Positions 1 to 64,000 of a DNA stretch of 64,000 bases are shown in pieces. The position numbers were made by a program, and so were the translations under genes. Each line of letters starts with the position of its first letter. Within the stretch, counting starts at the first letter, position 1. The notes under the pieces were generated by a model. That model saw nothing but the letters and a program-made list of their open reading frames with translations. It did not search any database and was not told the origin of the DNA. Source of the stretch: Polaromonas sp. (GTDB taxonomy: Bacteria; Pseudomonadota; Gammaproteobacteria; Burkholderiales; Burkholderiaceae_C); assembly GCA_030654695.1 (NCBI GenBank), contig JAURWY010000011.1, positions 62,001-126,000 on the forward strand, in the 5' to 3' direction.

Positions 1-372
1 TTTGCCATGCACTGGCTTGCCAACGGCAGACAGTACGGCGTGCGACATGGCGAGCTGGAGCCGCTGAAGCTGCATCAATGGTTGTTGGTCAACGGGTCCC
101 GAGCCTACCTGCCGGAAGCATTGCGTCTGTTCGACGGTTTGACCGTGTTGCACATCACCGCCAGCGCGGACATTCTTCGCGCTCGACTGTTGGCTCGTCA
201 ACGCGAAACGCCTGAGGCGGTTGAAGCACGCGTCCAACGCGCCGTCGCTTTCAGCGTGCCGACGTCTTGTCGTTGCGTGAATGTCTTGAACGACACCAGC
301 CTTGATGATGCTGGTGCCGTGTTGATGAAGGCACTGGCATTGATGCCAGGATGGGCCGCTAAAAATCAATGA
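1..372 (+). CDS. phnN: Ribose 1,5-bisphosphate phosphokinase PhnN, C-terminal part (5' truncated)
   Basis: The open frame enters from the left edge, so the true start and the P-loop half are outside the window; an internal ATG at position 7 should not be taken as the start. The visible part carries the PhnN signature region (LANGRQYGV, then VNGSRAYLPEA) followed by a run of Arg-rich helices (RARLLARQRE), the lid-like part of guanylate-kinase-fold enzymes. PhnN makes 5-phosphoribosyl diphosphate from ribose 1,5-bisphosphate at the end of the C-P lyase pathway in the cytoplasm. Other phn genes, if present, must lie to the left. The gene converges on hutU with about 95 bp between the stops. Family identity is from recognised motifs; the truncation is seen directly. 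Confidence 0.82.
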   Translation, partial: FAMHWLANGRQYGVRHGELEPLKLHQWLLVNGSRAYLPEALRLFDGLTVLHITASADILRARLLARQRETPEAVEARVQRAVAFSVPTSCRCVNVLNDTSLDDAGAVLMKALALMPGWAAKNQ

Positions 373-466
373 CTTGCGCAGAGCCGGGGGGCGCCGCGTC
401 ATCCAGACCAACCTAGGCAGGGGTGTGCTGGAGTTGACGCAGTTGAGACGGGAGCTAGGGTCCAAT

Positions 467-2167
467 TTAGCCATTAATCATGGGTAAATTGAGTCCTTGC
501 TTCTTAGAAGTTTCAATGGCCAGCTCATAGCCCGCGTCTGCATGCCGCATGACGCCTGAGCCGCAGTCGTTGACCAGCACATTGGCCAAGCGTGCGGCGG
601 CTGCATCGGTGCCGTCCGCCACGATGACCATGCCGGAGTGCTGCGAGTAACCCATGCCCACGCCGCCACCGTGGTGCAGGCTGACCCAGGTTGCGCCGCC
701 TGAGACATTCAACATGGCGTTGAGCAACGGCCAGTCGCTCACTGCGTCGGTGCCGTCTTTCATGCTCTCGGTTTCGCGGTTGGGGCTGGCCACCGAGCCA
801 GTATCCAGGTGGTCGCGGCCGATCACAATGGGGGCCTTGAGTTCACCATTCTTCACCATCTCGTTAAACGCCAACCCTGCAATGTGGCGCTCGCCCAAGC
901 CCAGCCAGCAGATGCGGGCGGGCAGGCCCTGGAACGCAATGCGATCACGCGCCATGTCAAGCCAGCGATGGGTGTGCAGGTTGTCGGGGAACAGCTCTTT
1001 GATTTTGGCATCAGTCTTGTAAATGTCCTCAGGGTCGCCGGAAAGTGCCACCCAGCGAAATGGCCCTTTGCCTTGGCAAAACATGGGGCGAATGTAGGCA
1101 GGCACAAAACCGGGGAAATCAAAGGCGTTGGCAACGCCCATGTCTTTCGCCACCTGTCGGATGTTGTTGCCGTAGTCCACCGTGGGGATGCCCATGCTTT
1201 GAAAGTCCAGCATGGCCTGCACATGCACGGCACACGATTTGGCGGCATCGTTGGTCAGTTTTGCGTGCTGCGTGGGGTCGCGCTGAGCAGCCTTCCACTC
1301 CGCCACGCTCCAGCCAGCAGGCAGGTAGCCGTTGATCAGATCGTGTGCAGAGGACTGGTCGGTCACTAGGTCGGGGCGAATGCCTCCGGCTTTGACGCGT
1401 TTGACCAGTTCTGGCAACACTTCGGCTGCGTTTCCCAGCAGGGCAATGGAGATGGCTTCTTTGGCTGCGCAATGCTGCTGGATGAGACGCAGGGCATCGT
1501 CAATGTCTTTGGCTTGTTTGTCCACATAGCGGGTGCGCAAGCGAAAGTCGATGGAGCTTTGCTGGCACTCGATGTTGAGCGACACGGCACCGGCCAGTGT
1601 GGCGGCCAATGGCTGCGCGCCACCCATGCCGCCCAAACCGGCGGTCAAGATCCAGCGGCCCGCCCAGTCGTTGTTGTAGTGCTGGCGGCCGGCCTCCACA
1701 AAGGTTTCGAACGTGCCTTGCACAATGCCCTGACTGCCGATGTAAATCCAGCTACCAGCGGTCATTTGTCCGTACATGAACAGACCCTTGCGGTCGAGTT
1801 CGTTGAAGTGCTCCCAGTTGGCCCACTTGGGCACCAAGTTGGAATTGGCGATCAGCACGCGTGGCGCGTTGGCATGGGTTTTGAACACGCCCACGGGCTT
1901 GCCGGATTGCACCAGCAGGGTCTCGTCGTCGTTCAATTCCTTGAGGGTTTCGAGAATTTTGTCAAAGCATTCCCAGTTGCGCGCGGCACGGCCAATGCCG
2001 CCGTACACCACCAGGTTTTTCGGGTCTTCAGCCACCTCGGCATCGAGGTTGTTTTGCAGCATGCGAAACGCTGCTTCGGTTAACCAACTTTTGCAGCTCA
2101 GGGTGGTACCCCGGGGGGCACGGATGACGCGGCTGGCATCAAAACGGGGATCTTGTGTGTTGCTCAT
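467..2167 (-). CDS. hutU: Urocanate hydratase
   Basis: 566 residues, the normal length for HutU, which adds water to urocanate to give imidazolonepropionate using tightly bound NAD+ as electrophile. Visible family blocks are [11 protein letters not shown] near residue 55, the glycine-rich [16 protein letters not shown] near 180, [10 protein letters not shown] near 365, and [11 protein letters not shown] near 418, whose Cys is the candidate catalytic-region cysteine. The ATG at 2167 fits the usual family N-terminus. It is the last gene of the leftward livKHMGF-hutU unit, 40 bp behind livF, so uptake and the urocanate step are probably made from one transcript controlled by HutC. The partner hutI lies in the divergent operon. 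The histidase that makes urocanate is not next to it. Confidence 0.96.
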
Positions 2168-2207
2168 GGAGATTTTCTCAGGATGTAAATGAGGGTTCTA
2201 AAGGGGT

Positions 2208-2912
2208 CTAGTGCAGGCCAAGATAGGCCGCAGTCAAAGAGGGGTCGTTGCGGGCGTCTAGGGCCGAGCCTTTCCATACCGTGCGGCCGGACTCGAGTAC
2301 GCACACGTCGTCTGCAACGGACAGGGCTCGCTCGGTGTTTTGCTCGACCAGCAGTACGGTCATGCCCTCATTGCGCAAAAGTTTCAGGGCTTGGTAACAC
2401 TGATCAATGATCTTGGGCATCAGACCCAGCGACAGTTCGTCAATCATGATGAGTTTGGGTCGCGTCATCAGAGCGCGGCCGATGGCTAACATTTGTTGCT
2501 CACCGCCCGACAGGTTTCCTGCCAGCGACGTCATGCGCTCGCCCAGGCGTGGAAATAAATCCAGCACACGGTCCCGGTCTTTGGCGTAGACACTGGTGGG
2601 ATGAATGAGCCCCCCCACGCGCAGGTTGTCTTCCACAGACAGGTCTTTGAAAAGGCGTCTCCCTTCAGGAGAGATGGCGATGCCGGAACGCACCCGCTGG
2701 GTCGCGGGGAGTTGGCTGATGTCTTGCTCGCCAAAGAGTATTTTCCCGGCCTGCAAGTCCACATGGCCCGCCACACACATGAGGGTGGAAGACTTGCCCG
2801 CACCGTTGGCCCCCAAGAGGGCGGTGATGGTGCCGGGACGCAGTTTCAGAGACAGGTTGGCAGCGGCATTGAAGGCGCCGTAACCGCACGACAGATCTAC
2901 CAGTTCAAGCAT
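2208..2912 (-). CDS. livF: Branched-chain-type ABC transporter ATPase LivF (hut locus)
   Basis: One of two ATPases of a HAAT-family importer. Walker A is GANGAGKSS near residue 36, the signature is LSGGEQQMLAIGRAL, and Walker B is LIMIDELSLGL. The D-loop neighbourhood and switch histidine region are degenerate, with Glu after VE (LLVEQN), as is usual in LivF. The frame is open further upstream, but the start chosen is the ATG at 2912. It has an AGGAG ribosome site a few bases upstream, gives the normal 234 residues, and overlaps the livG stop by 8 bp, showing translational coupling. Its place between livG and hutU suggests the transporter feeds the hut pathway with histidine, urocanate or a related compound; that substrate is inferred. 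Confidence 0.93.
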   Translation of the reverse strand: MLELVDLSCGYGAFNAAANLSLKLRPGTITALLGANGAGKSSTLMCVAGHVDLQAGKILFGEQDISQLPATQRVRSGIAISPEGRRLFKDLSVEDNLRVGGLIHPTSVYAKDRDRVLDLFPRLGERMTSLAGNLSGGEQQMLAIGRALMTRPKLIMIDELSLGLMPKIIDQCYQALKLLRNEGMTVLLVEQNTERALSVADDVCVLESGRTVWKGSALDARNDPSLTAAYLGLH

Positions 2913-3699
2913 GTTCCGGCTCCTCTTGGGATTGGCTCGTGGCGAGCGTATCGCCACCCAGGTACGCAGCTCGTACGACCGGGTCTTGCATCACCTCGCG
3001 CGGCATGCCATCGCCAATCTTCTTGCCGTTGTCCAGCACGATCAGGCGTTGGCACAGGCGCATGACTTCGCTCAGGTTGTGCTCAATGAGCACCACGGTC
3101 ATGCCGCTTTGGTGAATCTCGGTAATGGTGTTCGCCAGTCCTCGCGCCTCGCTGGAGTTCAGGCCTGCCAGTGGCTCGTCCAGCAAGAAAAGCTGTGGTT
3201 TGAGTGCCAGAGCACGGGCCAGTTCAAGCCGCTTGAGAATACCCAGCGGCTGGGTACCCGGCATTTGGTGGGCGCGGTCGGCAATACCTACTTTTTCCAG
3301 CATCTGCATGCCTATGGCGAGTTCGTTCGCATTGGAGACGTGGCTAAGCGCGCGCAGGGGCGACACCGTCTTCTGGCCACCGGCTGCCAAAGCCACATTT
3401 TCCAGAAGGCTCAGGTTGCGCAGGGGTTTGACCAGTTGCTGTGAGAGCGATAAGCCCTGACGAATGCGCCGCTCAATCGTTAGGCCCACCAGCGGTGCGC
3501 CACTGAGATAGACCTCGCCCTCGGTGGCATTCACCACACCGGTGATGGCGCGTAGCATAGTAGTTTTGCCCGCTCCGTTGGGTCCAATCAAGCCTAGCAA
3601 TTCGCCCTGGTGCACGTCAAACGAGACTTGGTTGACGGCAGTTAGTACACCAAAACGAACTGTGACATTCTCCACTTTTAGCAAAGGATGGCGGCTCAT
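2905..3699 (-). CDS. livG: Branched-chain-type ABC transporter ATPase LivG (hut locus)
   Basis: Second ATPase of the importer, 264 residues from the ATG at 3699. That start overlaps the livM stop in an ATGA arrangement and is preferred over the much longer open frame upstream. Walker A is GPNGAGKTTM near residue 37. The ABC signature region is unusual in reading PLGILKRLELARALA rather than LSGGQ, as is common in LivG proteins where the signature is relaxed. Walker B is LFLLDEPLAGLN and the switch is VVLIEHNL. LivG and LivF form the cytoplasmic heterodimer that drives the LivHM channel. The tight overlaps on both sides place it firmly in the livKHMGF-hutU operon. Confidence 0.93.
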   Translation of the reverse strand: MSRHPLLKVENVTVRFGVLTAVNQVSFDVHQGELLGLIGPNGAGKTTMLRAITGVVNATEGEVYLSGAPLVGLTIERRIRQGLSLSQQLVKPLRNLSLLENVALAAGGQKTVSPLRALSHVSNANELAIGMQMLEKVGIADRAHQMPGTQPLGILKRLELARALALKPQLFLLDEPLAGLNSSEARGLANTITEIHQSGMTVVLIEHNLSEVMRLCQRLIVLDNGKKIGDGMPREVMQDPVVRAAYLGGDTLATSQSQEEPEHA

Positions 3700-4544
3700 T
3701 GCACCCCCCTTTTTTTTCTGGCCAAGGCGTTCACCATGCCAGCCAGGCCGTGGGGTGAGAAGCGCATCATGACGAACAGCAACCCGCCGTATACCAGCAG
3801 CTTGTAGTCCCCAATGAACTGGAACCAGCCCGGCAAAGCAGACAGCACGGCTGCGGCAATGGCCACCCACAACACGGAACCAATGCCGCCTACCACCACC
3901 ATGGACAGCACGGTAATGGACTCCACGAAACTGAAGCTGTCAGGCCCTATGAATTTGAAGTGCGAGGCATACAGCGCACCAGCAGCACCAGCCAGCGCCG
4001 TGCCAATGGCAAAGGCGGCCAGCTTGTAGCTCGGCACATCAATTCCCAGCACGCGCATGGTGTCCTCGTCCTCGGCGATGCCGTTGAAGACTCGGCCAAT
4101 CCAGGCTTTCTGGATATACAGGCTGATGGCTGCGGTGAGTGCTGCCAGCAAAAGCGTCAGCAGCATGAAGCCGGTTTTGCCTAGGCCGGAGTCTGGAAAA
4201 CCCGACAAGCCCATCTCGCCCCCTAGCCATTCTTGCTGGCGCACCAGGCCGATGAAGAGAAAGACCACGCCCATGGTGGTGATGGCCAAAAAGTCGGCGC
4301 GCACCCGCAAGCTGGCCATGCCAACAATGACACCCAGCACCCCGGCCAAGGCCATGGAGGCCGGAATGGTGAGCAAGAACGGCAGGCCTGCTTTGGTTAG
4401 CATGGCCGAGGTGTAGGCCCCGACGCCTAAAAAGGCAGCGTGACCTAGGCTGATTTGCCCGCAAAAGCCGGTAATAAGGTTCAACGACAGCGCAAACATG
4501 ACGCTGATGCCGATGGTGGTGAGTAGCGATATTTCGTAGTCCAT
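3696..4544 (-). CDS. livM: Branched-chain-type ABC transporter permease LivM (hut locus)
   Basis: Inner-membrane permease of the BPD_transp_2 family, 282 residues with about eight or nine hydrophobic segments. The family hallmark SLNLITGFCGQISLGHAAFLGVGAY is present near the N-terminus, and a GGIGSVLWVAI segment lies near residue 215. The start used is the ATG at 4544 (reading MDYEISL). The seven extra codons upstream begin with TTG and have no ribosome site. The start lies 8 bp after the livH stop and its stop overlaps the livG start, so the genes are co-translated. It pairs with LivH to form the channel for the substrate delivered by LivK. Confidence 0.93.
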   Translation of the reverse strand: MDYEISLLTTIGISVMFALSLNLITGFCGQISLGHAAFLGVGAYTSAMLTKAGLPFLLTIPASMALAGVLGVIVGMASLRVRADFLAITTMGVVFLFIGLVRQQEWLGGEMGLSGFPDSGLGKTGFMLLTLLLAALTAAISLYIQKAWIGRVFNGIAEDEDTMRVLGIDVPSYKLAAFAIGTALAGAAGALYASHFKFIGPDSFSFVESITVLSMVVVGGIGSVLWVAIAAAVLSALPGWFQFIGDYKLLVYGGLLFVMMRFSPHGLAGMVNALARKKRGVQ

Positions 4545-4551
4545 GGTCTGC

Positions 4552-5412
4552 TCATTTCTTGGCAAAAAGCCCTTGAGGGCGCACCATCAGGACGATGATC
4601 AAAAAGGCAAACGCAATGGCATTGCGGTCGAGCACCTTGCCCAGGTAGACCGTGCCAAAAGATTCGACCAGACCCAATACCAATGCGGCCATGAGCGTGC
4701 CGGGCACCGAGCCCATACCTCCCAGCACAATGATGGCCAGTGCCTTGTACGAAGGCACGCTGCCCATGGTGGGCTCAACCAGGTTGTTCAGCACGGCGAC
4801 CCACACCCCGGCAAAACCGGCCAGCGCCGAGCCAACCAAAAAATTCAGGTCGCGCACCGTGTTCAGTTTGATGCCAAAAGACTCCGCCATTTGCGGGTCG
4901 GAGACGGTGGCCTGGCAGGCAATACCCACACGTGTGTGGGACTGCAGCCACGCCAGCACCCCGAGGATGAGGGCGGCCCCGAGCATTACGGCAATTTCTG
5001 CTTCCTTGAACTGCAGTCCCCCAATGCGCACCTGGCCTTGCAGTGGCGTATTGGTGAACGAAAGGCCCGACGCACCAAAGGCAATGCGAAAACATTCTTC
5101 TGCAGCGATAAAGAGGCCGATGGACGCTATGAGCGCCACATGCGGCGGTTGCTTGAGCAGCGGCTTGTAGGCCAGGCGGAACATGGCCACCCCGGACAGA
5201 CCCGACACCAGCATCGCCACCAGCAGGGTCAGCGCGAGGCTGCCGGTCGCGTTGTAGGTCAGCACGCCCACGTAGGCTCCCAGCGTGAACAGGCTGGCGT
5301 GCGCCACATGCAGGATGCGTAGCAAGCCATACACCAGGGTCAAGCCCAGTGCAATGAGCGCATAAATACTGCCCTGCACCAGGCTTTGAGCGATGAGTTC
5401 AAGGAACAACAT
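4552..5412 (-). CDS. livH: Branched-chain-type ABC transporter permease LivH (hut locus)
   Basis: Inner-membrane permease, 286 residues, nearly all hydrophobic segments with short loops. The LivH hallmark is ALIALGLTLVYGLLRILHVAHASLFTLGAY at residues 18-47, and a GGMGSVPGTL stretch lies near residue 230. The ATG at 5412 gives the standard N-terminus (MLFLELIAQSLVQG). It follows livK with a 29 bp gap and precedes livM by 7 bp. As with the other members of this set, the link to histidine or urocanate uptake is inferred from its position in the hut locus, not from sequence features of the permease. Confidence 0.93.
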   Translation of the reverse strand: MLFLELIAQSLVQGSIYALIALGLTLVYGLLRILHVAHASLFTLGAYVGVLTYNATGSLALTLLVAMLVSGLSGVAMFRLAYKPLLKQPPHVALIASIGLFIAAEECFRIAFGASGLSFTNTPLQGQVRIGGLQFKEAEIAVMLGAALILGVLAWLQSHTRVGIACQATVSDPQMAESFGIKLNTVRDLNFLVGSALAGFAGVWVAVLNNLVEPTMGSVPSYKALAIIVLGGMGSVPGTLMAALVLGLVESFGTVYLGKVLDRNAIAFAFLIIVLMVRPQGLFAKK

Positions 5413-5441
5413 GGTCGTGCTTCTGTCAGTTAGTGGTCCGC

Positions 5442-6608
5442 TTACTTGGAGCTCTTGGAAGGAGGGGCTAGCAAGACCGCGTCAGAAATGATGGAGTGAC
5501 GACGGAACGCCTTGTCTTTGACGATTTGCACTTGAATGTCTTTTTTGACCTCATGCAAATCATTGAAGCTCAACTTGCCGATGGGCGAGTCGTAGGTGCC
5601 TGCAGCCATCGCGTCACGCAGTGCCGCGCCGCCTTTTCCGTCCGTCTTGAGCAGCCCGTCAATCACGACCTGAGCAGCGGTGTAGGTGGAAGCGGCCACC
5701 ATGTCTGCGCCCGTTTTGTAGGCCGCTTTGTAGTCAGCCAGGAAGGTCTTAGTCGCGGGATTGGCGGAGTCGCGGTCCAATGAGGTGGTCACCAGGACGC
5801 CCTCTGAAGCCGGGCCGGCGATTTCAATAAACTTGTCCGAGTCATAGCCTTCTTGCCCGATGATGGTGGCGGTGACACCGGCCGCGCGCAGCTGGCTCAC
5901 CAGCGGACCTGCGGTGTAGAAGTAGCCACTGGCGTAGATGACTTCTGGGTTTTGTGATTTCACGTTGGCAATCAGCGCACCGAACTGGCGGTCTTGCAGG
6001 CTGTATTCATGCTCACCCACGATTTTCAATCCAAATTTGGCAACACCTTCTTTGAAGCCGGCTGCGAGCGACTGGCCAAAATCGTTTTTGATGTTGATGA
6101 GCGCTACATTTTTCTTGCCCAGATCGTTGACCAGTTTGGCCCCAGCGCGGCCTTGCACCTCGCCCATGGCCGATACGCGGAACATGAAGTCCCCAGTTTT
6201 GGTGATGTCAGGGTGAATGGCGTAGGCCACGGCGTAGGGAACTTGGGCGGCTTGAAACACCGAGGCCGATGCACGCGTAGCACCTGAATAGCTGCCACCA
6301 ATGGCCGCAACAACCTTGTCTTTTTCCACCAGCTTGGTGGCTGCTGGCACCGCTTCTTTGGGGGATGCCTGGTCGTCGTACACCACCAGTTCAATTTTCT
6401 TGCCCTTGATGCCACCCTTGGCATTGGCCTGGGCCACCGCCAGCTTGGCACCGTCCAGAGCTGATTTGCCGTCGGCCGCTGCGAAGCCGGTTGACGGAAC
6501 GGTGATGCCCACCTTGATGTCGGCCAGGGCCGCGCCAGAGATGCCAAAAAACGCCGCTGCCAGAAGCAGGGTTTGTGCAGTGTTGAGGTTTGAAGAACGC
6601 TGATTCAT
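5442..6608 (-). CDS. livK: ABC transporter periplasmic substrate-binding protein LivK-type (hut locus)
   Basis: 388 residues beginning with an N-terminal signal peptide (hydrophobic core LLLAAAFFGISGAALA, cleavage after ALA near residue 29). The rest is a type I periplasmic binding protein of the Peripla_BP_6 family: IKVGITVPSTG opens the mature domain, and GGSYSGATRASASVFQ and DFGQSLAAGFKEG are typical loops of the two-lobed fold. It is the first gene of the leftward operon, and its upstream region holds a strong HutC-type palindrome at 6675-6696. It therefore probably responds to urocanate. It would deliver the ligand to LivHMGF; histidine or urocanate is the best guess. Confidence 0.92.
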   Translation of the reverse strand: MNQRSSNLNTAQTLLLAAAFFGISGAALADIKVGITVPSTGFAAADGKSALDGAKLAVAQANAKGGIKGKKIELVVYDDQASPKEAVPAATKLVEKDKVVAAIGGSYSGATRASASVFQAAQVPYAVAYAIHPDITKTGDFMFRVSAMGEVQGRAGAKLVNDLGKKNVALINIKNDFGQSLAAGFKEGVAKFGLKIVGEHEYSLQDRQFGALIANVKSQNPEVIYASGYFYTAGPLVSQLRAAGVTATIIGQEGYDSDKFIEIAGPASEGVLVTTSLDRDSANPATKTFLADYKAAYKTGADMVAASTYTAAQVVIDGLLKTDGKGGAALRDAMAAGTYDSPIGKLSFNDLHEVKKDIQVQIVKDKAFRRHSIISDAVLLAPPSKSSK

Positions 6609-6674
6609 GCTGTGCTACTCCTGTGGGTGAAACGAGGGACGATGAACCCTGCAAGATGGCAGGGGTGGGCGAAG

Positions 6675-6696
6675 TTTACTTGTATAGACAAGTAAA
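6675..6696. promoter_or_regulatory. HutC operator, livK side
   Basis: A 22-bp near-perfect palindrome with arms TTTACTTGT and ACAAGTAAA. The core ACTTG-N6-CAAGT matches the symmetry of GntR/HutC-family operators. It lies 67 bp upstream of the livK ATG, where it could block that promoter. The same core recurs at 6781-6796 beside hutC, which supports one repressor acting on both divergent units. Confidence 0.75.
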
Positions 6697-6780
6697 TTCA
6701 ATACAGGTTTTTAGGTGTTTTCCCTAATCCTTGTACTCTTCATATTTCATTGGCAAAAGTAGATTAATAATGAATTAAAA

Positions 6781-6796
6781 ACTTGCCTATACAAGT
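6781..6796. promoter_or_regulatory. HutC operator, hutC side
   Basis: A 16-bp palindrome ACTTG-CCTATA-CAAGT, the same half-sites and spacing as the palindrome at 6675-6696. It ends 18 bp before the hutC ATG, a position suited to autoregulation of hutCDIGF. No good ribosome site is visible between it and the hutC start. Confidence 0.7.
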
Positions 6797-6814
6797 AAAA
6801 CTTATCTGACTAAA

Positions 6815-7522
6815 ATGAGCCACATGAAGCCCGCATACCTTCGCGTCAAACAGTTCATCCAGCAGCACATCAGCACAGGCGAGTGGCGCACCGGCGACGT
6901 CGTTCCCAGTGAGGCCACGCTCATGCAGCAGTTCGGCATCAGCCGCATGACCGTGAACCGGGCACTGAGCGAACTCAGTGCCGAAGGCCTTGTCAAGCGG
7001 GTGCAGGGGCTGGGAACATTTGTGGCGGAGTTGCACCGCATCTCATCCAACCTCACCATCCGCGACATTCAGGAAGAGGTGGTCGAGCGTGGCCATGTAC
7101 ACAGCGCGCGCCTGCTGCTGTCTCAGGAAGAAAAGGCCTCGGCCGAAGTGGCTCATTCACTGGGTTTGGCCGCTGGGGATAGTGTGTTTCATACAACCCT
7201 CGTGCACTTGGAGAACGGTGTGCCCATTCAGTTTGAAGACCGCTATGTGAATCCGGCCGTATCGCCAGGCTACCTGGACACGAATTTCATCAACATCACA
7301 CCCACTCGGCACTTGCTGAAAGAAGCTCCGCTGACTGAAGCCAGCTACTCCATTGAAGCCTGTCTGCCCACCGCCGAGCAAGCCCGTTACTTGGATGTGT
7401 CGCCGCAGGAAGCCTGCCTGGTCATGGCGCGGCGCACTGTCAGTGGCCGCCACGTCGCCAGCGTAGCGCGTCTGGTGTACCCAGGCTCACGCTACAGCTT
7501 TGCCGGAAAGTTTCAGGCATGA
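6815..7522 (+). CDS. hutC: Histidine utilisation repressor HutC (GntR family)
   Basis: 235 residues. Residues 5-75 form a GntR winged helix-turn-helix (PSEATLMQQFGISRMTVNRALSEL, then the wing GLGTFVAE). The remainder is a UTRA effector domain (for example FEDRYVNPAVSPGY and the C-terminal YPGSRYSFAGKF). HutC proteins repress hut genes until urocanate binds the UTRA domain. The gene opens the rightward operon, and its stop overlaps the hutD ATG as ATGA. Two matching palindromes lie in the divergent promoter region. The ribosome site is poor, and a second ATG at 6824 is possible. Confidence 0.93.
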   Translation: MSHMKPAYLRVKQFIQQHISTGEWRTGDVVPSEATLMQQFGISRMTVNRALSELSAEGLVKRVQGLGTFVAELHRISSNLTIRDIQEEVVERGHVHSARLLLSQEEKASAEVAHSLGLAAGDSVFHTTLVHLENGVPIQFEDRYVNPAVSPGYLDTNFINITPTRHLLKEAPLTEASYSIEACLPTAEQARYLDVSPQEACLVMARRTVSGRHVASVARLVYPGSRYSFAGKFQA

Positions 7523-8079
7523 ACTGGCAGTCTGTTGCACTGGCCGGTGTGCCCGCAAGCCCTTGGCGCAATGGCGGTGGGGTAACTCGGGAGCTGACGG
7601 TTTGGCCTGGGCAGGGCGAGTGGCAGTGGCGCATGTCAGTGGCCGAAGTGAATGCCAGCGGCCCGTTCTCGGTTTTTGAAGGCATAGACCGCTGGTTTGC
7701 GGTGCTGGAGGGGGCGGGCGTTGAACTCACGGTGATGGAGAGCAACTCGTTGCACACCACACATACGTCGCCGTTCCTGTTTGATGGCGGTGCGACCACC
7801 ACATGCCGTTTGATCAATGGCCATACCCGGGACTTCAACCTCATGGTGCGTCGAGGCAGTGCGCCATCGCGTATGGTGCGTGTGACTGAATCCTTTGTCA
7901 GTGAGACTTTCGCTCCTAAAACAATAGCTATATTTGCAATGGATACGTGGGTAAATGTGCTTTTTGACCATAAGTCCGTGCGTGTTCCACCGCACACCCT
8001 TGTCTGGACTACAGCTGAACCTGGTCAGAGTATCCGCGTGCAATGCAGTCAGGCCCTGTTTATTGAGATACCCGTATGA
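7519..8079 (+). CDS. hutD: HutD family cupin protein
   Basis: 186 residues of the HutD/Ves family, a double-stranded beta-helix protein found in many hut operons and thought to fine-tune the pathway or bind an intermediate such as N-formylglutamate. The family opening [15 protein letters not shown] is at residues 17-31, followed by [22 protein letters not shown]. Start and stop both overlap neighbours by ATGA, so it is translationally coupled to hutC and hutI. The segment around 7911-7945 encodes a less family-like stretch (residues about 131-142) and may come from a small repeat; see findings. Confidence 0.85.
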
Positions 8080-9314
8080 GCACTCTCGACCCGACCAGCA
8101 CGCCAAGCACGTTATGGACAAACTGCCAAGCCGCCACACTGGTAGCAGGTGCCAACTCACCCTACGGCCTGCTGGTGGATGCCGCGCTGGTGGTGCAAGG
8201 CGACAACCTGCTCTGGGTGGGCGCACGCAGCCAGTTGCCACCCGAATTGCTGGCAGTCTGCCAACGCCAGCACGATGCAGGGGGTGCGCTTATCACCCCC
8301 GGCTTGATCGATTGCCACACCCACCTGATTTATGGCGGAGACCGGGCCACCGAGTTTGAAATGCGCCTGAATGGGGCCAGCTATGAGGAAATAGCCCGCG
8401 CGGGCGGCGGCATTGCCTCAACGGTTCAGGCCACTCGCACCGCCGGTGCAGAAGACTTACAGGCCAGCGCAGCCAAACGCCTGCGCCAGCTCATTGACAG
8501 CGGCGTGACCACCCTTGAGATCAAATCAGGTTATGGCCTGGCGCTGGAGCACGAGCGCAAATGTCTGCGAGTGGCCCGCGCCCTAGGCCAAAGCCACGCG
8601 GTGGACGTGCGTAATACCTTTTTGGGCGCGCACGCCATTCCCCCTGAGTTCGCAGGGCGTGCCGACGATTACGTTGAAGCCGTGCTGCAAATGCTGCCCG
8701 TTCTGCATGCTGAGGGGTTGGTTGACGCTGTAGATGGCTTTTGCGAACGCATTGCCTTCAGTCCAGCCCATATCGAGCGTGTATTCGCCGCCGCTGCGGC
8801 GTTGGGCATCCCGGTCAAGCTGCATGCCGAGCAACTCAGCGACAGTGGGGGCGCGCAACTCGCGGCCCGTTACGGCGCTTTGAGTTGCGACCATCTGGAG
8901 TGGCTATCACCCGAAGGCGTACAGGCCATGGCACGCTCGGGCAGTGTGGCCGTGCTGCTGCCCGGTGCGTATTATTTTTTGCGCGAAACAAAGCTGCCAC
9001 CGTTTGACCTGTTGCGCCAGCACGGCGTGCCCATGGCTATTTCTACCGACTGCAATCCAGGCAGCTCGCCGTGTACCTCGCTGCTATTGATGCTCAACAT
9101 GGCGTGCACCTTATTTCGACTCACGCCTGAAGAATCCTTGGCAGGCGTCACGCGCAATGCCGCCCTGGCCCTGGGGCTGCAAGACCGGGGGGTGCTGGCC
9201 GCCGGCAAGCGAGCCGACTTCGTTCTGTGGGATGTGCAAAGCCCTGCCGAACTTAGCTACGCACTCGGGGCCAACCCCCGCATTCAAACTGTATTTAAAG
9301 GACAAGTGGTATGA
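8076..9314 (+). CDS. hutI: Imidazolonepropionase
   Basis: 412 residues, the standard size. HutI is a metal-dependent amidohydrolase that opens the imidazolone ring to N-formimino-L-glutamate. The first metal pair is in [13 protein letters not shown] (His81 and His83), the next His lies in GAHAIPPEF, then [15 protein letters not shown], and the conserved Asp is in [11 protein letters not shown]. The GSGYGL-type substrate loop reads [14 protein letters not shown]. The ATGA overlap with hutD and the 4-bp overlap with hutG show co-translation. It acts directly after HutU. Confidence 0.96.
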
Positions 9315-10144
9315 ACATGCAGACGCCAGACTCTTCGAACTTTTCGGTCTTTAAGCTCAAGCAAGGCACGGTGCCCTTGCTGGTCAGCATGCCGCATATT
9401 GGCACCCACATCCCACCAGAATTGCACAAGCTTTATGTACCGCGCGCGCTGGACGCGGAAGACACAGACTGGCACCTACATCGCCTTTATAACTTTTTGG
9501 ACTCACTGGGGGCCAGCGTACTCACCCCGCAGATATCGCGTTACGTGATTGACCTGAACCGTCCGCCGGACGACGCGCCGATGTACCCTGGCGCGTCCAA
9601 TACCGAGCTCTGTCCCACACGCTTTTTTAACGGCGAGGCGCTGTACCAGCCAGGTTGTGAACCCGATCCCACCGAGCGCGGGCGTCGGCGCACCACTTTT
9701 TGGCAGCCTTACCACGACGCATTGGCGGGCGAGCTTGCGCGCATCAAGGCACAGCACGGCTTTGTCCTGCTCTGGGACGCGCACAGCATTCGCTCGCAAA
9801 TTCCTTGGTTGTTTGAAGGCCGCTTGCCGGACCTGAACATCGGCACGGCTAGTGGTGCCAGCGCGGATGACCGCATCAGCGCTGCCGTCATGCTGGCCTG
9901 CAAAGACCAGCCGTCGGTTTCGTCGGTCCTTAATGGTCGCTTCAAGGGCGGCTACATCACCCGTACTTACGGACAGCCAGCGCAAAAAACGCATGCCGTC
10001 CAGCTGGAAATGTGCCAGAGCGTCTACATGCAGGAAGTATCGCCCTATGCCTATGACGACGCGTTGGCCCAGCAAATTCAGCCGGTGTTGAAGGCAATGG
10101 TCACCCGTGCCCTAGATGCCTGTGTACGCTGCCATGAACGTTAA
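9311..10144 (+). CDS. hutG: N-formylglutamate deformylase
   Basis: 277 residues of the N-formylglutamate amidohydrolase family. Recognisable parts are [13 protein letters not shown] at the N-terminus, the [10 protein letters not shown] segment, the metal-site region [18 protein letters not shown] and the C-terminal [13 protein letters not shown]. It removes formate from N-formylglutamate to give glutamate, the last step of the five-enzyme route in which HutF first deiminates formiminoglutamate. The presence of hutG of this type together with hutF shows that this organism uses the formylglutamate route rather than the one-step formiminoglutamase route. Confidence 0.93.
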
Positions 10145-11534
10145 ACCAAACACCTTTGTCGCCGCCCAAGCCTGGGTACAGGGCGCGTGGGCGCAGGACG
10201 TTCTGCTGACGGTGGCAGACGACGGCACATGGAGCCAGGTGCAGCCGCAGGCGACACCTGCACAGCAGGCGGGGGCCACCCGGCTGAATGACCCGGTACT
10301 GCCCGGCTTGGTCAACGCACACAGTCACGCCTTTCAGCGGGCCATTGCGGGGCTGACCGAACGGCGTAGTGCGAACGCCAACGCGTCAGACGACTTCTGG
10401 AGCTGGCGCGACCGCATGTACTCGGCCGCCCTGCGTATCAGCCCCGAGCAACTGGAAGCAATTGCCACGCAGCTTTATACCGAGCTGCTGGCGGGCGGGT
10501 TCACCCAAGTATGCGAATTCCAGTACCTTCACCATGCGCCCAGCGGGCAAGCCTTTGCCAACCCGGCCGAAATGTCGCTGGCGCTGGTGCGTGCAGCGCA
10601 GCACACCGGAATGGGCCTGACACTGCTGCCCACGTTGTACATGCGTTCCGGCTTTGCCGCCACGGATTTGCGTGAAGATCAGCGCCGCTTTGCCTCGACG
10701 CCCGAGCAAATCATCCGCATCGCTGAAGAAGTGCAGCGCTACACCTTGGGAAACTCAAGAATCAACGTTGGCTTGGCACTGCACTCCCTGCGGGCAGTGA
10801 GCCCAACGGCGCTGGCAGACATGGCCACTTATGCTAAACAGGCCGCCTTGCCGGTGCACATTCACATTGCTGAGCAAACCCAAGAGGTAGACGATTGCCT
10901 GTCCCACACTGGCCAGCGCCCGATTGAATGGCTTTTGAGCCACGTTGAGGTAGATGCCCGCTGGAACCTGGTGCACGCCACACACACCACGGCAGCTGAA
11001 CTGTCCGATGTGCAGCGCTCAAGCGCGTCCATCGTGATTTGCCCAGCCACCGAGGCCAACCTGGGTGATGGCGTGTTTGATTTGCCAGGTTACGCTGCCA
11101 TTGGTGGATATTGGTCGCTGGGTACGGACAGCCATGTCACCCGCAACTGGAGCGAGGAATTACGCTTGCTGGAGTATTCGCAGAGGCTGACCCAGCGCAA
11201 ACGCAATGTATCGGCGCAAGTATGGGGTTATGAGAGCACGGCTGCAGCACTGTTCGAAGGAGCGCTGCATGGCGGCGTACAGGCCAGTGGACAAGCGTTG
11301 GGCGGCATTGCAGTCGGTCAACGGGCCGATTTTGTGGCGATCAATCGTCAGGCGCCGGCACTGCTGGGCGTGCCCGACGCTGACGTGCTGGACGCTTATG
11401 TGTTTTCCAGCCCCGCGGCTTCAGTGGCGCAAGTGTTTGTCGCTGGCAAATCCGTGGTGATAGACCACGCCACTGCCTCTCGTTTTACTAGCGTTATGCA
11501 CGCACTCTGGCATGGAAACCCCTCTGCCGAATGA
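10134..11534 (+). CDS. hutF: Formimidoylglutamate deiminase
   Basis: Amidohydrolase-superfamily enzyme, 466 residues from the ATG at 10134. An in-frame ATG at 10116 would add six residues; neither has a clear ribosome site, and both overlap hutG. Metal ligands are seen in LVNAHSHAFQRA (His63 and His65), in HIHIAEQTQEV, and in the late Asp of SLGTDSHVTRNW. It converts N-formimino-L-glutamate to N-formylglutamate plus ammonia, which HutG then uses. It is the last gene of the rightward hut operon, and a hairpin at 11578-11625 follows. Confidence 0.94.
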   Translation: MNVKPNTFVAAQAWVQGAWAQDVLLTVADDGTWSQVQPQATPAQQAGATRLNDPVLPGLVNAHSHAFQRAIAGLTERRSANANASDDFWSWRDRMYSAALRISPEQLEAIATQLYTELLAGGFTQVCEFQYLHHAPSGQAFANPAEMSLALVRAAQHTGMGLTLLPTLYMRSGFAATDLREDQRRFASTPEQIIRIAEEVQRYTLGNSRINVGLALHSLRAVSPTALADMATYAKQAALPVHIHIAEQTQEVDDCLSHTGQRPIEWLLSHVEVDARWNLVHATHTTAAELSDVQRSSASIVICPATEANLGDGVFDLPGYAAIGGYWSLGTDSHVTRNWSEELRLLEYSQRLTQRKRNVSAQVWGYESTAAALFEGALHGGVQASGQALGGIAVGQRADFVAINRQAPALLGVPDADVLDAYVFSSPAASVAQVFVAGKSVVIDHATASRFTSVMHALWHGNPSAE

Positions 11535-11577
11535 ATCGACGAGCTTTCATTGCACCTGAACGCTATCTGGGCTGATT

Positions 11578-11625
11578 AAAACTGACTGGTCATAAAAGGA
11601 CGAGGTCCAGTCAACGGCAGTTTTT
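11578..11625 (+). terminator. Possible terminator hairpin after hutF
   Basis: Two nested inverted arms (AAAACTG with CAGTTTT, and ACTGG with CCAGT) close around a short loop and end in a T run, 44 bp after the hutF stop. The stem has an internal bulge, so strength is uncertain. Confidence 0.45.
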
Positions 11626-11778
11626 AGATTTCCATAAAGAAATGACAGGTTTAGGCACGATGGTGAAGGCCATGAACGCCCGCTGGGCGGCATGGCACTG
11701 AACCACCAGGTAGCCGACTTCCGAGCTGAAAGCAAAGCCCGCATCGGCTTGACCGGTCACGATCACCTGAATACCTAG
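11611..11778 (-). pseudogene. Possible remnant of a periplasmic binding protein (ModA-like C-terminal end)
   Basis: The 300-bp gap between hutF and the next gene contains no complete gene. On the minus strand an open stretch of 56 codons without a sensible start reads IQVIVTGQADAGFAFSSEVGYL and onward. The VTGQADAGF motif with the following SSE resembles the C-terminal part of molybdate-type binding proteins (ModA), where a VATGEADAGFVY-like motif is common. An in-frame stop lies just upstream, so it would be a decayed fragment. The remainder of the gap shows nothing else recognisable. This is a weak, memory-based resemblance. Confidence 0.25.
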
Positions 11779-11835
11779 TCACGTTCGTCGATATTTGCAC
11801 AGACTCAAAACTCACTGAGCATCGACATAAGCGGG

Positions 11836-12903
11836 TTAAGCGGTTCTCACCACATCCATCTCACGCGGAAACTTGCTGACAGGTCTGGCTGAGACCAAGT
11901 TGTCTTGGAACATTTGTCCGGCCTGTCGCCAGCTGAATTCCAACGCCCGTTCGCGTGCATGAGCGCGGTCAACGTCTAAAGCCGCAGCAAAGGCCTGCTT
12001 CAAGTCCACATGCAGCACGCCACCCTTGTGCCCGTCGGGGGTGTTCAGCACTTCAAGCGGGCCATCGACCGGGTAGGCCGCGACCGGCGTTCCGCAAGCC
12101 ATGGCTTCGAGCATGACCAACCCAAAGGTTTCAGACTTGCTCGGGAACACAAACACATCGGCAGCGGCATACACCTTGGCCAGCTCTTCGCGGGCCAGCA
12201 GGCCGAGCCAGCGCACATGCGGATAACGCGCTTTGAGTGACGCCTCCAATGGCCCGACGCCACAAACCACCTTGGTCCCGGGAATGTCCAGCTGCAGAAA
12301 AGTGTCAATGTTTTTTTCGTAGGAAACGCGCCCCACAAACAGCGAGACGGGGCGCTCGAGCTCTTCAAGTTTCGGGTAGAGCCTGGCCGTTCCATGAAAG
12401 CGAAACAAATCGGTGTCAACGCCGTGCGTCCAACTGCGCAGTTGCCCAAAGCCGCGCTGTTTGAGCATCTCCAGAACCCCTTGAGTCGGCACCATGATGC
12501 CTGCCGAGGGTTTGTGGAAATGGCGGAACAAGGCGTAACCCATCCACAGCGGAACGCGCAGAGCCGCCTTCAAAATTTCAGGGAACTTGGTGTGAAATGC
12601 CGTGGTGAATTGCAGCTTGTGCTTGTTGCAATAAGCCCGAGCAGCCCAACCCAGCGGGCCTTCTGTCGCGACATGAATGGCGTCAGGTGAAAAGGCATCC
12701 AACTGCTGGTTCAAAAATGGCCGTGGCTTGATGGCCAAGTCAATTCCCGCATAACCCGGGCAAGGGCGCGTCTTGAACTGCCCCGGATGAATCACCAGCA
12801 CTTCGTGCTTGCGACCTTCAAGATCTCGCACCAGCTCCAGCAAGGTGGTGACAACGCCATTCACCTGCGGCAACCAGGCATCGGTGATCAAAGCAATTTT
12901 CAT
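11836..12903 (-). CDS. GT4 glycosyltransferase, probable diacylglycerol glycosyltransferase (Agt-like)
   Basis: 355 residues of the GT4/GT-B fold. The N-terminal acceptor loop reads DAWLPQVNGVVTT. IHVATEGPLGWAARAYC lies at about 77-92, the GRVSYEKNI donor-domain opening at 191-199, GVGPLE at 215-220, and the nucleotide-sugar motif SKSETFGLVMLEAMACGTPV at 255-274 with both conserved Glu residues. It overlaps the upstream phosphoesterase gene by 4 bp. A COG2908 phosphoesterase followed by a GT4 enzyme is the known plcP-agt pair, in which PlcP releases diacylglycerol from phospholipids and Agt glycosylates it during phosphate shortage. The sugar cannot be read from sequence, but ugd in the same cluster makes glucuronate plausible. 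Function is inferred from family and context; mannosyltransferase is the alternative. Confidence 0.75.
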   Translation of the reverse strand: MKIALITDAWLPQVNGVVTTLLELVRDLEGRKHEVLVIHPGQFKTRPCPGYAGIDLAIKPRPFLNQQLDAFSPDAIHVATEGPLGWAARAYCNKHKLQFTTAFHTKFPEILKAALRVPLWMGYALFRHFHKPSAGIMVPTQGVLEMLKQRGFGQLRSWTHGVDTDLFRFHGTARLYPKLEELERPVSLFVGRVSYEKNIDTFLQLDIPGTKVVCGVGPLEASLKARYPHVRWLGLLAREELAKVYAAADVFVFPSKSETFGLVMLEAMACGTPVAAYPVDGPLEVLNTPDGHKGGVLHVDLKQAFAAALDVDRAHARERALEFSWRQAGQMFQDNLVSARPVSKFPREMDVVRTA

Positions 12904-13760
12904 ACACTCACCTGTGGTTCGACCATCGGACTGGAATCGCTGCGTTTTTGGACTTCGTGCGATGGTGCCCAGTGCAAAATTTCCAGACGTCCGTCGTAGT
13001 GCTCGACCAAGGCTGTGCGGCTCTCAACCCAGTCGCCGTCGTTGCAATACAAAACACCGTTGATCATGCGCATCTCAGCGCGGTGAATGTGACCACACAA
13101 GACGCCGTCATGGCCCCGGCGCTTGGCCTCTTTGGCGACAGCCACCTCAAAGTCGGTGACGTAATTCAGGGCGCTCTTGACCTTTTGCTTCAGATACGCC
13201 GAGAGCGACCAATAGGGCAAACCCATGCGGGCACGCAGGGAATTGAAGTGACGATTCATCCTGAGGGTGAACTCATACAGGTTGTCGCCCAAATACGCCA
13301 ACCACTTGGCGCACTGCACCACCGCATCAAAATGGTCGCCGTGAATGATCCATAAGCTGCGACCATCCGCCGTGACGTGAATCGCTTCTTTCACGACCTC
13401 GACCCCCCCAAAATGATGCCCGATGAATTCGCGTGCAAATTCGTCATGGTTGCCGGGAACATAAATGACACGGCAACCTTTGCGCACACGCCGCAGGAGT
13501 TTTTGCACCACGTCGTTGTGGGATTGTGGCCAGTACCATTTGCGGCGCAACTGCCAACCATCGATGATGTCACCGACCAAATACAGCGAGTCACTCGGGT
13601 GTGTGCGCAGAAAATCCATCAATGCAAGGGCCTGACAACTCGGCGTTCCGAGGTGCACGTCCGAGATGAAAATAGTTCGAAAACTCTGACCGGTTTCCTC
13701 TTCGTCATCGGATGAGGGCGGCGGGTAATTGCCGCTGAAGGAGTCAAGTAGCGCGCGCAT
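12900..13760 (-). CDS. plcP: PlcP-like metallophosphoesterase (LpxH-related, COG2908)
   Basis: 286 residues with the calcineurin-type metal ligands in order: SDVHLG (33-38), GDIID (63-67), GNHDE (103-107), HGDHFD (140-145) and GHIH (223-226). Automated tools would call it UDP-2,3-diacylglucosamine pyrophosphatase. It carries a 25-residue acidic N-terminal extension, and the immediately coupled glycosyltransferase matches the phosphate-starvation phospholipase C PlcP, which cleaves phosphatidylethanolamine and phosphatidylglycerol to diacylglycerol. A Pho-box-like array lies 85-124 bp upstream. Cytoplasmic, probably membrane-associated. Metal sites are seen; the PlcP assignment is inference from the pair and the regulation. 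Confidence 0.75.
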   Translation of the reverse strand: MRALLDSFSGNYPPPSSDDEEETGQSFRTIFISDVHLGTPSCQALALMDFLRTHPSDSLYLVGDIIDGWQLRRKWYWPQSHNDVVQKLLRRVRKGCRVIYVPGNHDEFAREFIGHHFGGVEVVKEAIHVTADGRSLWIIHGDHFDAVVQCAKWLAYLGDNLYEFTLRMNRHFNSLRARMGLPYWSLSAYLKQKVKSALNYVTDFEVAVAKEAKRRGHDGVLCGHIHRAEMRMINGVLYCNDGDWVESRTALVEHYDGRLEILHWAPSHEVQKRSDSSPMVEPQVSV

Positions 13761-13844
13761 CAGTGAGGTTCCGATGGTGTCATGGCGTGGTCTTTCTTTG
13801 GCTAGCGTTTAGTCCATGTTGTCGATTGATTGTCTGCAGCCCAT

Positions 13845-13884
13845 GTGTCAAGCTTGTGTCGATTCCAAGGCAGTTTGTTGACAC
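13845..13884 (-). promoter_or_regulatory. Pho-box array upstream of plcP-agt
   Basis: On the minus strand the 7-mers GTGTCAA, CTGCCTT (weak), TCGACAC and TTGACAC start exactly 11 bp apart. PhoB sites are direct repeats of a CTGTCAT-like 7-mer plus a 4-bp spacer, so period and core both fit. The array faces plcP. Confidence 0.55.
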
Positions 13885-13895
13885 TCAAACGCCCA

Positions 13896-13934
13896 TAAAA
13901 AAAGCTGCTGCACCGGTGAGATGCAACAGCTTTT
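13896..13934 (-). terminator. Rho-independent terminator of phoX
   Basis: Read on the minus strand, AAAAGCTGTTGCA pairs with TGCAGCAGCTTTT around a short loop and ends in a run of T. It begins about 15 bp after the phoX stop and separates phoX from the plcP promoter. Confidence 0.8.
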
Positions 13935-13949
13935 CTGGGTGATTCAGCC

Positions 13950-16193
13950 TCAAACGCCGATCAAGCCGCCATCGTTTCGCGTGATCACAATGGTGGCTGA
14001 TCGTGGCCGACCTGCCGCACCGTAGCCTTGATTGCCCGGCCACAGACTCTGCGCATTGAACTGAGCAGAGCCGCCCAGTGCGGGCGTGTCTTCGCCCGGA
14101 TGCTGGATGTTGACGAACAAGGTCTTGCCGTCTGCGGTCTCCGTGATGCCCGTGACTTCAGCGCCCTTAGGGGCCACCAAGAATCGGCGCAATCTGGCTT
14201 CGCCCAACGTGGCACCGATGAAGGTGTTTTGCGTCCCTGTCACGTCAGCGCCGTTGATCGTCATGCGGTTGTTGACCTTGACCTTGCCGCCGTCGCCCAC
14301 CTGCCCTGGCACGGCTGCCAGCAGCATGCAATTGGTCTCGTCCGTCATGGCGCCATCGTCGGTCTGGATCCAGCAAATACCGGTGGCTTCGCTGAACCAC
14401 AAGCCATCTGGCGACGAGAAAGAATTCTTGGCTGTGAGCTTTGAGAGATTGGCATCGCCCGCATCTTCTTCAGCGCCAAAGACAAAAATATCCCATGCAA
14501 AACCTGCAGCCGTGGCACGGTTGGCGTCTTCCTTGAAGCGGATGATGTGGCCGTTCGGATTGCCCGCGCTTTTCTTGCCGTCAGCATCCATGTAAGCACG
14601 CGGATTGGCCGCATCGACCTTGGTCGGTGTGCGATTGCTGGCGTTGTTGTTGGTCAGTGCGAAATAAATTTCACCATTGCGGTGATTGACTGCGCCCCAC
14701 TCCGGCCTGTCCATTTTGGTGGCACCGACGGCATCGGCCGCATGGCGAGCATTGACCAAGACGTCGGCTTGATTGGCAAACGGGTAAGCGCTGTGCTTGG
14801 CAATGCGCGGGTCGCTGAGCGTCAACTCCAGCCACTGGCCGCTGCCGTCGGCATTGAACTTGGCGACGTACAGCTTTCCTTCGGTCAGGTATTTATCGCC
14901 AGCCGCCATGCCGCCGCCGATGTCCTTAGCGTCCCAGACGGCCGTCGTGACGAATTTATAGATGTACTCGTTGCGCGAATCACAGCCCATATAAAAGGCC
15001 AGTGGCGCCCCTTCTTTGGGCAAACCGCACACAGCGGCTTCGTGCGCAAAACGCCCCATGGCCACGCGTTTGGCCGGCACGGCGTTCGGTGCCAAAGGGT
15101 CGATTTCAAGGTTGAAGCCGAAGGTGTTGGGTTCATTGCGAAAGTCTTCTGCTGCGCTGCTGCCCACGGCGGCGACATTCCAACGCGCAAAGCGGTCGTC
15201 TGTACTGGACACGGTGTGCCAGCCCTGTGTGCGCTCATTTTTTTGCGCACTGGTCATGGGTGTGTTGGCGACGCCGTAACGCTTGCGCGACGCCATGATC
15301 TTTGCATCGACAGCTTGGCTGTCTTTCGGCATTTGAAAATACATCGCCCAGTTTTCTTCGCAAGCCAAGTAAGTGCCCCACGGGGTCTTGCCGTGACCAC
15401 AGTTGTTCAAGGTGCCACGGCTGGTTGCACCGCTGCGGTCATAACGGGTGCTCATCAGCGCCTTAATCTCAGCCAAATGCACCGCAGGACCAGTGATGCG
15501 CGCAGGCGTTTGCGGCGTGATGCGACGGTTCAGCGGCGAGTCCAGCTTGTAAGACCAGCCAGTCGCTGTCTTGCTGAGTTCAACAATCGAGACGCCGTGC
15601 AGGTTGATTTCTTTCAGGGCTTCAAGCTCTGGCCGGCTGCCGAGATCCCACTTGCCGAACTGGTCAAATTTACGGCCGCTGACGCCGCTAGAGGTCTGGC
15701 CTTTGGGGTGCAAGAAATGCGCTTCGGCCGAGCTTTCGTGGTTCACGCTGAGCACAGCACGACCCGTGTCTTTGACTGAATACTTGCCGGCTGCGTCGAC
15801 GTAGTAAATGTCCATGCCGTCATGTTGGTCGCCAATGCGGGCGGACCAGTCGTCACGCTCCAACCCTTGGTTCGAGTACGCGCCCATGCTGCGGTTCAGT
15901 GGGTCGCCACTGGCGTGCAGAACTTTGTAGCTGTAGCCGGGCGGCAAGATCACGTTGTCGAGCAGGCTCTTGTCAATCGCTGGAAAACCCAGCACCGTGG
16001 TTTTGCCAGCGGAGGCGGCGGGGATCAAGCTGGCACAACCCGGCAACATCGCCATGGTCGACAACGCTGCGAGGCCAAAGCCGCCACGAATCATGTTGCG
16101 ACGCGATGGGTTGTCAAGTGAACGTTTCAGGACTTGCTGAAAGTGGTCGTTGTTCGAGGTGTTGCAGACGTCATCGTCAAAATCATGGGCCAT
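13950..16193 (-). CDS. phoX: PhoX family alkaline phosphatase
   Basis: 747 residues, typical of long PhoX enzymes, which are calcium/iron-dependent monomeric phosphomonoesterases exported by Tat. The N-terminus carries the twin-arginine motif SRRNMIRGG (about residues 30-38), then a hydrophobic stretch ending MLPGCAS. The catalytic domain contains VSVNHESS-like LSVNHESS, NNCGHGKTPWGTYLACEENW (about 265-285), and late blocks SSPDGLWFSEATGICWIQTDDG. An ATG at 16193 is preceded by GGAG. A Pho-box pair lies 65-82 bp upstream on the same strand and a strong terminator follows. It would free phosphate from organic esters in the periplasm or outside the cell. Confidence 0.93.
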   Translation of the reverse strand: MAHDFDDDVCNTSNNDHFQQVLKRSLDNPSRRNMIRGGFGLAALSTMAMLPGCASLIPAASAGKTTVLGFPAIDKSLLDNVILPPGYSYKVLHASGDPLNRSMGAYSNQGLERDDWSARIGDQHDGMDIYYVDAAGKYSVKDTGRAVLSVNHESSAEAHFLHPKGQTSSGVSGRKFDQFGKWDLGSRPELEALKEINLHGVSIVELSKTATGWSYKLDSPLNRRITPQTPARITGPAVHLAEIKALMSTRYDRSGATSRGTLNNCGHGKTPWGTYLACEENWAMYFQMPKDSQAVDAKIMASRKRYGVANTPMTSAQKNERTQGWHTVSSTDDRFARWNVAAVGSSAAEDFRNEPNTFGFNLEIDPLAPNAVPAKRVAMGRFAHEAAVCGLPKEGAPLAFYMGCDSRNEYIYKFVTTAVWDAKDIGGGMAAGDKYLTEGKLYVAKFNADGSGQWLELTLSDPRIAKHSAYPFANQADVLVNARHAADAVGATKMDRPEWGAVNHRNGEIYFALTNNNASNRTPTKVDAANPRAYMDADGKKSAGNPNGHIIRFKEDANRATAAGFAWDIFVFGAEEDAGDANLSKLTAKNSFSSPDGLWFSEATGICWIQTDDGAMTDETNCMLLAAVPGQVGDGGKVKVNNRMTINGADVTGTQNTFIGATLGEARLRRFLVAPKGAEVTGITETADGKTLFVNIQHPGEDTPALGGSAQFNAQSLWPGNQGYGAAGRPRSATIVITRNDGGLIGV

Positions 16194-16257
16194 GCGAAAA
16201 CTCCAATAGGACAGGTGAATAGTTTGGGTAGCTCGGTGCTTATTACATTCAGCGAGT

Positions 16258-16275
16258 GTGACAAGGTCATGTCAG
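16258..16275 (-). promoter_or_regulatory. Pho box upstream of phoX
   Basis: Minus-strand CTGACAT, four bases, then TTGTCAC: two PhoB-type repeats at an 11-bp pitch, 65 bp before the phoX ATG. It overlaps a second, opposite array serving the GAPDH gene. Confidence 0.65.
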
Positions 16276-16303
16276 TTTCAAATGACAGTCACAAAGTTGA
16301 CAC
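16264..16303 (+). promoter_or_regulatory. Pho-box array upstream of GAPDH-arsJ
   Basis: Plus-strand 7-mers AGGTCAT, GTTTCAA, CAGTCAC and TTGACAC start at 16264, 16275, 16286 and 16297, exactly 11 bp apart, ending 57 bp before the GAPDH start. The intergenic region therefore appears to carry PhoB sites facing both ways. Confidence 0.55.
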
Positions 16304-16359
16304 AAATAGTGAGCACAATTCAACTTTTATTAAAGTGTTGACGCAACTGGGGGTCTCCA

Positions 16360-17403
16360 ATGAAAGTGGGTATCAATGGCATGGGCCGTATCGGTCGGCT
16401 GGCCTTGCGGGCGGCCATGGGCGCTGCGGATCGCCCTTCTGATGACCCACGCCAAGGGAATCGCCTCCAAGTCACGCACGTCAATGAATTAAAGGGCGGC
16501 GCCGCAGCGACGGCACACTTGCTGGCTTTTGACAGTGTGCAGGGCAAGTGGCGCGCCGACATCGCGGCCGAAGGCGAAGCAGCCATCCGCATCCATGGGC
16601 AGCCGCTGTCGTTCAGCGCGCATGGCACAGCCGCTGAGATTCCCTGGAGCGATTTGGGTGTTGAGTTGGTGCTGGAGTGCACTGGCAAGTTCCTCACCCC
16701 AGAAACGCTGCAAGGCCATTTTGACCGCGGTGCCAAGCGCGTCATCGTGGCGGCGCCGGTGAAAGTTGGCAACGTGCTGAATATCGTGGTGGGCGTCAAC
16801 GACCACTTGTACGACCCGCTCAACCACCGCATCGTGACGGCCGCTTCGTGCACCACCAACTGCTTAGCGCCGGTGGTCAAAGTGATTCAAGAATCCTTGG
16901 GCATCCGGCACGGCCAGATCACCACCATCCACAACCCGACCAACACCAACTTGGTGGTGGATGCACCCCACAAAGACTTGCGCCGGGCCCGCAGTGCCAT
17001 GATGAGCTTGTCCCCGACAACGACCGGCAGCGCCACCGCGATTGCGCTGATTTACCCGGAACTGAAAGGCAAACTCAACGGCCATGCGGTACGCGCTCCG
17101 GTCTTGAATGCCTCTTTGACCGACTGCGTGTTTGAACTGAAGCGCGAGACCACCACAGAAGAAGTGAACGCCTTGTTTGCCGCTGCGGCGAAGGGTTCGC
17201 TGGCAGGCATCTTGGGTTACGAAGAGCGCCCCTTGGTCAGCGCCGACTACGCCGGCGACACCCGCAGCGCCATCGTTGACGCCTTGTCCACCATGGTGAC
17301 CGACGGCACGCTGCTCAAAGTCTATGCTTGGTACGACAACGAAATGGCTTACGCCTGCCGCATGGTCGACTTGGCCTGCCACATGGAAAGCTTGGGGGTC
17401 TGA
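16360..17403 (+). CDS. ArsJ-associated glyceraldehyde-3-phosphate dehydrogenase
   Basis: 347 residues of type I GAPDH. It has the NAD site NGMGRIGR at 6-13 and the catalytic Cys164 in [14 protein letters not shown] with the usual second cysteine. The C-terminal [15 protein letters not shown] block is complete. It sits 5 bp before arsJ. In this known pairing the enzyme uses arsenate in place of phosphate to make 1-arseno-3-phosphoglycerate, which ArsJ expels. The gene is not in a glycolytic operon, and a Pho-box array precedes it, so a dedicated arsenate role is more likely than central metabolism. The fold is certain; the role comes from context. Confidence 0.93.
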
Positions 17404-17408
17404 GCGCC

Positions 17409-18653
17409 ATGTCGAACCCAACCCGCAACTACGCCATCGTCACGGCGGCCTACTGGGGCTTCACGCTCACAGACGGCGCGCTGCGCATGTTGGTGCTGAT
17501 GCATTTTTACCGACTCGGTTATTCGCCCTTCACGCTGGCCTTGTTGTTTTTGCTGTACGAAGCGGCGGGCGTGGCGGCCAACTTGGTCGGCGGCTGGCTG
17601 GCCACGCGTTACGGCATTGCGCGCATGTTGGCGGTCGGTTTGAGCACACAAATCATCGGGTTTTTATTGCTGTCGATGCTCAACCCGGCCTGGACAGCGG
17701 CGATGTCCGTCGCTTGGGTGGTGGTCGCGCAAGGCATATGCGGCGTTGCCAAAGACCTGACCAAGACGGCCAGCAAGTCAGCCATCAAGGTCACAGCAGA
17801 CCAAGCCAAAGATCAAGGCTCCGGCCAGTTGTTCAAATGGGTGGCTTGGTTCACCGGCAGCAAAAACGCCATGAAAGGCGTGGGCTTTTTCCTCGGCGGT
17901 CTGCTGCTGGACTCGCTCGGTTTCAGCGGCGCGCTGTGGGCCATGGCGGCACTACTGGCCTTGGTGCTGGTTGGTGTGCTGATGTATGTGCCACGCCTGA
18001 TGGGTAAGAACAAAGCCTCTAAATCGGCCAAGGAATTGTTTGCCAAAAGCCAAGCCATCAACTTGCTGGCGGCGGCACGAGTCGTGCTGTTTGGCGCACG
18101 CGACGTTTGGTTCGTGGTCGGTGTGCCGGTGTTTTTGTACGCCTCAGGCTGGACCTTCACGATGGTCGGTGGATTCTTGGCGCTCTGGACCATCGGCTAC
18201 GGACTGGTTCAAGCCTTGGCACCGCAGATCGTCAAGCGCAGTGTCGACGGACTCAGCCATGAAGTGCCCGCCGCCCGCACCTGGTCAGCCATCTTGGCGG
18301 TGGTGCCGATCCTGCTGGCCATCGCCGTTTATCTGCAAGTTCCAAATCTGGAATGGGTTGTCGTCGGCGGACTGGGTTTGTTCGGCGTCGCCTTCGCGGT
18401 TAATTCGTCCGTGCACTCGTACCTGATATTGGCGTATGCCGGCAGTGAAAAAGCCGCTGAAGACGTCGGCTTTTATTACGCCGCCAATGCACTGGGGCGT
18501 TTTTGCGGCACCTTGCTGTCGGGGCTTTTGTATTTGTGGGGCGGCCTGCTTTACCCACTCATCGCCTCAGCGCTCATGCTCGTCATTTGCTGGCTGGTGA
18601 CGCTGGCCTTGCAAACGACCTTGAACCCAGCGACGTCGCCAGACAGGCACTGA
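17409..18653 (+). CDS. arsJ: Organoarsenical efflux MFS transporter ArsJ
   Basis: 414 residues from the ATG at 17409; the frame is open further upstream, but that part only overlaps GAPDH. It has about twelve membrane segments, starting RNYAIVTAAYWGFTLTDGALRMLVL and continuing LALLFLLYEAAGVAANLVGGWLA, the characteristic ArsJ N-terminus. The central loop is rich in lysine (GKNKASKSAKE). It exports 1-arseno-3-phosphoglycerate, which falls apart to arsenate outside. Coupling to the GAPDH gene (5 bp) is diagnostic of the pair. Confidence 0.92.
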   Translation: MSNPTRNYAIVTAAYWGFTLTDGALRMLVLMHFYRLGYSPFTLALLFLLYEAAGVAANLVGGWLATRYGIARMLAVGLSTQIIGFLLLSMLNPAWTAAMSVAWVVVAQGICGVAKDLTKTASKSAIKVTADQAKDQGSGQLFKWVAWFTGSKNAMKGVGFFLGGLLLDSLGFSGALWAMAALLALVLVGVLMYVPRLMGKNKASKSAKELFAKSQAINLLAAARVVLFGARDVWFVVGVPVFLYASGWTFTMVGGFLALWTIGYGLVQALAPQIVKRSVDGLSHEVPAARTWSAILAVVPILLAIAVYLQVPNLEWVVVGGLGLFGVAFAVNSSVHSYLILAYAGSEKAAEDVGFYYAANALGRFCGTLLSGLLYLWGGLLYPLIASALMLVICWLVTLALQTTLNPATSPDRH

Positions 18654-18704
18654 TGCGGATCCGCAAAGGCCCTTTCCCCGCTTCTAACTGACGAAAGGTT
18701 TTCA

Positions 18705-19205
18705 ATGACAACACCCATCTTCAATGTTCTGTTCATCTGCACCGCCAATTCGGCACGCAGCATCATGGCCGAGGCCATCATGAACCAACAAAGCGACGGC
18801 CTATTTCGCGCCTTCAGCGCTGGCAGCCATCCAGCCGGCCAACTGAGCCAAGAAGCCGTCGATCTACTGCAACGCCATCAGTTCGACACTGCCACCTTGC
18901 ACAGCAAAAACTGGCGTGAGTTTGCTGGTGCAGACGCACCAAAAATGGATTTTGTGTTGACGGTGTGCGACAAGGCAGCGGGTGAAGTTTGTCCCGTTTG
19001 GCCCGGCCAGCCCATCTCGGCACATTGGGGTGTCGAAGACCCAGTGGCAGTGCAAGGCGATGAAGCACACAAACGCAAAGCCTTCAGCGATGCTTTCTTG
19101 ACGCTGCAACGCCGCATCGCTCTCCTGGTCAATCTGCCGATCGAAAAATTAGACAAACTGTCCTTGCAAAACGAGCTCAACAGAATTGGGACTGAACACA
19201 GCTGA
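18705..19205 (+). CDS. arsC: Arsenate reductase ArsC (low-molecular-weight phosphatase fold)
   Basis: 166 residues. The P-loop CTANSARS has its nucleophile at Cys12. The second and third redox cysteines are Cys88 and Cys96 in VCDKAAGEVCPVWPG, the arrangement of thioredoxin-linked ArsC enzymes. It reduces arsenate to arsenite in the cytoplasm. It follows arsJ by about 50 bp, with a 12-bp perfect palindrome (18654-18665) between them. The matching arsenite pump (Acr3) is not here but at 27.0 kb, so the arsenic genes are split in two blocks. Confidence 0.92.
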   Translation: MTTPIFNVLFICTANSARSIMAEAIMNQQSDGLFRAFSAGSHPAGQLSQEAVDLLQRHQFDTATLHSKNWREFAGADAPKMDFVLTVCDKAAGEVCPVWPGQPISAHWGVEDPVAVQGDEAHKRKAFSDAFLTLQRRIALLVNLPIEKLDKLSLQNELNRIGTEHS

Positions 19206-19224
19206 TGTGTATGTCAAAGCATTC

Positions 19225-19845
19225 ATGACCGTTCGCTCTCAAACCCTGCAAGAAGAACTCGCCAACAGCGTGAGTCATGGTGCGGCATTGCTGGTGGCCA
19301 TCGTGGCCGTGCCGTTTCTGATGTTTGCGGCCAGCCGACCGGTCGGCGCGTTGGTCTTTGCGTTGACGATGGTGTTTCTGTATTTCACCTCGACGCTCTA
19401 CCATGCACTCCCTGAGGGTCGGGCCAAGACTGTTTTTTTGAAACTGGACCACGGCGCCATCTACTTTTTCATCGCCGGCAGTTACACGCCTTTTGCGCTT
19501 GGCGCGATAGATGGTTCGCGCGACTGGTTGATGCTCGGGCTGGTCTGGGCGATGGCGTTGACAGGCGCCACGCTAAAGGTCATTGATCTCTTGGAAACGC
19601 CCTGGTTGTCCACCGGACTTTACTTGGCTATGGGGTGGTTGGTGCTGGTGGCGGCAGTGCCGATTGTTGAGCGGGTGTCTCTCCCGGTCTTCAACCTGCT
19701 GGTCGGTGGCGGGCTGGCCTACACCGTCGGCGTTGTCTTTTTTGCACTCGATTCCAAACTGCGCTACGCGCACACTGTCTGGCACGGCTTTGTTGCCGCG
19801 GGCACCGGCTGTCATTATTTTGCCGTGATGGGTTATGTCGCTTGA
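19225..19845 (+). CDS. Hemolysin III family membrane protein (PAQR/YqfA-like)
   Basis: 206 residues from the ATG at 19225; an upstream in-frame TTG at 19186 would overlap arsC. It has seven predicted membrane segments. Family markers are NSVSHGAALL near the N-terminus, YFTSTLYHALP near 60, LDHGAIYFFIAGSYTPF near 82-98 and the late HTVWHGFVAAGTGCHYFAV, giving the conserved His and Asp residues of the Hly-III/PAQR fold. The physiological role of bacterial members is poorly known; hydrolase activity on lipids such as ceramides is known for eukaryotic relatives. It lies between arsC and ppx with no evident separate promoter. Confidence 0.85.
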   Translation: MTVRSQTLQEELANSVSHGAALLVAIVAVPFLMFAASRPVGALVFALTMVFLYFTSTLYHALPEGRAKTVFLKLDHGAIYFFIAGSYTPFALGAIDGSRDWLMLGLVWAMALTGATLKVIDLLETPWLSTGLYLAMGWLVLVAAVPIVERVSLPVFNLLVGGGLAYTVGVVFFALDSKLRYAHTVWHGFVAAGTGCHYFAVMGYVA

Positions 19846-19883
19846 CGGGTGCTATGCTCGCCCGCACTAACGACTAGAAGATT

Positions 19884-21371
19884 ATGCAAAATGGAACGCG
19901 ACTTGCGGCTGTGGACTTGGGGTCCAACAGCTTTCGACTGGAAATTGGCCGCTTTGATGACGGTCAGATTCACCACACTGAATACCTCAAAGAAACCGTC
20001 CGCCAAGGCAACGGCCTAGACGCCAACCGAAACCTGACACCCGAAGCCATGCAACGCGGCTGGGAGTGTCTGGCACGTTTTGGTGAACGCCTCGCGGGTT
20101 TCAAAAAAAATCAGGTTCGCGCCGTTGCCACCCAAACACTGCGGGAAGCCAACAACCGCGATGAATTTCTCAGCCGTGCGCATCAAATTTTGGGCTTCCC
20201 CATTGACGTGATCGCTGGGCGCGAAGAAGCCCGGCTGATTTACCAAGGCGTCGCCCATCTGTTGCCGCAATCGACAGAGCGTCGGCTGGTGATTGACATC
20301 GGCGGTCGCTCTACTGAGATGATTTTGGGCTGCGGGCTAGAGGCCAAAAGCATGGAGTCTTGGCGCGTCGGTAGCGTTGCTTGGTCCATGAAATATTTTC
20401 CCGATGGTTTGCTCAGCGCGCGTGCTTTCAACAGCGCAGAGATTGCAGCCAAAGCCGTTTTAGACGAAGCCATACAAACCTTTGGCAGCCCGCAGTGGGA
20501 CACCGCCTATGGCTCCTCCGGCACTGTCGGTGCTGTCAGCGACGTCCTCACAGCCGCTGGATGGCCGGCTGACGTCGTCACCCGTGATGGGCTCGACTGG
20601 CTGCTGGAGCGGTTGATCAAAGCCCAAACAGCAGACCGCTTGAAAATGGAAGGCCTGAAGGATGATCGCCGCGCAGTCATTGGCGGCGGCGTCAGTGTGT
20701 TGCGGGCTATCTTTGACTTGCTCGACATCGACACCCTGCACACCGCTCAAGGCGCTTTGCGCCACGGCGCGCTGTATGACCTGCTGGACCGCGAGGAAAC
20801 ACAAACCGACTTGCGGTCACGCACGGTGCGTGGGCTGACCCGCAAGTTTCATGTGGATTTGGCCCATGCCGAGCGGGTCAGCCGGATAGCTTCTTCTTTG
20901 TTGGCCATGACACATCAGGGGTCAGTTGAAGAGCTTGAGCGTTACCAACAAAAAATCGATTGGGCGGCCCAGCTGCACGAAATTGGGAGCCACATTTCAC
21001 ACAACGAACCGCATAAACACGGCGCCTATATTTTGCACAATGCCGATGCGCCAGGCTTTGCTTTGCCCGAATTGCATCGGCTCAGCCTGTTGGTGCTGGG
21101 CCACCGCGGCAAACTCCGCAAACTCGACGCAGACTTCAACGACAGTGTTTTTGTGCAACAACTCCTTGCTTTGCGCTTGGCCGTTATTTTTTGCCACGCA
21201 AGGCGTGAGCCAGACCTGAAGGGCTTACGGCTGACACTGGACGGTACTCAGTTCTCGCTGCTGTGCAGAACGGGGTGGGCTGAAGCTTTTCCACAGTCAG
21301 CCTATCTGTTGCGGGAAGAGGTATTGGCTTGGGAAAAAACGCTTTGCACTTTGACGCTTAAAGACGCTTAA
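19884..21371 (+). CDS. ppx: Exopolyphosphatase (Ppx/GppA family)
   Basis: 495 residues. ASKHA-fold motifs are present: AAVDLGSNSFRLEIG at 8-22, REEARLIYQGVAH near 112, and VIDIGGRSTEMILG near 137-150. The latter reads GGRSTE where GGGSTE is usual. The C-terminal half resembles the HD-like helical domain (HEIGSHISHNEPHKHGAYI). It trims phosphate from polyphosphate chains or converts pppGpp to ppGpp. It is followed by a Lys-rich protein gene and then the oppositely oriented sixA-ppk, so the polyphosphate makers and breakers face each other. Confidence 0.9.
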   Translation: MQNGTRLAAVDLGSNSFRLEIGRFDDGQIHHTEYLKETVRQGNGLDANRNLTPEAMQRGWECLARFGERLAGFKKNQVRAVATQTLREANNRDEFLSRAHQILGFPIDVIAGREEARLIYQGVAHLLPQSTERRLVIDIGGRSTEMILGCGLEAKSMESWRVGSVAWSMKYFPDGLLSARAFNSAEIAAKAVLDEAIQTFGSPQWDTAYGSSGTVGAVSDVLTAAGWPADVVTRDGLDWLLERLIKAQTADRLKMEGLKDDRRAVIGGGVSVLRAIFDLLDIDTLHTAQGALRHGALYDLLDREETQTDLRSRTVRGLTRKFHVDLAHAERVSRIASSLLAMTHQGSVEELERYQQKIDWAAQLHEIGSHISHNEPHKHGAYILHNADAPGFALPELHRLSLLVLGHRGKLRKLDADFNDSVFVQQLLALRLAVIFCHARREPDLKGLRLTLDGTQFSLLCRTGWAEAFPQSAYLLREEVLAWEKTLCTLTLKDA

Positions 21372-21466
21372 AGGCGTCTGGTGGGGGGGTCTTGCCAAGA
21401 CAGATTTAAACCATGTAAACTGTATAAATCGTTCATACTCTTTATTCACTTGCAAAGGATCATCTC

Positions 21467-21904
21467 ATGTCTACCCTCAAAAAGTCCCCTACCGTTTCAG
21501 TCAAAGCTTCTACCAAAGTGGTCGCCAAGCCAGCTGCACCTGTCACCGCCAAGCGCGTCACCAGCAAAGCGCTGCCTAAAAAACCGGCTGCAGCCCCAGC
21601 CAAACCAGTGACTCGCGCGGTTCCACCTAAGCCAACGACCAAAGTGAGCGTAGCCAAAGAAGTCAAAGTCGAAAAAGTTAAAAAGCCAAAGTTGATGCGT
21701 GACAGCTTCACCATTCCAAAAGCTGAATACGTGGTGATCGAAGCCTTGAAAGAGCGCGCTGGCAAACTAGCCCGTGCTGCCAAAAAGAGTGAGTTGTTGC
21801 GCGCTGGCATCAAGGCCTTGGCCGCCATGTCAGATGCTAATTTCTTGTTGGCCCTGAATGCAGTGCCAACCATCAAGACCGGCCGCCCGTCGACGGCAAG
21901 CTAA
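21467..21904 (+). CDS. Lys/Ala/Pro-rich histone-like protein with conserved C-terminal domain
   Basis: 145 residues. Residues 1-73 are a low-complexity tail rich in Lys, Ala, Pro, Val and Thr (repeats such as AKPAAP, KKPAAAPAKP), like histone H1 or AlgP. Residues 75-145 look folded, with DSFTIPKAEYVVIEALKERA and KKSELLRAGIKALA suggesting a small helical domain of ribbon-helix-helix type. It has its own AT-rich leader (21372-21466) and lies between ppx and sixA-ppk. I do not know a proven function. A basic protein between polyphosphate genes could bind nucleic acid or polyphosphate; that is inference. It overlaps sixA tail to tail by 4 bp. Confidence 0.8.
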   Translation: MSTLKKSPTVSVKASTKVVAKPAAPVTAKRVTSKALPKKPAAAPAKPVTRAVPPKPTTKVSVAKEVKVEKVKKPKLMRDSFTIPKAEYVVIEALKERAGKLARAAKKSELLRAGIKALAAMSDANFLLALNAVPTIKTGRPSTAS

Positions 21905-22395
21905 ACAAATTCGGGCGATTGCACCGTCACCACGACGGTCTGAATTTTTCCATCGCGCTCCCGGCTGCGCAGCCACCAAATGGCACCCTTGCGAAAAGAG
22001 AGTTCATCACCATCCACACCGAGCAGACGCGTCACAACGTGTCCGAGTGTGGGTTGGTGACCGACCACCAACACCGGCAGCTTGGCCAAGGGCCACTGCA
22101 CCAAAGTCAATAAATCGTCAACCGAAGCCCAAGGCGCCAGTTCTGGACAGGTCTTGTACTTGCGCCCTAGCGGCACCACCGTTTGTTCACACCGCATGGC
22201 TGGGCTGACCAGGATCCTAGCGCTGTTCGTCAGGGTGCGGTCAACCCACTTGGCCATGCGGCTGGCTTGCTTGTGACCCCGCGCCGACAGACAGCGGTGC
22301 AGATCGGCGTCCGCCACACTGAGCGGTCCTGCTGAGGACGGGCCAAAGTCAGGCCCGTCTTCTGCGTCGGCGTGTCTCCAAAGGATTAAGTCCAT
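21901..22395 (-). CDS. sixA: Phosphohistidine phosphatase SixA
   Basis: 164 residues of the histidine phosphatase superfamily. The phosphate-binding RHG-type motif is at the very start (LILWRHADAE, His8), and the second catalytic His lies in VVGHQPTLGHV. Regions LVSPAMRCEQTV and LSARGHKQASRMA are typical of SixA. It removes phosphate from phosphohistidine, for example on relay proteins. It starts only 3 bp after the ppk stop, so it is cotranscribed with ppk behind the Pho box at 24693-24720. Confidence 0.9.
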   Translation of the reverse strand: MDLILWRHADAEDGPDFGPSSAGPLSVADADLHRCLSARGHKQASRMAKWVDRTLTNSARILVSPAMRCEQTVVPLGRKYKTCPELAPWASVDDLLTLVQWPLAKLPVLVVGHQPTLGHVVTRLLGVDGDELSFRKGAIWWLRSRERDGKIQTVVVTVQSPEFV

Positions 22396-22398
22396 GGC

Positions 22399-24606
22399 TT
22401 ATTTGCTCACGACTGACTTCACGGTTTTGACAGATTTAACGAGCTTGCTGCTCTTGACGCCTTTGGACGCAGTGGACTTGGTGCGAGGCTGAGAAATCTT
22501 CACGGTCACCAACTTGGGTTCTGCCGAGTAACGCGCCATGAGCGCTGCTTGCGCACTCTGTTTTCGGCTGCGCGGCAGCAACGCAGTGCGCTTGTACGTT
22601 CCGTCTGGCAACAAGTCCCAGGCGTCTTGGGTGTCATGCAGATAAGCCACCAAACATTCGTCGATGATGCGCTGACGAATCACCAAGTCAGTCACCGGCC
22701 AAGCCAGTTCAATACGACCAAACATGTTGCGGTTCATCCAGTCCGCACTGGACAAATACAGTGACTCTTCTTCGCCAGCACGGAAATAAAAGACCCGCGT
22801 GTGCTCCAAGAAGCGACCGATCACGGAGCGGACCCGTATATTCTCGGTGAGGCCAGGCACCTGTGCCGGCAACATGCAGGCACCACGCACGATCAGGTCA
22901 ATCTTGACGCCCTGCTGACCGGCCTTGATCAGTGCGCGCATCAGACCTTCGTCGGTGAGCGCATTCATTTTGGCGATCAAGCGACTGTCCTTGCCACTGG
23001 CGGCCGCAGTGCCCAAAGCCTCGATCATCTCAACCATTTTGTGATGCAGCTGCAGCGGCGCCAACACCAACTGCCGCAACTTCGGCAAACGACTTTGACT
23101 GGCCAAATGGAAGAAAATATTTTCAACATCCAGCGTCAACAGCGGGTTAGCCGTGAGGTAACTCACATCGGTGTAAAGCCGTGCTGTTTTAGGGTTGTAG
23201 TTGCCGGTTGACAGATGCGCATAACGCTTGAGTTGCTTACCTTCACGGCGCGTCACCAGCAACATCTTGGCATGTGTTTTCAGGCCGACAACCCCGTAAA
23301 GCACTTGCGCACCAATCGACTCCAACATCTCCGCCCAATTGATGTTGGCTTCTTCGTCAAAGCGAGCTTTCAGCTCAACCACCACAGTGACTTCTTTGCC
23401 ACGCCGAACCGCCTCGCGCAACAAGACCATGAGTTCTGAGTCTGTGCCGGTGCGGTAAATGGTCTGCTTGATCGCCAACACCTGCGGATCGTTGACGGCC
23501 TCACGCAGAAACGCCAGCACACCGTCAAAACTTTCAAACGGCTGATGGATGCAGACATCACCTTGCTTGATTTTTTCAAACAAAGATTCAGAGGCGATCA
23601 ACTGCTGCGGAAACGAGGCTTTGTAGGGCTTGAAAAGAAGATCAGGCTTATTGATCAGGTCGACCATCTGCGTTAAACGCACCAGATTCACCGGCCCATT
23701 GACGCGGTAAATGGCCTCTAACGGCAACTGAAACTGTTGCTGCAAAAAGTTCGACAAGTGTTCAGAGCAGCCCGAAGAAATTTCCAGGCGGACGGCCTGT
23801 CCATAGTGGCGCTGCTCCAAACCGGCGCGCAGGGCGGTGCGCAAGTTCAATACATCTTCTTCATCGACCGCCAGGTCTGAATGCCGGGTCACCCGAAACT
23901 GCGAAAACTGCTGCACATCCCGACCTGGAAATAAATCGGCAATATGGGCGCGGACCACACTGGACAAAGACACAAAAAGAGACTTTCCATCCCCATTTTT
24001 GGAAGGTATCTGAATCACACGCGGCAGGACCCGCGGCACCTTGACGATGGCAATCTCGTTTTCTCGACCAAAGGCATCTTTGCCCCCCAATCGAACAATG
24101 AAGTTGAGCGACTTGTTGGCCACCATGGGAAACGGGTGCGACGGGTCTAGGCCGACCGGTATCAGCAAGGGACGAACCTCGCGCAAAAAATAGGCTTTAA
24201 CCCAACGCCGCTGAGCCGTGTCGCGCTCGTTTTGCGACAACAGGTGAATCCCATGCCGCGCAAATTCTGGCATCAGCACTTCATCGAACAGCTTGTATTG
24301 GTGTGCCACGATGTCATGTGCACTGGCAGACAGGGCCCTGAAAACGTTTGCGGCTTCGGACTCACCGAGGCCCTGATGGGTCACCGCAGCAAGATGTGGT
24401 GCCGCACGTACTTCAAAAAATTCATCTAAATTGGACGAGACGATGCACAAGAAGCGCAGACGCTCGAGCAGCGGCACCTCTGGGCGGGTGGCCAAGTCAA
24501 GCACCCGCTCATTGAAGGCCAAGATGCTGCCGTCACGGTTCAGAAATTTGATGCTCAAGGCATCCTTATCATTCAGCACATCAGTGCGATCGCTTGAAAA
24601 AGACAT
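22399..24606 (-). CDS. ppk: Polyphosphate kinase Ppk1
   Basis: 735 residues, slightly longer than the usual 690. All four domains are visible. The N-terminal FLNRDGSILAFNERVL and LRFLCIVSSNLDEFFEVR come first. The catalytic phospholipase-D-like half has THAKMLLVTRREGKQLKRYAHLSTGNYNPKTARLYTD, carrying the autophosphorylated His and the ATP-site Tyr/Asn region, and the second His lies in FLEHTRVFYF. The last 35 residues form a Lys/Ser/Val-rich tail absent from most homologues and similar in composition to the neighbouring histone-like protein. It polymerises ATP phosphate to polyphosphate. A three-repeat Pho box is upstream and sixA follows directly. Confidence 0.96.
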   Translation of the reverse strand: MSFSSDRTDVLNDKDALSIKFLNRDGSILAFNERVLDLATRPEVPLLERLRFLCIVSSNLDEFFEVRAAPHLAAVTHQGLGESEAANVFRALSASAHDIVAHQYKLFDEVLMPEFARHGIHLLSQNERDTAQRRWVKAYFLREVRPLLIPVGLDPSHPFPMVANKSLNFIVRLGGKDAFGRENEIAIVKVPRVLPRVIQIPSKNGDGKSLFVSLSSVVRAHIADLFPGRDVQQFSQFRVTRHSDLAVDEEDVLNLRTALRAGLEQRHYGQAVRLEISSGCSEHLSNFLQQQFQLPLEAIYRVNGPVNLVRLTQMVDLINKPDLLFKPYKASFPQQLIASESLFEKIKQGDVCIHQPFESFDGVLAFLREAVNDPQVLAIKQTIYRTGTDSELMVLLREAVRRGKEVTVVVELKARFDEEANINWAEMLESIGAQVLYGVVGLKTHAKMLLVTRREGKQLKRYAHLSTGNYNPKTARLYTDVSYLTANPLLTLDVENIFFHLASQSRLPKLRQLVLAPLQLHHKMVEMIEALGTAAASGKDSRLIAKMNALTDEGLMRALIKAGQQGVKIDLIVRGACMLPAQVPGLTENIRVRSVIGRFLEHTRVFYFRAGEEESLYLSSADWMNRNMFGRIELAWPVTDLVIRQRIIDECLVAYLHDTQDAWDLLPDGTYKRTALLPRSRKQSAQAALMARYSAEPKLVTVKISQPRTKSTASKGVKSSKLVKSVKTVKSVVSK

Positions 24607-24692
24607 AAGGGTAAGGCCTGTAAATTCGACATGAAGATCGAGATCAGGAACAAAGTCATTGCTGAGTTCGGTGGCTATTTTGGAATCGCTTC

Positions 24693-24720
24693 GTGACAGC
24701 CCTGTGACAACTCTGTGAAA
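24693..24720 (-). promoter_or_regulatory. Pho box upstream of ppk-sixA
   Basis: Minus-strand TTTCACA, TGTCACA and TGTCACG are spaced exactly 11 bp apart, the clearest PhoB-type array in the window. It starts 4 bp after the olsB stop and lies about 87 bp before the ppk ATG. Confidence 0.75.
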
Positions 24721-24724
24721 AATT

Positions 24725-25570
24725 TTAGTCAGCGACTGTTGCGAAGTGTTTGCGGTAACGCAAAGGTAAGTCTGAAATGCGCATCATCATGGGCAAATCA
24801 GCCGAGTTAAAGTCTGGGTCCCACGCGGGCGCACCCAACACCTTGGCACCCAATCGCAAGTAGCCTCTGATGAGCGCCGGCGGTGCCACCATCAGCGAAT
24901 TGTCCAACTGCTCAACCGGCAAGGCCAGACGCGGCGTGACATGCCAGTCAATGGCGGCCAGATGGGTTTCGCGAAGTTGCCGCCAGATGCTGGCTGCCGC
25001 GTGACCGCTGGGCGTGCCACTGTGCTGCATCGGAATACTGGCGCAACCGATCATGGTGTCGAGTTGGTTGCGCGCCATGAACTGCGCCAATGCGCCCCAC
25101 AAAGCCATGATGACCGCGCCTTGTCGGTGCTCTGCATGAACGCAACTACGGCCCAGCTCGACCATGCGACTGCGCAGCGAACGCAAGCGCGTGAGGTCAA
25201 ACTCAAGGTCGCTGTACGTGCTGCCAGCACGCTTGGCCTGGGTGGGTGTCAACGCACGATAGGTGCCGATGACCTCTTGCGTGACCTCGTCGCGCACCAG
25301 CAGGTGCTCGCAATAATCGTCGAACAAATCCATGTCATGGCCGGGTATCTTGCAGACCAACCGTGCGCCCATCTCCACCGCAAATACCTGGTACCTCAGA
25401 CGCTGGGCCTCTCGGACTTCGTCTTGGTGCCGGGCCCAGCTGACCTGAATTTTGGCGGGCGCAGGCCGGACATCCATGGCCGAAGGGATTGCTTGAGAGC
25501 TTCGATGAAGTAACCCCCGTGGCAACTCGATCGGCGACAGCGAAAACGTAGGATTGGGCAATTCTTTCAT
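24725..25570 (-). CDS. olsB: Ornithine-acyl-ACP N-acyltransferase OlsB-like (GNAT family)
   Basis: 281 residues. After about 40 variable residues the OlsB domain begins: VREAQRLRYQVFAVEMGA, then DDYCEHLLVRDEVTQEVIGTYRAL, VELGRSCVHAEHRQGAVIMALWGAL and MIGCASIPM. These are the hallmarks of the acyl-homoserine-lactone-synthase-like GNAT enzymes that acylate ornithine to lyso-ornithine lipid. The ATG at 25570 has an AGGAAG ribosome site. A four-repeat Pho-type array lies 249-288 bp upstream, beyond a small ORF. Ornithine lipids are phosphate-free and are made when phosphate is scarce. No olsA-like O-acyltransferase was seen in the window, so the second step must be encoded elsewhere. Confidence 0.85.
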   Translation of the reverse strand: MKELPNPTFSLSPIELPRGLLHRSSQAIPSAMDVRPAPAKIQVSWARHQDEVREAQRLRYQVFAVEMGARLVCKIPGHDMDLFDDYCEHLLVRDEVTQEVIGTYRALTPTQAKRAGSTYSDLEFDLTRLRSLRSRMVELGRSCVHAEHRQGAVIMALWGALAQFMARNQLDTMIGCASIPMQHSGTPSGHAAASIWRQLRETHLAAIDWHVTPRLALPVEQLDNSLMVAPPALIRGYLRLGAKVLGAPAWDPDFNSADLPMMMRISDLPLRYRKHFATVAD

Positions 25571-25579
25571 GTGAGCTTC

Positions 25580-25795
25580 CTAAATTGTGGTCGTGGAGGT
25601 CGCGAAATGGCGCGGAAACAAGGACACGCCTTCAAGCCAGGGCTTGGCACCCGGGACAAAATGCAGGCCACCCGGCCCGCTGGCCATCGCATGGGCGGTG
25701 CAGCGCAAAATGCGCAAGATGTTGGCTTGATATGAGCTCGAACAGTTCTGCTCGGCTGGTAGGTGCATCTGAACTTCTAAGGCATCGTTTTTCAT
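25580..25795 (-). CDS. Small ORF upstream of olsB, unknown
   Basis: 71 codons from an ATG at 25795, ending 9 bp before the olsB start. It contains a central ILRILRCTAHAMASGPGGLHFVPGAKPW stretch and no recognisable domain or signal peptide. Its ribosome site is weak. The placement between a four-repeat Pho array and olsB means it would be transcribed with olsB, either as a real small protein or as a leader. I do not recognise the family. Confidence 0.4.
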   Translation of the reverse strand: MKNDALEVQMHLPAEQNCSSSYQANILRILRCTAHAMASGPGGLHFVPGAKPWLEGVSLFPRHFATSTTTI

Positions 25796-25818
25796 GCCCT
25801 GAAGTTTGAAGTTTCAGC

Positions 25819-25858
25819 GTGACGTGTTCATGTCGAATTCATGACACTTCAGTGACGC
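25819..25858 (-). promoter_or_regulatory. Four-repeat Pho-box array upstream of the olsB unit
   Basis: Minus-strand 7-mers GCGTCAC, GTGTCAT, TCGACAT and ACGTCAC start exactly 11 bp apart. It lies between the arsH stop and the small ORF before olsB. Confidence 0.7.
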
Positions 25859-25867
25859 TTTTTCAAT

Positions 25868-26587
25868 CTACAGCGACGCTTGGTTCAAGCGTTCCGACAG
25901 CGCCGCAGCGCTTTCTTTGCGCTCGCTGTAGCGGTCGACCAGCCAAGGTGAGACGTCGCGCGTCAGCAGCGTGAACTTGACCAATTCTTCCATCACGTCC
26001 ACAACGCGGTCGTGGTACGCCGAGGGCTTCATCTGGCCGGCGTCGTCGAACTCCAGAAAGGCCTTGGCGATCGACGATTGATTGGGAATCGTCAGCATGC
26101 GCATCCAGCGACCGAGCACCCGCATCTGGTTCAATGCGTTGAAAGACTGCGAGCCGCCAGAGACTTGCATCAGCGCCAGCGTCTTGCCTTGAGTCGGCCG
26201 AACTGCACCGACGCTGAGCGGAATCCAGTCGATCTGTGCCTTCAAAATTCCCGTCATGGCGCCATGCCGCTCCGGAGAGCACCAGACCATGCCTTCAGCC
26301 CAGGCCGCGAGTTCGCGCAACTCCTGCACTTTAGGGTGCGACTCGGGCGCATCGTCTGGCAGCGGCAAACCGCTTGGCGAAAAAGTGCGCGTTTCAGCGC
26401 CCATGGCCCGTAACAGTCTTGCGGCTTCTTCGCTAGCGAGGCGGCTGTAAGAACGCTCGCGCACCGAGCCATAAAGCAGCAAGATGCGCGGTGGATGGGT
26501 CGCAGCGCCCGGCGCACCGGCACCCGTCTTGATCAATTCCGGCTTGACGAAGTGCGCAGTCTCCTGAGAGGTCGTGATAAGGGTCAT
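25868..26587 (-). CDS. arsH: ArsH, NADPH-dependent FMN oxidoreductase (organoarsenical oxidase)
   Basis: 239 residues of the flavodoxin-like ArsH family. The FMN phosphate loop is [25 protein letters not shown] (about 35-59), followed by [22 protein letters not shown] and [23 protein letters not shown], both diagnostic of ArsH. It oxidises trivalent methyl- or aryl-arsenicals to less toxic pentavalent forms in the cytoplasm. It diverges from arsR-acr3 across a 57-bp gap holding a palindromic operator, so ArsR probably controls both directions. Confidence 0.93.
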
Positions 26588-26626
26588 GGATAGATTTTCT
26601 TTCGCCAGCTTGTTTTATTTCAACCT

Positions 26627-26642
26627 TTCAATTATATTTGAA
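26627..26642. promoter_or_regulatory. Probable ArsR operator
   Basis: The palindrome TTCAA-TTATAT-TTGAA ends 2 bp before the arsR ATG and lies between the divergent arsH and arsR genes. AT-rich inverted repeats with TTGAA-type arms are typical of ArsR/SmtB sites. A repressor bound here would also cover the place of the arsR ribosome site. Confidence 0.6.
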
Positions 26643-26644
26643 CA

Positions 26645-27001
26645 ATGAAAAAAACGCCACGAACATCGAGTACCAACACACTGGCTGAAGATTTGGCTGT
26701 GACGTCTTTGGCTGCACTGGCGCAGACACAACGACTGCGTGCCTTTCGGGCCTTGGTCGTGGCCGGGCCGTATGGATTGACGCCAGGCGTCATTGCTGAA
26801 CAGCTGGAGATGGCACCCAGCGCCCTGTCCTTTCACTTGAAGGAACTCTCACAGGCGGGTTTGGTGAGTAGCGAGGCACGCGGTCGAAATCTGATTTACC
26901 GCGCCGAGTTTGCACGCATGAACGCCTTGCTCGCCTACTTGACCGAGCACTGCTGTCAAGGCGAGAGTTGCGCGCTTGTGCCGACTCCAAACCAGAATTA
27001 A
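26645..27001 (+). CDS. arsR: Arsenic-responsive repressor ArsR
   Basis: 118 residues with a winged helix-turn-helix: [30 protein letters not shown], then [32 protein letters not shown]. It lacks the ELCVCDL-type arsenic site. Instead it has a cluster near the C-terminus, HCCQGESC, which resembles the three-cysteine As(III) site of the Acidithiobacillus ArsR type. It is 12 bp upstream of acr3 and divergent from arsH, with a palindrome over its start. It is expected to release DNA when arsenite binds. Confidence 0.92.
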
Positions 27002-27012
27002 AAGGATCATTG

Positions 27013-28071
27013 ATGGGTTTGTTTGAACGCTATTTAACACTCTGGGTCGCTCTCGGTATTGGCGCAGGCGTCGGGCTGGGCTTGTTGGCACCATCGGCAT
27101 TTCAGGCTATCGCAGGTCTTGAGTATGCGCAGGTCAATTTGGTGGTGGCCGTTTTTATCTGGGTCATGATTTACCCGATGATGATCCAGATCGACTGGTC
27201 AGCCGTGAAAGACGTTGGCAAAAAACCGCGCGGCTTGCTGCTCACGCTGGTGGTCAACTGGCTCATCAAACCATTCACCATGGCGCTGCTAGCGGTGCTA
27301 TTTTTCAAATACATTTTTGCACCGTGGGTTGACCCGCAGTCCGCCGCTGAATACATCGCCGGCATGATCTTGCTCGGCGTGGCACCCTGCACCGCCATGG
27401 TTTTTGTGTGGAGCACATTGGTCAAGGGCGACGCCAACTACACGCTGGTGCAAGTCAGCATCAACGACCTGATCATGGTGGTGGCCTTCGCCCCGATTGC
27501 GGCCTTTTTGCTGGGCGTCACCGACATCACTGTGCCGTGGGAAACACTGGTGCTGTCAACGCTGCTCTACGTGGTGCTGCCGCTGGCCGCGGGCATGGCG
27601 ACCCGCCACGTGCTGCTGAAAAAATCTGACCACGCCGTCGCTGCATTTGTGGCGCAGCTCAAGCCTTGGTCGATCATCGGCCTGCTCGGCACGGTCGTAT
27701 TGCTCTTTGGATTTCAAGCCGGCACCATCGTCGCCAAGCCGCTAGTCATCGCCATGATCGCGGTGCCGCTGATCCTTCAGAGTTATGGTATTTTCGCCAT
27801 CAGCTTTGTCGGCGCCAAAGCTTTGCGTTTGCCACACGACATTGCAGGACCGGCCTGCCTGATCGGCACCTCGAACTTTTTTGAGTTGGCGGTCGCGGTG
27901 GCTATCTCGCTGTTCGGCCTGAACTCTGGCGCAGCACTCGCCACCGTGGTGGGTGTGCTGGTCGAGGTGCCGGTGATGCTGTCGCTGGTGGCCATCATCA
28001 ACCGCACGCAGCATTGGTTTCCTGGGCCTGTTGAGACAACCGATACGAAAAGTGATCAAGAACGTGTGTAG
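27013..28071 (+). CDS. acr3: Arsenite efflux transporter Acr3
   Basis: 352 residues with about ten membrane segments. Family landmarks are [50 protein letters not shown] containing the conserved Cys required for arsenite transport, and the late [19 protein letters not shown]. It starts at the ATG at 27013 with AAAGGATC upstream; the frame is open earlier only through arsR. It pumps the arsenite made by ArsC. The C-terminal tail after residue 330 is short and polar. Confidence 0.95.
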
Positions 28072-28177
28072 TCCAGCCTCCACGACTCAAACAGCCTAAT
28101 AGTCCTGCATTTGGTTGGCACCTTCATGGATCGGTAGACAAAATTAAACTGCCCGGACTCTACAAAAACTGATGTTC

Positions 28178-28612
28178 TCAGGCATTTTCTCGGCCTGAGC
28201 GAACCCATGAATAACGATGAATATCAGATCGTAATTTCCAGCCTTGGCTTGCCCAATAGGCTGGCGCCAATGCGTTTGTCTTTAAGACATCAAGATGGCT
28301 CTTAAGAATGTCCAAAGACTCCAGCTTAATGAGACAGCTTTCGACCAGTGCCTTGGCGATTCCTTTGCGACGATGCACCGGCAGCACGATGAGATGCTGC
28401 AAGTAACCTCGGCGTCCATCGTGGCCAGACATGATGCAGCCTACGATTTGCGAATCAATTTCGCAAACAAAGCTCAAGTCGGGATTGCGTTGCAGATATT
28501 GACTTGTCGACTCACGCGAATCGGTATCGCGGAATGAGACCCCCGGCGTCTGCTTCATTAAATCGACCACGGCGTCGTAGTCATCGATGGTCATGGCCCT
28601 GAAAGTGTGCAT
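28178..28612 (-). CDS. GNAT family N-acetyltransferase
   Basis: 144 residues from the ATG at 28612; a longer frame upstream lacks the family pattern. The acetyl-CoA site is visible as LQHLIVLPVHRRKGIAKALVESCL (about 72-95), with the usual beta-alpha organisation around it (FVCEIDSQIVGCIMSGHDGRRGYLQ). The substrate is unknown. It lies alone between acr3 and the phytase-like gene, convergent with acr3 after a 106-bp gap in which I see nothing distinct. Its ribosome site is weak. Some ars clusters carry GNAT proteins such as ArsN, but there is no specific evidence that this is one. Confidence 0.82.
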   Translation of the reverse strand: MHTFRAMTIDDYDAVVDLMKQTPGVSFRDTDSRESTSQYLQRNPDLSFVCEIDSQIVGCIMSGHDGRRGYLQHLIVLPVHRRKGIAKALVESCLIKLESLDILKSHLDVLKTNALAPAYWASQGWKLRSDIHRYSWVRSGRENA

Positions 28613-28716
28613 AAATAGTTGAGTTCGCAAGTAGCGGAATTTGAATACCGAACGTTCATGAGGCATCGCGGCACAAGGGATAGAAAGGCGCGACCCCCGC
28701 TACCCCTTGAAGAAGA

Positions 28717-30075
28717 TCAGCGCGCTTTCAAAAATTCGCCCACTTCAAGCAAGATCAGCTCGTTGTCGTCCGCCTTGTTCGGCATACGGCTGCTCGAAAA
28801 CGGCAGGTTGTTGTCGTTGCCCACGACGATGTGATGGGCATCAACGATGTCGACGTTTTCAATCGTGAAAAACGGAAAGGTCAACACGCCATTTGTCAGC
28901 GGTTTGCGTGCCCGCTTGTGGGGATCTGCAATCGCCATCAGGTCGATGTAGCCGATTTTTCGCACCGGGCTGTTCACATTGGCTTCGGTCAACTCAATCT
29001 TGTAGACACGCTTGAACTTGGCCAGGTCATGAAAACAATCCGTGCGTTTTTGGGCTTCAGGGCACGCTTTGTCGGCAGTCCCTTCGCCGTTGTCCCGCTC
29101 AATGATCAGGCCGGTGGTGGCATCGATCATGTTGAAGTCGCCAATGGCGTGGTGGTTGGCGTCCAGTACATATTTCCAATGACGGCCAGTCCACTTTTCG
29201 GTCTTCACGTCAAACTCAAGAACACGCAGGTACTGCTTGCCGTCCAACGTCTCGGGGGCGTTGCTCGCCTCGTCCCACAATGCCCCCTCAAGCAAGGGAT
29301 ACAACTTGCTGCCGTCGCTGGAAGCGGCCATGCCCTCAAAGCCTTTGGAACGACGCGACTGGAACTTCACAGCAACATTAGGCGCAGACGGCGTCAACAC
29401 CGCAGGATGGTCAGGCGAGCGAACCACCTTGCCGTCAACCTGAGTTTCAAAAACAGCCAAGACCTTGCCCTTCAGGTCGGTTTTGATCAAGTACGGTCCA
29501 AACTCGTCGCCAATCCACAGCGCGCCACCAGCGATCTGGAAACTCTCGGTGTCAAAGTCGGAACCCGTCAAGTAGCGTTTCTTGCTGCCTTCGTGAACGA
29601 TGCGAAAAGGCACTTGGCGTTCTGGGTCGTGCAAGAACACCGTCTCCAGGCGCTTGAGATGACCCGACTTGAAGTCAACGCTGTAGCGGTTCAGGTACAG
29701 CATGAAGTCCGGCGAATTGGCTTTTGAGCCCGCGCCGTTGTCGGTCAGCAGCCAGTAGCTGCCATCGGCCATGCGCTTGATGCCCGAGTGTCCCTGCACC
29801 GGCTGGCCTTTAAAGGGCAAGAAAACGCCGGTCGGACGGCCTGCAGACAGCCCCTCCACACTGCCGATTTTCTCGACCCGTTGGCCGGTGGTGAATTTCC
29901 CACTCACCCGCAGATCAGCCGGCGCATCTTTCGGCGCCGCGATCATGGTTTGAGCCGGCAATAGAGCGTGACCGCTGAGTGTGGCCGGAAAGGCGGTTTG
30001 AGATGCTGCCAGCAAGGGCGTGGCGCTCAGAGCAATCAGGAAAAGTGCACGTTGAATGGAAATGCAAGACATCAT
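28717..30075 (-). CDS. Secreted phytase-like esterase (esterase-like activity of phytase domain)
   Basis: 452 residues with a signal peptide (RALFLIALSATPLLAASQT). The mature part has the Phytase-like beta-propeller pattern: RMADGSYWLLTDNGAGSKANSPDFMLYLNRY, IGDEFGPYLIKTD, FEGMAASSDGSKLYPLLEGALWD and FNMIDATTGLIIERDNGEGTAD. The start is taken at the ATG at 30075; the frame also begins with a TTG one codon earlier. A Pho-box pair lies about 71-88 bp upstream. Members of this family hydrolyse phosphate esters or lack a tested activity. Periplasmic or secreted phosphorus scavenging fits the surroundings, but the substrate is not established. Confidence 0.85.
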   Translation of the reverse strand: MMSCISIQRALFLIALSATPLLAASQTAFPATLSGHALLPAQTMIAAPKDAPADLRVSGKFTTGQRVEKIGSVEGLSAGRPTGVFLPFKGQPVQGHSGIKRMADGSYWLLTDNGAGSKANSPDFMLYLNRYSVDFKSGHLKRLETVFLHDPERQVPFRIVHEGSKKRYLTGSDFDTESFQIAGGALWIGDEFGPYLIKTDLKGKVLAVFETQVDGKVVRSPDHPAVLTPSAPNVAVKFQSRRSKGFEGMAASSDGSKLYPLLEGALWDEASNAPETLDGKQYLRVLEFDVKTEKWTGRHWKYVLDANHHAIGDFNMIDATTGLIIERDNGEGTADKACPEAQKRTDCFHDLAKFKRVYKIELTEANVNSPVRKIGYIDLMAIADPHKRARKPLTNGVLTFPFFTIENVDIVDAHHIVVGNDNNLPFSSSRMPNKADDNELILLEVGEFLKAR

Positions 30076-30145
30076 CAAAGACCCTTGTTAAAATCGGTGG
30101 ATACTGAACATTGGCGTTCAGCGTGGGCCAGTTTGCTGTTCTAGC

Positions 30146-30163
30146 TTGACAGTGTCATGTCAA
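30146..30163 (-). promoter_or_regulatory. Pho box upstream of the phytase-like gene
   Basis: Minus-strand TTGACAT, four bases, CTGTCAA: two repeats at an 11-bp pitch, facing the secreted phytase-like gene. The site is also nearly palindromic. Confidence 0.55.
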
Positions 30164-30251
30164 CCGCTGGACCGTGACAACTCAATTCTGGCGCTCTTGG
30201 CGGTGCCGGCCTAAAGCACAGCCGTGCTTGGCCGCTAATTTTTTGGCGATC

Positions 30252-30842
30252 CTAGGACTTTGCATCTGCACTCATACTCAGTTGCAGAACCGTGACCTTG
30301 AGAGAGTCGGTGATGCGTTCAACGCGTTCCTGGAAGAGATTGAAGAACATCAAACCCACTACGGCAATACCGATTCCCAAAGCAGTTGCATACAAGGCAG
30401 TACCAATACCGGAACTGACCCCCGCAGGGTCTGACATACCGGATTGTGCGAGGCTGTAAAAAGTATCCACAATGCCAAGGATGGTCCCCAGCAGACCTAG
30501 CAGCGGCGCAGCGGTAACGATGGTGTCAAGCATCCACAGGTGACGCTGCAGCTTCTCCTTGGCTGCGATCAACGCAGCGTCGCCCGCAGCCTCAAGATCA
30601 CTCCCGGCAAAACGCTGGCGTGCTTGCACCAGGTTTTGCACGAGTTCACTGGCCACGCTTGTCTTTTCCTTGAGTGCCAGTTCCAAGCATTCGGCCGGAC
30701 CCTGGGCAGCTTGTTTAGCGAGGGCAACTGCCTTCTTTTTGTTGAACATAAAGAAGATCGAGCGCTCGACGATCACAAACACCGCCAAGGCCGCCGCACC
30801 ATACATGATGTAAAAACTGATGTCGTGCAAAAAATCCTGCAT
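30252..30842 (-). CDS. exbB: ExbB-type proton channel protein (MotA/TolQ/ExbB)
   Basis: 196 residues with three membrane segments: one at 11-33, and a pair around 110-130 and 145-175. The family motif TAAPLLGLLGTILGIVDTFYSLAQSG is followed by IGTALYATALGIGIAVVGL. With ExbD it forms the inner-membrane proton channel that energises TonB. It is the last gene of the leftward exbD-tonB-receptor-exbB unit, an order in which exbB and exbD are separated by the receptor. Confidence 0.92.
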   Translation of the reverse strand: MQDFLHDISFYIMYGAAALAVFVIVERSIFFMFNKKKAVALAKQAAQGPAECLELALKEKTSVASELVQNLVQARQRFAGSDLEAAGDAALIAAKEKLQRHLWMLDTIVTAAPLLGLLGTILGIVDTFYSLAQSGMSDPAGVSSGIGTALYATALGIGIAVVGLMFFNLFQERVERITDSLKVTVLQLSMSADAKS

Positions 30843-30853
30843 GGGTGAAATCC

Positions 30854-33280
30854 TTAAAAATCGGTGCTGAGCGTCACGCTGACGAAACGTGGAGCGCCAA
30901 CATAGTAGGTTGGGAGGCCCGAACCTGACTTAGTAGCGTCAACCGTGGTTGTGATGCTGGACCCGCTGCCTTGATTCAGCGCAAGGTAGCGCTTGTCAAA
31001 AATATTGGACATGTTCAGGCGCAGCGTTGTGTTCTTAAAAAATGTAGAAGACGCCAGCCGGTAGGCCGCATTCAGATTGAATGTGGTGTAGCCCGGTATT
31101 TGCTCGTCGTTCATCAGCGTTGAGTACACACGGCTGGTGTATTTTCCAGACAATGCCACTAAATAGGGACCGCTGCCGTACTGCACCGATGCGGCCAACA
31201 TAGCGGAAGGCATGTCAGGCAGCTTCTTACCCGTTGTCGCAAGAGTGGAGCTCGCAGCATTTCTGTAGTCGCTCTGTAGCTTGCTGTCGTTGAGTGTCAG
31301 AGAACTGTAGTAACTCAGGCCGCCGATTGGCTTGGTGCCAATTTCAGCCTCAATGCCTCGCATTTGAACATCGCCAACGTTGTAGTCACGGTTGCTGGCT
31401 GTGATCGGATCGTAGGAGGTTGCGATCCGGTTATTGAAGTTCGTGTTGAACAACGTGGCGGATGCATTGAATGTCTCGCCCGTGTAACGCAGACCGCCTT
31501 CTGTACTCAAAGAGGTTTCTTTTTGCACTGAGTCATTGATGTTTAAGCTGTTGCCGGTCAGTACTCCATTAGCAATTGTGCCGCCTGCGACCGCTGCGCT
31601 CAATGCAAAATTCGACGGTGCACGCATGTTCTTTGTCACGTTTCCAAACACTTGAAATCTGTCGTCGATCTTGAACCGGCCACCCAAGCTAGGCAAAACA
31701 TCGTCGTAAGTGCGTTTTACGTTGTAGCTCGCGCCGCTTGCAAAGCCTTCGCTGGCGTTGTTGGTGAAGTCGCGCTTGATGCTTGGCATGCGGACTGCAG
31801 GCGTGAGGTCAAGGCGCCCATTCATCAGCGAAATCGTGTCCTGAGCAAACAGTGAGGTGGCCTTATTAATGGTCAGCCAATCCCGGTTTTGATACAGCGT
31901 GCCGTCGGCCCGTTTCAGTAATTCAGCCGAGTTTCTCAGCCATATGTCAGTGATATTGCCGCTGTTGTTGACCGTGGTGGCCGGTGCAGTCTGGCGGTGC
32001 TCTGCACGCTCCATCCAGTAGCCTGCAAGCACGCGATGGTTGTCAAAATTCCAGTTGGCTTTGAAGGTGATGCCTGGACGGCTGGTATCTGTGACGCTAC
32101 CGCGGTAAACGCCTACGGTGTCCAGTGTGTCGCCGTCCTTATTGATATCCCTGATGCCGCCGCCGAGCCTGTTGCCGCCTGAAGTTTCCCCGACCGTTGT
32201 TTGTTGAACGCCACCAGTACCGTAGCCACTCCAGTAGTACGGCTCGGCAGACAACGTCAGCGCATTGTTGACCTTGGTTGCCAGGCGCGTTGTGATGAGG
32301 TAATTTTCAAAGGGGTTGAGTGCGTATCCGTAGAAAGGCATGACAGTTCTAACTGGCTGCGACGTACTGTATGACGAGGTGCCGAAATTTGCAGTGCTGG
32401 AATCAGACTGCGCGCCAGCGCCAGGTGCTACATGTTGTGGAACGGCGCCTGAGTAATCGAAATTTGGACCCTTCGCAGCGTATTCAGCTTTGGTCAAAGA
32501 CAGGAAGTTGTTGTTCACGGCTTTGTTGTAAAGCAAGCTACCGCTGAAGGAAGTATCCGGAGTCAGGTTCCAGGCCCAGCCCGCGTCAATGTGCTCTCTG
32601 TCAGCGCCGCCTTGGCCCTTCCACTTGTCTGCTGTCGTCTTCGAAGCTGAGACGAAAGCTTTGAAATCGCCAAGCTTGCCTGTATCGATACGCACAAAGG
32701 AACGCGACAAATTATTTTGTCCCACGGTTTGTGAAACGCGACCGCGCCTGACGTCTGCCGGCTCGCAAGTGACCATGCCGACGTTGCCACCTGAGGCACC
32801 CACGTGAGGAGATTCGGTGTCTGCAGATCCTTGTGTGACAAAAATTTCGCACAGGTTTTCTGTGTCGGTGTATTCCTGTGGGTAAACAGCGAAATTACCT
32901 GAGTCATTGACCGGCGCGCCATTGATGGTGAAACCCAACTGATCGCTATTGAAGCCGCGGACCTTCAGCTGACCACCAAACAGGCCCGTGGCATCAACGT
33001 TGTAAGAGCTAACACCAGGTGCAAGTTCAAGCAATTGAAAGGGGTTGCTAGTCGGCGCCACTTTTTCCATGGCGGCTCGCGTGATGGTGCTTTTACCTTT
33101 GCTGGATTCTTCTTCAATCATCAAGCCGTTACCTAGCTTATCGCCCTCGCCTGTCACACTCACTGTTCCCACATTGGTGCTGTTTTGAGCCAGTGCGCTA
33201 GGCACTAAGCCGATAGCCAACAAGGCAAGCATGATCGCATGCGGTCGCAGGTTCAAAGATTTTTTGATCAAGGTCATCAT
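30854..33280 (-). CDS. TonB-dependent outer-membrane receptor
   Basis: 808 residues. A signal peptide (MLALLAIGLVPSALAQ) is followed by a plug domain (STITRAAMEKVAPTSNPFQLLELAPGV, then LKVRGFNSDQLGFTINGAPVND) and a 22-strand barrel ending in the aromatic terminal residue F (VSVTLSTDF). The pair of cysteines in the plug (ENLCEIF and GMVTCEP) could form a disulphide. It is 17 bp downstream of tonB and 11 bp upstream of exbB, so it carries its own energising machinery. The ligand is unknown; the Pho-type site before exbD and the flanking phosphatases suggest a phosphorus compound. Confidence 0.92.
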   Translation of the reverse strand: MMTLIKKSLNLRPHAIMLALLAIGLVPSALAQNSTNVGTVSVTGEGDKLGNGLMIEEESSKGKSTITRAAMEKVAPTSNPFQLLELAPGVSSYNVDATGLFGGQLKVRGFNSDQLGFTINGAPVNDSGNFAVYPQEYTDTENLCEIFVTQGSADTESPHVGASGGNVGMVTCEPADVRRGRVSQTVGQNNLSRSFVRIDTGKLGDFKAFVSASKTTADKWKGQGGADREHIDAGWAWNLTPDTSFSGSLLYNKAVNNNFLSLTKAEYAAKGPNFDYSGAVPQHVAPGAGAQSDSSTANFGTSSYSTSQPVRTVMPFYGYALNPFENYLITTRLATKVNNALTLSAEPYYWSGYGTGGVQQTTVGETSGGNRLGGGIRDINKDGDTLDTVGVYRGSVTDTSRPGITFKANWNFDNHRVLAGYWMERAEHRQTAPATTVNNSGNITDIWLRNSAELLKRADGTLYQNRDWLTINKATSLFAQDTISLMNGRLDLTPAVRMPSIKRDFTNNASEGFASGASYNVKRTYDDVLPSLGGRFKIDDRFQVFGNVTKNMRAPSNFALSAAVAGGTIANGVLTGNSLNINDSVQKETSLSTEGGLRYTGETFNASATLFNTNFNNRIATSYDPITASNRDYNVGDVQMRGIEAEIGTKPIGGLSYYSSLTLNDSKLQSDYRNAASSTLATTGKKLPDMPSAMLAASVQYGSGPYLVALSGKYTSRVYSTLMNDEQIPGYTTFNLNAAYRLASSTFFKNTTLRLNMSNIFDKRYLALNQGSGSSITTTVDATKSGSGLPTYYVGAPRFVSVTLSTDF

Positions 33281-33297
33281 TTACTCCAAGTTAAAAA

Positions 33298-34029
33298 TTA
33301 CTCTGTGGTTTTGAGTTCGTAGCTAAGGTGGGCAGAAAAACGGTGCATATCGGCACTCGCAAAAACACCCTCCGGGTAAACGGGGAAATTGCCGGTGCGC
33401 ACTGTTTTGAGTGCTTCAGAGTCAAGCAATGAAGAGTTCGAACTTTTTTCAATCCCAGCGGCGAGCACCCGCCCCGCACGTGACAAGTCAAACCAGACCG
33501 TGACGGTGCCGGAGGGTCGTGTCTGACGCGCTTCCCGGCTCGATGGGTAGCGTTTGATGGATTCGAGGTAACGCAAAATTTGAGCTTCGTAGCGCTCCGT
33601 CTGAACCACCGTTTGCGTCACTGCTGGCGGTGGTGCTTGGCGAAGCGGTTCGGCCATCTTGGTCGGCACGACCTGTGGCGTAGCTACTGGGCTGACCGCT
33701 GCGCTCGGCGCAGCTTCTGTCGAAACAGCTTTTGAGACCAAGGAGGCGACGACCGACGTGGGACTTGGCGCATCGGCTTTGACGGACGATTGACTGGGTG
33801 CAGGCAGGGCTGCGATGGGGGGAGGTCTGACGCTGGTCACCGGTTTCGGCTGCACCGGGACAACTTTTTTTTCAGGCTCCGGCTCGCTCAATTGCAGAAG
33901 GGTCACTTCGGCTGCCGCAATGATGGTTTTTTCCATCACGGGTGCAGCCAGTGCCAGCAGCACGGTACCAAGCATCAGTGCAGCACTTGCCGCACCAATC
34001 AAGTCGCGCTGTCTGTAAATAGTTTGCAT
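33298..34029 (-). CDS. tonB: TonB energy-transducing protein
   Basis: 243 residues from the ATG at 34029; an in-frame TTG at 34044 directly after the exbD stop is possible. One N-terminal membrane anchor (ASAALMLGTVLLALAAPV), a Pro/Ala/Val-rich periplasmic linker (KKVVPVQPKPVTSVRPPPIAALPAP), and a C-terminal TonB domain (ILRYLESIKRYPSSREARQTRPSGTVTVWFDLSRAGRVLAAGIEKSS) are visible. It links the ExbBD motor to the receptor. It lies between exbD and the receptor gene in the same operon. Confidence 0.88.
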   Translation of the reverse strand: MQTIYRQRDLIGAASAALMLGTVLLALAAPVMEKTIIAAAEVTLLQLSEPEPEKKVVPVQPKPVTSVRPPPIAALPAPSQSSVKADAPSPTSVVASLVSKAVSTEAAPSAAVSPVATPQVVPTKMAEPLRQAPPPAVTQTVVQTERYEAQILRYLESIKRYPSSREARQTRPSGTVTVWFDLSRAGRVLAAGIEKSSNSSLLDSEALKTVRTGNFPVYPEGVFASADMHRFSAHLSYELKTTE

Positions 34030-34044
34030 GAGTCGCGACGCCAA

Positions 34045-34455
34045 TCAGCGTTTTCGGGCAGCAATGGATAAGTTGTCAAACCCACTCGCTTTGAGTGAAT
34101 CCATCACGTCTATCAAGCGCTGCAGTTCGACCGACTCATCGCCATTGATCAAGACAGAAAGCATGCGGCCGCTGCTCAAGCGTTTGGCTTCAAGCTTGCC
34201 TGCCAGCGCGCTCAATGTCGTTGATTCACCTTCAACTTGAATGCCCTCGCCTTTAGGCAGTGTGATCACAACGCGCAGTGGCGGATGATCTTCTTTAGCC
34301 TGCGAAGATTGCGGAAGTTTGGTTTTTAGACCCAGCGCAGGAATGACATTGAGACTGATGAGTACAAAAAAGACCAGTAGAAACATCATCACATCAATCA
34401 TCGGAATGATTTCGATGCGGGCTTTTTTAATCGGTGCGTCAGGCCAACGGCTCAT
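34045..34455 (-). CDS. exbD: ExbD-type biopolymer transport protein
   Basis: 136 residues with one membrane segment carrying the conserved acidic residue: IEIIPMIDVMMFLLVFFVLISL (Asp in IDVMM). The periplasmic part is a short ExbD/TolR domain (RVVITLPKGEGIQVEG, VLINGDESVELQRLIDVMDSLKASGFDNLSIA). It is the first gene of the operon; Pho-type repeats lie 45-84 bp upstream. The ATG at 34455 follows an AT-rich leader. Confidence 0.92.
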   Translation of the reverse strand: MSRWPDAPIKKARIEIIPMIDVMMFLLVFFVLISLNVIPALGLKTKLPQSSQAKEDHPPLRVVITLPKGEGIQVEGESTTLSALAGKLEAKRLSSGRMLSVLINGDESVELQRLIDVMDSLKASGFDNLSIAARKR

Positions 34456-34499
34456 TTCGTTTCTTACATGTTAATTTATGTAAATGTTAAAAACAAAAA

Positions 34500-34539
34500 G
34501 TTACGAAGCTATGACGGTTTGACTTAATTTCTGTGACTT
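34500..34539 (-). promoter_or_regulatory. Pho-box-like array upstream of exbD-tonB-receptor-exbB
   Basis: Minus-strand AAGTCAC, then an unmatched unit, then CCGTCAT and TCGTAAC at an 11-bp pitch. Three of four units match. The last pair closely resembles the TTGTCAT/TTGTTAC pair before the second glycosyltransferase. Confidence 0.45.
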
Positions 34540-34620
34540 GCTCTGTATTTGAGTGTTGCTACTGCCTAAAATTGTGTAGCAGGCAGAGCCTGCTTTTCTG
34601 CTGGGAATTTATCTTTCACG

Positions 34621-35877
34621 TCATGGCATTCCTGCCGCCGAAGGAGGTTTCAGCACCAGCGGGGACAAGGTGTTTTCACCATCATTTTTTTCAGCTTTGA
34701 CATTCAAAAGATTGACCAGCAGTCCATACACTTCGAGGTTGCTCACAAGTTCGAGTTGTGCTTGACGAATGCGGGGGCCGGAGACAATCAAAATACCGTG
34801 CATGTCGGTTAGCTCGGGGTCATAGCCATGCTGACCCAGAGGACCTTTGCGCTCAGGGTTGTCTGAAACGCTGTATCCGATATCAGACAAACAGACAATA
34901 TCGGGAATCCGACGGTGGGTACCGAAACGAAATCGCTTGGGCATCGATGCCTTGGGCCAGCAAGCCACATTCGATAGCTTTGACAAAGCCGTCATCACAC
35001 CGTCCGTAGACTCCCCGTTGAGGCGAACCCCAGCAGTAGCACCCAACCACTCCCAACGCGCATCAGGGAATGCAGCCAAAGCCGTTTTTGCCTGAATCAC
35101 TTTTTCTGGCGGCGACAAAGCCATGCCATGGTCCGACACGATCACCAACGTCGTTTGTGTCCAAACACCGCGTTGTTTGAGCGCCGCCACCAAATGACCG
35201 ATGGATTGATCAACTTTTCGGGTCGCTAAGCGAACTGCTTCACTGTCAGGACCAGCGCTATGCCCAGCCGAATCCAAATCTGAAAAATACAGCGTCACAA
35301 AATCCGGTCGCTGTGCTTCAACGCGTGACAGCCAGCCCAACAAAGTTTCCAGACGAGCCTCGTGCGTCATGTGATGGTTGTAACGCATCCAATCGTTGGG
35401 CATCACGCCTTGAATGGGCGCCTCAGATCCGGGCCAAAACAACGTAGAGGCGATCTTGCCCTGTTGCCTCAAAGTTACCCACAAAGGAAGAGCTTCTTGC
35501 CACCACATTGGGTTCTCAACGGCTTCACGCGATCCCAGTGTGAAGCGCTGAGTCGTCGCAGGATCTGTCATGGTGTTGTTCACAATGCCGTGATGGTCCG
35601 GCGTTTGGCCCGTCACCAGCGTCACATGATTGGGAAACGTCAAAGATGGAAAGGCTGAAATCAAACCCTTAGCCTGAGAACCCTGTTGGGCTAAATAGAA
35701 CAAATGAGGTGTTTCCACTTCAGTTAAATAGGAAGGCTTGAACCCATCCAAGCTGACCAAGATGACCAATGGTTTTGTTGCGTTTGCAGCGGGGTTCGCC
35801 TGCGCCAATACTGCGCACGACAACACGCCCCAACAGCTCACGGCAATCAACAATGCTGACGTAGAAAAAGGTCTCAA
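34621..35877 (-). CDS. Ectonucleotide pyrophosphatase/phosphodiesterase (alkaline phosphatase superfamily)
   Basis: 418 residues with a signal peptide (LLIAVSCWGVLSCAVLAQA). Metal and nucleophile motifs of the NPP group are present: ILVSLDGFKPSYL, AFPSLTFPNHVTLVTGQTPDHHG with Thr as nucleophile, LYFSDLDSAGHSAGPDS, and IVSDHGMA. The start is a TTG at 35877, supported by GGAG about 8 bases upstream; no in-frame ATG is nearby. It would cleave phosphodiester or pyrophosphate bonds of nucleotides outside the cytoplasm. It lies about 165 bp upstream of exbD. I see no clear Pho box before it, but a 7-bp inverted repeat is at 36015-36036. Confidence 0.88.
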   Translation of the reverse strand: MRPFSTSALLIAVSCWGVLSCAVLAQANPAANATKPLVILVSLDGFKPSYLTEVETPHLFYLAQQGSQAKGLISAFPSLTFPNHVTLVTGQTPDHHGIVNNTMTDPATTQRFTLGSREAVENPMWWQEALPLWVTLRQQGKIASTLFWPGSEAPIQGVMPNDWMRYNHHMTHEARLETLLGWLSRVEAQRPDFVTLYFSDLDSAGHSAGPDSEAVRLATRKVDQSIGHLVAALKQRGVWTQTTLVIVSDHGMALSPPEKVIQAKTALAAFPDARWEWLGATAGVRLNGESTDGVMTALSKLSNVACWPKASMPKRFRFGTHRRIPDIVCLSDIGYSVSDNPERKGPLGQHGYDPELTDMHGILIVSGPRIRQAQLELVSNLEVYGLLVNLLNVKAEKNDGENTLSPLVLKPPSAAGMP

Positions 35878-36014
35878 AATAAAACTCCATGAATAAGAAG
35901 CTGAACGTTAGCTATGTTTCATGAAATCTTGATGGCAATATTGAGACGCCATAAATCAGCCCAGATCACCATTCCTTGCAAATAATTTGTTCCGCGCCAA
36001 TGCTTTAAAAGCGT

Positions 36015-36036
36015 ATAAACGATATACACCGTTTAT
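36015..36036. promoter_or_regulatory. Inverted repeat between divergent genes, possible operator
   Basis: ATAAACG, eight bases, CGTTTAT: a perfect 7-bp inverted repeat within the AT-rich gap between the nucleotide pyrophosphatase gene (leftward) and the membrane protein gene (rightward). The regulator is unknown. Confidence 0.4.
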
Positions 36037-36104
36037 TTGTACCGCATAACAAATGATGTGATGCAGAAAAAAGCACGGATCAGTTGACCCATTTGCTGAG
36101 AAAG

Positions 36105-36968
36105 ATGAAGACTATGACAACGTCTGTATGGACATGGTGGGCACTGCTTTGCGCAGTGAGCTTGATCAACGTGATGGCATGGACAGCCTCAGCGACGCAT
36201 CTGTGGCGCCGATCTTTATCTTTCGGCCCCGAGTCTTGGGCCGCCATCCGTTTGCAGATCATTCTGTCTGCTGGATACGTTTTCGGCTGCGCCTATCGTT
36301 CTGTGCTGCCGGTTTTTGACATCCAGCGTTTGTGCCTGATCGATTCTTGGCTTTCCAGCGTGGTCGTAGGGCGCTCCGTCGCGACCATCGCAGAATTATG
36401 TTTTGTGACGCAATGGGCCATATTGTCTCGGAGCATCGCACGGACGGCTGAGAATCGGGTCGGCATCATGGTGTCTCACGCGGTCGTTCCCATGATTCTC
36501 GTGGCCGAGCTCTTCTCTTGGTATGCAGTGCTGACAACGTCAAATCTGGGCCATGTCGTCGAAGAGTCACTCTGGGGGCTTTGCGCGTTGATGTTGGCCG
36601 CCAGTTATTTGCATGCTTTGCCACGAAGTCACCGCGAGCACCGCACCATTCTGGCCACCTTCAGCGCCATGGGTGCTATTTACGCGCTTTACATGTTTTT
36701 GGTTGATGTCCCCATGTACTGGTCCCGCTGGCTGTTGGACCACGAGCATGGTCGTCCATTTCTCAGCGTGACGCAAGGATTTCTAGACGTCTCAAGCAGG
36801 TGGGTGGTGTCACATCGATGGACAGACTGGGAAAGCGAAGTGGTCTGGATGTCCGCGTATTTCAGCGTAGCGGTCTGGATGAGCATCGGCTTGATTCATA
36901 TGCCGCATTTGAGGCCCCTCGTATCGTCGCCATCGACAGACAGGAGTGTCACGCCATTGACACAGTAA
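36105..36968 (+). CDS. Multi-pass membrane protein, unknown
   Basis: 287 residues from the ATG at 36105 (GAGAAAG just upstream); the frame is open slightly earlier from a TTG. About eight hydrophobic segments are seen, for example WWALLCAVSLINVMAW, IILSAGYVFGCAYRSVLPVF and LWGLCALMLAASYLHALP. Conserved-looking polar features include a PRSHREHRTI loop and YMFLVDVPMYW inside the membrane. I do not recognise the family. It lies 45 bp upstream of the CorA-like gene and is probably cotranscribed with it. Confidence 0.75.
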   Translation: MKTMTTSVWTWWALLCAVSLINVMAWTASATHLWRRSLSFGPESWAAIRLQIILSAGYVFGCAYRSVLPVFDIQRLCLIDSWLSSVVVGRSVATIAELCFVTQWAILSRSIARTAENRVGIMVSHAVVPMILVAELFSWYAVLTTSNLGHVVEESLWGLCALMLAASYLHALPRSHREHRTILATFSAMGAIYALYMFLVDVPMYWSRWLLDHEHGRPFLSVTQGFLDVSSRWVVSHRWTDWESEVVWMSAYFSVAVWMSIGLIHMPHLRPLVSSPSTDRSVTPLTQ

Positions 36969-37013
36969 GTTCATAAGATTTTCACAATCTACCGTCCTCA
37001 GCATCCACCATCC

Positions 37014-38324
37014 ATGTCGCTTGAAAATCTAATCGCTATGTTGGGCAAACAAAAGCTGGTTGACGGCATGGTCCACAGCCAAAAAATGCACAAGCACGAT
37101 GTTGTGCAGTCGCTGCTCCAAAAGCAACACGATGCCGAACTGCACAACTTCATCGCCAAACAAAGCTCAACAGAACTTGGTGGTTACTTGGATTCGCTGC
37201 CAGCGGAGGATGCCCAAAAACTCTGGGCCAAACTGCCGCAGGAGCGAGAGAACGATGTGCTGTGGGAAATGTCAGATCAAAGGCGAATAGACGTAGCCGG
37301 CGACCGACAACCCGACTTTGCTGAAAGCAAGATCAATGTCTATGAATTAAATGAAGGTCGACTTCGCAACATCCCGATGACGGGCAGAAAAGACCTAAAG
37401 GGTGCCAAACCTGTATGGGTTGACCTGATCAATTCATCCAAAGCCGAGCGGCTGTTTGTAGGCTCTCACTTTGGCGTGGAACTGCCAGATCCCATTGAGG
37501 CGACCGACCTTGAAGTAAGTGCGCGTTTTCACGTCGAAGAAAACGACGATATTCACCTTCATTCCAATTTTCTGCATGACCGGGAAGGCAACTCCAGAAG
37601 CGTTCCAGTCGCCTTCATTTTGCATGGCGGCATTCTTTTTTCATTGCGTAACGAAGAATTGCCGGTCTTCAGATTGCAGCGACGTCGGGCACTGACACAG
37701 CCGGGTTATGTGACTGACTGCGTTGACCTTCTTTTGGATCTGTATGGTGCAGACGTGGAAGTTTCCGCCGATTCACTTGAAAACATTTACGCCAAACTGG
37801 GCGTTGTTGGGCGTCATGTCTTGAGCGAGGCGATCACCGACCAAGAGGCGGCCGGCATTCTTGCCGATATCGCGGAAGAAGAAGATCAAAACGGCCGCAT
37901 TAGAAGCAACATCCTAGACACGCAACGTGCTTTTAGTTTTTTGATGCGCGGACGTTTATTAACGCCAGATCAAATTTCAGACTCCAAGCAAATTTTGCGC
38001 AACATTGAATCGCTGAATAGTCACACCGCTTTCCTGTTCGACAAGATCAACTTTTTGATGGACGCCACCATCGGTTTCATCAACATCAATCAGAACAAAC
38101 GCGTCAACCAGTTGACCGTCTTCAGCGTGGTCTTCATGCCCATCAATATTTTGGCGGGTATGGGCGGCATGTCTGAGTTTTCCATGATGACGCAAGCTGT
38201 TGAATGGCCGGTGGCCTACGGTGGTTTTTTTCTAGCCTCTGCATTGATTGGGCTCGCCACCTATGTGCTGCTGAAACATTTCGAGAAAAGACGTGTAAAG
38301 AGGACAAGCCACAAAGCTGGCTGA
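37014..38324 (+). CDS. CorA-family metal transporter with MgtE_N-like N-terminal domain
   Basis: 436 residues. Residues about 25-95 form helical repeats like the cytoplasmic MgtE N domain (HDAELHNFIAKQSSTELGGYLDSLPAEDAQKLWAKLPQERENDVLWEM). A CorA soluble domain follows from about 105 (VWVDLINSSKAERLFVGSHFGVELPDPIEATDLEVSARFHVEENDD). Two C-terminal membrane helices are at about 370-390 and 402-425. The usual GMN selectivity motif at the end of the first helix reads GMGGMSEF, so Asn is replaced. It probably moves a divalent cation, but the altered motif leaves the ion and direction open. Confidence 0.87.
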   Translation: MSLENLIAMLGKQKLVDGMVHSQKMHKHDVVQSLLQKQHDAELHNFIAKQSSTELGGYLDSLPAEDAQKLWAKLPQERENDVLWEMSDQRRIDVAGDRQPDFAESKINVYELNEGRLRNIPMTGRKDLKGAKPVWVDLINSSKAERLFVGSHFGVELPDPIEATDLEVSARFHVEENDDIHLHSNFLHDREGNSRSVPVAFILHGGILFSLRNEELPVFRLQRRRALTQPGYVTDCVDLLLDLYGADVEVSADSLENIYAKLGVVGRHVLSEAITDQEAAGILADIAEEEDQNGRIRSNILDTQRAFSFLMRGRLLTPDQISDSKQILRNIESLNSHTAFLFDKINFLMDATIGFININQNKRVNQLTVFSVVFMPINILAGMGGMSEFSMMTQAVEWPVAYGGFFLASALIGLATYVLLKHFEKRRVKRTSHKAG

Positions 38325-38352
38325 TGTCATCAAAGCTTCATTCGTTCGACTC
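38324..38352 (+). promoter_or_regulatory. Pho-box-like array upstream of the YkgJ-type gene
   Basis: ATGTCAT, GCTTCAT and TCGACTC start 11 bp apart immediately after the corA stop and about 50 bp before the next ATG. The later units are weaker matches. Confidence 0.4.
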
Positions 38353-38402
38353 AAAATCTACTTGTTAACCTTCTGTTCGATGGTTTCAAAGGCTAGGTTT
38401 TC

Positions 38403-38888
38403 ATGCGCGATTTATCCCTGGTTACTTTTTATGTCAAGCACATCGCGCCGAGGTTGGCCAGTGCCTATATCGGCACACTGCGGCGGATGCTTCCGGTGGC
38501 ACCGATTCTGGCAAGCCTCGTATTTGGACGACTCAAGTTCCTGCAGGATTACGCCGGTTTTATTCGAAAAATGCGCATTCATATTGACGCGCTCAGGGAG
38601 GGGCCGGCGCAGCACTACTTTGAAGACGTGCTAGGCCGAGCCAAAGCAGTGCCCGCCGACATTAGCGGCTCTTGCGTGCAGTGCGGCAACTGCTGCATGG
38701 ACAAGCGCTGTGTGTTTTTAGAGCCGATTGACGACGGACGCTACCAGTGCGGTATTTACCACTCGCCATTTCGCAGGCTTTCAAACTGTGGCTCTTTTCC
38801 CTTGAACGCCTACGACATCTCGCGCTACGCCTGTCCGAGCTACCACGTGATTGAAATCGTTCGGAAGCCCCAGCCTTCAAGTCATTGA
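38403..38888 (+). CDS. YkgJ-family cysteine-cluster protein
   Basis: 161 residues. The centre holds the Fe-S/zinc-type cluster motif SCVQCGNCC (about 93-101), followed by CVFLEP, YQCGIYHS, LSNCGSFPLNAYDI and YACPSYH. These are the spaced cysteines of the YkgJ/CxxCxxCC family, whose role is poorly known. The N-terminal 80 residues are a helical extension with a hydrophobic stretch (LRRMLPVAPILASLVFGRL). It precedes lplT, and its stop codon overlaps the first repeat of the lplT Pho array. Confidence 0.82.
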   Translation: MRDLSLVTFYVKHIAPRLASAYIGTLRRMLPVAPILASLVFGRLKFLQDYAGFIRKMRIHIDALREGPAQHYFEDVLGRAKAVPADISGSCVQCGNCCMDKRCVFLEPIDDGRYQCGIYHSPFRRLSNCGSFPLNAYDISRYACPSYHVIEIVRKPQPSSH

Positions 38889-38918
38889 AACGTCATTGAT
38901 TTGTCGGTGTGCTGACTT
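38879..38918 (+). promoter_or_regulatory. Four-repeat Pho-box array upstream of lplT
   Basis: AAGTCAT, ACGTCAT, TTGTCGG and CTGACTT start exactly 11 bp apart (38879, 38890, 38901, 38912), ending 23 bp before the lplT ATG. The short remaining distance implies a very short leader. Confidence 0.65.
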
Positions 38919-38941
38919 AATAACTCGCCACAATCTCGCCG

Positions 38942-40168
38942 ATGCCTACAGGCTTTTACCTCATCATTGCGGCTCAGTTTGTCTCAGCACTTGCTGACAA
39001 TGCTTTGTTGATTGTATCGATTGCCCTTCTTTCAGAGCAGGGGCTTCCGGCTTGGTGGGCACCGATGCTCAAATTCGTCTTCACCATTTCCTATGTGGTG
39101 CTAGCCCCCTTTGTCGGCCCCTTGGCTGATGCGGTCCCCAAAGCCCGCCTGATGGCGTGGATGAACGGCGTCAAAATTCTTGGCGTTGCGGCTTTGCTAC
39201 TCGGCTTTAACCCGCTCGTGGCCTTTGCCATCGCAGGCTTGGGTGCCACAGCTTATGCGCCAGCCAAGTATGGCCTGATCACTGAAATTGTCGCGCCCCA
39301 TCTCTTGGTCAAGGCGAATGGCTGGCTGGAAACCTCAGTGGTCTGTGCCGCGCTCTTGGGCGCAGTCTTGGGTGGCGTATTGGTCAACGCGAACGTGATC
39401 GCGACCCTGAATGGGCTGATGCGCGTTGAAAGCCTCGAAGGCATCTCACCGCTTTACACCTCTCTGCTGGTGCTGCTGATGATCTACGGTGGAGCGAGCC
39501 TGCTCAATCTGGGTATCCCACACAGCGGTGCCCGTTATCCGGCAAGCAGTATCCACCCGTTGGTGCTGATACGGGATTTTTGGCGCGCCAATTTACTCTT
39601 GTGGCGTGATGCTGAGGGCGGCCTGTCACTGGCGGTCACCACGATTTTTTGGGGCCTTGGCGCAACGCTGCAATTCATTGTCTTGAAGTGGTCAGCCGAT
39701 GTTCTATTCCTGCCCCTCGAACAATCAGCCTACCTACAAACAGCTGTCGCGGTAGGAGTCGTTGTGGGCGCTGTCATTGCCGGACGATGGATTCCCCTGC
39801 GACATGCAAAACACGTCCTGCCGGCTGGCGTTTTGATGGGCCTGCTCATCACCGCCATTGCCCATGTGCAGGTGGTCAGCACGGCCCTGCTGTTTCTGGC
39901 GCTTATAGGTGTGGTTGGCGGCATTTTGGTCGTCCCTCTCAATGCCTTGCTGCAACACCGTGGCTTTGTCCTTTTGAGTGCGGGCAGGTCAGTGGCCGTG
40001 CAGGGCTTCAATGAAAACCTGAGTGTGTTGTGCTTGCTGGGGGTGTATGCCGCCTTGGTCGCTGCGGATGTATCCATCGTCCTGCTGTTGACACTGTTTG
40101 GCCTGTGCACCGCTGCGGCGATTGGTTTGCTGCTTCAGCGTGGCTTTCGCGCTGGACCAACCCGTTAA
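38942..40168 (+). CDS. lplT: Lysophospholipid transporter LplT
   Basis: 408 residues, MFS type with about twelve membrane segments. It has the LplT opening FYLIIAAQFVSALADNALLIVSIALL and the family block IAGLGATAYAPAKYGLITEIVAPHLLVKANGWLETSVV (about 98-135). It flips lysophospholipids inward across the inner membrane for re-acylation. No aas-type acyltransferase is fused or adjacent. With a Pho array in front, it may recover lipids during phosphate-driven membrane remodelling. It converges on the second glycosyltransferase gene. Confidence 0.92.
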   Translation: MPTGFYLIIAAQFVSALADNALLIVSIALLSEQGLPAWWAPMLKFVFTISYVVLAPFVGPLADAVPKARLMAWMNGVKILGVAALLLGFNPLVAFAIAGLGATAYAPAKYGLITEIVAPHLLVKANGWLETSVVCAALLGAVLGGVLVNANVIATLNGLMRVESLEGISPLYTSLLVLLMIYGGASLLNLGIPHSGARYPASSIHPLVLIRDFWRANLLLWRDAEGGLSLAVTTIFWGLGATLQFIVLKWSADVLFLPLEQSAYLQTAVAVGVVVGAVIAGRWIPLRHAKHVLPAGVLMGLLITAIAHVQVVSTALLFLALIGVVGGILVVPLNALLQHRGFVLLSAGRSVAVQGFNENLSVLCLLGVYAALVAADVSIVLLLTLFGLCTAAAIGLLLQRGFRAGPTR

Positions 40169-40195
40169 AACTCAACCCTCAAAACTCATTCCGCT

Positions 40196-41410
40196 TCAAA
40201 CGATGACACGCGATTGATCGATCACCTCTTGCAGCACATCCTCAAACTTTTGCACGATGCAGCCCCAGTCCAGCTGCAACGACGTTTGTCTGGCTTCTAT
40301 GCCCATTTGCTTACGCTGCAGCGGCTCGGCAGCCAACGCCAGCGCTGCAGTCACAAAGCCATCCGCATCGTCCGTCGGCACTGAGCTCCCATTGACACTG
40401 TCGACGATTAACGCCGCTGCAGCGGCGTAATTGAAGGCGACCACCGGCAAACCACTGGCCATGGCTTCGGTGGTCACGTTGCCAAAGGTCTCCGTGAGAC
40501 TGGGCATTAAAAAAAGGTCGGCTGACGCATAGTGCTCGGCCAATAGCTTGCCTCTCAATTGCCCAGAAAAAATGGCTTTAGGGCATCGGGTTTGCAAATC
40601 CTGTCGCATCGGACCGTCCCCGACAAGCACCAACCGGGCTCGTGGGTCGCGTGCCTCAATTGCCTCAAAAGCCTTCAACAGCAACGCTAGATTTTTCTCG
40701 TGCGCAAGGCGTCCAACGCAGACCACCGCCACATCATCGGGTGCAAGCCCCCATTGAGCACGCAGCTCTTCGCTGCGGTGTGCCGGGTCAAAGGCAACTG
40801 TGTCGACGCCGCGGCTGACCACCTTCAGCCGTTGAAACCCTACGTCAGCCAGAGAGGTACGCAAGGCTTCCGTTGGCACCATGGTGCAATGGGCGTAATT
40901 GTGAAATTTTTTCAGGTAAGCCATGATCGGCTTGTTCAAAAAACCAACGCCATAATGCGCGCTGTAGCTTTGAAAATTGGTTCTGTAGTCAGTGGACACA
41001 GGCAACCTAAGGTACATCGCAGCGCGCAGTGCTGACCAGCCAAGGGGGCCTTCGGTTGCAATGTGAACAACATCTGGACGCTTCAGCTGCCAAAGCCGGA
41101 TCAGCGCACTCTTGGACGGCATGCCCATGCGCAACCCCGGATAGCGTGGAATCGGAAAGCCGCGCATCAAGACCTCTTGGTAGCCGGAATGCATCTCATC
41201 TTGGCAGGCTGCATCCGTGCCACTCTGGCGCAAGCGAATCAGTTGCACGGCGTGGTTGGCGGCGCGTAATCCATCGACAACTTTGGCCAGCGTCACGGCA
41301 ACACCATTCACTTCCGGCGGATACGTTTCAGAGACAACTGCGACACGCAGGGAGCGCCGATTGGCCGGATAATTTTCAACGAGCAGGTTGTGCGCATATT
41401 CATAAGCCAT
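40196..41410 (-). CDS. GT4 glycosyltransferase, second diacylglycerol-type paralogue
   Basis: 404 residues from the ATG at 41410. The frame continues upstream to 41482, but that part lies across a Pho-box-like site and has no family match. It shares with the enzyme at 11.8 kb the acceptor loop (SETYPPEVNGVAVTLAKVVDGL), VVHIATEGPLGWSAL, CVGRLAHEKNLALLLKAFEAI, VGDGP and SLTETFGNVTTEAMASGLPVVAF with both Glu of the E-X7-E motif. It is most like the SqdX/Agt/MgtA group that glycosylates lipids. A second such enzyme could add a further sugar or use a different donor, such as UDP-glucuronate from ugd. The product is inferred. Confidence 0.8.
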   Translation of the reverse strand: MAYEYAHNLLVENYPANRRSLRVAVVSETYPPEVNGVAVTLAKVVDGLRAANHAVQLIRLRQSGTDAACQDEMHSGYQEVLMRGFPIPRYPGLRMGMPSKSALIRLWQLKRPDVVHIATEGPLGWSALRAAMYLRLPVSTDYRTNFQSYSAHYGVGFLNKPIMAYLKKFHNYAHCTMVPTEALRTSLADVGFQRLKVVSRGVDTVAFDPAHRSEELRAQWGLAPDDVAVVCVGRLAHEKNLALLLKAFEAIEARDPRARLVLVGDGPMRQDLQTRCPKAIFSGQLRGKLLAEHYASADLFLMPSLTETFGNVTTEAMASGLPVVAFNYAAAAALIVDSVNGSSVPTDDADGFVTAALALAAEPLQRKQMGIEARQTSLQLDWGCIVQKFEDVLQEVIDQSRVIV

Positions 41411-41432
41411 GCAATGATCATGTCGCCTCTTC

Positions 41433-41450
41433 GTAACAACTTGATGACAA
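41433..41450 (-). promoter_or_regulatory. Pho box upstream of the second glycosyltransferase
   Basis: Minus-strand TTGTCAT, four bases, TTGTTAC at an 11-bp pitch, 23-40 bp before the ATG at 41410. It supports that start over the longer frame. Confidence 0.55.
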
Positions 41451-41475
41451 ATCGGCACTTCGAATTGAAACGTTA

Positions 41476-41493
41476 ACGTCACGAAACTTTCAT
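41476..41493 (+). promoter_or_regulatory. Pho-box-like pair upstream of the Mpo1-like gene
   Basis: Plus-strand ACGTCAC, four bases, CTTTCAT, facing the opposite way from the neighbouring site at 41433-41450; about 72 bp before the GTG at 41565. Confidence 0.4.
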
Positions 41494-41564
41494 ACGGCGG
41501 GGCTAAATTGAGGTCGTTAACTTAAGCGACTAGGGCGTACTGCCCCCAACTCCGCGAGGCCCAT

Positions 41565-42173
41565 GTGAACGATTTTTTTCAACAGTTAAAGACCCAGCGT
41601 TGGGATGACCACCGCTATTACCACCATAGCCGGATCAACCAAAGCCTGCATCTGCTCAGCGCTGTCAGTTTTGTGATTGCTTATGCGTTGCTGTTTGTCA
41701 ATCCCGCTTGGGCTGCGTTGTTGGCATGGCTGGTGTCCATGACAAGTCGTCAAGCTGGGCATTTCTTTTTTGAACCCCGAGGCTATGACGACGTGAACCA
41801 AGCGACCGATGCGCACAAAGAAGAGATCAAGATTGGCTACAACATTCGCCGCAAAGTGGTGTTACTGGCCGTCTGGGTCTTGGTGCCTGTGGCGCTGTGG
41901 CTACAGCCCTCTCTGTTTGGCCAAATTGCACCCGCGGATGGGCTGATGGAGTTCCTGAACGACGTCGGTTTGGCGTGGCTGGCCTTAGGTGTCGCCGGTT
42001 TGCTGTTTCGTGTCGTCCAACTGTGGATTCAACAGGACGCTTGGACGGGCATCGTCTGGGCCTTCAAGATCATCACAGATCCCTTCCACGACATCGTGCT
42101 GTACCACAAGGCGCCCTTGGCCTTGTTGCGCGGCGAGATGATCGATCCGATGGCGCATGTCAAGCACAAGTGA
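41565..42173 (+). CDS. Membrane protein resembling Mpo1/DUF962
   Basis: 202 residues starting with GTG at 41565. The overlapping ATG two bases earlier is followed at once by a stop, and GCGAGG lies upstream. There are four or more hydrophobic segments. The early H-S-R-I-N-Q-S-L-H pattern and RQAGHFFFEPRGYD resemble the His-Asn-His and GH-x-F-x-E features of Mpo1-like proteins, which act on 2-hydroxy fatty acids in yeast. The late KIITDPFHDIVLYHKAP block is well preserved in character. The family call is tentative. It ends at a perfect terminator shared with the next gene. Confidence 0.6.
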   Translation: MNDFFQQLKTQRWDDHRYYHHSRINQSLHLLSAVSFVIAYALLFVNPAWAALLAWLVSMTSRQAGHFFFEPRGYDDVNQATDAHKEEIKIGYNIRRKVVLLAVWVLVPVALWLQPSLFGQIAPADGLMEFLNDVGLAWLALGVAGLLFRVVQLWIQQDAWTGIVWAFKIITDPFHDIVLYHKAPLALLRGEMIDPMAHVKHK

Positions 42174-42181
42174 GCATGATT

Positions 42182-42211
42182 ACCAACAGGACTCATCCGA
42201 GTCCTGTTGGT
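42182..42211. terminator. Bidirectional terminator between convergent genes
   Basis: A perfect 13-bp stem, ACCAACAGGACTC with GAGTCCTGTTGGT, around a 4-base loop, 8 bp after each of the two convergent stops (42173 and 42219). It has no long T run, but its perfect symmetry suits both directions. Confidence 0.8.
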
Positions 42212-42218
42212 CTGAAGC

Positions 42219-43865
42219 TCAACGCGGCTGGCGCAACATCTCCCTGAAAATACCTTTGCGTATGGTTTGATTGGTTTGCTCGGGACCACTCCACCAGCCA
42301 TCATCTTGCATGGCTTTAACGGCGTCTGCGAAACGTTTGACGACCTCCCCAAACTCAACATCCCCATAGTTCAAACTGAAAATGAGACGGCCACTGCCAA
42401 CCCAGCTCAAGGCCAGCCCATGTGCGCGCAGGTAAAACTGCAGCATCCAGTTGTAGCGGGAAGGCTGGGTGTAAAGCACCGTCCAGACCGTCGACATATT
42501 CGCCACCCGGACCGGCAAACCCTGTTCCTCGAGTTGGTTGTTCAGCAGCTTAGCGCGGCCATCCCAACGCTCGTCGATGCCGTCATACAACTGAGCAATC
42601 GCGGGCGTCTCCAATGCATCGAGAAAAGCCTTCATGGCACCCATCACATAAGGGTGCGCGTTGAAGGTGCCACGCGCAAAACAAATGTCGCCTGGCCGAT
42701 CATCCCGGTAACGCTTCATCAGCGCCGAGCGACCGCACACAACGCCCACCGGCAGACCACCGCCCAAGGTTTTTCCATAGGTCACCATGTCGGCCTGAAT
42801 GCCAAAGTAGGCTTGCGCGCCACCGGGTGCCAAGCGGAAGCCGAGAAACACCTCGTCAAAAATCAAAACAATCCCGCGCTCTGTGCACACCGCCCTAAGC
42901 TTTTTAAGCCAGTCCGTGTAAGCCGCCCGGTCATAGGCCACGCGGCGACTGCTGTCGACCAACGACGAGTCGCCGGGCGCGGACGCATTGGGATGCAAGG
43001 CCTGCAGCGGATTGACCAGCACACAGGCAATGTCCTTGCGCGTGCGCAACACGTGAAGCGTGCGTTCGTCCATCTCTTTGAGCGTGTGGGTCTCGCGGGG
43101 TGGCAGCGGATTGCCGGGGCCGGGTTGAACGTCTTCCCACCAGCCGTGGTACGAGCCACTGAAGCGAACCAGATGACTCCGCTTGGTGTGGTAGCGCGCC
43201 AAGCGAACCGCCTGCATCACTGCTTCTGTGCCGGACATGTGAAAAGACACTTCGTCCAAGCCAGAGATGGCTTTGAGTCGGGTCACGTTCTCGAGGACGC
43301 AAGGGTGGTACGCACCCAAGACTGGCCCGAGGTCTTTCACCAGTTGCTGACCGGCCTCAATGCTGGCCTTGTAAAAGTCATAGCCCAACAGGTTCACGCC
43401 GTAGGAGCCGGTCAGGTCATAAAAAACATTGTCATCCAGGTCGGTCACGGTCACGCCGTGCGACGCCTTCACAAAACTGCCGCTTTTGATGTGTTGGCTC
43501 AGGTAGTCGCTGTATTGGTAGGGCACCCGATAACGACCGGTGAACTGCAGGTCCGAAATGATGGCTCGGGCGCTGCTGGTCATGGCAACACTTTTCGGGA
43601 AACGCGCGGCGTAAAGCGCCGCCAATTTGGCAAACCCGTCGCGCCGTCGCTGCACGACGGTGCTGTCGGCATGGTCCGAATTAAAGAAGGTGGCTTCGTC
43701 ATAGGCATAGCCGGGAAGCAGTCCGGCGATGCGCTTGGCAATACGCGAATGACCCGCCAAAGATCGATGCTTGGCGCGGGAGAGTTCTATCCGTCGCTTG
43801 GCTTTGGGCAAGACCCAAGCCAGTACGCCGAGTGCCAATAACGGGAGAGCGATGTTGTCGTCCAT
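42219..43865 (-). CDS. Membrane-anchored class III PLP aminotransferase (glutamate-1-semialdehyde aminomutase-like)
   Basis: 548 residues, about 100 longer than ordinary class III enzymes. Residues 4-20 are hydrophobic (IALPLLALGVLAWVL) followed by KAKRR, a likely N-terminal membrane anchor. The aminotransferase domain has FHMSGTEAVMQAVRLAR, FSGSYHGWWE, LIFDEVFLGFRLAPGGAQ and VTYGKTLGGGLPVGV with the PLP Lys. It diverges from psd, with only 53 bp between starts. It is not a haem-pathway hemL, which is soluble and shorter. An amine-forming step on a lipid or sugar precursor is a reasonable guess, no more. Confidence 0.85.
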   Translation of the reverse strand: MDDNIALPLLALGVLAWVLPKAKRRIELSRAKHRSLAGHSRIAKRIAGLLPGYAYDEATFFNSDHADSTVVQRRRDGFAKLAALYAARFPKSVAMTSSARAIISDLQFTGRYRVPYQYSDYLSQHIKSGSFVKASHGVTVTDLDDNVFYDLTGSYGVNLLGYDFYKASIEAGQQLVKDLGPVLGAYHPCVLENVTRLKAISGLDEVSFHMSGTEAVMQAVRLARYHTKRSHLVRFSGSYHGWWEDVQPGPGNPLPPRETHTLKEMDERTLHVLRTRKDIACVLVNPLQALHPNASAPGDSSLVDSSRRVAYDRAAYTDWLKKLRAVCTERGIVLIFDEVFLGFRLAPGGAQAYFGIQADMVTYGKTLGGGLPVGVVCGRSALMKRYRDDRPGDICFARGTFNAHPYVMGAMKAFLDALETPAIAQLYDGIDERWDGRAKLLNNQLEEQGLPVRVANMSTVWTVLYTQPSRYNWMLQFYLRAHGLALSWVGSGRLIFSLNYGDVEFGEVVKRFADAVKAMQDDGWWSGPEQTNQTIRKGIFREMLRQPR

Positions 43866-43918
43866 AGAGTCCTCAGTTTTAAAACTTCACAACGCTAACT
43901 ATCTTTTTTGACAGGCAT

Positions 43919-44797
43919 ATGAAAACTAATTTTTTTCGCCAATTTTTCCTGCAGGAAGACATTAATTTCCTGCTCACCAACCGGGTGCCGCGCATCATGC
44001 TCACGCGCTGTATGGGCTGGTTCAGTAAAATACGAAGCCCCCTGCTCGCACGGTTGTCGATCCGGGTCTGGCGCATGTTCACGGAACTTGACCTGAGCGA
44101 TGCACGGCAAAAAACCTTCGGCAGCCTGCATGACTGCTTCACCCGCGAGCTCAAACCTGGCGCCAGAGTGATCGACCCGAACCCGACGGTCATGAGCAGC
44201 CCCAGCGACGCCATCGTCGGCGCATGCGGTCAGGTTGTCGATGGCTTGGTGATACAGGCCAAGGGATTCCCGTATTCAATCGCCGAACTCTTTGGCCCCA
44301 GTCAAGACACGACCGCGTTCAACAACGGCACCTACGTCACCTTGCGCTTAACCTCTGGCATGTACCACCGCTTCCACGCGCCACAAGACATGACCGTGGA
44401 GCATGTGACCTACATCAGCGGCGACACCTGGAATGTGAATCCGATTGCCCTGAAAAGAGTCGAGCGTTTGTTTTGCCGCAATGAGCGCGCGGTGCTGCGA
44501 GCGCGCTTGAAAGACACAGGTCACCCGATTGCTTTGGTGCCCATTGCCGCGATTTTGGTGGCCAGCATGCGTCTGCATTTTTTAAATATTTTGTTGCATT
44601 TACGCTACCGTGGGCCAAATGAAATACCTTGCGCAGCCCCTTGCGTCAAAGGTCAGGAGTTGGGCTGGTTCGAACATGGATCAACCATCATTGTGGTTGC
44701 GCCCGCAGGTTTTGAATTGTGCGACGGCATTGAATTCGGTCAACAGATCCGTATGGGTCAGGCCTTGATGCACTTGCCCAAACCACAGCCCGCTTAA
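43919..44797 (+). CDS. psd: Phosphatidylserine decarboxylase
   Basis: 292 residues of the pyruvoyl-dependent family. The self-cleavage site is the serine of FEHGSTIIVVAP (HGST in place of the common LGST). Other family blocks are LTSGMYHRFHAPQDM, VNPIALKRVERLFCRNER and VPIAAILVASM. It makes phosphatidylethanolamine at the inner membrane. It lies apart from any pssA gene and instead next to the anchored aminotransferase and upstream of ugd, with a Pho array starting right at its stop codon. It may be a second, specialised copy. Confidence 0.92.
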   Translation: MKTNFFRQFFLQEDINFLLTNRVPRIMLTRCMGWFSKIRSPLLARLSIRVWRMFTELDLSDARQKTFGSLHDCFTRELKPGARVIDPNPTVMSSPSDAIVGACGQVVDGLVIQAKGFPYSIAELFGPSQDTTAFNNGTYVTLRLTSGMYHRFHAPQDMTVEHVTYISGDTWNVNPIALKRVERLFCRNERAVLRARLKDTGHPIALVPIAAILVASMRLHFLNILLHLRYRGPNEIPCAAPCVKGQELGWFEHGSTIIVVAPAGFELCDGIEFGQQIRMGQALMHLPKPQPA

Positions 44798-44836
44798 TGT
44801 CATTGTTTTGACGCATGAGCGTCATCTGCGCGACAC
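44797..44836 (+). promoter_or_regulatory. Four-repeat Pho-box array upstream of ugd
   Basis: ATGTCAT, TTGACGC, GCGTCAT and GCGACAC start at 44797, 44808, 44819 and 44830, exactly 11 bp apart, and end 53 bp before the ugd ATG. Confidence 0.7.
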
Positions 44837-44889
44837 GATTAACAGCGACTATTGCTCTTCAGATAGACCCTGAAAATCTGGAGTGACTC

Positions 44890-46275
44890 ATGAAGATCAG
44901 CGTATTTGGTGCCGGCTATGTCGGTTTGGTGACCGCCGCCTGCTTGTCCGAAATGGGCAACAGCGTGATGTGTGTTGACGTCGATGCCAAAAGAGTGGCT
45001 GACTTGCAGCAAGGCATCACGCCGATCCATGAACTGGGGCTGGAGCCTCTCTTGCAACGCAATGCTGCAGCGGGTCGGCTGGTGTTTACAACCGACATGG
45101 CAGCTGCTGTCGCGCACGGCACCATCCTCTTCATCGCGGTAGGCACACCCGCCGCCGCCGACGGTTCGGCTGATCTGCAACATGTCATGCGGGTGGCACA
45201 CACGATTGGTGAGCACATGCACGACTACAAGGTCGTGGTCAACAAAAGCACGGTGCCGGTTGGCACGGCGGACAGGGTGCGCAAGACCATTGCAAACGCC
45301 TTGCGTCAACGTGCTGCGGTGCTGCCATATTCCGTGGTATCGAACCCGGAGTTCCTGAAAGAAGGCGTGGCCATTGACGACTTCATGCGGCCAGACCGCG
45401 TCATCGTGGGCTGCGACAACGAGCAAGCCGAGTTACTGATGCGCGCGCTGTATTCACCTTTCCTGCGCAATCGGGACCGCCTCATCATGATGGATGTTCG
45501 CAGCGCCGAGCTGACGAAATATGTCGCCAATGCCATGCTCGCCACGCGCATCAGTTTCATGAACGAGATGGCCATGTTGGCAGAGAAAGTTGGCGCGGAT
45601 ATTGAGCATGTGCGCGTCGGCATCGGCAGCGACTCCCGCATCGGCACCCATTTTCTGTACGCTGGCTGCGGCTGGGGCGGCTCTTGCTTTCCAAAGGATG
45701 TTCGGGCGCTGGCCCATATCGCCGAAGAAGCTGGCGCTGAATTAAGCATGCTCAAAGCGACGCAAGCCATCAACGACCGCCAGCGTGGTCTGCTGGGCCG
45801 ACGCATCGTGTCGCGCTTCGGTCAAGACCTGAGCGGTCTGCAGTTTGCGGTCTGGGGCTTGGCCTTCAAACCGGGCACGGACGACATGCGCGAGGCACCC
45901 AGCGTGGACCTGATTGACGAGTTGCTGCGCCGGGGTGCGCGGGTCAAGGCCTTCGACCCAGTCGCGATGAATCGGGCCGAGGAGATCTGGGGCGAGCAAG
46001 CAGGATTTGAATTGTGCAAAGAACCCCTCTCTGCCGCGGACGGCTCAGATGCACTCATCGTCGTGACCGAGTGGCGCGAGTTTCGCAGCCCAGACTTTAC
46101 TGAATTGACCAAGTTGTTGAAACAAGCTGTCATCTTTGACGGTCGCAACTTGTACGAACCGAGCTTGATGGCTGAACTTGGCTTTGAGTACACCGGCATT
46201 GGTCGTTCAGCGGGCATCGACGCTTTCGAATTTGATCAGCAAGAATCAAAGTCTCTAACCTCACTGGCAGCGTGA
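44890..46275 (+). CDS. ugd: UDP-glucose 6-dehydrogenase
   Basis: 461 residues. The NAD domain opens with ISVFGAGYVGLVTAACLSEMG. The central region has STVPVGTADRVR and SNPEFLKEGVAIDDFMRPDRVIVG, and the catalytic Cys is in YAGCGWGGSCFPKDVRAL. The C-terminal domain has LAFKPGTDDMREAPSVDLIDELL. It oxidises UDP-glucose to UDP-glucuronate in two NAD-dependent steps. There is no capsule gene cluster nearby. With a Pho array in front and two lipid-type glycosyltransferases in the same cluster, glucuronosyl-diacylglycerol synthesis is a likely use. Confidence 0.95.
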   Translation: MKISVFGAGYVGLVTAACLSEMGNSVMCVDVDAKRVADLQQGITPIHELGLEPLLQRNAAAGRLVFTTDMAAAVAHGTILFIAVGTPAAADGSADLQHVMRVAHTIGEHMHDYKVVVNKSTVPVGTADRVRKTIANALRQRAAVLPYSVVSNPEFLKEGVAIDDFMRPDRVIVGCDNEQAELLMRALYSPFLRNRDRLIMMDVRSAELTKYVANAMLATRISFMNEMAMLAEKVGADIEHVRVGIGSDSRIGTHFLYAGCGWGGSCFPKDVRALAHIAEEAGAELSMLKATQAINDRQRGLLGRRIVSRFGQDLSGLQFAVWGLAFKPGTDDMREAPSVDLIDELLRRGARVKAFDPVAMNRAEEIWGEQAGFELCKEPLSAADGSDALIVVTEWREFRSPDFTELTKLLKQAVIFDGRNLYEPSLMAELGFEYTGIGRSAGIDAFEFDQQESKSLTSLAA

Positions 46276-46309
46276 TGCTCTCCGGTTTAGCGACGGTTTA
46301 ACGGAGCTG

Positions 46310-46326
46310 CGCCACTTATAGTGGCG
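46310..46326. promoter_or_regulatory. Short palindrome before the MFS gene
   Basis: CGCCACT-TAT-AGTGGCG, 7-bp perfect arms, ending 7 bp before the ATG at 46334. It could be an operator or a hairpin covering the ribosome site. Confidence 0.35.
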
Positions 46327-46333
46327 TAACCCA

Positions 46334-47578
46334 ATGAACCCTCGGAATGAGCGCTACATGACACCCAGCCAGACCCGCACAATCACCTGCTTAGGGCTGG
46401 CGCAAACGCTGGCTTGGGCGTCGAGCTATTACTTGCCTGCGATGCTGGCGACCTCGATGGCGCGCGACTTGGGCATCAGCACGCCGCTTGTTTTTGCGGG
46501 CTTTTCACTGGCCTTGCTGGTCTCTGCGGTGCTGGGACCGCTGGCCGGAAAATTGATTGACCGTTATGGCGGCAGACCCATTCTGATGCTCAACAGCTTG
46601 GTCTTTGCGCTCGGACTGACGGTCTTGGCGGTGGCGCAAGGCCCTGTTGTGATGTTCGTGGCTTGGAGCATTTTGGGTGTGGCCATGGCAGCCGGTTTGT
46701 ATGAAGCAGCCTTTGCGACGCTGGTGCATTTGTACGGTCAGCGCTCACGCAGCGCGATCACCGGCATCACCTTGATGGCCGGCTTCGCCAGCACCATCGG
46801 CTGGCCGCTCTCGGCATGGTTAGAGCTGGAATGGGGTTGGCGCAGCGCCTGCCTGACTTGGGCCGGCCTGCATGTGTTCTTGGGATTGCCGCTGTACAGC
46901 TTGTTGTCCAAAACACCCGTACAAGAAGAGCCAGAATCACAAACCGAGCGGGCAGACCGTGCAGTCTCTGCGCCCATCGTGACTGCCGCAGAGACCAGCA
47001 GCCACGCAGCGAACGTCACGCGGTCGTCTGTGCTGCTGGCCTTGACCTTCGCCATCACCTGGTTCATCAGCACGGGCATGGCGGCCCACCTGCCGCGGCT
47101 ACTGCAAACCGAGGGCGTGCCGCTGGCCACAGCGCTGCTGCTGGCGGCTCTGGTTGGGCCGGCACAAGTAGCAGGCCGTTTGCTCGAATACGGTTTATTG
47201 AAACGCGTTCATCCGGTGGTCTCGGCACGGGTGGCAGGCGCTTTGCATTCGGTTGGGGCACTGGCATTTTTGCTGGTGGGCGTGCCTGCTGGAGCAGCTT
47301 TCACGCTGCTGCATGGCGCGGGCAACGGTGTGCTGACGATCGCCAAAGGGACCTTGCCCTTGGTCTTGTTTGGCCCCAAAGACTATGGGCTGCGGCAAGG
47401 TATTTTGATGGTGCCGGCGCGGTTTACCCAAGCCTTGTCGCCCTACCTGTTTGGCTTGGCGATTGACCACTATGGCTCTGGTGCGCTGTGGTTTTCAGCC
47501 GCACTCGGCGGGGTGGGGTTCGCCGCCTTGATGCTGCTGCCAGGACCCGGCAAACCGCAGCCTCAAGCGGCAGCCTGA
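46334..47578 (+). CDS. MFS transporter, substrate unknown
   Basis: 414 residues with twelve membrane segments and a polar middle loop (about 195-225, rich in Glu, Ser and Thr). Motif A-like LAGKLIDRYGGRPILML lies between segments 2 and 3. The general pattern is of the oxalate/formate-antiporter-like or YbfB-like group; nothing fixes the substrate. An alternative start is the ATG at 46358, which has GGAATGAG upstream; the palindrome at 46310-46326 overlaps the ribosome-site region of the first start. The end overlaps dusA tail to tail by 16 bp. Confidence 0.85.
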   Translation: MNPRNERYMTPSQTRTITCLGLAQTLAWASSYYLPAMLATSMARDLGISTPLVFAGFSLALLVSAVLGPLAGKLIDRYGGRPILMLNSLVFALGLTVLAVAQGPVVMFVAWSILGVAMAAGLYEAAFATLVHLYGQRSRSAITGITLMAGFASTIGWPLSAWLELEWGWRSACLTWAGLHVFLGLPLYSLLSKTPVQEEPESQTERADRAVSAPIVTAAETSSHAANVTRSSVLLALTFAITWFISTGMAAHLPRLLQTEGVPLATALLLAALVGPAQVAGRLLEYGLLKRVHPVVSARVAGALHSVGALAFLLVGVPAGAAFTLLHGAGNGVLTIAKGTLPLVLFGPKDYGLRQGILMVPARFTQALSPYLFGLAIDHYGSGALWFSAALGGVGFAALMLLPGPGKPQPQAAA

Positions 47579-48594
47579 AATTCAGAGTGTGCCAACGCCA
47601 TCACCTTATGGGGCGGCCAGGTTTTGAGCTTGTGGTCACTCCAGACTTGCCGCCAACGTCGCGAGCCCGGCAAGCCGTGACGCAGCCCCAGCATGTGTCT
47701 GGCGATGGCGCTCCACGGCGTACCATGCAAAGCTGACTCGCGCGCCATGTAGTCGACCATCTGCGCCTCAACGAGCTCGCGCGTGAGCGCTTCGGCCGGC
47801 GCAGCGTCGCCAAAGAATTCAGTGTCCCATGAGGCCAACCACCAAGGGTTGTGATACGCCTCGCGGCCGATCATCACACCGTCAACGTGCGGCAGTTGCG
47901 CGTGCACCTGTTCAGCGGTGTTGATGCCGCCATTGATCATGATGTTGAGTTGCGGAAAGTCGCGTTTGAGCTGGTGCACCATCTCATAACGCAGCGGCGG
48001 CACTTCGCGGTTTTCTTTGGGTGACAAACCTTTGAGCCAAGCGTTGCGAGCGTGAACGATGAAAGTGCGGCAACCGGCTTCGCTGACGGTGCCGACAAAA
48101 TCCCGCACGAAGTCGTAGCTCTCGCCTTTGTCAATGCCAATGCGGTGCTTGACCGTCACCGGCAGACTGACTGCATCGCACATGGCCTTGACGCCGTCGG
48201 CGACCAGCTGCGGCTCGGCCATCAGGCAAGCGCCAAAAGCACCGCGCTGCACGCGTTCACTCGGGCAGCCGCAGTTCAGGTTGATCTCGTCGTAACCCCA
48301 CTCTTCACCCAGCCGCGCAGCCCGAGCCAAGTCAGCCGGTTCGCTGCCGCCCAATTGCAAGGCCACGGGGTGTTCTTCAGCGTTGAAACGCAAATGCCGC
48401 GGCACATCGCCATGCAGCAAAGCGCCGGTGGTGACCATCTCGGTGTACAGCAGCGCATGGCGGCTCAAGAGCCGATGAAAATAACGGCAATGTGTATCCG
48501 TCCAGTCCATCATCGGGGCGACTGATAAGCGACCAGATAAATAGTGTTGATTTGATTGACTTTTTTCCACTTTTAACAATGACTTTAATGGCAC
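47563..48594 (-). CDS. dusA: tRNA-dihydrouridine(20/20a) synthase DusA
   Basis: 343 residues. The DusA-specific opening RLSVAPMMDWTDTHCRYFHRLLS is at about 22-45, with EMVTTGALLHGD next. The catalytic Cys lies in INLNCGCPSERVQRGAFGACLM, and MINGGINTAEQ and DGVMIGREAYHNPWW follow. It is an FMN enzyme that reduces U20/U20a in the tRNA D-loop. The only start upstream of the conserved domain is GTG at 48594 or other non-ATG codons, since the first in-frame ATG falls inside the domain. Confidence 0.95.
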   Translation of the reverse strand: MPLKSLLKVEKSQSNQHYLSGRLSVAPMMDWTDTHCRYFHRLLSRHALLYTEMVTTGALLHGDVPRHLRFNAEEHPVALQLGGSEPADLARAARLGEEWGYDEINLNCGCPSERVQRGAFGACLMAEPQLVADGVKAMCDAVSLPVTVKHRIGIDKGESYDFVRDFVGTVSEAGCRTFIVHARNAWLKGLSPKENREVPPLRYEMVHQLKRDFPQLNIMINGGINTAEQVHAQLPHVDGVMIGREAYHNPWWLASWDTEFFGDAAPAEALTRELVEAQMVDYMARESALHGTPWSAIARHMLGLRHGLPGSRRWRQVWSDHKLKTWPPHKVMALAHSEFQAAA

Positions 48595-48686
48595 GTCGCC
48601 ATATCAATTGCTGACGATGGCTCTATTCTCGCAGTTACCCTTGAGTCACAACAGGGCCCCATACCGACCGTTGAACCAACAGCTGC

Positions 48687-48845
48687 TCAGCTCACTACTT
48701 TCTTTTTAGCCCGACAGGCGTCCGAGCAATACAACACAGACTCCCAATTCTTGGCCCAAGCCTTGCGCCACGTCATGCTGCGCCCGCAAACAGCACAGGG
48801 CTTGCTGGGCAGGGACTGCTTGTTGCCTTTGAAGTCTTTTTTCAT
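48687..48845 (-). CDS. DUF2256 domain small zinc-ribbon-like protein
   Basis: 52 residues from the ATG at 48845. It begins MKKDFKGNKQSLPSKPCAVCGR, and the cysteines CAVC and CSDAC make a four-Cys zinc-type cluster around MTWRKAWAKNWESVLY. This is the DUF2256 family, often found beside cryptochrome/photolyase genes. It starts 11 bp after the photolyase stop and is the last gene of the four-gene repair-type unit. Molecular role unknown. Confidence 0.85.
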   Translation of the reverse strand: MKKDFKGNKQSLPSKPCAVCGRSMTWRKAWAKNWESVLYCSDACRAKKKVVS

Positions 48846-48856
48846 CGCTGCAGTCA

Positions 48857-50413
48857 TCAGAACAAATCGCCTTGGGGTGATGGCTCATTCAGCGCTTTGG
48901 CCGTGCGCCCGCGCGTGCTCTTGCGAGCTTGCCCGGTAGCGGGCAAACCACTTTTACGGGAACCATGACGCGCATGCACGCCACTGGCCTCAAGCCGCGC
49001 AGCAGCCGTCTGGCGCAGGCCATAAAGCCGATCTTTGGCCAACTTCATGGCCACCTTGTCGTTGACGATCGGGGCTGGATAGTCCACGCCGATGATGCAG
49101 CCCACCATGCGCTGAATGCTGATATCCATCTTCCACGGTTCGGCCAAGTAGGGCAGTGGCACACGCGCGAGTTCGGGCACCCAGCGGCGAATGAAAATTC
49201 CTTCGGGGTCTTGGTCGTGCGCCTGTTTGGTGGGTGAATACATGCGCAAGGTGTTGATGCCGGTGGTGCCGCTTTGCATTTGCATTTGGCTCCAATGGAT
49301 ACCGGGTTCGAAGTCTAAGAATTGGCGCGCTAAAAAGAGGCCCGGTTCACTCCAGTGCAGCCACAGGTGATAGCTTGAGAAACTCACCAGCATCGCCCGC
49401 ATCCGAAAGTTAAGCCAGCCGGTGGCTTGGAGCGAGCGCATGCAGGCGTCCACCATCGGAAAGCCGGTTTGACCCGCACACCATGCCGCAAAGTGGTCGT
49501 GGTTGAAGTCGTTTTCACGCAGTCCGTCGCAGGCACGTGCAAAGTTGTTGAACTCAATACCCGGCTCGTCTTCCAGCTTTTGTATGAAATGGCAGTGCCA
49601 GCGAAGCCGCCCGGCAAAGCCACGCAACGCGTAGGCCAAGCCGCGGTCGTTGGTGCTGGCGACGGTGGCCTCGGTGGCTTGGTGCACCGTTCGCATCGAC
49701 AGCGTGCCAAAGGCCAAGTGCGGACTCAAGCGACTGCAGCCGTCTTCTGCGGTGAGCGGGCTTGAAATGGCTTTGCGGTAGTTGTGGCCGCGTGCATGCA
49801 AAAAAGACTGCAGTGTTTGCTGAGCAGCTTTTTCACCGGCTGCTTGCAAGCTCTTGCCGTGGGGCGAAAGTCCTAAGCTGGCAAGCGTCGGCAAGTCGGG
49901 TTGGGTCAACGACACCGCGGCGTTGAAGCGGTCGCTCAGCACATGGACAGGGGCGTCCATGCGCGACTGCCAACGTTTGGCCCAACCCGAACGGCTGCGC
50001 AGACGCCGGACAACACCCGTCTGCGTGAATTCCTGCCACTCTACTTGCTGCGAGCGACACCATGCGGCGACATTCAAATCGCGCTGGTAGGACCAACCAG
50101 ACCCGGTTTCTTCATGGCTGAGCAGGTGAGTGAAGCCCAAATCAGCGTGCAACTTGGCGAGAACGTCTGCCGCAGGGCCCACACGCACCAACAGTGGCAA
50201 GCCGCGCAGGGCCAACTCAGCACGTAGTTCGCGCAAACAGCCCAAGGCAAAATCGACGTGACTGGCGTCGCATTCCGGGCTTTGCAACCAGTCGGGCTCG
50301 ATGATGAACAGGCTAAAGGCGTCATGATGTTGTTGCGCAGCCGCCAAGGCCGCATGGTCATACACGCGAAGATCGCGTTTGAACCAAACCAAAGCACGTG
50401 AAAGCGCTGCCAC
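48857..50413 (-). CDS. phrB: Cryptochrome/deoxyribodipyrimidine photolyase family protein
   Basis: 518 residues from the GTG at 50413, which has GAAGG just upstream and places RALVWFKRDLRVYDHAAL at the usual N-terminus; an earlier GTG at 50476 would overlap the upstream gene. The photolyase alpha/beta domain spans about 1-130. The FAD domain follows, with SRLSPHLAFGTLS, FAGRLRWHCHFIQKLEDEPGIEFNN, GFPMVDACMRSLQATGWLNFRMRAM and YSPTKQAHDQDPEGIFIRRWVPEL. It repairs UV dimers or senses light. The C-terminus is basic and low-complexity. Confidence 0.93.
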   Translation of the reverse strand: MAALSRALVWFKRDLRVYDHAALAAAQQHHDAFSLFIIEPDWLQSPECDASHVDFALGCLRELRAELALRGLPLLVRVGPAADVLAKLHADLGFTHLLSHEETGSGWSYQRDLNVAAWCRSQQVEWQEFTQTGVVRRLRSRSGWAKRWQSRMDAPVHVLSDRFNAAVSLTQPDLPTLASLGLSPHGKSLQAAGEKAAQQTLQSFLHARGHNYRKAISSPLTAEDGCSRLSPHLAFGTLSMRTVHQATEATVASTNDRGLAYALRGFAGRLRWHCHFIQKLEDEPGIEFNNFARACDGLRENDFNHDHFAAWCAGQTGFPMVDACMRSLQATGWLNFRMRAMLVSFSSYHLWLHWSEPGLFLARQFLDFEPGIHWSQMQMQSGTTGINTLRMYSPTKQAHDQDPEGIFIRRWVPELARVPLPYLAEPWKMDISIQRMVGCIIGVDYPAPIVNDKVAMKLAKDRLYGLRQTAAARLEASGVHARHGSRKSGLPATGQARKSTRGRTAKALNEPSPQGDLF

Positions 50414-50432
50414 ACCTGAGCCTTCTAACGGA

Positions 50433-50681
50433 CTACTGTCGTGTATGAGATGCACGATGCCGCAGCAACTTGGCACCCCGCAGCACGGCGTGCTTGGTCA
50501 CGCGACCGGCCATTCTTTGGCGCCACATCCTGAACGAGGAGGGCTTCATGTGGAGGCGCATGAGGTTGACCACCCCGGACTCGTTCAGGCCGAACTGCGC
50601 TTCAATGGCTTCAAAAGCAGTGCGGTCTTCCCAAGCCATCTCGACAATGCGCGAGATGTCGGCTTCAGCAAGTTCTTGCAT
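50433..50681 (-). CDS. TIGR03643 family protein
   Basis: 82 residues from the ATG at 50681 (AAGG upstream). It shows the family pattern DISRIVEMAWEDRTAFEAIEAQFGLNESGVVNLMR followed by KPSSFRMWRQRMAGRVTKHA, a small helix-turn-helix-like basic protein that usually accompanies photolyase genes. It starts 20 bp after the Cys-rich ORF and ends 19 bp before the photolyase start, so all are probably cotranscribed. DNA binding is suggested by the fold pattern, not proven. Confidence 0.88.
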   Translation of the reverse strand: MQELAEADISRIVEMAWEDRTAFEAIEAQFGLNESGVVNLMRLHMKPSSFRMWRQRMAGRVTKHAVLRGAKLLRHRASHTRQ

Positions 50682-50701
50682 AACAGCCTTAGCACGGCGT
50701 A

Positions 50702-50857
50702 TCACGACGCGGCCAAGTTGTTATTTGCATCCGATTCGGGCGGCAACCCAGCCGGAAGGCACATTTTTTCGCCGTCCCACACTTGACCGCACCAGCAGAC
50801 ACCTTCTGCGTCAATGAGGCAGGTGCCGGTTCCACAACAACGTTCGTCATCTTGCAT
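50702..50857 (-). CDS. Small cysteine-rich conserved protein
   Basis: 51 residues from an ATG at 50857: it starts MQDDERCCGTGTCLIDAEG, continues with VCWCGQVWDGEKMC, and has an acidic/Asn tail. Six cysteines in CC-x4-C, C-x-C and C suggest a bound metal. Another reading frame over the same bases is longer but lacks this clear pattern. It opens the unit that runs through the TIGR03643 protein and photolyase to DUF2256. Function unknown. Confidence 0.65.
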   Translation of the reverse strand: MQDDERCCGTGTCLIDAEGVCWCGQVWDGEKMCLPAGLPPESDANNNLAAS

Positions 50858-51091
50858 AAATTTCCAATAGAAACATTCGGCGATATTTTCTCCATTTCCG
50901 CATACCGCGGAATGCCTTGAGGTTATTCACGGAGCGTACTTCAGACCCCTCTGTGGCTGAGCATTGACAAGACAGACTCGGGGTAAATACTGATCAAAAT
51001 ACACGCTCTTTTACTTTACTTCTAAATTATTTAAAACTACATTACATTCATATTCAGTCGGGGCAAAGTAGCCTGAAACGAAAGAAATGTG

Positions 51092-53443
51092 ATGAAGATT
51101 GTGTGCATTGGCGGCGGGCCTTCTGGCCTGTATTTCGCTTTGTTGATGAAGCAAAACAACCCCTTGCACGACATCACGGTGGTCGAGCGCAACAAGCCCT
51201 ATGACACCTTTGGCTGGGGCGTCGTGTTTTCGGATGCCACCATGGACAACATGCGGATTCATGACCCGCAATCCGCGGCGGAAATCCAACAGGCCTTCAA
51301 CCACTGGGATGACATTGAGCTTGAGTTCAAGGGGCAACGCATCCGTTCCGGCGGGCACGGCTTTGTGGGTATTGGCCGCAAGAAGCTCTTAAATATATTG
51401 CAAGTACGCTGCGAGGCTTTGGGCGTCAAGCTTGAGTTTGAGACCGATGCCGAGAGCGATTTGCAGTACCCCGATGCAGACCTTGTCATCGCCAGTGATG
51501 GCATCAATTCGCGCATCCGGACCAATTACCAGGACATTTTCAAACCCGACATTGTGGTGCGCCCTAACCGCTTCATCTGGCTGGGCACGCACAAACTGTT
51601 CGACGCTTTTACCTTTGCGTTTGAAAAGACTGAACACGGCTGGTTCCAGTCGCATATTTACAAGTTTGACGACACCACGACCACCTTTATTGTGGAATGC
51701 CCGGAGCATGTCTGGCTGGCGCACGGACTGGACACTGCGGACCAAGAAGCTTCAATTGCTTTTTGTGAAAAGGTCTTTGCCAAAACGCTGGACGGTGCCA
51801 AGCTGATGACCAATGCGAGGCATCTGCGGGGCTCTGCCTGGCTTAATTTCCAGCGCGTCAAATGCGAGCAGTGGTCCTTGTTCAACGGCAAAAGTCATGT
51901 GGTGCTGATGGGCGACGCGGTGCACACGGCCCACTTTGCGATTGGCTCGGGCACCAAGCTGGCGATTGAAGATGCGATTGTGTTGGCCAATCTGTTCCGC
52001 ACGGATGGGCAAACCCGAGAGGCCATTCCCGGTGTGCTGGAGAAGTACCAGGCGGCACGCAACATTGATGTGCTGCGTTTGCAAAACGCGGCCTGGAACG
52101 CCATGGAGTGGTTCGAGGTGTGTGGCGCGCGTTACTGCGACCAGCTGGAAGGCCCGCAGTTCATGTACTCGATGCTGACCCGCAGCCAACGCATCAGCCA
52201 CGAAAACCTGCGTCTGCGCGATGCCCAATGGCTAGGCGACTTTGAACGCTGGTTTGCCAATCAGGCCGGCATGGCACTTTCGCCAGCGCAAACCGCCCCG
52301 CCCCCGATGTTCACCCCGTACAAGGTTCGCGGTGTCACCCTGAAAAACCGTGTGGTGGTGTCGCCCATGGCCCAGTACTCGGCCATCAACGGCTTGGTCG
52401 GGGATTACCACTTGGTGCATTTGGGTGCGCGTGCCATGGGCGGTGCAGGCCTGGTCTTTGCGGAGATGACCTGTGTCAGCGCCGAGGGACGCATCACGCC
52501 CGGCTGCCCCGGCATGTACACGCCTGAGCACCAGCAGGGATGGAAGCGCATTGTCGATTGGGTGCACGCCCAAACGGATGCAAAGTTCGGGATGCAGATT
52601 GGTCATGCGGGCGCCAAGGCGTCTACGCGTTTGGCTTGGGACGGCATCGACAAACCACTGGCATCGGGCAACTGGCCCATCATGGCCGCGTCGGCGCAGC
52701 AATACTTGGAAGGCGTGAGTCAAACGGCGCACGCGATGAACCGGGCGGACATGGACAGCGTCAAAGCGCAGTTTGTGGCGACGACGCAAGCTGCCGCGGA
52801 GATCGGTGTCGACTGGCTGGAATTGCATTGTGCGCACGGCTACTTGCTCTCAAGCTTTATCTCTCCGTTGACCAATCACCGCACCGATGACTACGGCGGC
52901 AGTCTGGCGAATCGGTTGCGCTACCCGCTAGAAGTGTTTGCCGCTGTGCGGGCCGCATGGCCTGCAGACAAACCGATGTCGGTGCGCATTTCTGCGCACG
53001 ATTGGGTCGAAGGCGGCATCACCCCCGAAGATGCGGTGCAGATCGCACTGGCGTTCAAAGCAGCCGGCGCTGACATGATTGACTGCTCGTCGGGTCAGGT
53101 GAGCAAGAAAGAAAAGCCGGTCTATGGCCGCATGTTTCAAACGCCCTTCTCCGATCGCATTCGCCAAGAGGCGGGCATCGCCACCATCGCCGTCGGGGCG
53201 ATCAGCGAAGCCGACCATGTCAACAGCATCATTGCGGCGGGCCGTGCTGACCTGTGCGCTGTTGCTCGCCCGCATTTGGCCAACCCCGCGTGGACGCTGA
53301 CAGAGGCCGCCAAAATTGGCTATACCGCGCAGCCTTGGCCGCGGCAATACAGTTCAGCCAAACCGCAAATGGAAGCCAATTTCCAGCGTGAAAAAGTGCA
53401 GGCTGCGGCAGGCCTCAGTGCCGTTCGGGCGGCTGAAGCATGA
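51092..53443 (+). CDS. 2-Aminobenzoyl-CoA monooxygenase/reductase (bifunctional flavoprotein)
   Basis: 783 residues from the ATG at 51092; a GTG one codon earlier is possible. Two fused enzymes are visible. Residues 1-390 are a group A flavin monooxygenase ([17 protein letters not shown], later [26 protein letters not shown]). Residues about 400-770 are an old-yellow-enzyme-type reductase ([59 protein letters not shown]). This fusion is known for 2-aminobenzoyl-CoA monooxygenase/reductase and the related salicylyl-CoA 5-hydroxylase. The adjacent CoA ligase and beta-oxidation genes favour the former. First gene of the operon. Confidence 0.88.
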
Positions 53444-54204
53444 CAGTATCAGGCCATGCGCTGGTCACCGGCGGTGGCAGTGGCATTGGCGCTGCCGTGG
53501 CAAAAACACTGGTTGACGCCGGCCTGCGCGTGACGCTGCTGGGCCGCACCTTGGCGCCCTTGCAACAGCTGGCTGCAGCGCATCCCGGCCACATGGCAGC
53601 GGTGCAAGCAGACGTGACAGATGCTGACGCCGTGGCGATGGCCTTCACGCAAGCGCGGGCGCATTTTGGCCCCATCACGGTCTTGGTCAACAGCGCTGGT
53701 CAGGCCGGCAGTGCGCCGTTTCTCAAGACCGATGCCGCGCTCTGGCAGCAGATGCTGGCTGTCAACCTCACAGGCACGTTTCATTGCACACAGGCCGTGC
53801 TGCCCGATATGTTGCAAGCCGGCTGGGGCCGCATCATCAACATAGCCAGTACAGCTGGGCTGGCAGGCTACGCCTATGTGGCCGCGTACTGCGCCGCCAA
53901 ACATGGCGTGGTGGGACTGACCCGCGCGCTGGCGCTGGAGTTGGCCCGCAAAGGCATCACCGTCAACGCAGTGTGCCCTGGCTACACCGAGACCGAGCTG
54001 TTGCGTGACAGCATTGCCAACGTGATGGCCAAAACCGGCCGCAGCGAAGCCGACGCCCGCGCCGAGTTTGCGGCAGGCAATCCACAAGGCCGTATCGTGC
54101 AGCCCGAAGAAGTGGCCGACACGGTGCGTTGGTTGTGCAGCGCTGGAGCCGCGTCCATCAATGGTCAGTCCATCGCGGTCTGCGGTGGCGAAATCATGAA
54201 CTGA
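53440..54204 (+). CDS. Short-chain dehydrogenase/reductase (probable 3-hydroxyacyl-CoA dehydrogenase)
   Basis: 254 residues. The Rossmann motif is TGGGSGIG at about 10-17, then NSAG, and the catalytic set is [22 protein letters not shown] (Ser, Tyr, Lys as S-x12-Y-x3-K). The C-terminus ends [15 protein letters not shown], as in FabG-like and PhaB-like enzymes. It overlaps the monooxygenase gene by ATGA. In the ring-cleavage route after dearomatisation it would oxidise a hydroxyacyl-CoA intermediate; that step is inferred. Confidence 0.88.
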
Positions 54205-54210
54205 GCACGG

Positions 54211-54753
54211 ATGAAAAAAGACCTTAGCTTGGCCCTGCTGAATGCGGCTGACGAATTAGGCTACGAAGCCCGCAGCGCCACGGGCGACCATGCGGCATTG
54301 AAATTGTGGTTGCGGATGCTCGCCTGCACGACGCAAATTGAAAGTGAAATTCGACGTCGACTGCGGGCGCGATTCAACACCAGTTTGCCGCGCTTTGACT
54401 ACATGGCGCAGCTCTACCGCACGCCCGAGGGCTTGCGCATGAAAGACCTCTCCAGCCATTTGATGGTGACGGGTGCGAACGTCACGGGCATCACTGACGA
54501 ACTGGAGCGTGATGGGCTGGTGGCAAGGTCGAGCAGCCCAACCGACCGACGCTCACTGATCGTCAACCTCACCACCGAAGGGCGTCGGCAATTTGAAGCC
54601 ATGGCACAAGAGCACGAGCAGTGGATTTTGGAGCTGTTTGCGTGTCTTGGCGCCACAGAACTCTCGCAAACCTACAAGCAATTGGGCACGCTGCGAGTGC
54701 ACACCTTGAAGCAGCAATCCACCGCGATGGCTCCCGCCGTATTAGAAAGCTAA
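54211..54753 (+). CDS. MarR family transcriptional regulator
   Basis: 180 residues. The winged helix-turn-helix core is at about 55-125: [51 protein letters not shown], then the wing [13 protein letters not shown]. Related MarR proteins in CoA-linked aromatic pathways are released by the aryl-CoA. It lies inside the operon (6 bp after the dehydrogenase, 4 bp before the hydratase), so it would be autoregulated. I saw no clear palindrome in the 200 bp before the operon, which is AT-rich. Confidence 0.88.
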
Positions 54754-54757
54754 GCCC

Positions 54758-55618
54758 ATGAACCAAGCCACGACATCGATGGACCCGGCATTGCTGGCCG
54801 GCAACCGCAAGCCTTTGGCGGACTACCGCGCTAGCCATTTTCTGTGGGCCTGCCAAGACGGTGTGGCCACCATCACACTCAATCGGCCTGAGCGCAAGAA
54901 CCCGCTCACCTTCGATTCTTATGCCGAATTACGGGACCTCTTCAGTCAGCTGAAATACGCCTATGACGTCAAAGTCGTGGTGCTGATTGGTGCAGGCGAC
55001 AACTTCTGCTCCGGCGGCGATGTTCATGAAATCATCGGACCCCTGGTGGCCCTAGAAGTCCCTGAGTTGTTGATGTTCACGCGCATGACGGGCGATCTGG
55101 TCAAAGCCATGCGCGCTTGCCCACAACCCATCGTGGCGGCGATTGACGGCATTTGTGCAGGGGCCGGCGCCATCATGGCCATGGCCTCTGATCTGCGACT
55201 GGGAACCGCGCGCAGCAAAACGGCTTTCTTGTTCAACCGTGTTGGTTTGGCCGGTTGCGACATGGGCGCTTGTGCCATATTGCCGCGCATCATCGGTCAA
55301 GGTCGGGCCAGTGACTGGCTTTACAGCGGACGCTCGATTGGCGGTGAAGAGGCTGAGCGCAGTGGTTTCTTGAACCGATTGGTGTCCGCAGACAGCTTGG
55401 CGAACGATGCTCAAGCTTGGGCACGGGACTTGGCCGCTGGCCCTACCTTTGCCAACGGCATCACCAAAACCATGCTGCACCAAGAGTGGAACATGTCGAT
55501 CGACCAAGCCATTGAAGCTGAAGCGCAAGCACAAACCATTTGCATGCTGACCGAAGACTTCCGTCGTGCGTACAACGCCTTTGTGGCCAAGCAGCGCCCT
55601 GCGTTTCAGGGCAACTGA
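54758..55618 (+). CDS. Enoyl-CoA hydratase/isomerase family protein
   Basis: 286 residues with a 30-residue N-terminal extension. The crotonase pattern is [26 protein letters not shown], the oxyanion-hole loop is [15 protein letters not shown], and the second is [23 protein letters not shown]; the helix [24 protein letters not shown] follows. It acts on an unsaturated cyclic or opened CoA ester in the 2-aminobenzoyl-CoA route. Only 4 bp separate it from the MarR gene. Confidence 0.88.
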
Positions 55619-55626
55619 GTATCGCC

Positions 55627-56799
55627 ATGAGCAACTTGAACTATCTGCAGTGGCCTTTTTTTGAGGCACCTCATGGCGACTTGGCCCAAGCGCTGGAGAC
55701 ATGGAGCAAGACCCACCTAGGCGGTCCGCACAACCACGATGTGGATACCGAGTGTCGTAATTTAGTGACAGCACTGGGCCAAGGAAACTGGCTGAAATAC
55801 GCCGTGGCAGGGCAAGCCTACGGCGGCGCCAAAGACACGATTGATACCCGCAGCATTTGTCTAATCCGCGAAACACTGGCACGTCACCATGGTTTAGCCG
55901 ATTTTGCCTTTGCGATGCAGGGCTTGGGATCTGGCGCGATCAGCCTGGCCGGCACCGAAGCGCAAAAACAAGCGTATCTGCCACGTGTCGTCGCTGGCGA
56001 GGCGATTGCTGCTTTTGCATTGAGCGAATCCGACGCGGGCTCTGATGTAGCCGCCATGCAGTGCAGCGCACGCATTGAGGGAGATGTCGCGGTCCTCAAT
56101 GGCCGTAAAACCTGGATTTCCAACGGCGGCATTGCCGACTTTTATGTGGTCTTTGCGCGCAGCGGTGAGGCACCGGGCGCGCGTGGCATCAGCGCCTTTA
56201 TCGTCGACGCCTCGACACCCGGTTTCAAGGTTTCAGAACGCATCAACGTGATCGCCCCGCATCCGCTGGGCCAACTGCAGTTTGACGAATGCCGGATCCC
56301 GCTGACGCAACGCATTGGCAGCGGTGGCGAGGGGTTCAAGATCGCCATGCGTACGCTGGACGTCTTCCGTACCTCGGTAGCCGCGGCGGCGCTTGGCTTT
56401 GCGCGCCGGGCGCTGGATGAAGCGCTACAGCACGTGACGCAGCGCAAGATGTTCAATCAAACGCTGGCCGACTTTCAACTCACCCAAGCCAAGCTGGCCC
56501 AGATGGCCACCACCATCGACAGTGCGGCTTTGTTGACCTACCGTGCCGCTTGGCAGCGTGACCAAGGCAGCAATGTCACACGGGAAGCCGCGATGGCCAA
56601 GATGGCCGCCACCGAGGGTGCACAGCATGTGATCGATGCGGCGGTGCAACTCTTTGGGGGACTGGGTGTCGTCAGTGACCACCCGGTAGAGCGGCTGTAC
56701 CGCGAAATCAGAGCACTGCGGATTTACGAAGGGGCGACCGAGGTGCAACAACTTATCATCGCCCGCGACCTGCTGAAAGAAGTGGGTTACCCCCAATGA
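55627..56799 (+). CDS. Acyl-CoA dehydrogenase
   Basis: 390 residues from the ATG at 55627, chosen because it follows the hydratase stop by 8 bp; the open frame extends back into that gene. The FAD site is [16 protein letters not shown] and [17 protein letters not shown]. The C-terminal catalytic Glu is in [14 protein letters not shown]. It probably introduces the double bond in the alicyclic CoA intermediate; it could alternatively be a glutaryl-type enzyme. It overlaps the ligase start by ATGA. Confidence 0.9.
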
Positions 56800-58403
56800 C
56801 GACCGCCCACTTGGACACCTTCACGCGCGACAACTTGCCGGCGGCAGACTTGCAGCCTGATTTTTTGTTCAAGCTGCCTGAGCTGCAATTCCCAGAACAG
56901 ATGAACTGCGCCAGCGAATTGCTCGACAAGCACATTCTGGAAGGCCGCGGTGACCGTCTGTGTGTTCGCAGCCCCCACGAAACGTGGACATACAAAGACC
57001 TTTTCGACAGGGCCAACCGCATCGCCAACGTCTTGGTCAAAGACATGCGCCTTGTGCCGGGCAATCGCGTTCTACTCCATGCACCCAACACACCGATGAT
57101 GGTGGCCTGCTGGTTCGGCATCGTCAAAGCGGGCGGCGTCGTGGTGGCCACCATGCCGCTGTTACGTGCCAAAGAACTCAAACCGATGCTGGAAATCGGC
57201 CGCATCAGCCATGCCTTTTGCGACGCCAGTCTGACGCAAGAATTGGTCGAAGCAGCGCTCGCTTCTCCTGACTTGAAACACATACGGTACTTCAACAGCG
57301 CAGATCCCGACAGTCTAGAAGCCAGCATGCAAGGCCAGTCGGTTGATTTTGAAAACTGCAACACAGCCGCTGACGACACTTGCTTGATCGGCTTTACCAG
57401 CGGCACCACCGGCATCCCCAAAGCCACCCTGCACTTTCACCGCGATGTCATGGCGATTTGTGCTTGCTGGCCCCGCTCGGTACTCAAGGCGCGCGAAGAC
57501 GATGTGTTTATCGGCAGTCCGCCACTGGGATTCACGTTTGGCCTGGGTGGCATGGTGTTGTTTCCGATGTCGATCGGCGCTTCGACCGTGCTGCTGGAAA
57601 AAGCCGGTCCGCCACAACTGCTGGAAGGCATCCGCCAGTACGGAGCGACTGTTCTGTTCACAGCGCCGACGTCATACCGGACATTAGCGGCGCACGGTGC
57701 CGAGTTGCGCCAGACGCGCCTGCGCAAATGCGTGTCAGCCGGTGAAGCCTTGCCAGCCAGCACCCGCCAACAATGGCACGATGCCACCGGCATTGAATTG
57801 ATCGATGGCATTGGCGCCACTGAAATGCTGCACATCTTTATTTCTGCCGATGAGCAAGAGGCGCGCCCCGGCGCGACTGGCAAAGTGGTGCCCGGATACG
57901 AGGCCTGCGTGGTGGATGACGAGGGCCAAGCCGTTGCTCCAGGCACCATCGGAAAACTAGCCGTGCGCGGACCCACCGGTTGCCGCTACCTGCGCGATGA
58001 GCGCCAACGTGACTACGTTAAGAACGGCTGGAACCTCACTGGCGATGCCTATCTGATGGATGCGGATGGCTACTTTTACTATCAGTCGCGCACCGATGAC
58101 ATGATCATTTCAGCCGGCTACAACATTGCCGCTCCTGAGGTCGAAGAAGGTTTGATGATGCACGCGGCGGTGGCAGAATGCGCCGTGATTGGTGTCCCGG
58201 ATGAAGAGCGCGGCCAGATCGTTAAGGCCTTTGTGGTGCTGCATCCCGGGCACGCAGACGACTCTAGAATGGCGAAAGAGTTGCAAGACTTCGTCAAGAA
58301 AACCATTGCCCCGTACAAGTACCCCCGTGCGGTTGAATTTCTACAGAAATTACCGCGCACCCAAACAGGAAAATTGCAGCGATTCAAGCTGCGCGAGTCC
58401 TGA
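56796..58403 (+). CDS. 2-Aminobenzoate-CoA ligase (benzoate-CoA ligase family)
   Basis: 535 residues of the ANL superfamily. The phosphate loop is [17 protein letters not shown] (about 199-215), then [46 protein letters not shown], and the adenylation Lys is in [12 protein letters not shown]. The closest character is of benzoate/2-aminobenzoate ligases (543-residue class). It activates anthranilate with ATP and CoA, giving the substrate of the first enzyme in the operon. The exact acid is inferred from the neighbours. Confidence 0.9.
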
Positions 58404-58456
58404 ACCCGCCTTATTGACCCGAAGTGAATGCCTCCCCCAACGAAAGGAAGATTGCT

Positions 58457-59641
58457 ATGTTTTCAAAGTTCTTACGCAACGCGATAGTTTGCGCTGCAAT
58501 CGGTGTCGCCCTAGCGGCCTCGGCGCAGTCCACCGAACCGGTGAAAGTTGGTTTTCTGAGCACGTTGTCGGGTCCGGGCGCCGGACTCGGCGTGGACATT
58601 CGCGACGGCTTCCAGCTGGCCGTGAAACTGGCGGGCAACAAGCTTGGTGGCCGGCCCGCAGAGATCATCATTGCGGACGACCAAGCCAGCCCCGATGTCG
58701 GTCGCCAAGCCGCTGACCGTCTGGTCAAGCGCGACAAGGTTGACTTCATGACCGGCGTGGTGTTTTCCAATGTAATGCTGGCTGTGGGCACGCCGACCTT
58801 TGCCTCGCAGACCTTCTACATCAGCGCCAATGCCGGCCCCTCGCAATACGCGGGTGACCAGTGCAACCCTTACTTCTTCAGCGCTTCTTGGCAGAACGAC
58901 AATCTGCACGAGGCCGCTGGCCAAGTCGTGCAAGAAAAAGGCTTCAAGCGCGTGGCGGTGATTGCCCCCAACTACCCCGCAGGAAAAGATGCGATCACTG
59001 GCTTCAAGCGTTTTTACAAAGGCGAAATTGCCTCAGAAACCTTGCCAGCCCTGAACCAGCTGAACTACGGCACCGAAATCTCTCAGTTACGCGCCTCTAA
59101 GCCTGACGCGGTTTACATCTTTCTGCCAGGCGGCATGGGCATCAACTTCATCAAACAGTTTGTGGCGGCCGGCCTGTCCAAAGACATGACACTGTTTGCA
59201 CCGGGCTTTTCGGGTGACGAGGACGTGATCAAGGCCGTGGGCGAGTCGATGCTTGGCATGTTCAACACCAGCCAGTGGGGTCACGACATGAACAACCCGG
59301 CCAACAAACGCTTTGTGGCTGAGTTCGAAAAAGAATATGGCCGCCTGCCGTCGCTGTATGCGGCTCAGGGCTATGACGCGGCACTGCTGATCAACGCCGC
59401 CGTGCGCGACAGCAAGGGCCAACTCAGCGACAAGGCCGCCGTGCGCAAAGCGCTGCAAGCGGCCAAGTTCGACTCAGTGCGTGGGTCTTTCAAATTCAAT
59501 AAAAACCAGTTCCCGATTCAGGACTACTACCTGCGCGTGATCGTCAAGGACGCCAAAGGCCGTGTGACCAACCGCACCTTGGGAACTGTTCTGAAGAACC
59601 ATGCTGACGCCTACGTTGGCAGCTGCAAAATGCCGGGCTGA
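58457..59641 (+). CDS. ABC transporter substrate-binding protein (aromatic acid, LivK type)
   Basis: 394 residues from the ATG at 58457, preceded by AAGGAAG; a GTG further upstream is unlikely. A signal peptide (NAIVCAAIGVALAASAQS) leads into a Peripla_BP_6 domain (KVGFLSTLSGPGAGLGVDIRDGFQLAVKLAGNKLGG, then IIADDQASPDVGRQAADRLV). Proteins of this group next to aryl-CoA ligases bind benzoate-like acids. It sits between the ligase and the permease genes, so 2-aminobenzoate is the likely ligand. Confidence 0.9.
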   Translation: MFSKFLRNAIVCAAIGVALAASAQSTEPVKVGFLSTLSGPGAGLGVDIRDGFQLAVKLAGNKLGGRPAEIIIADDQASPDVGRQAADRLVKRDKVDFMTGVVFSNVMLAVGTPTFASQTFYISANAGPSQYAGDQCNPYFFSASWQNDNLHEAAGQVVQEKGFKRVAVIAPNYPAGKDAITGFKRFYKGEIASETLPALNQLNYGTEISQLRASKPDAVYIFLPGGMGINFIKQFVAAGLSKDMTLFAPGFSGDEDVIKAVGESMLGMFNTSQWGHDMNNPANKRFVAEFEKEYGRLPSLYAAQGYDAALLINAAVRDSKGQLSDKAAVRKALQAAKFDSVRGSFKFNKNQFPIQDYYLRVIVKDAKGRVTNRTLGTVLKNHADAYVGSCKMPG

Positions 59642-59643
59642 AC

Positions 59644-60564
59644 TTGAACCAAGTCTTGCTGCTTGAGCAAGCCTTGAATGGCTTGCAGTTCGGCCTCATG
59701 CTGTTTTTGCTAGCGGCCGGTCTGACGCTGGTATTCGGCATCATGGACATGATCAATTTGGCCCATGGCTCGCTGTACATGGTCGGGGCTTACTTGATTG
59801 CGAGCATCACGGCGGCCACCGGCAATTACTGGTGGGGCTTGCTGTTTGGCGTGATGGGTGCGGCGGCCTTTGGCGCGCTTCTAGAAGTGACTATTCTTCG
59901 GCGCTTTTACCAACGTGACCACTTGTCGCAGGTGCTCGGTACCTTCGCGATTTTGCTGATTTGCAATGAAGGCGTGCGCTTGATCTGGGGCTCCCAACCC
60001 GTGGCTCTGAGCACACCGGACAGCCTGTCGGGTCCGGTCGAAATCTTCAGCGGGTTTTATTACGCTTCGTTCAGTTTGTTCATCATTGGCGTTGGCCTGT
60101 TGGTGGCGCTCTTGATGTACGTGGTGATCACCCGCACACGGCTGGGCATGCAAGTGCGTGCAGGGGCAGCCAACCGCGAAATGGCGATGGCCATGGGTGT
60201 CGATGTTCAAAAACTCTTCACCGCAGTCTTTGCGGCAGGCGCTGCCTTGTGCGGCGTGGCGGGCGGCATGTTGGGCCCGGTGATGGCCGTGCAAGTGGGC
60301 ATGGGCGAGAGCATTCTGATCGTCGCTTTTGTCGTCATCGTCATTGGTGGCATTGGCTCTATTCGTGGGGCATTTTTAGGGGCACTGTTTGTCGGCATCA
60401 TTGACACCGCGGGACGCACGTTTATGCCGATGCTGTTTGCCCAACTGATGTCGCCCGAGGCGGCGGCGAATGCCGCCCCCGCCGTGGCATCAGTGTTGAT
60501 TTACCTGTTGATGGCCACCGTGCTTTTTTTCAAGCCACGCGGCTTGTTTCCTGTCCATGGATAA
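59644..60564 (+). CDS. ABC transporter permease LivH-type (aromatic acid uptake)
   Basis: 306 residues if translation starts at the TTG at 59644, two bases after the previous stop. The first ATG is 18 codons in, inside the first membrane segment, so the TTG is preferred. The family stretch MLFLLAAGLTLVFGIMDMINLAHGSLYMVGAYL is at about 19-51 and GGIGSIRGAFLGALFVG near 240. It works with the next permease and the binding protein. Confidence 0.9.
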   Translation: MNQVLLLEQALNGLQFGLMLFLLAAGLTLVFGIMDMINLAHGSLYMVGAYLIASITAATGNYWWGLLFGVMGAAAFGALLEVTILRRFYQRDHLSQVLGTFAILLICNEGVRLIWGSQPVALSTPDSLSGPVEIFSGFYYASFSLFIIGVGLLVALLMYVVITRTRLGMQVRAGAANREMAMAMGVDVQKLFTAVFAAGAALCGVAGGMLGPVMAVQVGMGESILIVAFVVIVIGGIGSIRGAFLGALFVGIIDTAGRTFMPMLFAQLMSPEAAANAAPAVASVLIYLLMATVLFFKPRGLFPVHG

Positions 60565-61537
60565 GAAGATGGATCAGGATAAGGCCGCCGGTATTTTGGA
60601 CCACCGGCTGCATTGGCGCTGGGCTTTGCCGGCGCTGCTGCTGCTGCTGGCTTTCCCGCTGCTGGCCAGTGCCGCCGATGCTGAGTTTTATGTCACGCTG
60701 GCGAGTCGCATCCTGATCTTTGCGCTGGCGGCGACCAGCCTGAATTTGATTTTGGGCTTTGGCGGCATGGTGAGTTTTGGTCACGCGGCCTTCATGGGCG
60801 TGGGTGCTTATGCGGTGGCCATCGCCATGCAACAGGGTCTGGGCAACGCATGGCTGGTCTGGCCGTTGGCGATGGGACTGAGTGCGCTGTTTGCGTTGCT
60901 GATCGGTGCCATCAGTCTGCGCACCCAAGGCGTTTACTTCATCATGATCACGCTGGCCTTTGCCCAGATGCTGTATTTTTTGGCGATCTCGATCAAAGCC
61001 TACGGCGGTGATGATGGGCTCCAAATGTCGGCACGATCAGCCATCGGTGGCAGCGTCGATCTGACGCATGACAGGGATTTTTATTACGTCACACTGTTGC
61101 TGGTCGTGTTGTCGATCTATGCTGTGGCTCGCTTGCTCAATGCCCGTTTCGGTCATGTGTTGCAAGCCATTCGTGAAAATGAAACCCGCATGACGGCGAT
61201 TGGTTTTCCGGTCTACCGCTACAAGCTGGTGGCCTTCACGCTGGCGGGCGCGATGGCTGGGTTGTCGGGTGTTTTGCTCGCCAATTTAGGCGGCTTCGTG
61301 AGCCCGTCTATCATGCAGTGGAGTCAGTCGGGCATGTTGATGGTGATGGTGATATTGGGGGGGGTTGGCTACCTGTATGGTGGCTTTTTGGGAGCCGTTT
61401 TTTTCTTGCTGCTTGAAGAGCTTTTAAGCCACTACACCATCCATTGGCAGTTGGGTTTGGGTCTTGTGCTGTTGTTGGTGGTGCTGGTCGCGCCGAACGG
61501 TCTGGCCAGTTTGATCAAAGCGCGGAAGGCTAACTGA
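60557..61537 (+). CDS. ABC transporter permease LivM-type (aromatic acid uptake)
   Basis: 326 residues, overlapping the previous gene by 8 bp. The LivM signature is TSLNLILGFGGMVSFGHAAFMGVGAYAVAIA near residue 60, followed by ISLRTQGVYFIMITLAFAQMLYF and RENETRMTAIGFPVYRYKLVAF. The C-terminal GGVGYLYGGFLGAVFFLLLEE is typical. It is the second channel subunit; its stop overlaps the ATPase start. Confidence 0.92.
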   Translation: MDKKMDQDKAAGILDHRLHWRWALPALLLLLAFPLLASAADAEFYVTLASRILIFALAATSLNLILGFGGMVSFGHAAFMGVGAYAVAIAMQQGLGNAWLVWPLAMGLSALFALLIGAISLRTQGVYFIMITLAFAQMLYFLAISIKAYGGDDGLQMSARSAIGGSVDLTHDRDFYYVTLLLVVLSIYAVARLLNARFGHVLQAIRENETRMTAIGFPVYRYKLVAFTLAGAMAGLSGVLLANLGGFVSPSIMQWSQSGMLMVMVILGGVGYLYGGFLGAVFFLLLEELLSHYTIHWQLGLGLVLLLVVLVAPNGLASLIKARKAN

Positions 61538-62304
61538 TGTCTGATTCACCTGACGTCATGCTGCATGTCAACCAATTGGTGAAACGCTTCGGCGGTTTTG
61601 CTGCGACCGACCACGCCAACTTGAGCGTCAAACGGGGTGCATTGCATGCCTTGATCGGTCCCAATGGCGCTGGCAAAACCACCTTGATTCACCAGATCTC
61701 CGGTGCCCTCCAACCCGATGCAGGCAGCGTGCACTTTGCCGGGCAAGACATCACGGCCATGCCGATGCACCAGCGCGCTTTGCGCGGACTGCTGCGCTCC
61801 TACCAGATCACCAGTATTTTTAAAAAGCTCTCGGTGCTCGACAACATCGCGTTGGCGGTACAAGCCCGCAGCGGGAGCAGCATGCGATTTTGGGCATCCG
61901 CACGCAGCGAAACGGCCCGCTATGCCGAGGCCGCTGCGGTGGCTGAGCGGGTCGGGCTGGGGCCACGGTTGAGTTCCCTTGCAGGCCTGCTGTCGCATGG
62001 TCAACAACGCCAGCTGGAGTTGGGTTTGGTGCTGGCCGCCAAGCCGCAATTGCTGCTGCTCGACGAGCCCATGGCCGGCATGGGCCCGGACGAGTCAGAG
62101 AGCATGGTGACCCTGCTGCAAAGCCTGCGCGGTGAGGTCACGATTTTGCTGGTCGAACACGACATGGACGCAGTTTTTCGCCTCGCCGACACAATTTCCA
62201 CCCTGGTCTTTGGCCAAGTGATCGCGACCGGCTCAGCCCAAGAAATTCGCGACAACCCCGAGGTCAGGCGGGCCTACCTGGGCGACGATGAGGCCGTGGT
62301 TTGA
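61537..62304 (+). CDS. ABC transporter ATPase LivG-type (aromatic acid uptake)
   Basis: 255 residues. Walker A is IGPNGAGKTTLIHQ (about 36-49). The signature is relaxed to LSHGQQRQLELGLVLA, Walker B is LLLLDEPMAGMGPDE, and the switch is LLVEHDMD. It starts at the last base of the previous stop region and precedes the second ATPase by 1 bp, so all transporter subunits are made together. Confidence 0.92.
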   Translation: MSDSPDVMLHVNQLVKRFGGFAATDHANLSVKRGALHALIGPNGAGKTTLIHQISGALQPDAGSVHFAGQDITAMPMHQRALRGLLRSYQITSIFKKLSVLDNIALAVQARSGSSMRFWASARSETARYAEAAAVAERVGLGPRLSSLAGLLSHGQQRQLELGLVLAAKPQLLLLDEPMAGMGPDESESMVTLLQSLRGEVTILLVEHDMDAVFRLADTISTLVFGQVIATGSAQEIRDNPEVRRAYLGDDEAVV

Positions 62305-62305
62305 C

Positions 62306-63016
62306 ATGACGCAACTGCTTGAAATCAAGGACCTGCAGACAGCTTATGGCAGCAGCCAGGTGTTGTTCAACATCGACATGTCGATGCGGGCCGGTGAGGC
62401 TGCCGCATTGCTGGGCCGCAACGGGATGGGCAAGACCACGACAGTGCGCTCCATCCTAGGTTTGACCCAGGCGAGCGGCGGTTCCGTGCGTTTTTTGGGT
62501 GAGCGTATCGAGCACCTGAGCACGGACAAGATCGCGCGTATGGGCATGGCGTTGGTGCCTGAAGGCAGGATGATTTTTGCGACGTTGTCAGTGCAAGAAA
62601 ACCTACTGGCTTTTACGTCCAACCGCTGCCACAGCACAGAGCCTTGGACGCTGGAGCGCGTCTACCATCTGTTTCCCCGGCTCAAGGAGCGGGCTCGCAA
62701 TATGGGCAACCAGTTGTCCGGTGGCGAGCAGCAGATGCTGGCGATTGGCCGGGCCTTGATGACCAATCCGCACCTGCTGATTCTGGATGAAGCCACCGAA
62801 GGTTTGGCGCCGCTGGTGCGCGAAGACATTTGGCATTGCCTGGCGACGCTCAAGCAAGCAGGGCAAAGTATTTTGGTCATCGACAAATACGTGCAAAAGC
62901 TGATCACACTGGCAGACCAGCACACGATCATCGAGCGTGGCCGCGTGGTTTGGCAGGGCAACTCGCAGGCGCTGAGCTCGCAGCCCGATGTGTGGCATCG
63001 CTACATTGGGGTTTGA
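62306..63016 (+). CDS. ABC transporter ATPase LivF-type (aromatic acid uptake)
   Basis: 236 residues from the ATG at 62306; an earlier in-frame ATG at 62288 lies within the previous gene. Walker A is LGRNGMGKTTTVRS, the signature is LSGGEQQMLAIGRAL, and Walker B is LLILDEATEGLAP. The last unit usually reads VEQ but here is VIDKYVQK, a common variant in this subgroup. It completes a full five-part importer downstream of the CoA ligase. Confidence 0.92.
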   Translation: MTQLLEIKDLQTAYGSSQVLFNIDMSMRAGEAAALLGRNGMGKTTTVRSILGLTQASGGSVRFLGERIEHLSTDKIARMGMALVPEGRMIFATLSVQENLLAFTSNRCHSTEPWTLERVYHLFPRLKERARNMGNQLSGGEQQMLAIGRALMTNPHLLILDEATEGLAPLVREDIWHCLATLKQAGQSILVIDKYVQKLITLADQHTIIERGRVVWQGNSQALSSQPDVWHRYIGV

Positions 63017-63024
63017 CCCCAAAC

Positions 63025-63156
63025 ATGACCAGCGCTGCGATGCCCTTCGAAAACCTCGCCATTCAGTTCCGTCTACGACGCCAGATTGATCGTTCGCACA
63101 CGTTCATCGCGCAAGGCATGGCGCGCTGGCAACCCCTTTCTGAAGAAAGCACATGA
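63025..63156 (+). CDS. Small coupled ORF, unknown
   Basis: 43 codons from the ATG at 63025, 8 bp after livF; its stop overlaps the RidA start as ATGA. The product is basic (FRLRRQIDRSH, then MARWQPL) without a membrane segment or known motif. The tight coupling suggests translation, but it may be the remainder of a shortened gene. I do not recognise it. Confidence 0.4.
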   Translation: MTSAAMPFENLAIQFRLRRQIDRSHTFIAQGMARWQPLSEEST

Positions 63157-63548
63157 TGAAAACTTTGCAACCAGCCCATTGGGCCCGCCCCCGCGGTTAT
63201 GCCAACGGCGTGACAGCACGCGGTCAACTGGTTTTTGTAGCGGGCATGATCGGCTGGGATACGCAATGTGTTTTCCATACAGACGACTTGGCCGGTCAAG
63301 TGCGGCAAGCCTTGATCAATGTGGTTGAAGTGCTGCGAGAAGCAGGAGCCAAACCTGAGCACATCACGCGCATGACTTGGTACGTCACCGACAAGCGCGA
63401 ATACATCGCGGCCTACCCCGAGATTGGCAAGGTATTTCGCGAGATCATTGGCAGCTTTAACGCGGCCATGAGTGCGGTTCAAGTAGCCGAGTTGATGGAA
63501 GACCGGGCCAAAGTCGAGATTGAAGTCACGGCCGTGATTCCCGACTAA
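63153..63548 (+). CDS. RidA/YjgF family protein
   Basis: 131 residues with the RidA pattern: WARPRGYANGVTARGQLVFVAGMIGWD at the N-terminus, then AGQVRQALINVVEVLREAGAKPEHITRMTWYVTDKREY and a C-terminal VEIEVTAVIP strand. RidA proteins hydrolyse enamines and imines. The route through 2-aminobenzoyl-CoA passes through a cyclic enamine (2-amino-5-oxocyclohex-1-ene-carbonyl-CoA), so a dedicated deaminating helper at the end of this operon makes chemical sense; that role is inference. The Arg normally near residue 105 of RidA is not obvious, so it may be a divergent subgroup. Confidence 0.88.
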   Translation: MMKTLQPAHWARPRGYANGVTARGQLVFVAGMIGWDTQCVFHTDDLAGQVRQALINVVEVLREAGAKPEHITRMTWYVTDKREYIAAYPEIGKVFREIIGSFNAAMSAVQVAELMEDRAKVEIEVTAVIPD

Positions 63549-63642
63549 AGGCAACGTCTCACGCTGTTGAGCAAGTTGCTGACCACGCCATGCCAAGCCG
63601 CTTGAATGCGGTTAATATTTGGTTTCTTCAAAATTTGAGATC

Positions 63643-64000
63643 ATGGTCGCAACTGTTACCCCTTACACCGACCTTCGTAACCGTGCCGCTGTTGGTGAAG
63701 GTTTTGATGGCGTGGTGCGTGTCCTCGTCAATGGATTCTATGGCACGGGTGCACTGCTGTTTGATGGCCACGCGATACTGACGGCAGCCCATTTATTTAC
63801 AAGTGGCAGCACCAGCGGAACAGTGATTTTTGAAACTGCCGCCGGTAGCCAGAGCGTGCCAGCCAGTGGCGCCCAGCTGCAGACGGCCTACGATGCCGGA
63901 CCAGGCAACAGCGATCTGGCCATCATCTGGCTGTCAGGCAGCGCGCCGATCACAGCTGAGCGCTACAACCCTTACCGCAGCAGCGATGAAATCGGCAAGA
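63643..64000 (+). CDS. Trypsin-like serine protease, N-terminal part (3' truncated)
   Basis: The frame opens at the ATG at 63643 and runs off the right edge with 119 codons visible and no stop. The catalytic His lies in ILTAAHLF and the Asp in GNSDLAIIWL, the spacing of chymotrypsin-fold proteases. The fold starts almost at once (GFDGVVRVLVNGFYGTGALLFDGHAILTAAH) with no signal peptide. This is typical of proteins secreted by type I systems with C-terminal repeats, but the C-terminus is outside the window. The 94 bp before it show no clear promoter. Confidence 0.75.
   Translation, partial: MVATVTPYTDLRNRAAVGEGFDGVVRVLVNGFYGTGALLFDGHAILTAAHLFTSGSTSGTVIFETAAGSQSVPASGAQLQTAYDAGPGNSDLAIIWLSGSAPITAERYNPYRSSDEIGK

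Follow-up and report, generated by a model that had tools for sequence, protein, structure and literature searches.

In E. coli and other Proteobacteria the promoters of the PhoB regulon contain TGTCA-type direct repeats at a pitch of 11 bp, which stand in for the -35 element. The Pho units of E. coli are scattered and its box unit is CTGTCAT. Marine picocyanobacteria and SAR11 possess phosphate gene clusters, with a gene content that seems to differ from that of the locus analyzed here. For marine bacteria, six plcP contexts with predicted Pho boxes are described in the passages of Sebastian et al. 2015 (PMC4796936) that we compared. We analyzed a window of 64 000 nt (the whole stretch of DNA presented above) and consider it very probable that it holds a physically assembled Pho regulon with predicted PhoB promoters. 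The locus resembles the E. coli regulon in the repeat type, the 11-bp pitch, the predicted replacement of the -35 element and the presence of phoBR and pst, but here many units are adjacent and the unit is TGTCACg, not CTGTCAT. As in the picocyanobacterial and SAR11 clusters, several phosphate genes lie in one region. With the neighborhoods of PMC4796936 the locus shares the proximity of plcP to a glycosyltransferase gene, the prediction of Pho boxes and the presence of non-phosphorus lipid genes nearby, whereas polyphosphate, arsenate and TonB units and an mpo1-aminotransferase-psd module are named only here when compared to those passages.

We learned a matrix de novo from 31 pstS promoters, all of them from other genomes and with the window excluded, and obtained the unit TGTCACg. 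Applying this pstS-trained matrix we observed that TGTCA-type direct repeats at 11-bp pitch, placed at promoters, are concentrated between 13.8 and 44.8 kb. A sequence-only reading of the same DNA had expected an excess of PhoB matrix hits over shuffled sequence and over other regions of the window, and both are seen: seven four-unit arrays were found between 11.8 and 46.3 kb (200 shuffles: mean 0.445, maximum 3) and none in the remaining 29.6 kb. Three-unit arrays numbered 8 (shuffle mean 0.94, maximum 4) and two-unit arrays 9 (mean 1.18, maximum 5), with two of each in the rest of the window; one of the nine two-unit matches (45183–45200) falls within ugd. In 15 stretches of this genome, sampled as background and 300 kb in total, the four-, three- and two-unit counts were 0, 6 and 6. 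When the pitch was varied from 8 to 15 bp, all seven four-unit arrays appeared at 11 bp and at most one at any other pitch; for two units there were 9 at pitch 11, yet also 4 at 15 bp. Scanning the whole window with a plain consensus (degenerate dimer) showed a mild enrichment (27 matches compared to 16.05 expected, with 2 of 100 shuffles reaching 27) and was dropped as a basis; being too weak to decide, it was replaced by the multi-unit matrices. A hand-set consensus matrix gave the same picture, with one of the 15 background stretches (L021) scoring at least 16, but because it was set after the sites were seen our conclusions rest on the pstS-trained matrix. The 12 arrays listed by the sequence-only reading were all recovered, none of them displaced by more than about 10 bases from the positions it gave, and all 12 lie upstream of their gene in the gene's orientation as it had claimed; ten exceed the pstS-trained thresholds, while those of exbD and ykgJ fall below. 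Its inventory was incomplete in that the arrays of corA, the aminotransferase and the NPP phosphodiesterase had been overlooked.

The arrays also keep a fixed distance to the promoter core. Seven of the 12 arrays are followed by a -10-like hexamer (at least 4/6) that begins 9 bp past the array, with a binomial p of about 1e-8 for an offset that was spotted in the window arrays before p was computed and that equals the 9-bp spacing to -10 of the pstS training motif. At a level of at least 3/6 the +9 hexamer is found in 11 of 12 arrays. For pstS, corA and ykgJ it reaches 4/6 only in the two-unit register and 2–3/6 with three or four units. The arsR gene, which has no array, likewise shows a 4/6 hexamer at +9, by chance. 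Given this 9-bp distance between array and -10-like hexamer, PhoB would stand in for the -35 element, and the proposed PhoB-binding geometry agrees in unit sequence, pitch, orientation and distance to -10.

In the left part of the cluster, a four-unit array (13844–13883, minus strand, score 16.2, -10 GACAAT at +9) precedes plcP and agt (11836–13760, minus strand), a metallophosphoesterase gene and an adjoining GT4-family glycosyltransferase gene with Pfam domains, as in PlcP-Agt pairs; the names are taken from context. Among solved proteins the PlcP candidate comes closest to LpxH enzymes (E 1.8e-5) and no PlcP model was among its NCBIfam matches, and we regard the pair as a putative phospholipase C and glycosyl-DAG synthase. 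The alkaline phosphatase gene phoX (13950–16193, minus strand; PF05787, 394.5 bits) has a two-unit box (16257–16274, minus strand, score 18.7, -10 TGTAAT at +9). It overlaps a divergent four-unit array (16265–16304, plus strand, score 24.5, -10 CACAAT at +9), which faces the adjacent genes for the ArsJ-associated GAPDH and ArsJ (16360–18653, plus strand; arsenate detoxification/export) and those behind them. Both proteins exceed the cut-offs of NF033735 and NF033734 and are the same as in the known GAPDH-ArsJ pair, but here the Pho array in front of them shares bases with the phoX box. For the ArsC-like phosphatase, HlyIII-like and Ppx genes that follow (18705–21371, plus strand; domain and family matches) the pstS-trained matrix found no significant array of their own. 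A four-unit array (24692–24731, minus strand, score 28.9, -10 CAAAAT at +9) precedes the polyphosphate kinase gene ppk and sixA (21901–24606, minus strand; domain matches), and another (25818–25857, minus strand, score 19.9) lies 247 bp from olsB (24725–25570, minus strand) because an unannotated ORF of 71 aa intervenes (25583–25795, stop codon excluded, minus strand). This ORF is recognized by conservation: its core is conserved in 19 of 119 olsB upstream regions, the window counted, with codon-position differences of 0.35/0.21/0.52, and a low-threshold Pfam search returned nothing. The olsB product, an N-acyltransferase for ornithine lipid, matches the OlsB models of NCBIfam best, although with 160.3 bits compared to a curated cut-off of 350 bits, and is called OlsB-like. 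On the other side of this array lies arsH; ArsH and the arsenic resistance protein ACR3 exceed the cut-offs of TIGR02690 and TIGR00832. With the pstS-trained matrix arsH, arsR, acr3, hypA and hypB carry no array although they lie within the cluster, and for hypA and hypB a low-threshold Pfam search gave nothing. A phytase-like gene (28717–30078) has a two-unit box at threshold (30145–30162, minus strand, score 13.0).

In the right part, exbD-tonB-TBDR-exbB (30252–34455) follows a weak four-unit array (34499–34538, minus strand, empirical p 0.0076, -10 TAACAT, 4/6, at +9), and the NPP phosphodiesterase gene (34621–35877) a three-unit array (35920–35948, minus strand, score 9.9, p 0.011, -10 TAACGT, 3/6, at +9). 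The CorA-family transporter gene (37014–38324) has a four-unit array (36947–36986, plus strand, score 27.7; E 2.2 in the whole-genome profile), with -10 TAAGAT at +9 counted from its first two units. The box of the cysteine-rich YkgJ-like gene (38403–38888; nothing in a low-threshold Pfam search) is weak (38325–38342, plus strand, score 7.0, p 0.04, within an empirical range of 0.02–0.06 for ykgJ with the pstS-trained matrix, -10 CAAAAT at +9). The gene lplT (38942–40168), above the cut-off of the lysophospholipid transporter model NF008397 (478.6 compared to 297 bits), follows a four-unit array (38880–38919, plus strand, score 9.8, -10 CACAAT at +9). For the GT4 gene (40196 to about 41410) the two-unit box (41432–41449, minus strand, score 14.6, -10 CATGAT at +9) falls within the longest ORF, which starts with GTG and with which p is only 0.10; the next ATG, at 41410, lies 21 bp past the array. 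The Mpo1-like gene (41565–42173) has a three-unit array (41466–41494, plus strand, score 14.1, -10 TAAATT at +9) and the class III aminotransferase gene (42219–43865) a two-unit box (43907–43924, minus strand, score 14.4, p 0.0037, +9 hexamer TAGCGT, 3/6). A second phosphatidylserine decarboxylase gene, psd (43919–44797, plus strand; TIGR00163 over cut-off), for which the pstS-trained matrix found no array of its own, is a paralog of a further psd elsewhere in the genome (C15:141603). The series ends with a four-unit array (44798–44837, plus strand, score 16.6, +9 hexamer 3/6) before ugd (44890–46275). A tRNA search found none at the cluster edge or anywhere else in the window.

The set lplT-GT4-mpo1-aminotransferase-psd is often found near plcP and has Pho-box-like promoters in other genera. 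Its aminotransferase has a hydrophobic N-terminus and as best solved match the aminotransferase domain of mycosubtilin synthase, which aminates a beta-keto fatty acyl chain. A HpnO-type hopanoid aminotransferase, considered as a candidate, is absent among the matches listed (25 of 68 NCBIfam matches) and was rejected. We tentatively suggest, as a rather doubtful reading, that the five genes could form an undescribed PhoB-controlled membrane-remodelling pathway, in which the aminotransferase and the Mpo1-like fatty-acid enzyme would yield a phosphate-free amine lipid that takes the place of phosphatidylethanolamine, alongside ornithine lipids and the glycolipids of PlcP-Agt. A literature search of titles and abstract openings, covering subscription papers thinly, returned no description of the cluster or of this module.

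Next, we compared the locus with its relatives. Gene counts were made by tblastn; longest-ORF clustering of these high-GC loci was spoiled by antisense ORFs and discarded. In 58 olsB loci of at least 17 kb (22 of 80 were shorter and left out before counting) we found ppk in 51, ppx in 44, plcP in 41 and pstS in 27, so that a core of olsB-plcP-agt-ppk-sixA-ppx-pst recurs, with plcP-agt repeatedly adjoining olsB. From the same-genus comparison 3 of 19 other genomes with a ppk match were left out. Boxes over threshold recur as well: at ppk in 43 of 64 relatives, at ppx in 19 of 52, at olsB in 41 of 81 with three and 61 of 81 with four units, at mpo1 in 7 and 12 of 24, respectively, and at the phytase-like gene in the one relative scored. 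The contrast genes gave none (pstC 0/24, phoU 0/11, sixA 0/60, agt 0/41). A plcP box is rare (1/66), and plcP there usually follows olsB. In addition to the core, the present lineage has phoX, lipid genes and genes for arsenate export and TonB uptake. The wide occurrence of the core, together with the array-free arsH-arsR-acr3 and hut block, would fit a clustering that is inherited, with neighbors hitch-hiking on a conserved core and without selection for one programme. We judge this unlikely, though it keeps more weight than any other alternative, since phoX, gapdh-arsJ, NPP, corA, lplT, mpo1, the aminotransferase, ugd and, weakly, exbD have arrays of their own and this core is flanked by other phosphate or lipid units in relatives.

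The regulator itself is encoded outside the window, farther left on this contig, where pst-phoBR and phn are located (phoB-phoR about 13 kb to the left) and where pstS and phnC likewise have arrays; the hut block lies between pst/phn and the cluster. In two whole-genome searches four of five matches each fall in C29:44–99 kb. The exact dimer pattern hit pstS, phoX, ppk and corA with four of its five matches (reversed control 0). The top four of five profile matches were olsB, ppk, pstS and corA, with E < 0.05 in only two of five; the profile was built after 42 of 87 array sites had been dropped by eye for poor register. As 150 of 505 candidates were scored with it, weaker unclustered boxes may exist. 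Two other whole-genome matches (C28:39955 and C25:50182) have neighbors without obvious phosphate role in ORF listings. A PhoB profile matches at 26 genomic positions, which include many other response regulators or receiver domains, and the arrays could in principle be bound mainly by another OmpR/PhoB-family regulator of the same pitch. This is very unlikely, as the matrix derives from pstS promoters, the genes are phosphate-related and a single genome match, beside pst, exceeds the TIGR02154 cut-off for PhoB (321 compared to 296.2 bits); a PhoR domain is over cut-off as well. One could also suppose that the repeats arose by chance or from base composition and that the gene neighborhood invited a pattern to be seen in them. 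This agrees with the mild enrichment of the degenerate dimer scan but is hardly credible with no pitch-11 four-unit array in the 300-kb background, a fixed -10 register and boxes recurring in other genera.

The physically assembled Pho regulon remains our preferred reading; PhoB binding, induction and the enzyme functions in the cluster are proposed from sequence. PhoB-phosphate would bind about 15 TGTCA-type arrays of 11-bp pitch as single or tandem dimers. The 'one programme' of the sequence-only reading would be a row of many individual promoters, each with its predicted PhoB array, rather than a single transcript. Binding would switch on phosphorus scavenging (PhoX, NPP, the phytase-like enzyme and the TonB system, with pst and phn outside the window) and polyphosphate handling (ppk, sixA, ppx), while GAPDH-ArsJ would export the arsenate that comes in with phosphate. 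Phospholipid replacement by plcP-agt, olsB, ugd and probably lplT-GT4-mpo1-aminotransferase-psd would save phosphorus. Taken together, a bacterium of the Comamonadaceae group appears to have gathered many of its phosphate-starvation genes round a conserved core in one chromosomal neighborhood, where most transcription units stand behind a predicted Pho box. Linkage to this core plus an 11-bp-pitch array in the -10 register can therefore serve to predict new genes for phosphate starvation within a large family of bacteria, and the testable candidates are the lplT-GT4-mpo1-aminotransferase-psd set, the 71-aa ORF in front of olsB and a PhoB control of arsenate export by GAPDH-ArsJ and of the CorA-family transporter.

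The sequence-only reading had claimed a dense Pho-regulon cluster at 13845-44836, marked by GTCA repeats at 11-bp pitch that resemble PhoB binding geometry. To avoid circularity, the window was kept out of the training set: expectation-maximisation on 31 pstS promoters, all taken from other genomes, yielded the motif de novo. It was TGTCACGnnnnTGTCACA with a pitch of 11, with TAGAGT beginning 9 bp past the second unit. Scanning with the averaged unit of this pstS-trained motif, we found 9 two-unit, 8 three-unit and 7 four-unit arrays between 11.8 and 46.3 kb, compared to means of 1.18, 0.94 and 0.445 and maxima of 5, 4 and 3 in 200 shuffles. The remainder of the window contained 2, 2 and 0 arrays, respectively, and 15 stretches of the same genome (300 kb) contained 6, 6 and 0. 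The concentration of 11-bp-pitch arrays in the cluster was thus confirmed. Other stretches of the same contig, C29 (L007, L008, L010 and L011; 61 kb outside the window), gave 0, 2 and 0 after dropping one match that duplicates site 63198 of the window, and L009, the stretch carrying pst and phn genes, gave 1, 2 and 2. For 12 of the 32 cluster genes the empirical p was at most 0.0113 in at least one of three tests (nominal p per test), the background being up to 271 mechanically called genes; the olsB array lies beyond that search range. The four-unit score of the CorA-family transporter gene (36947-38324 with its array) was the second-highest in the matrix scan. We observed corA between phoR and olsB in four loci (L091, L098, L100 and L101). 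The phoX and gapdh-arsJ genes have a common divergent promoter with overlapping Pho boxes (16257-16304), and the two are divergent neighbours in L076, L083 and L112 as well.

Twelve arrays from the matrix scans were analyzed for a -10 hexamer. Of the hexamers that start 9 bp past the array, 7 agree with TATAAT in 4/6 positions or more and 11 in 3/6 or more; position 2 is A in 10 of the 12 and position 6 is T in 11. Elsewhere the rate averaged 0.029 per offset (binomial p ~1e-8 for offset 9). This offset was picked up on inspecting the arrays, yet it equals that of the pstS training motif. It gives 4/6 for exbD, ykgJ, corA and pstS (the last three in the two-unit register only) and 3/6 for NPP and phnC, while the array-less regions reach at most 1-2/6 (ppx), at most 2/6 (exbB), 2-3/6 (arsH) and, once, 4/6 (arsR).

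We also searched the whole genome (3.445 Mb, 34 contigs; window at G000:C29:62001-126000); these searches gauge concentration, not regulon size. A sequence-only profile built from 45 of 87 arrays collected in relatives gave five matches at E ≤10, with 150 of 505 first-look candidates scored: olsB (6.9e-4), ppk (0.012), pstS (0.28), corA (2.2) and C25:50182 on another contig (2.2). The exact pattern TGWCAYN5TGWCAY likewise matched five times, four of them at pstS, phoX, ppk and corA, and its reversed control matched nowhere in the genome. On C29, pstS with an array, pstC, phoB and phoR occupy 44-51 kb (pstA, pstB and phoU in the same stretch are named by position), followed at 51-60 kb by a phosphonate transporter with an array, phnI, phnH and neighbours. 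An HD-domain protein is encoded between phoR and the phosphonate transporter genes (L009:10657-11220, minus strand). As hut genes fill most of the first 11.5 kb of the window, these loci and the cluster together make a Pho region of about 64 kb with the hut block inside.

Most of the earlier gene names were borne out by Pfam and NCBIfam: metallophosphoesterase (plcP), GT4 (agt), phoX, GAPDH-ArsJ, ArsC-like phosphatase, ppx, sixA, ppk, OlsB-like, the phytase-like gene, exbD-tonB-TBDR-exbB, NPP phosphodiesterase, CorA, LplT, a second GT4, class III aminotransferase, phosphatidylserine decarboxylase and ugd. The Mpo1-like gene scored 24.2 bits at a cut-off of 24; the YkgJ-like name has a cysteine-rich motif in its favour but no Pfam match. 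The cluster also includes arsH, arsR and acr3 (25868-28071), which lie inside it but without arrays; arsR-like and arsC-like matches occur in 26 and 19 of 80 olsB loci. Among the best 80 loci the closest named relatives are Comamonadaceae (Polaromonas, Rhodoferax, Limnohabitans and Curvibacter), the nearest being 'Comamonadaceae bacterium isolate Jr-19feb18-33' with an OlsB 94% identical. In 58 olsB loci of at least 17 kb we found ppk in 51, sixA in 51, ppx in 44, plcP in 41, agt in 36, pstS in 27, phoU in 12 and phoB in 10. Within the genus we read the surroundings of ppk at 16 places, many of them truncated by a contig end. Both sixA and ppx occur with ppk in 14 of these, ppx has pst genes next to it in 11, and 6 show the complete series olsB-plcP-agt-ppk-sixA-ppx-pstS; in one genome (G512) sixA alone accompanies ppk. 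This recurrence makes the core appear old, with the window as a rearranged and enlarged form of it. The block exbB-TBDR-tonB-exbD-NPP-hypB (30252-36968), placed between corA and the phytase-like gene, has a lower GC (0.495-0.55) and is not matched in L057 and L206 (G498), the loci of the nearest relatives; it is possibly a recent addition.

Boxes were surveyed in 100 relative loci with three units and a 98% threshold from 524 control genes. The threshold was exceeded for ppk (43/64), olsB (41/81; four units 61/81), ppx (19/52), mpo1 (7/24; four units 12/24), lplT (2/20; four units 4/20), phoX (2/5), corA (2/5), gapdh (1/6), arsR (2/26) and the phytase-like gene (1/1), seldom for amt3, the class III aminotransferase gene (1/26), GT4 (1/24) and plcP (1/66), and never for pstC (0/24), phoU (0/11), phoB (0/9), sixA (0/60), agt (0/41), arsC (0/19), hypA (0/19), psd (0/26) and ugd (0/6). 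There were 111 control genes whose start lay no more than 400 bp from a matched gene, and 9% of these exceeded the threshold, as expected from shared promoters.

The lipid module lplT-GT4-mpo1-aminotransferase-psd was followed through its aminotransferase, which is encoded by 93 of 299 genomes from the family and 9 of 274 from the class. Twenty family neighbourhoods, some ending at contig ends, contain GT4 (19), mpo1 (19), psd (19), lplT (14), plcP (11) and ugd (3); seven in other families contain mpo1 (6), psd (4), plcP (3), agt-like (3) and phoU/ppk/pstB (2). Under per-promoter shuffling (200 and 100 shuffles), 47 of 120 module promoters reached p ≤0.02 compared to 5 of 163 control promoters (Fisher p 2e-15), though module promoters are not independent since divergent pairs share DNA. 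The 47 comprise mpo1 (15/24), lplT (9/20), GT4 (9/24), amt3 (8/26) and psd (6/26); the fixed 98% threshold backs chiefly mpo1. Corrected p was below 0.05 in 19 of 31 loci, many barely so because of the shuffle resolution. The module psd is a paralogue, another psd lying on contig C15. Among solved proteins the aminotransferase is closest to the mycosubtilin synthase aminotransferase domain (E 2.2e-44, 155 bits), the next kind being glutamate-1-semialdehyde aminomutase (126 bits). We conjecture that the module product is an amine-bearing phosphorus-free lipid. An ORF that has a GGGHRAAA motif, and by eye resembles MGDG-synthase-type glycosyltransferases, is present in three aminotransferase loci (L168, L175 and L184).

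Between the Pho array and olsB we found an unannotated 71-aa ORF (25583-25795, minus strand). Its core, LRILRCTA..(M/L)A..PGGL.F..G..PWL, occurs in 19 of 119 regions upstream of olsB; the 19 include the window, and two of them (L067 and L212) appear to be a single sequence. Between aligned codons the differences amount to 0.35 at position 1, 0.21 at position 2 and 0.52 at position 3, a substitution pattern as expected of a translated gene.

Pho boxes at plcP clusters of marine bacteria are already reported in PMC4796936, and phosphate regulation of phn in a Variovorax in PMC12226003, where olsB, plcP and ppk do not occur. The term 'arsJ' co-occurred with 'pho regulon' in one paper, on Bacillus, and with 'phosphate starvation' in one on plants; 'DUF962' and 'phosphatidylserine decarboxylase' were not found together in the literature searched, which lacks most subscription papers. 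Taken together, the sequence evidence gives good support to reading the arrays as predicted PhoB sites. Systems of this kind are already known; what is new here is how far the clustering extends, together with the promoters of the arsenate and CorA genes, the small ORF and the lipid module.
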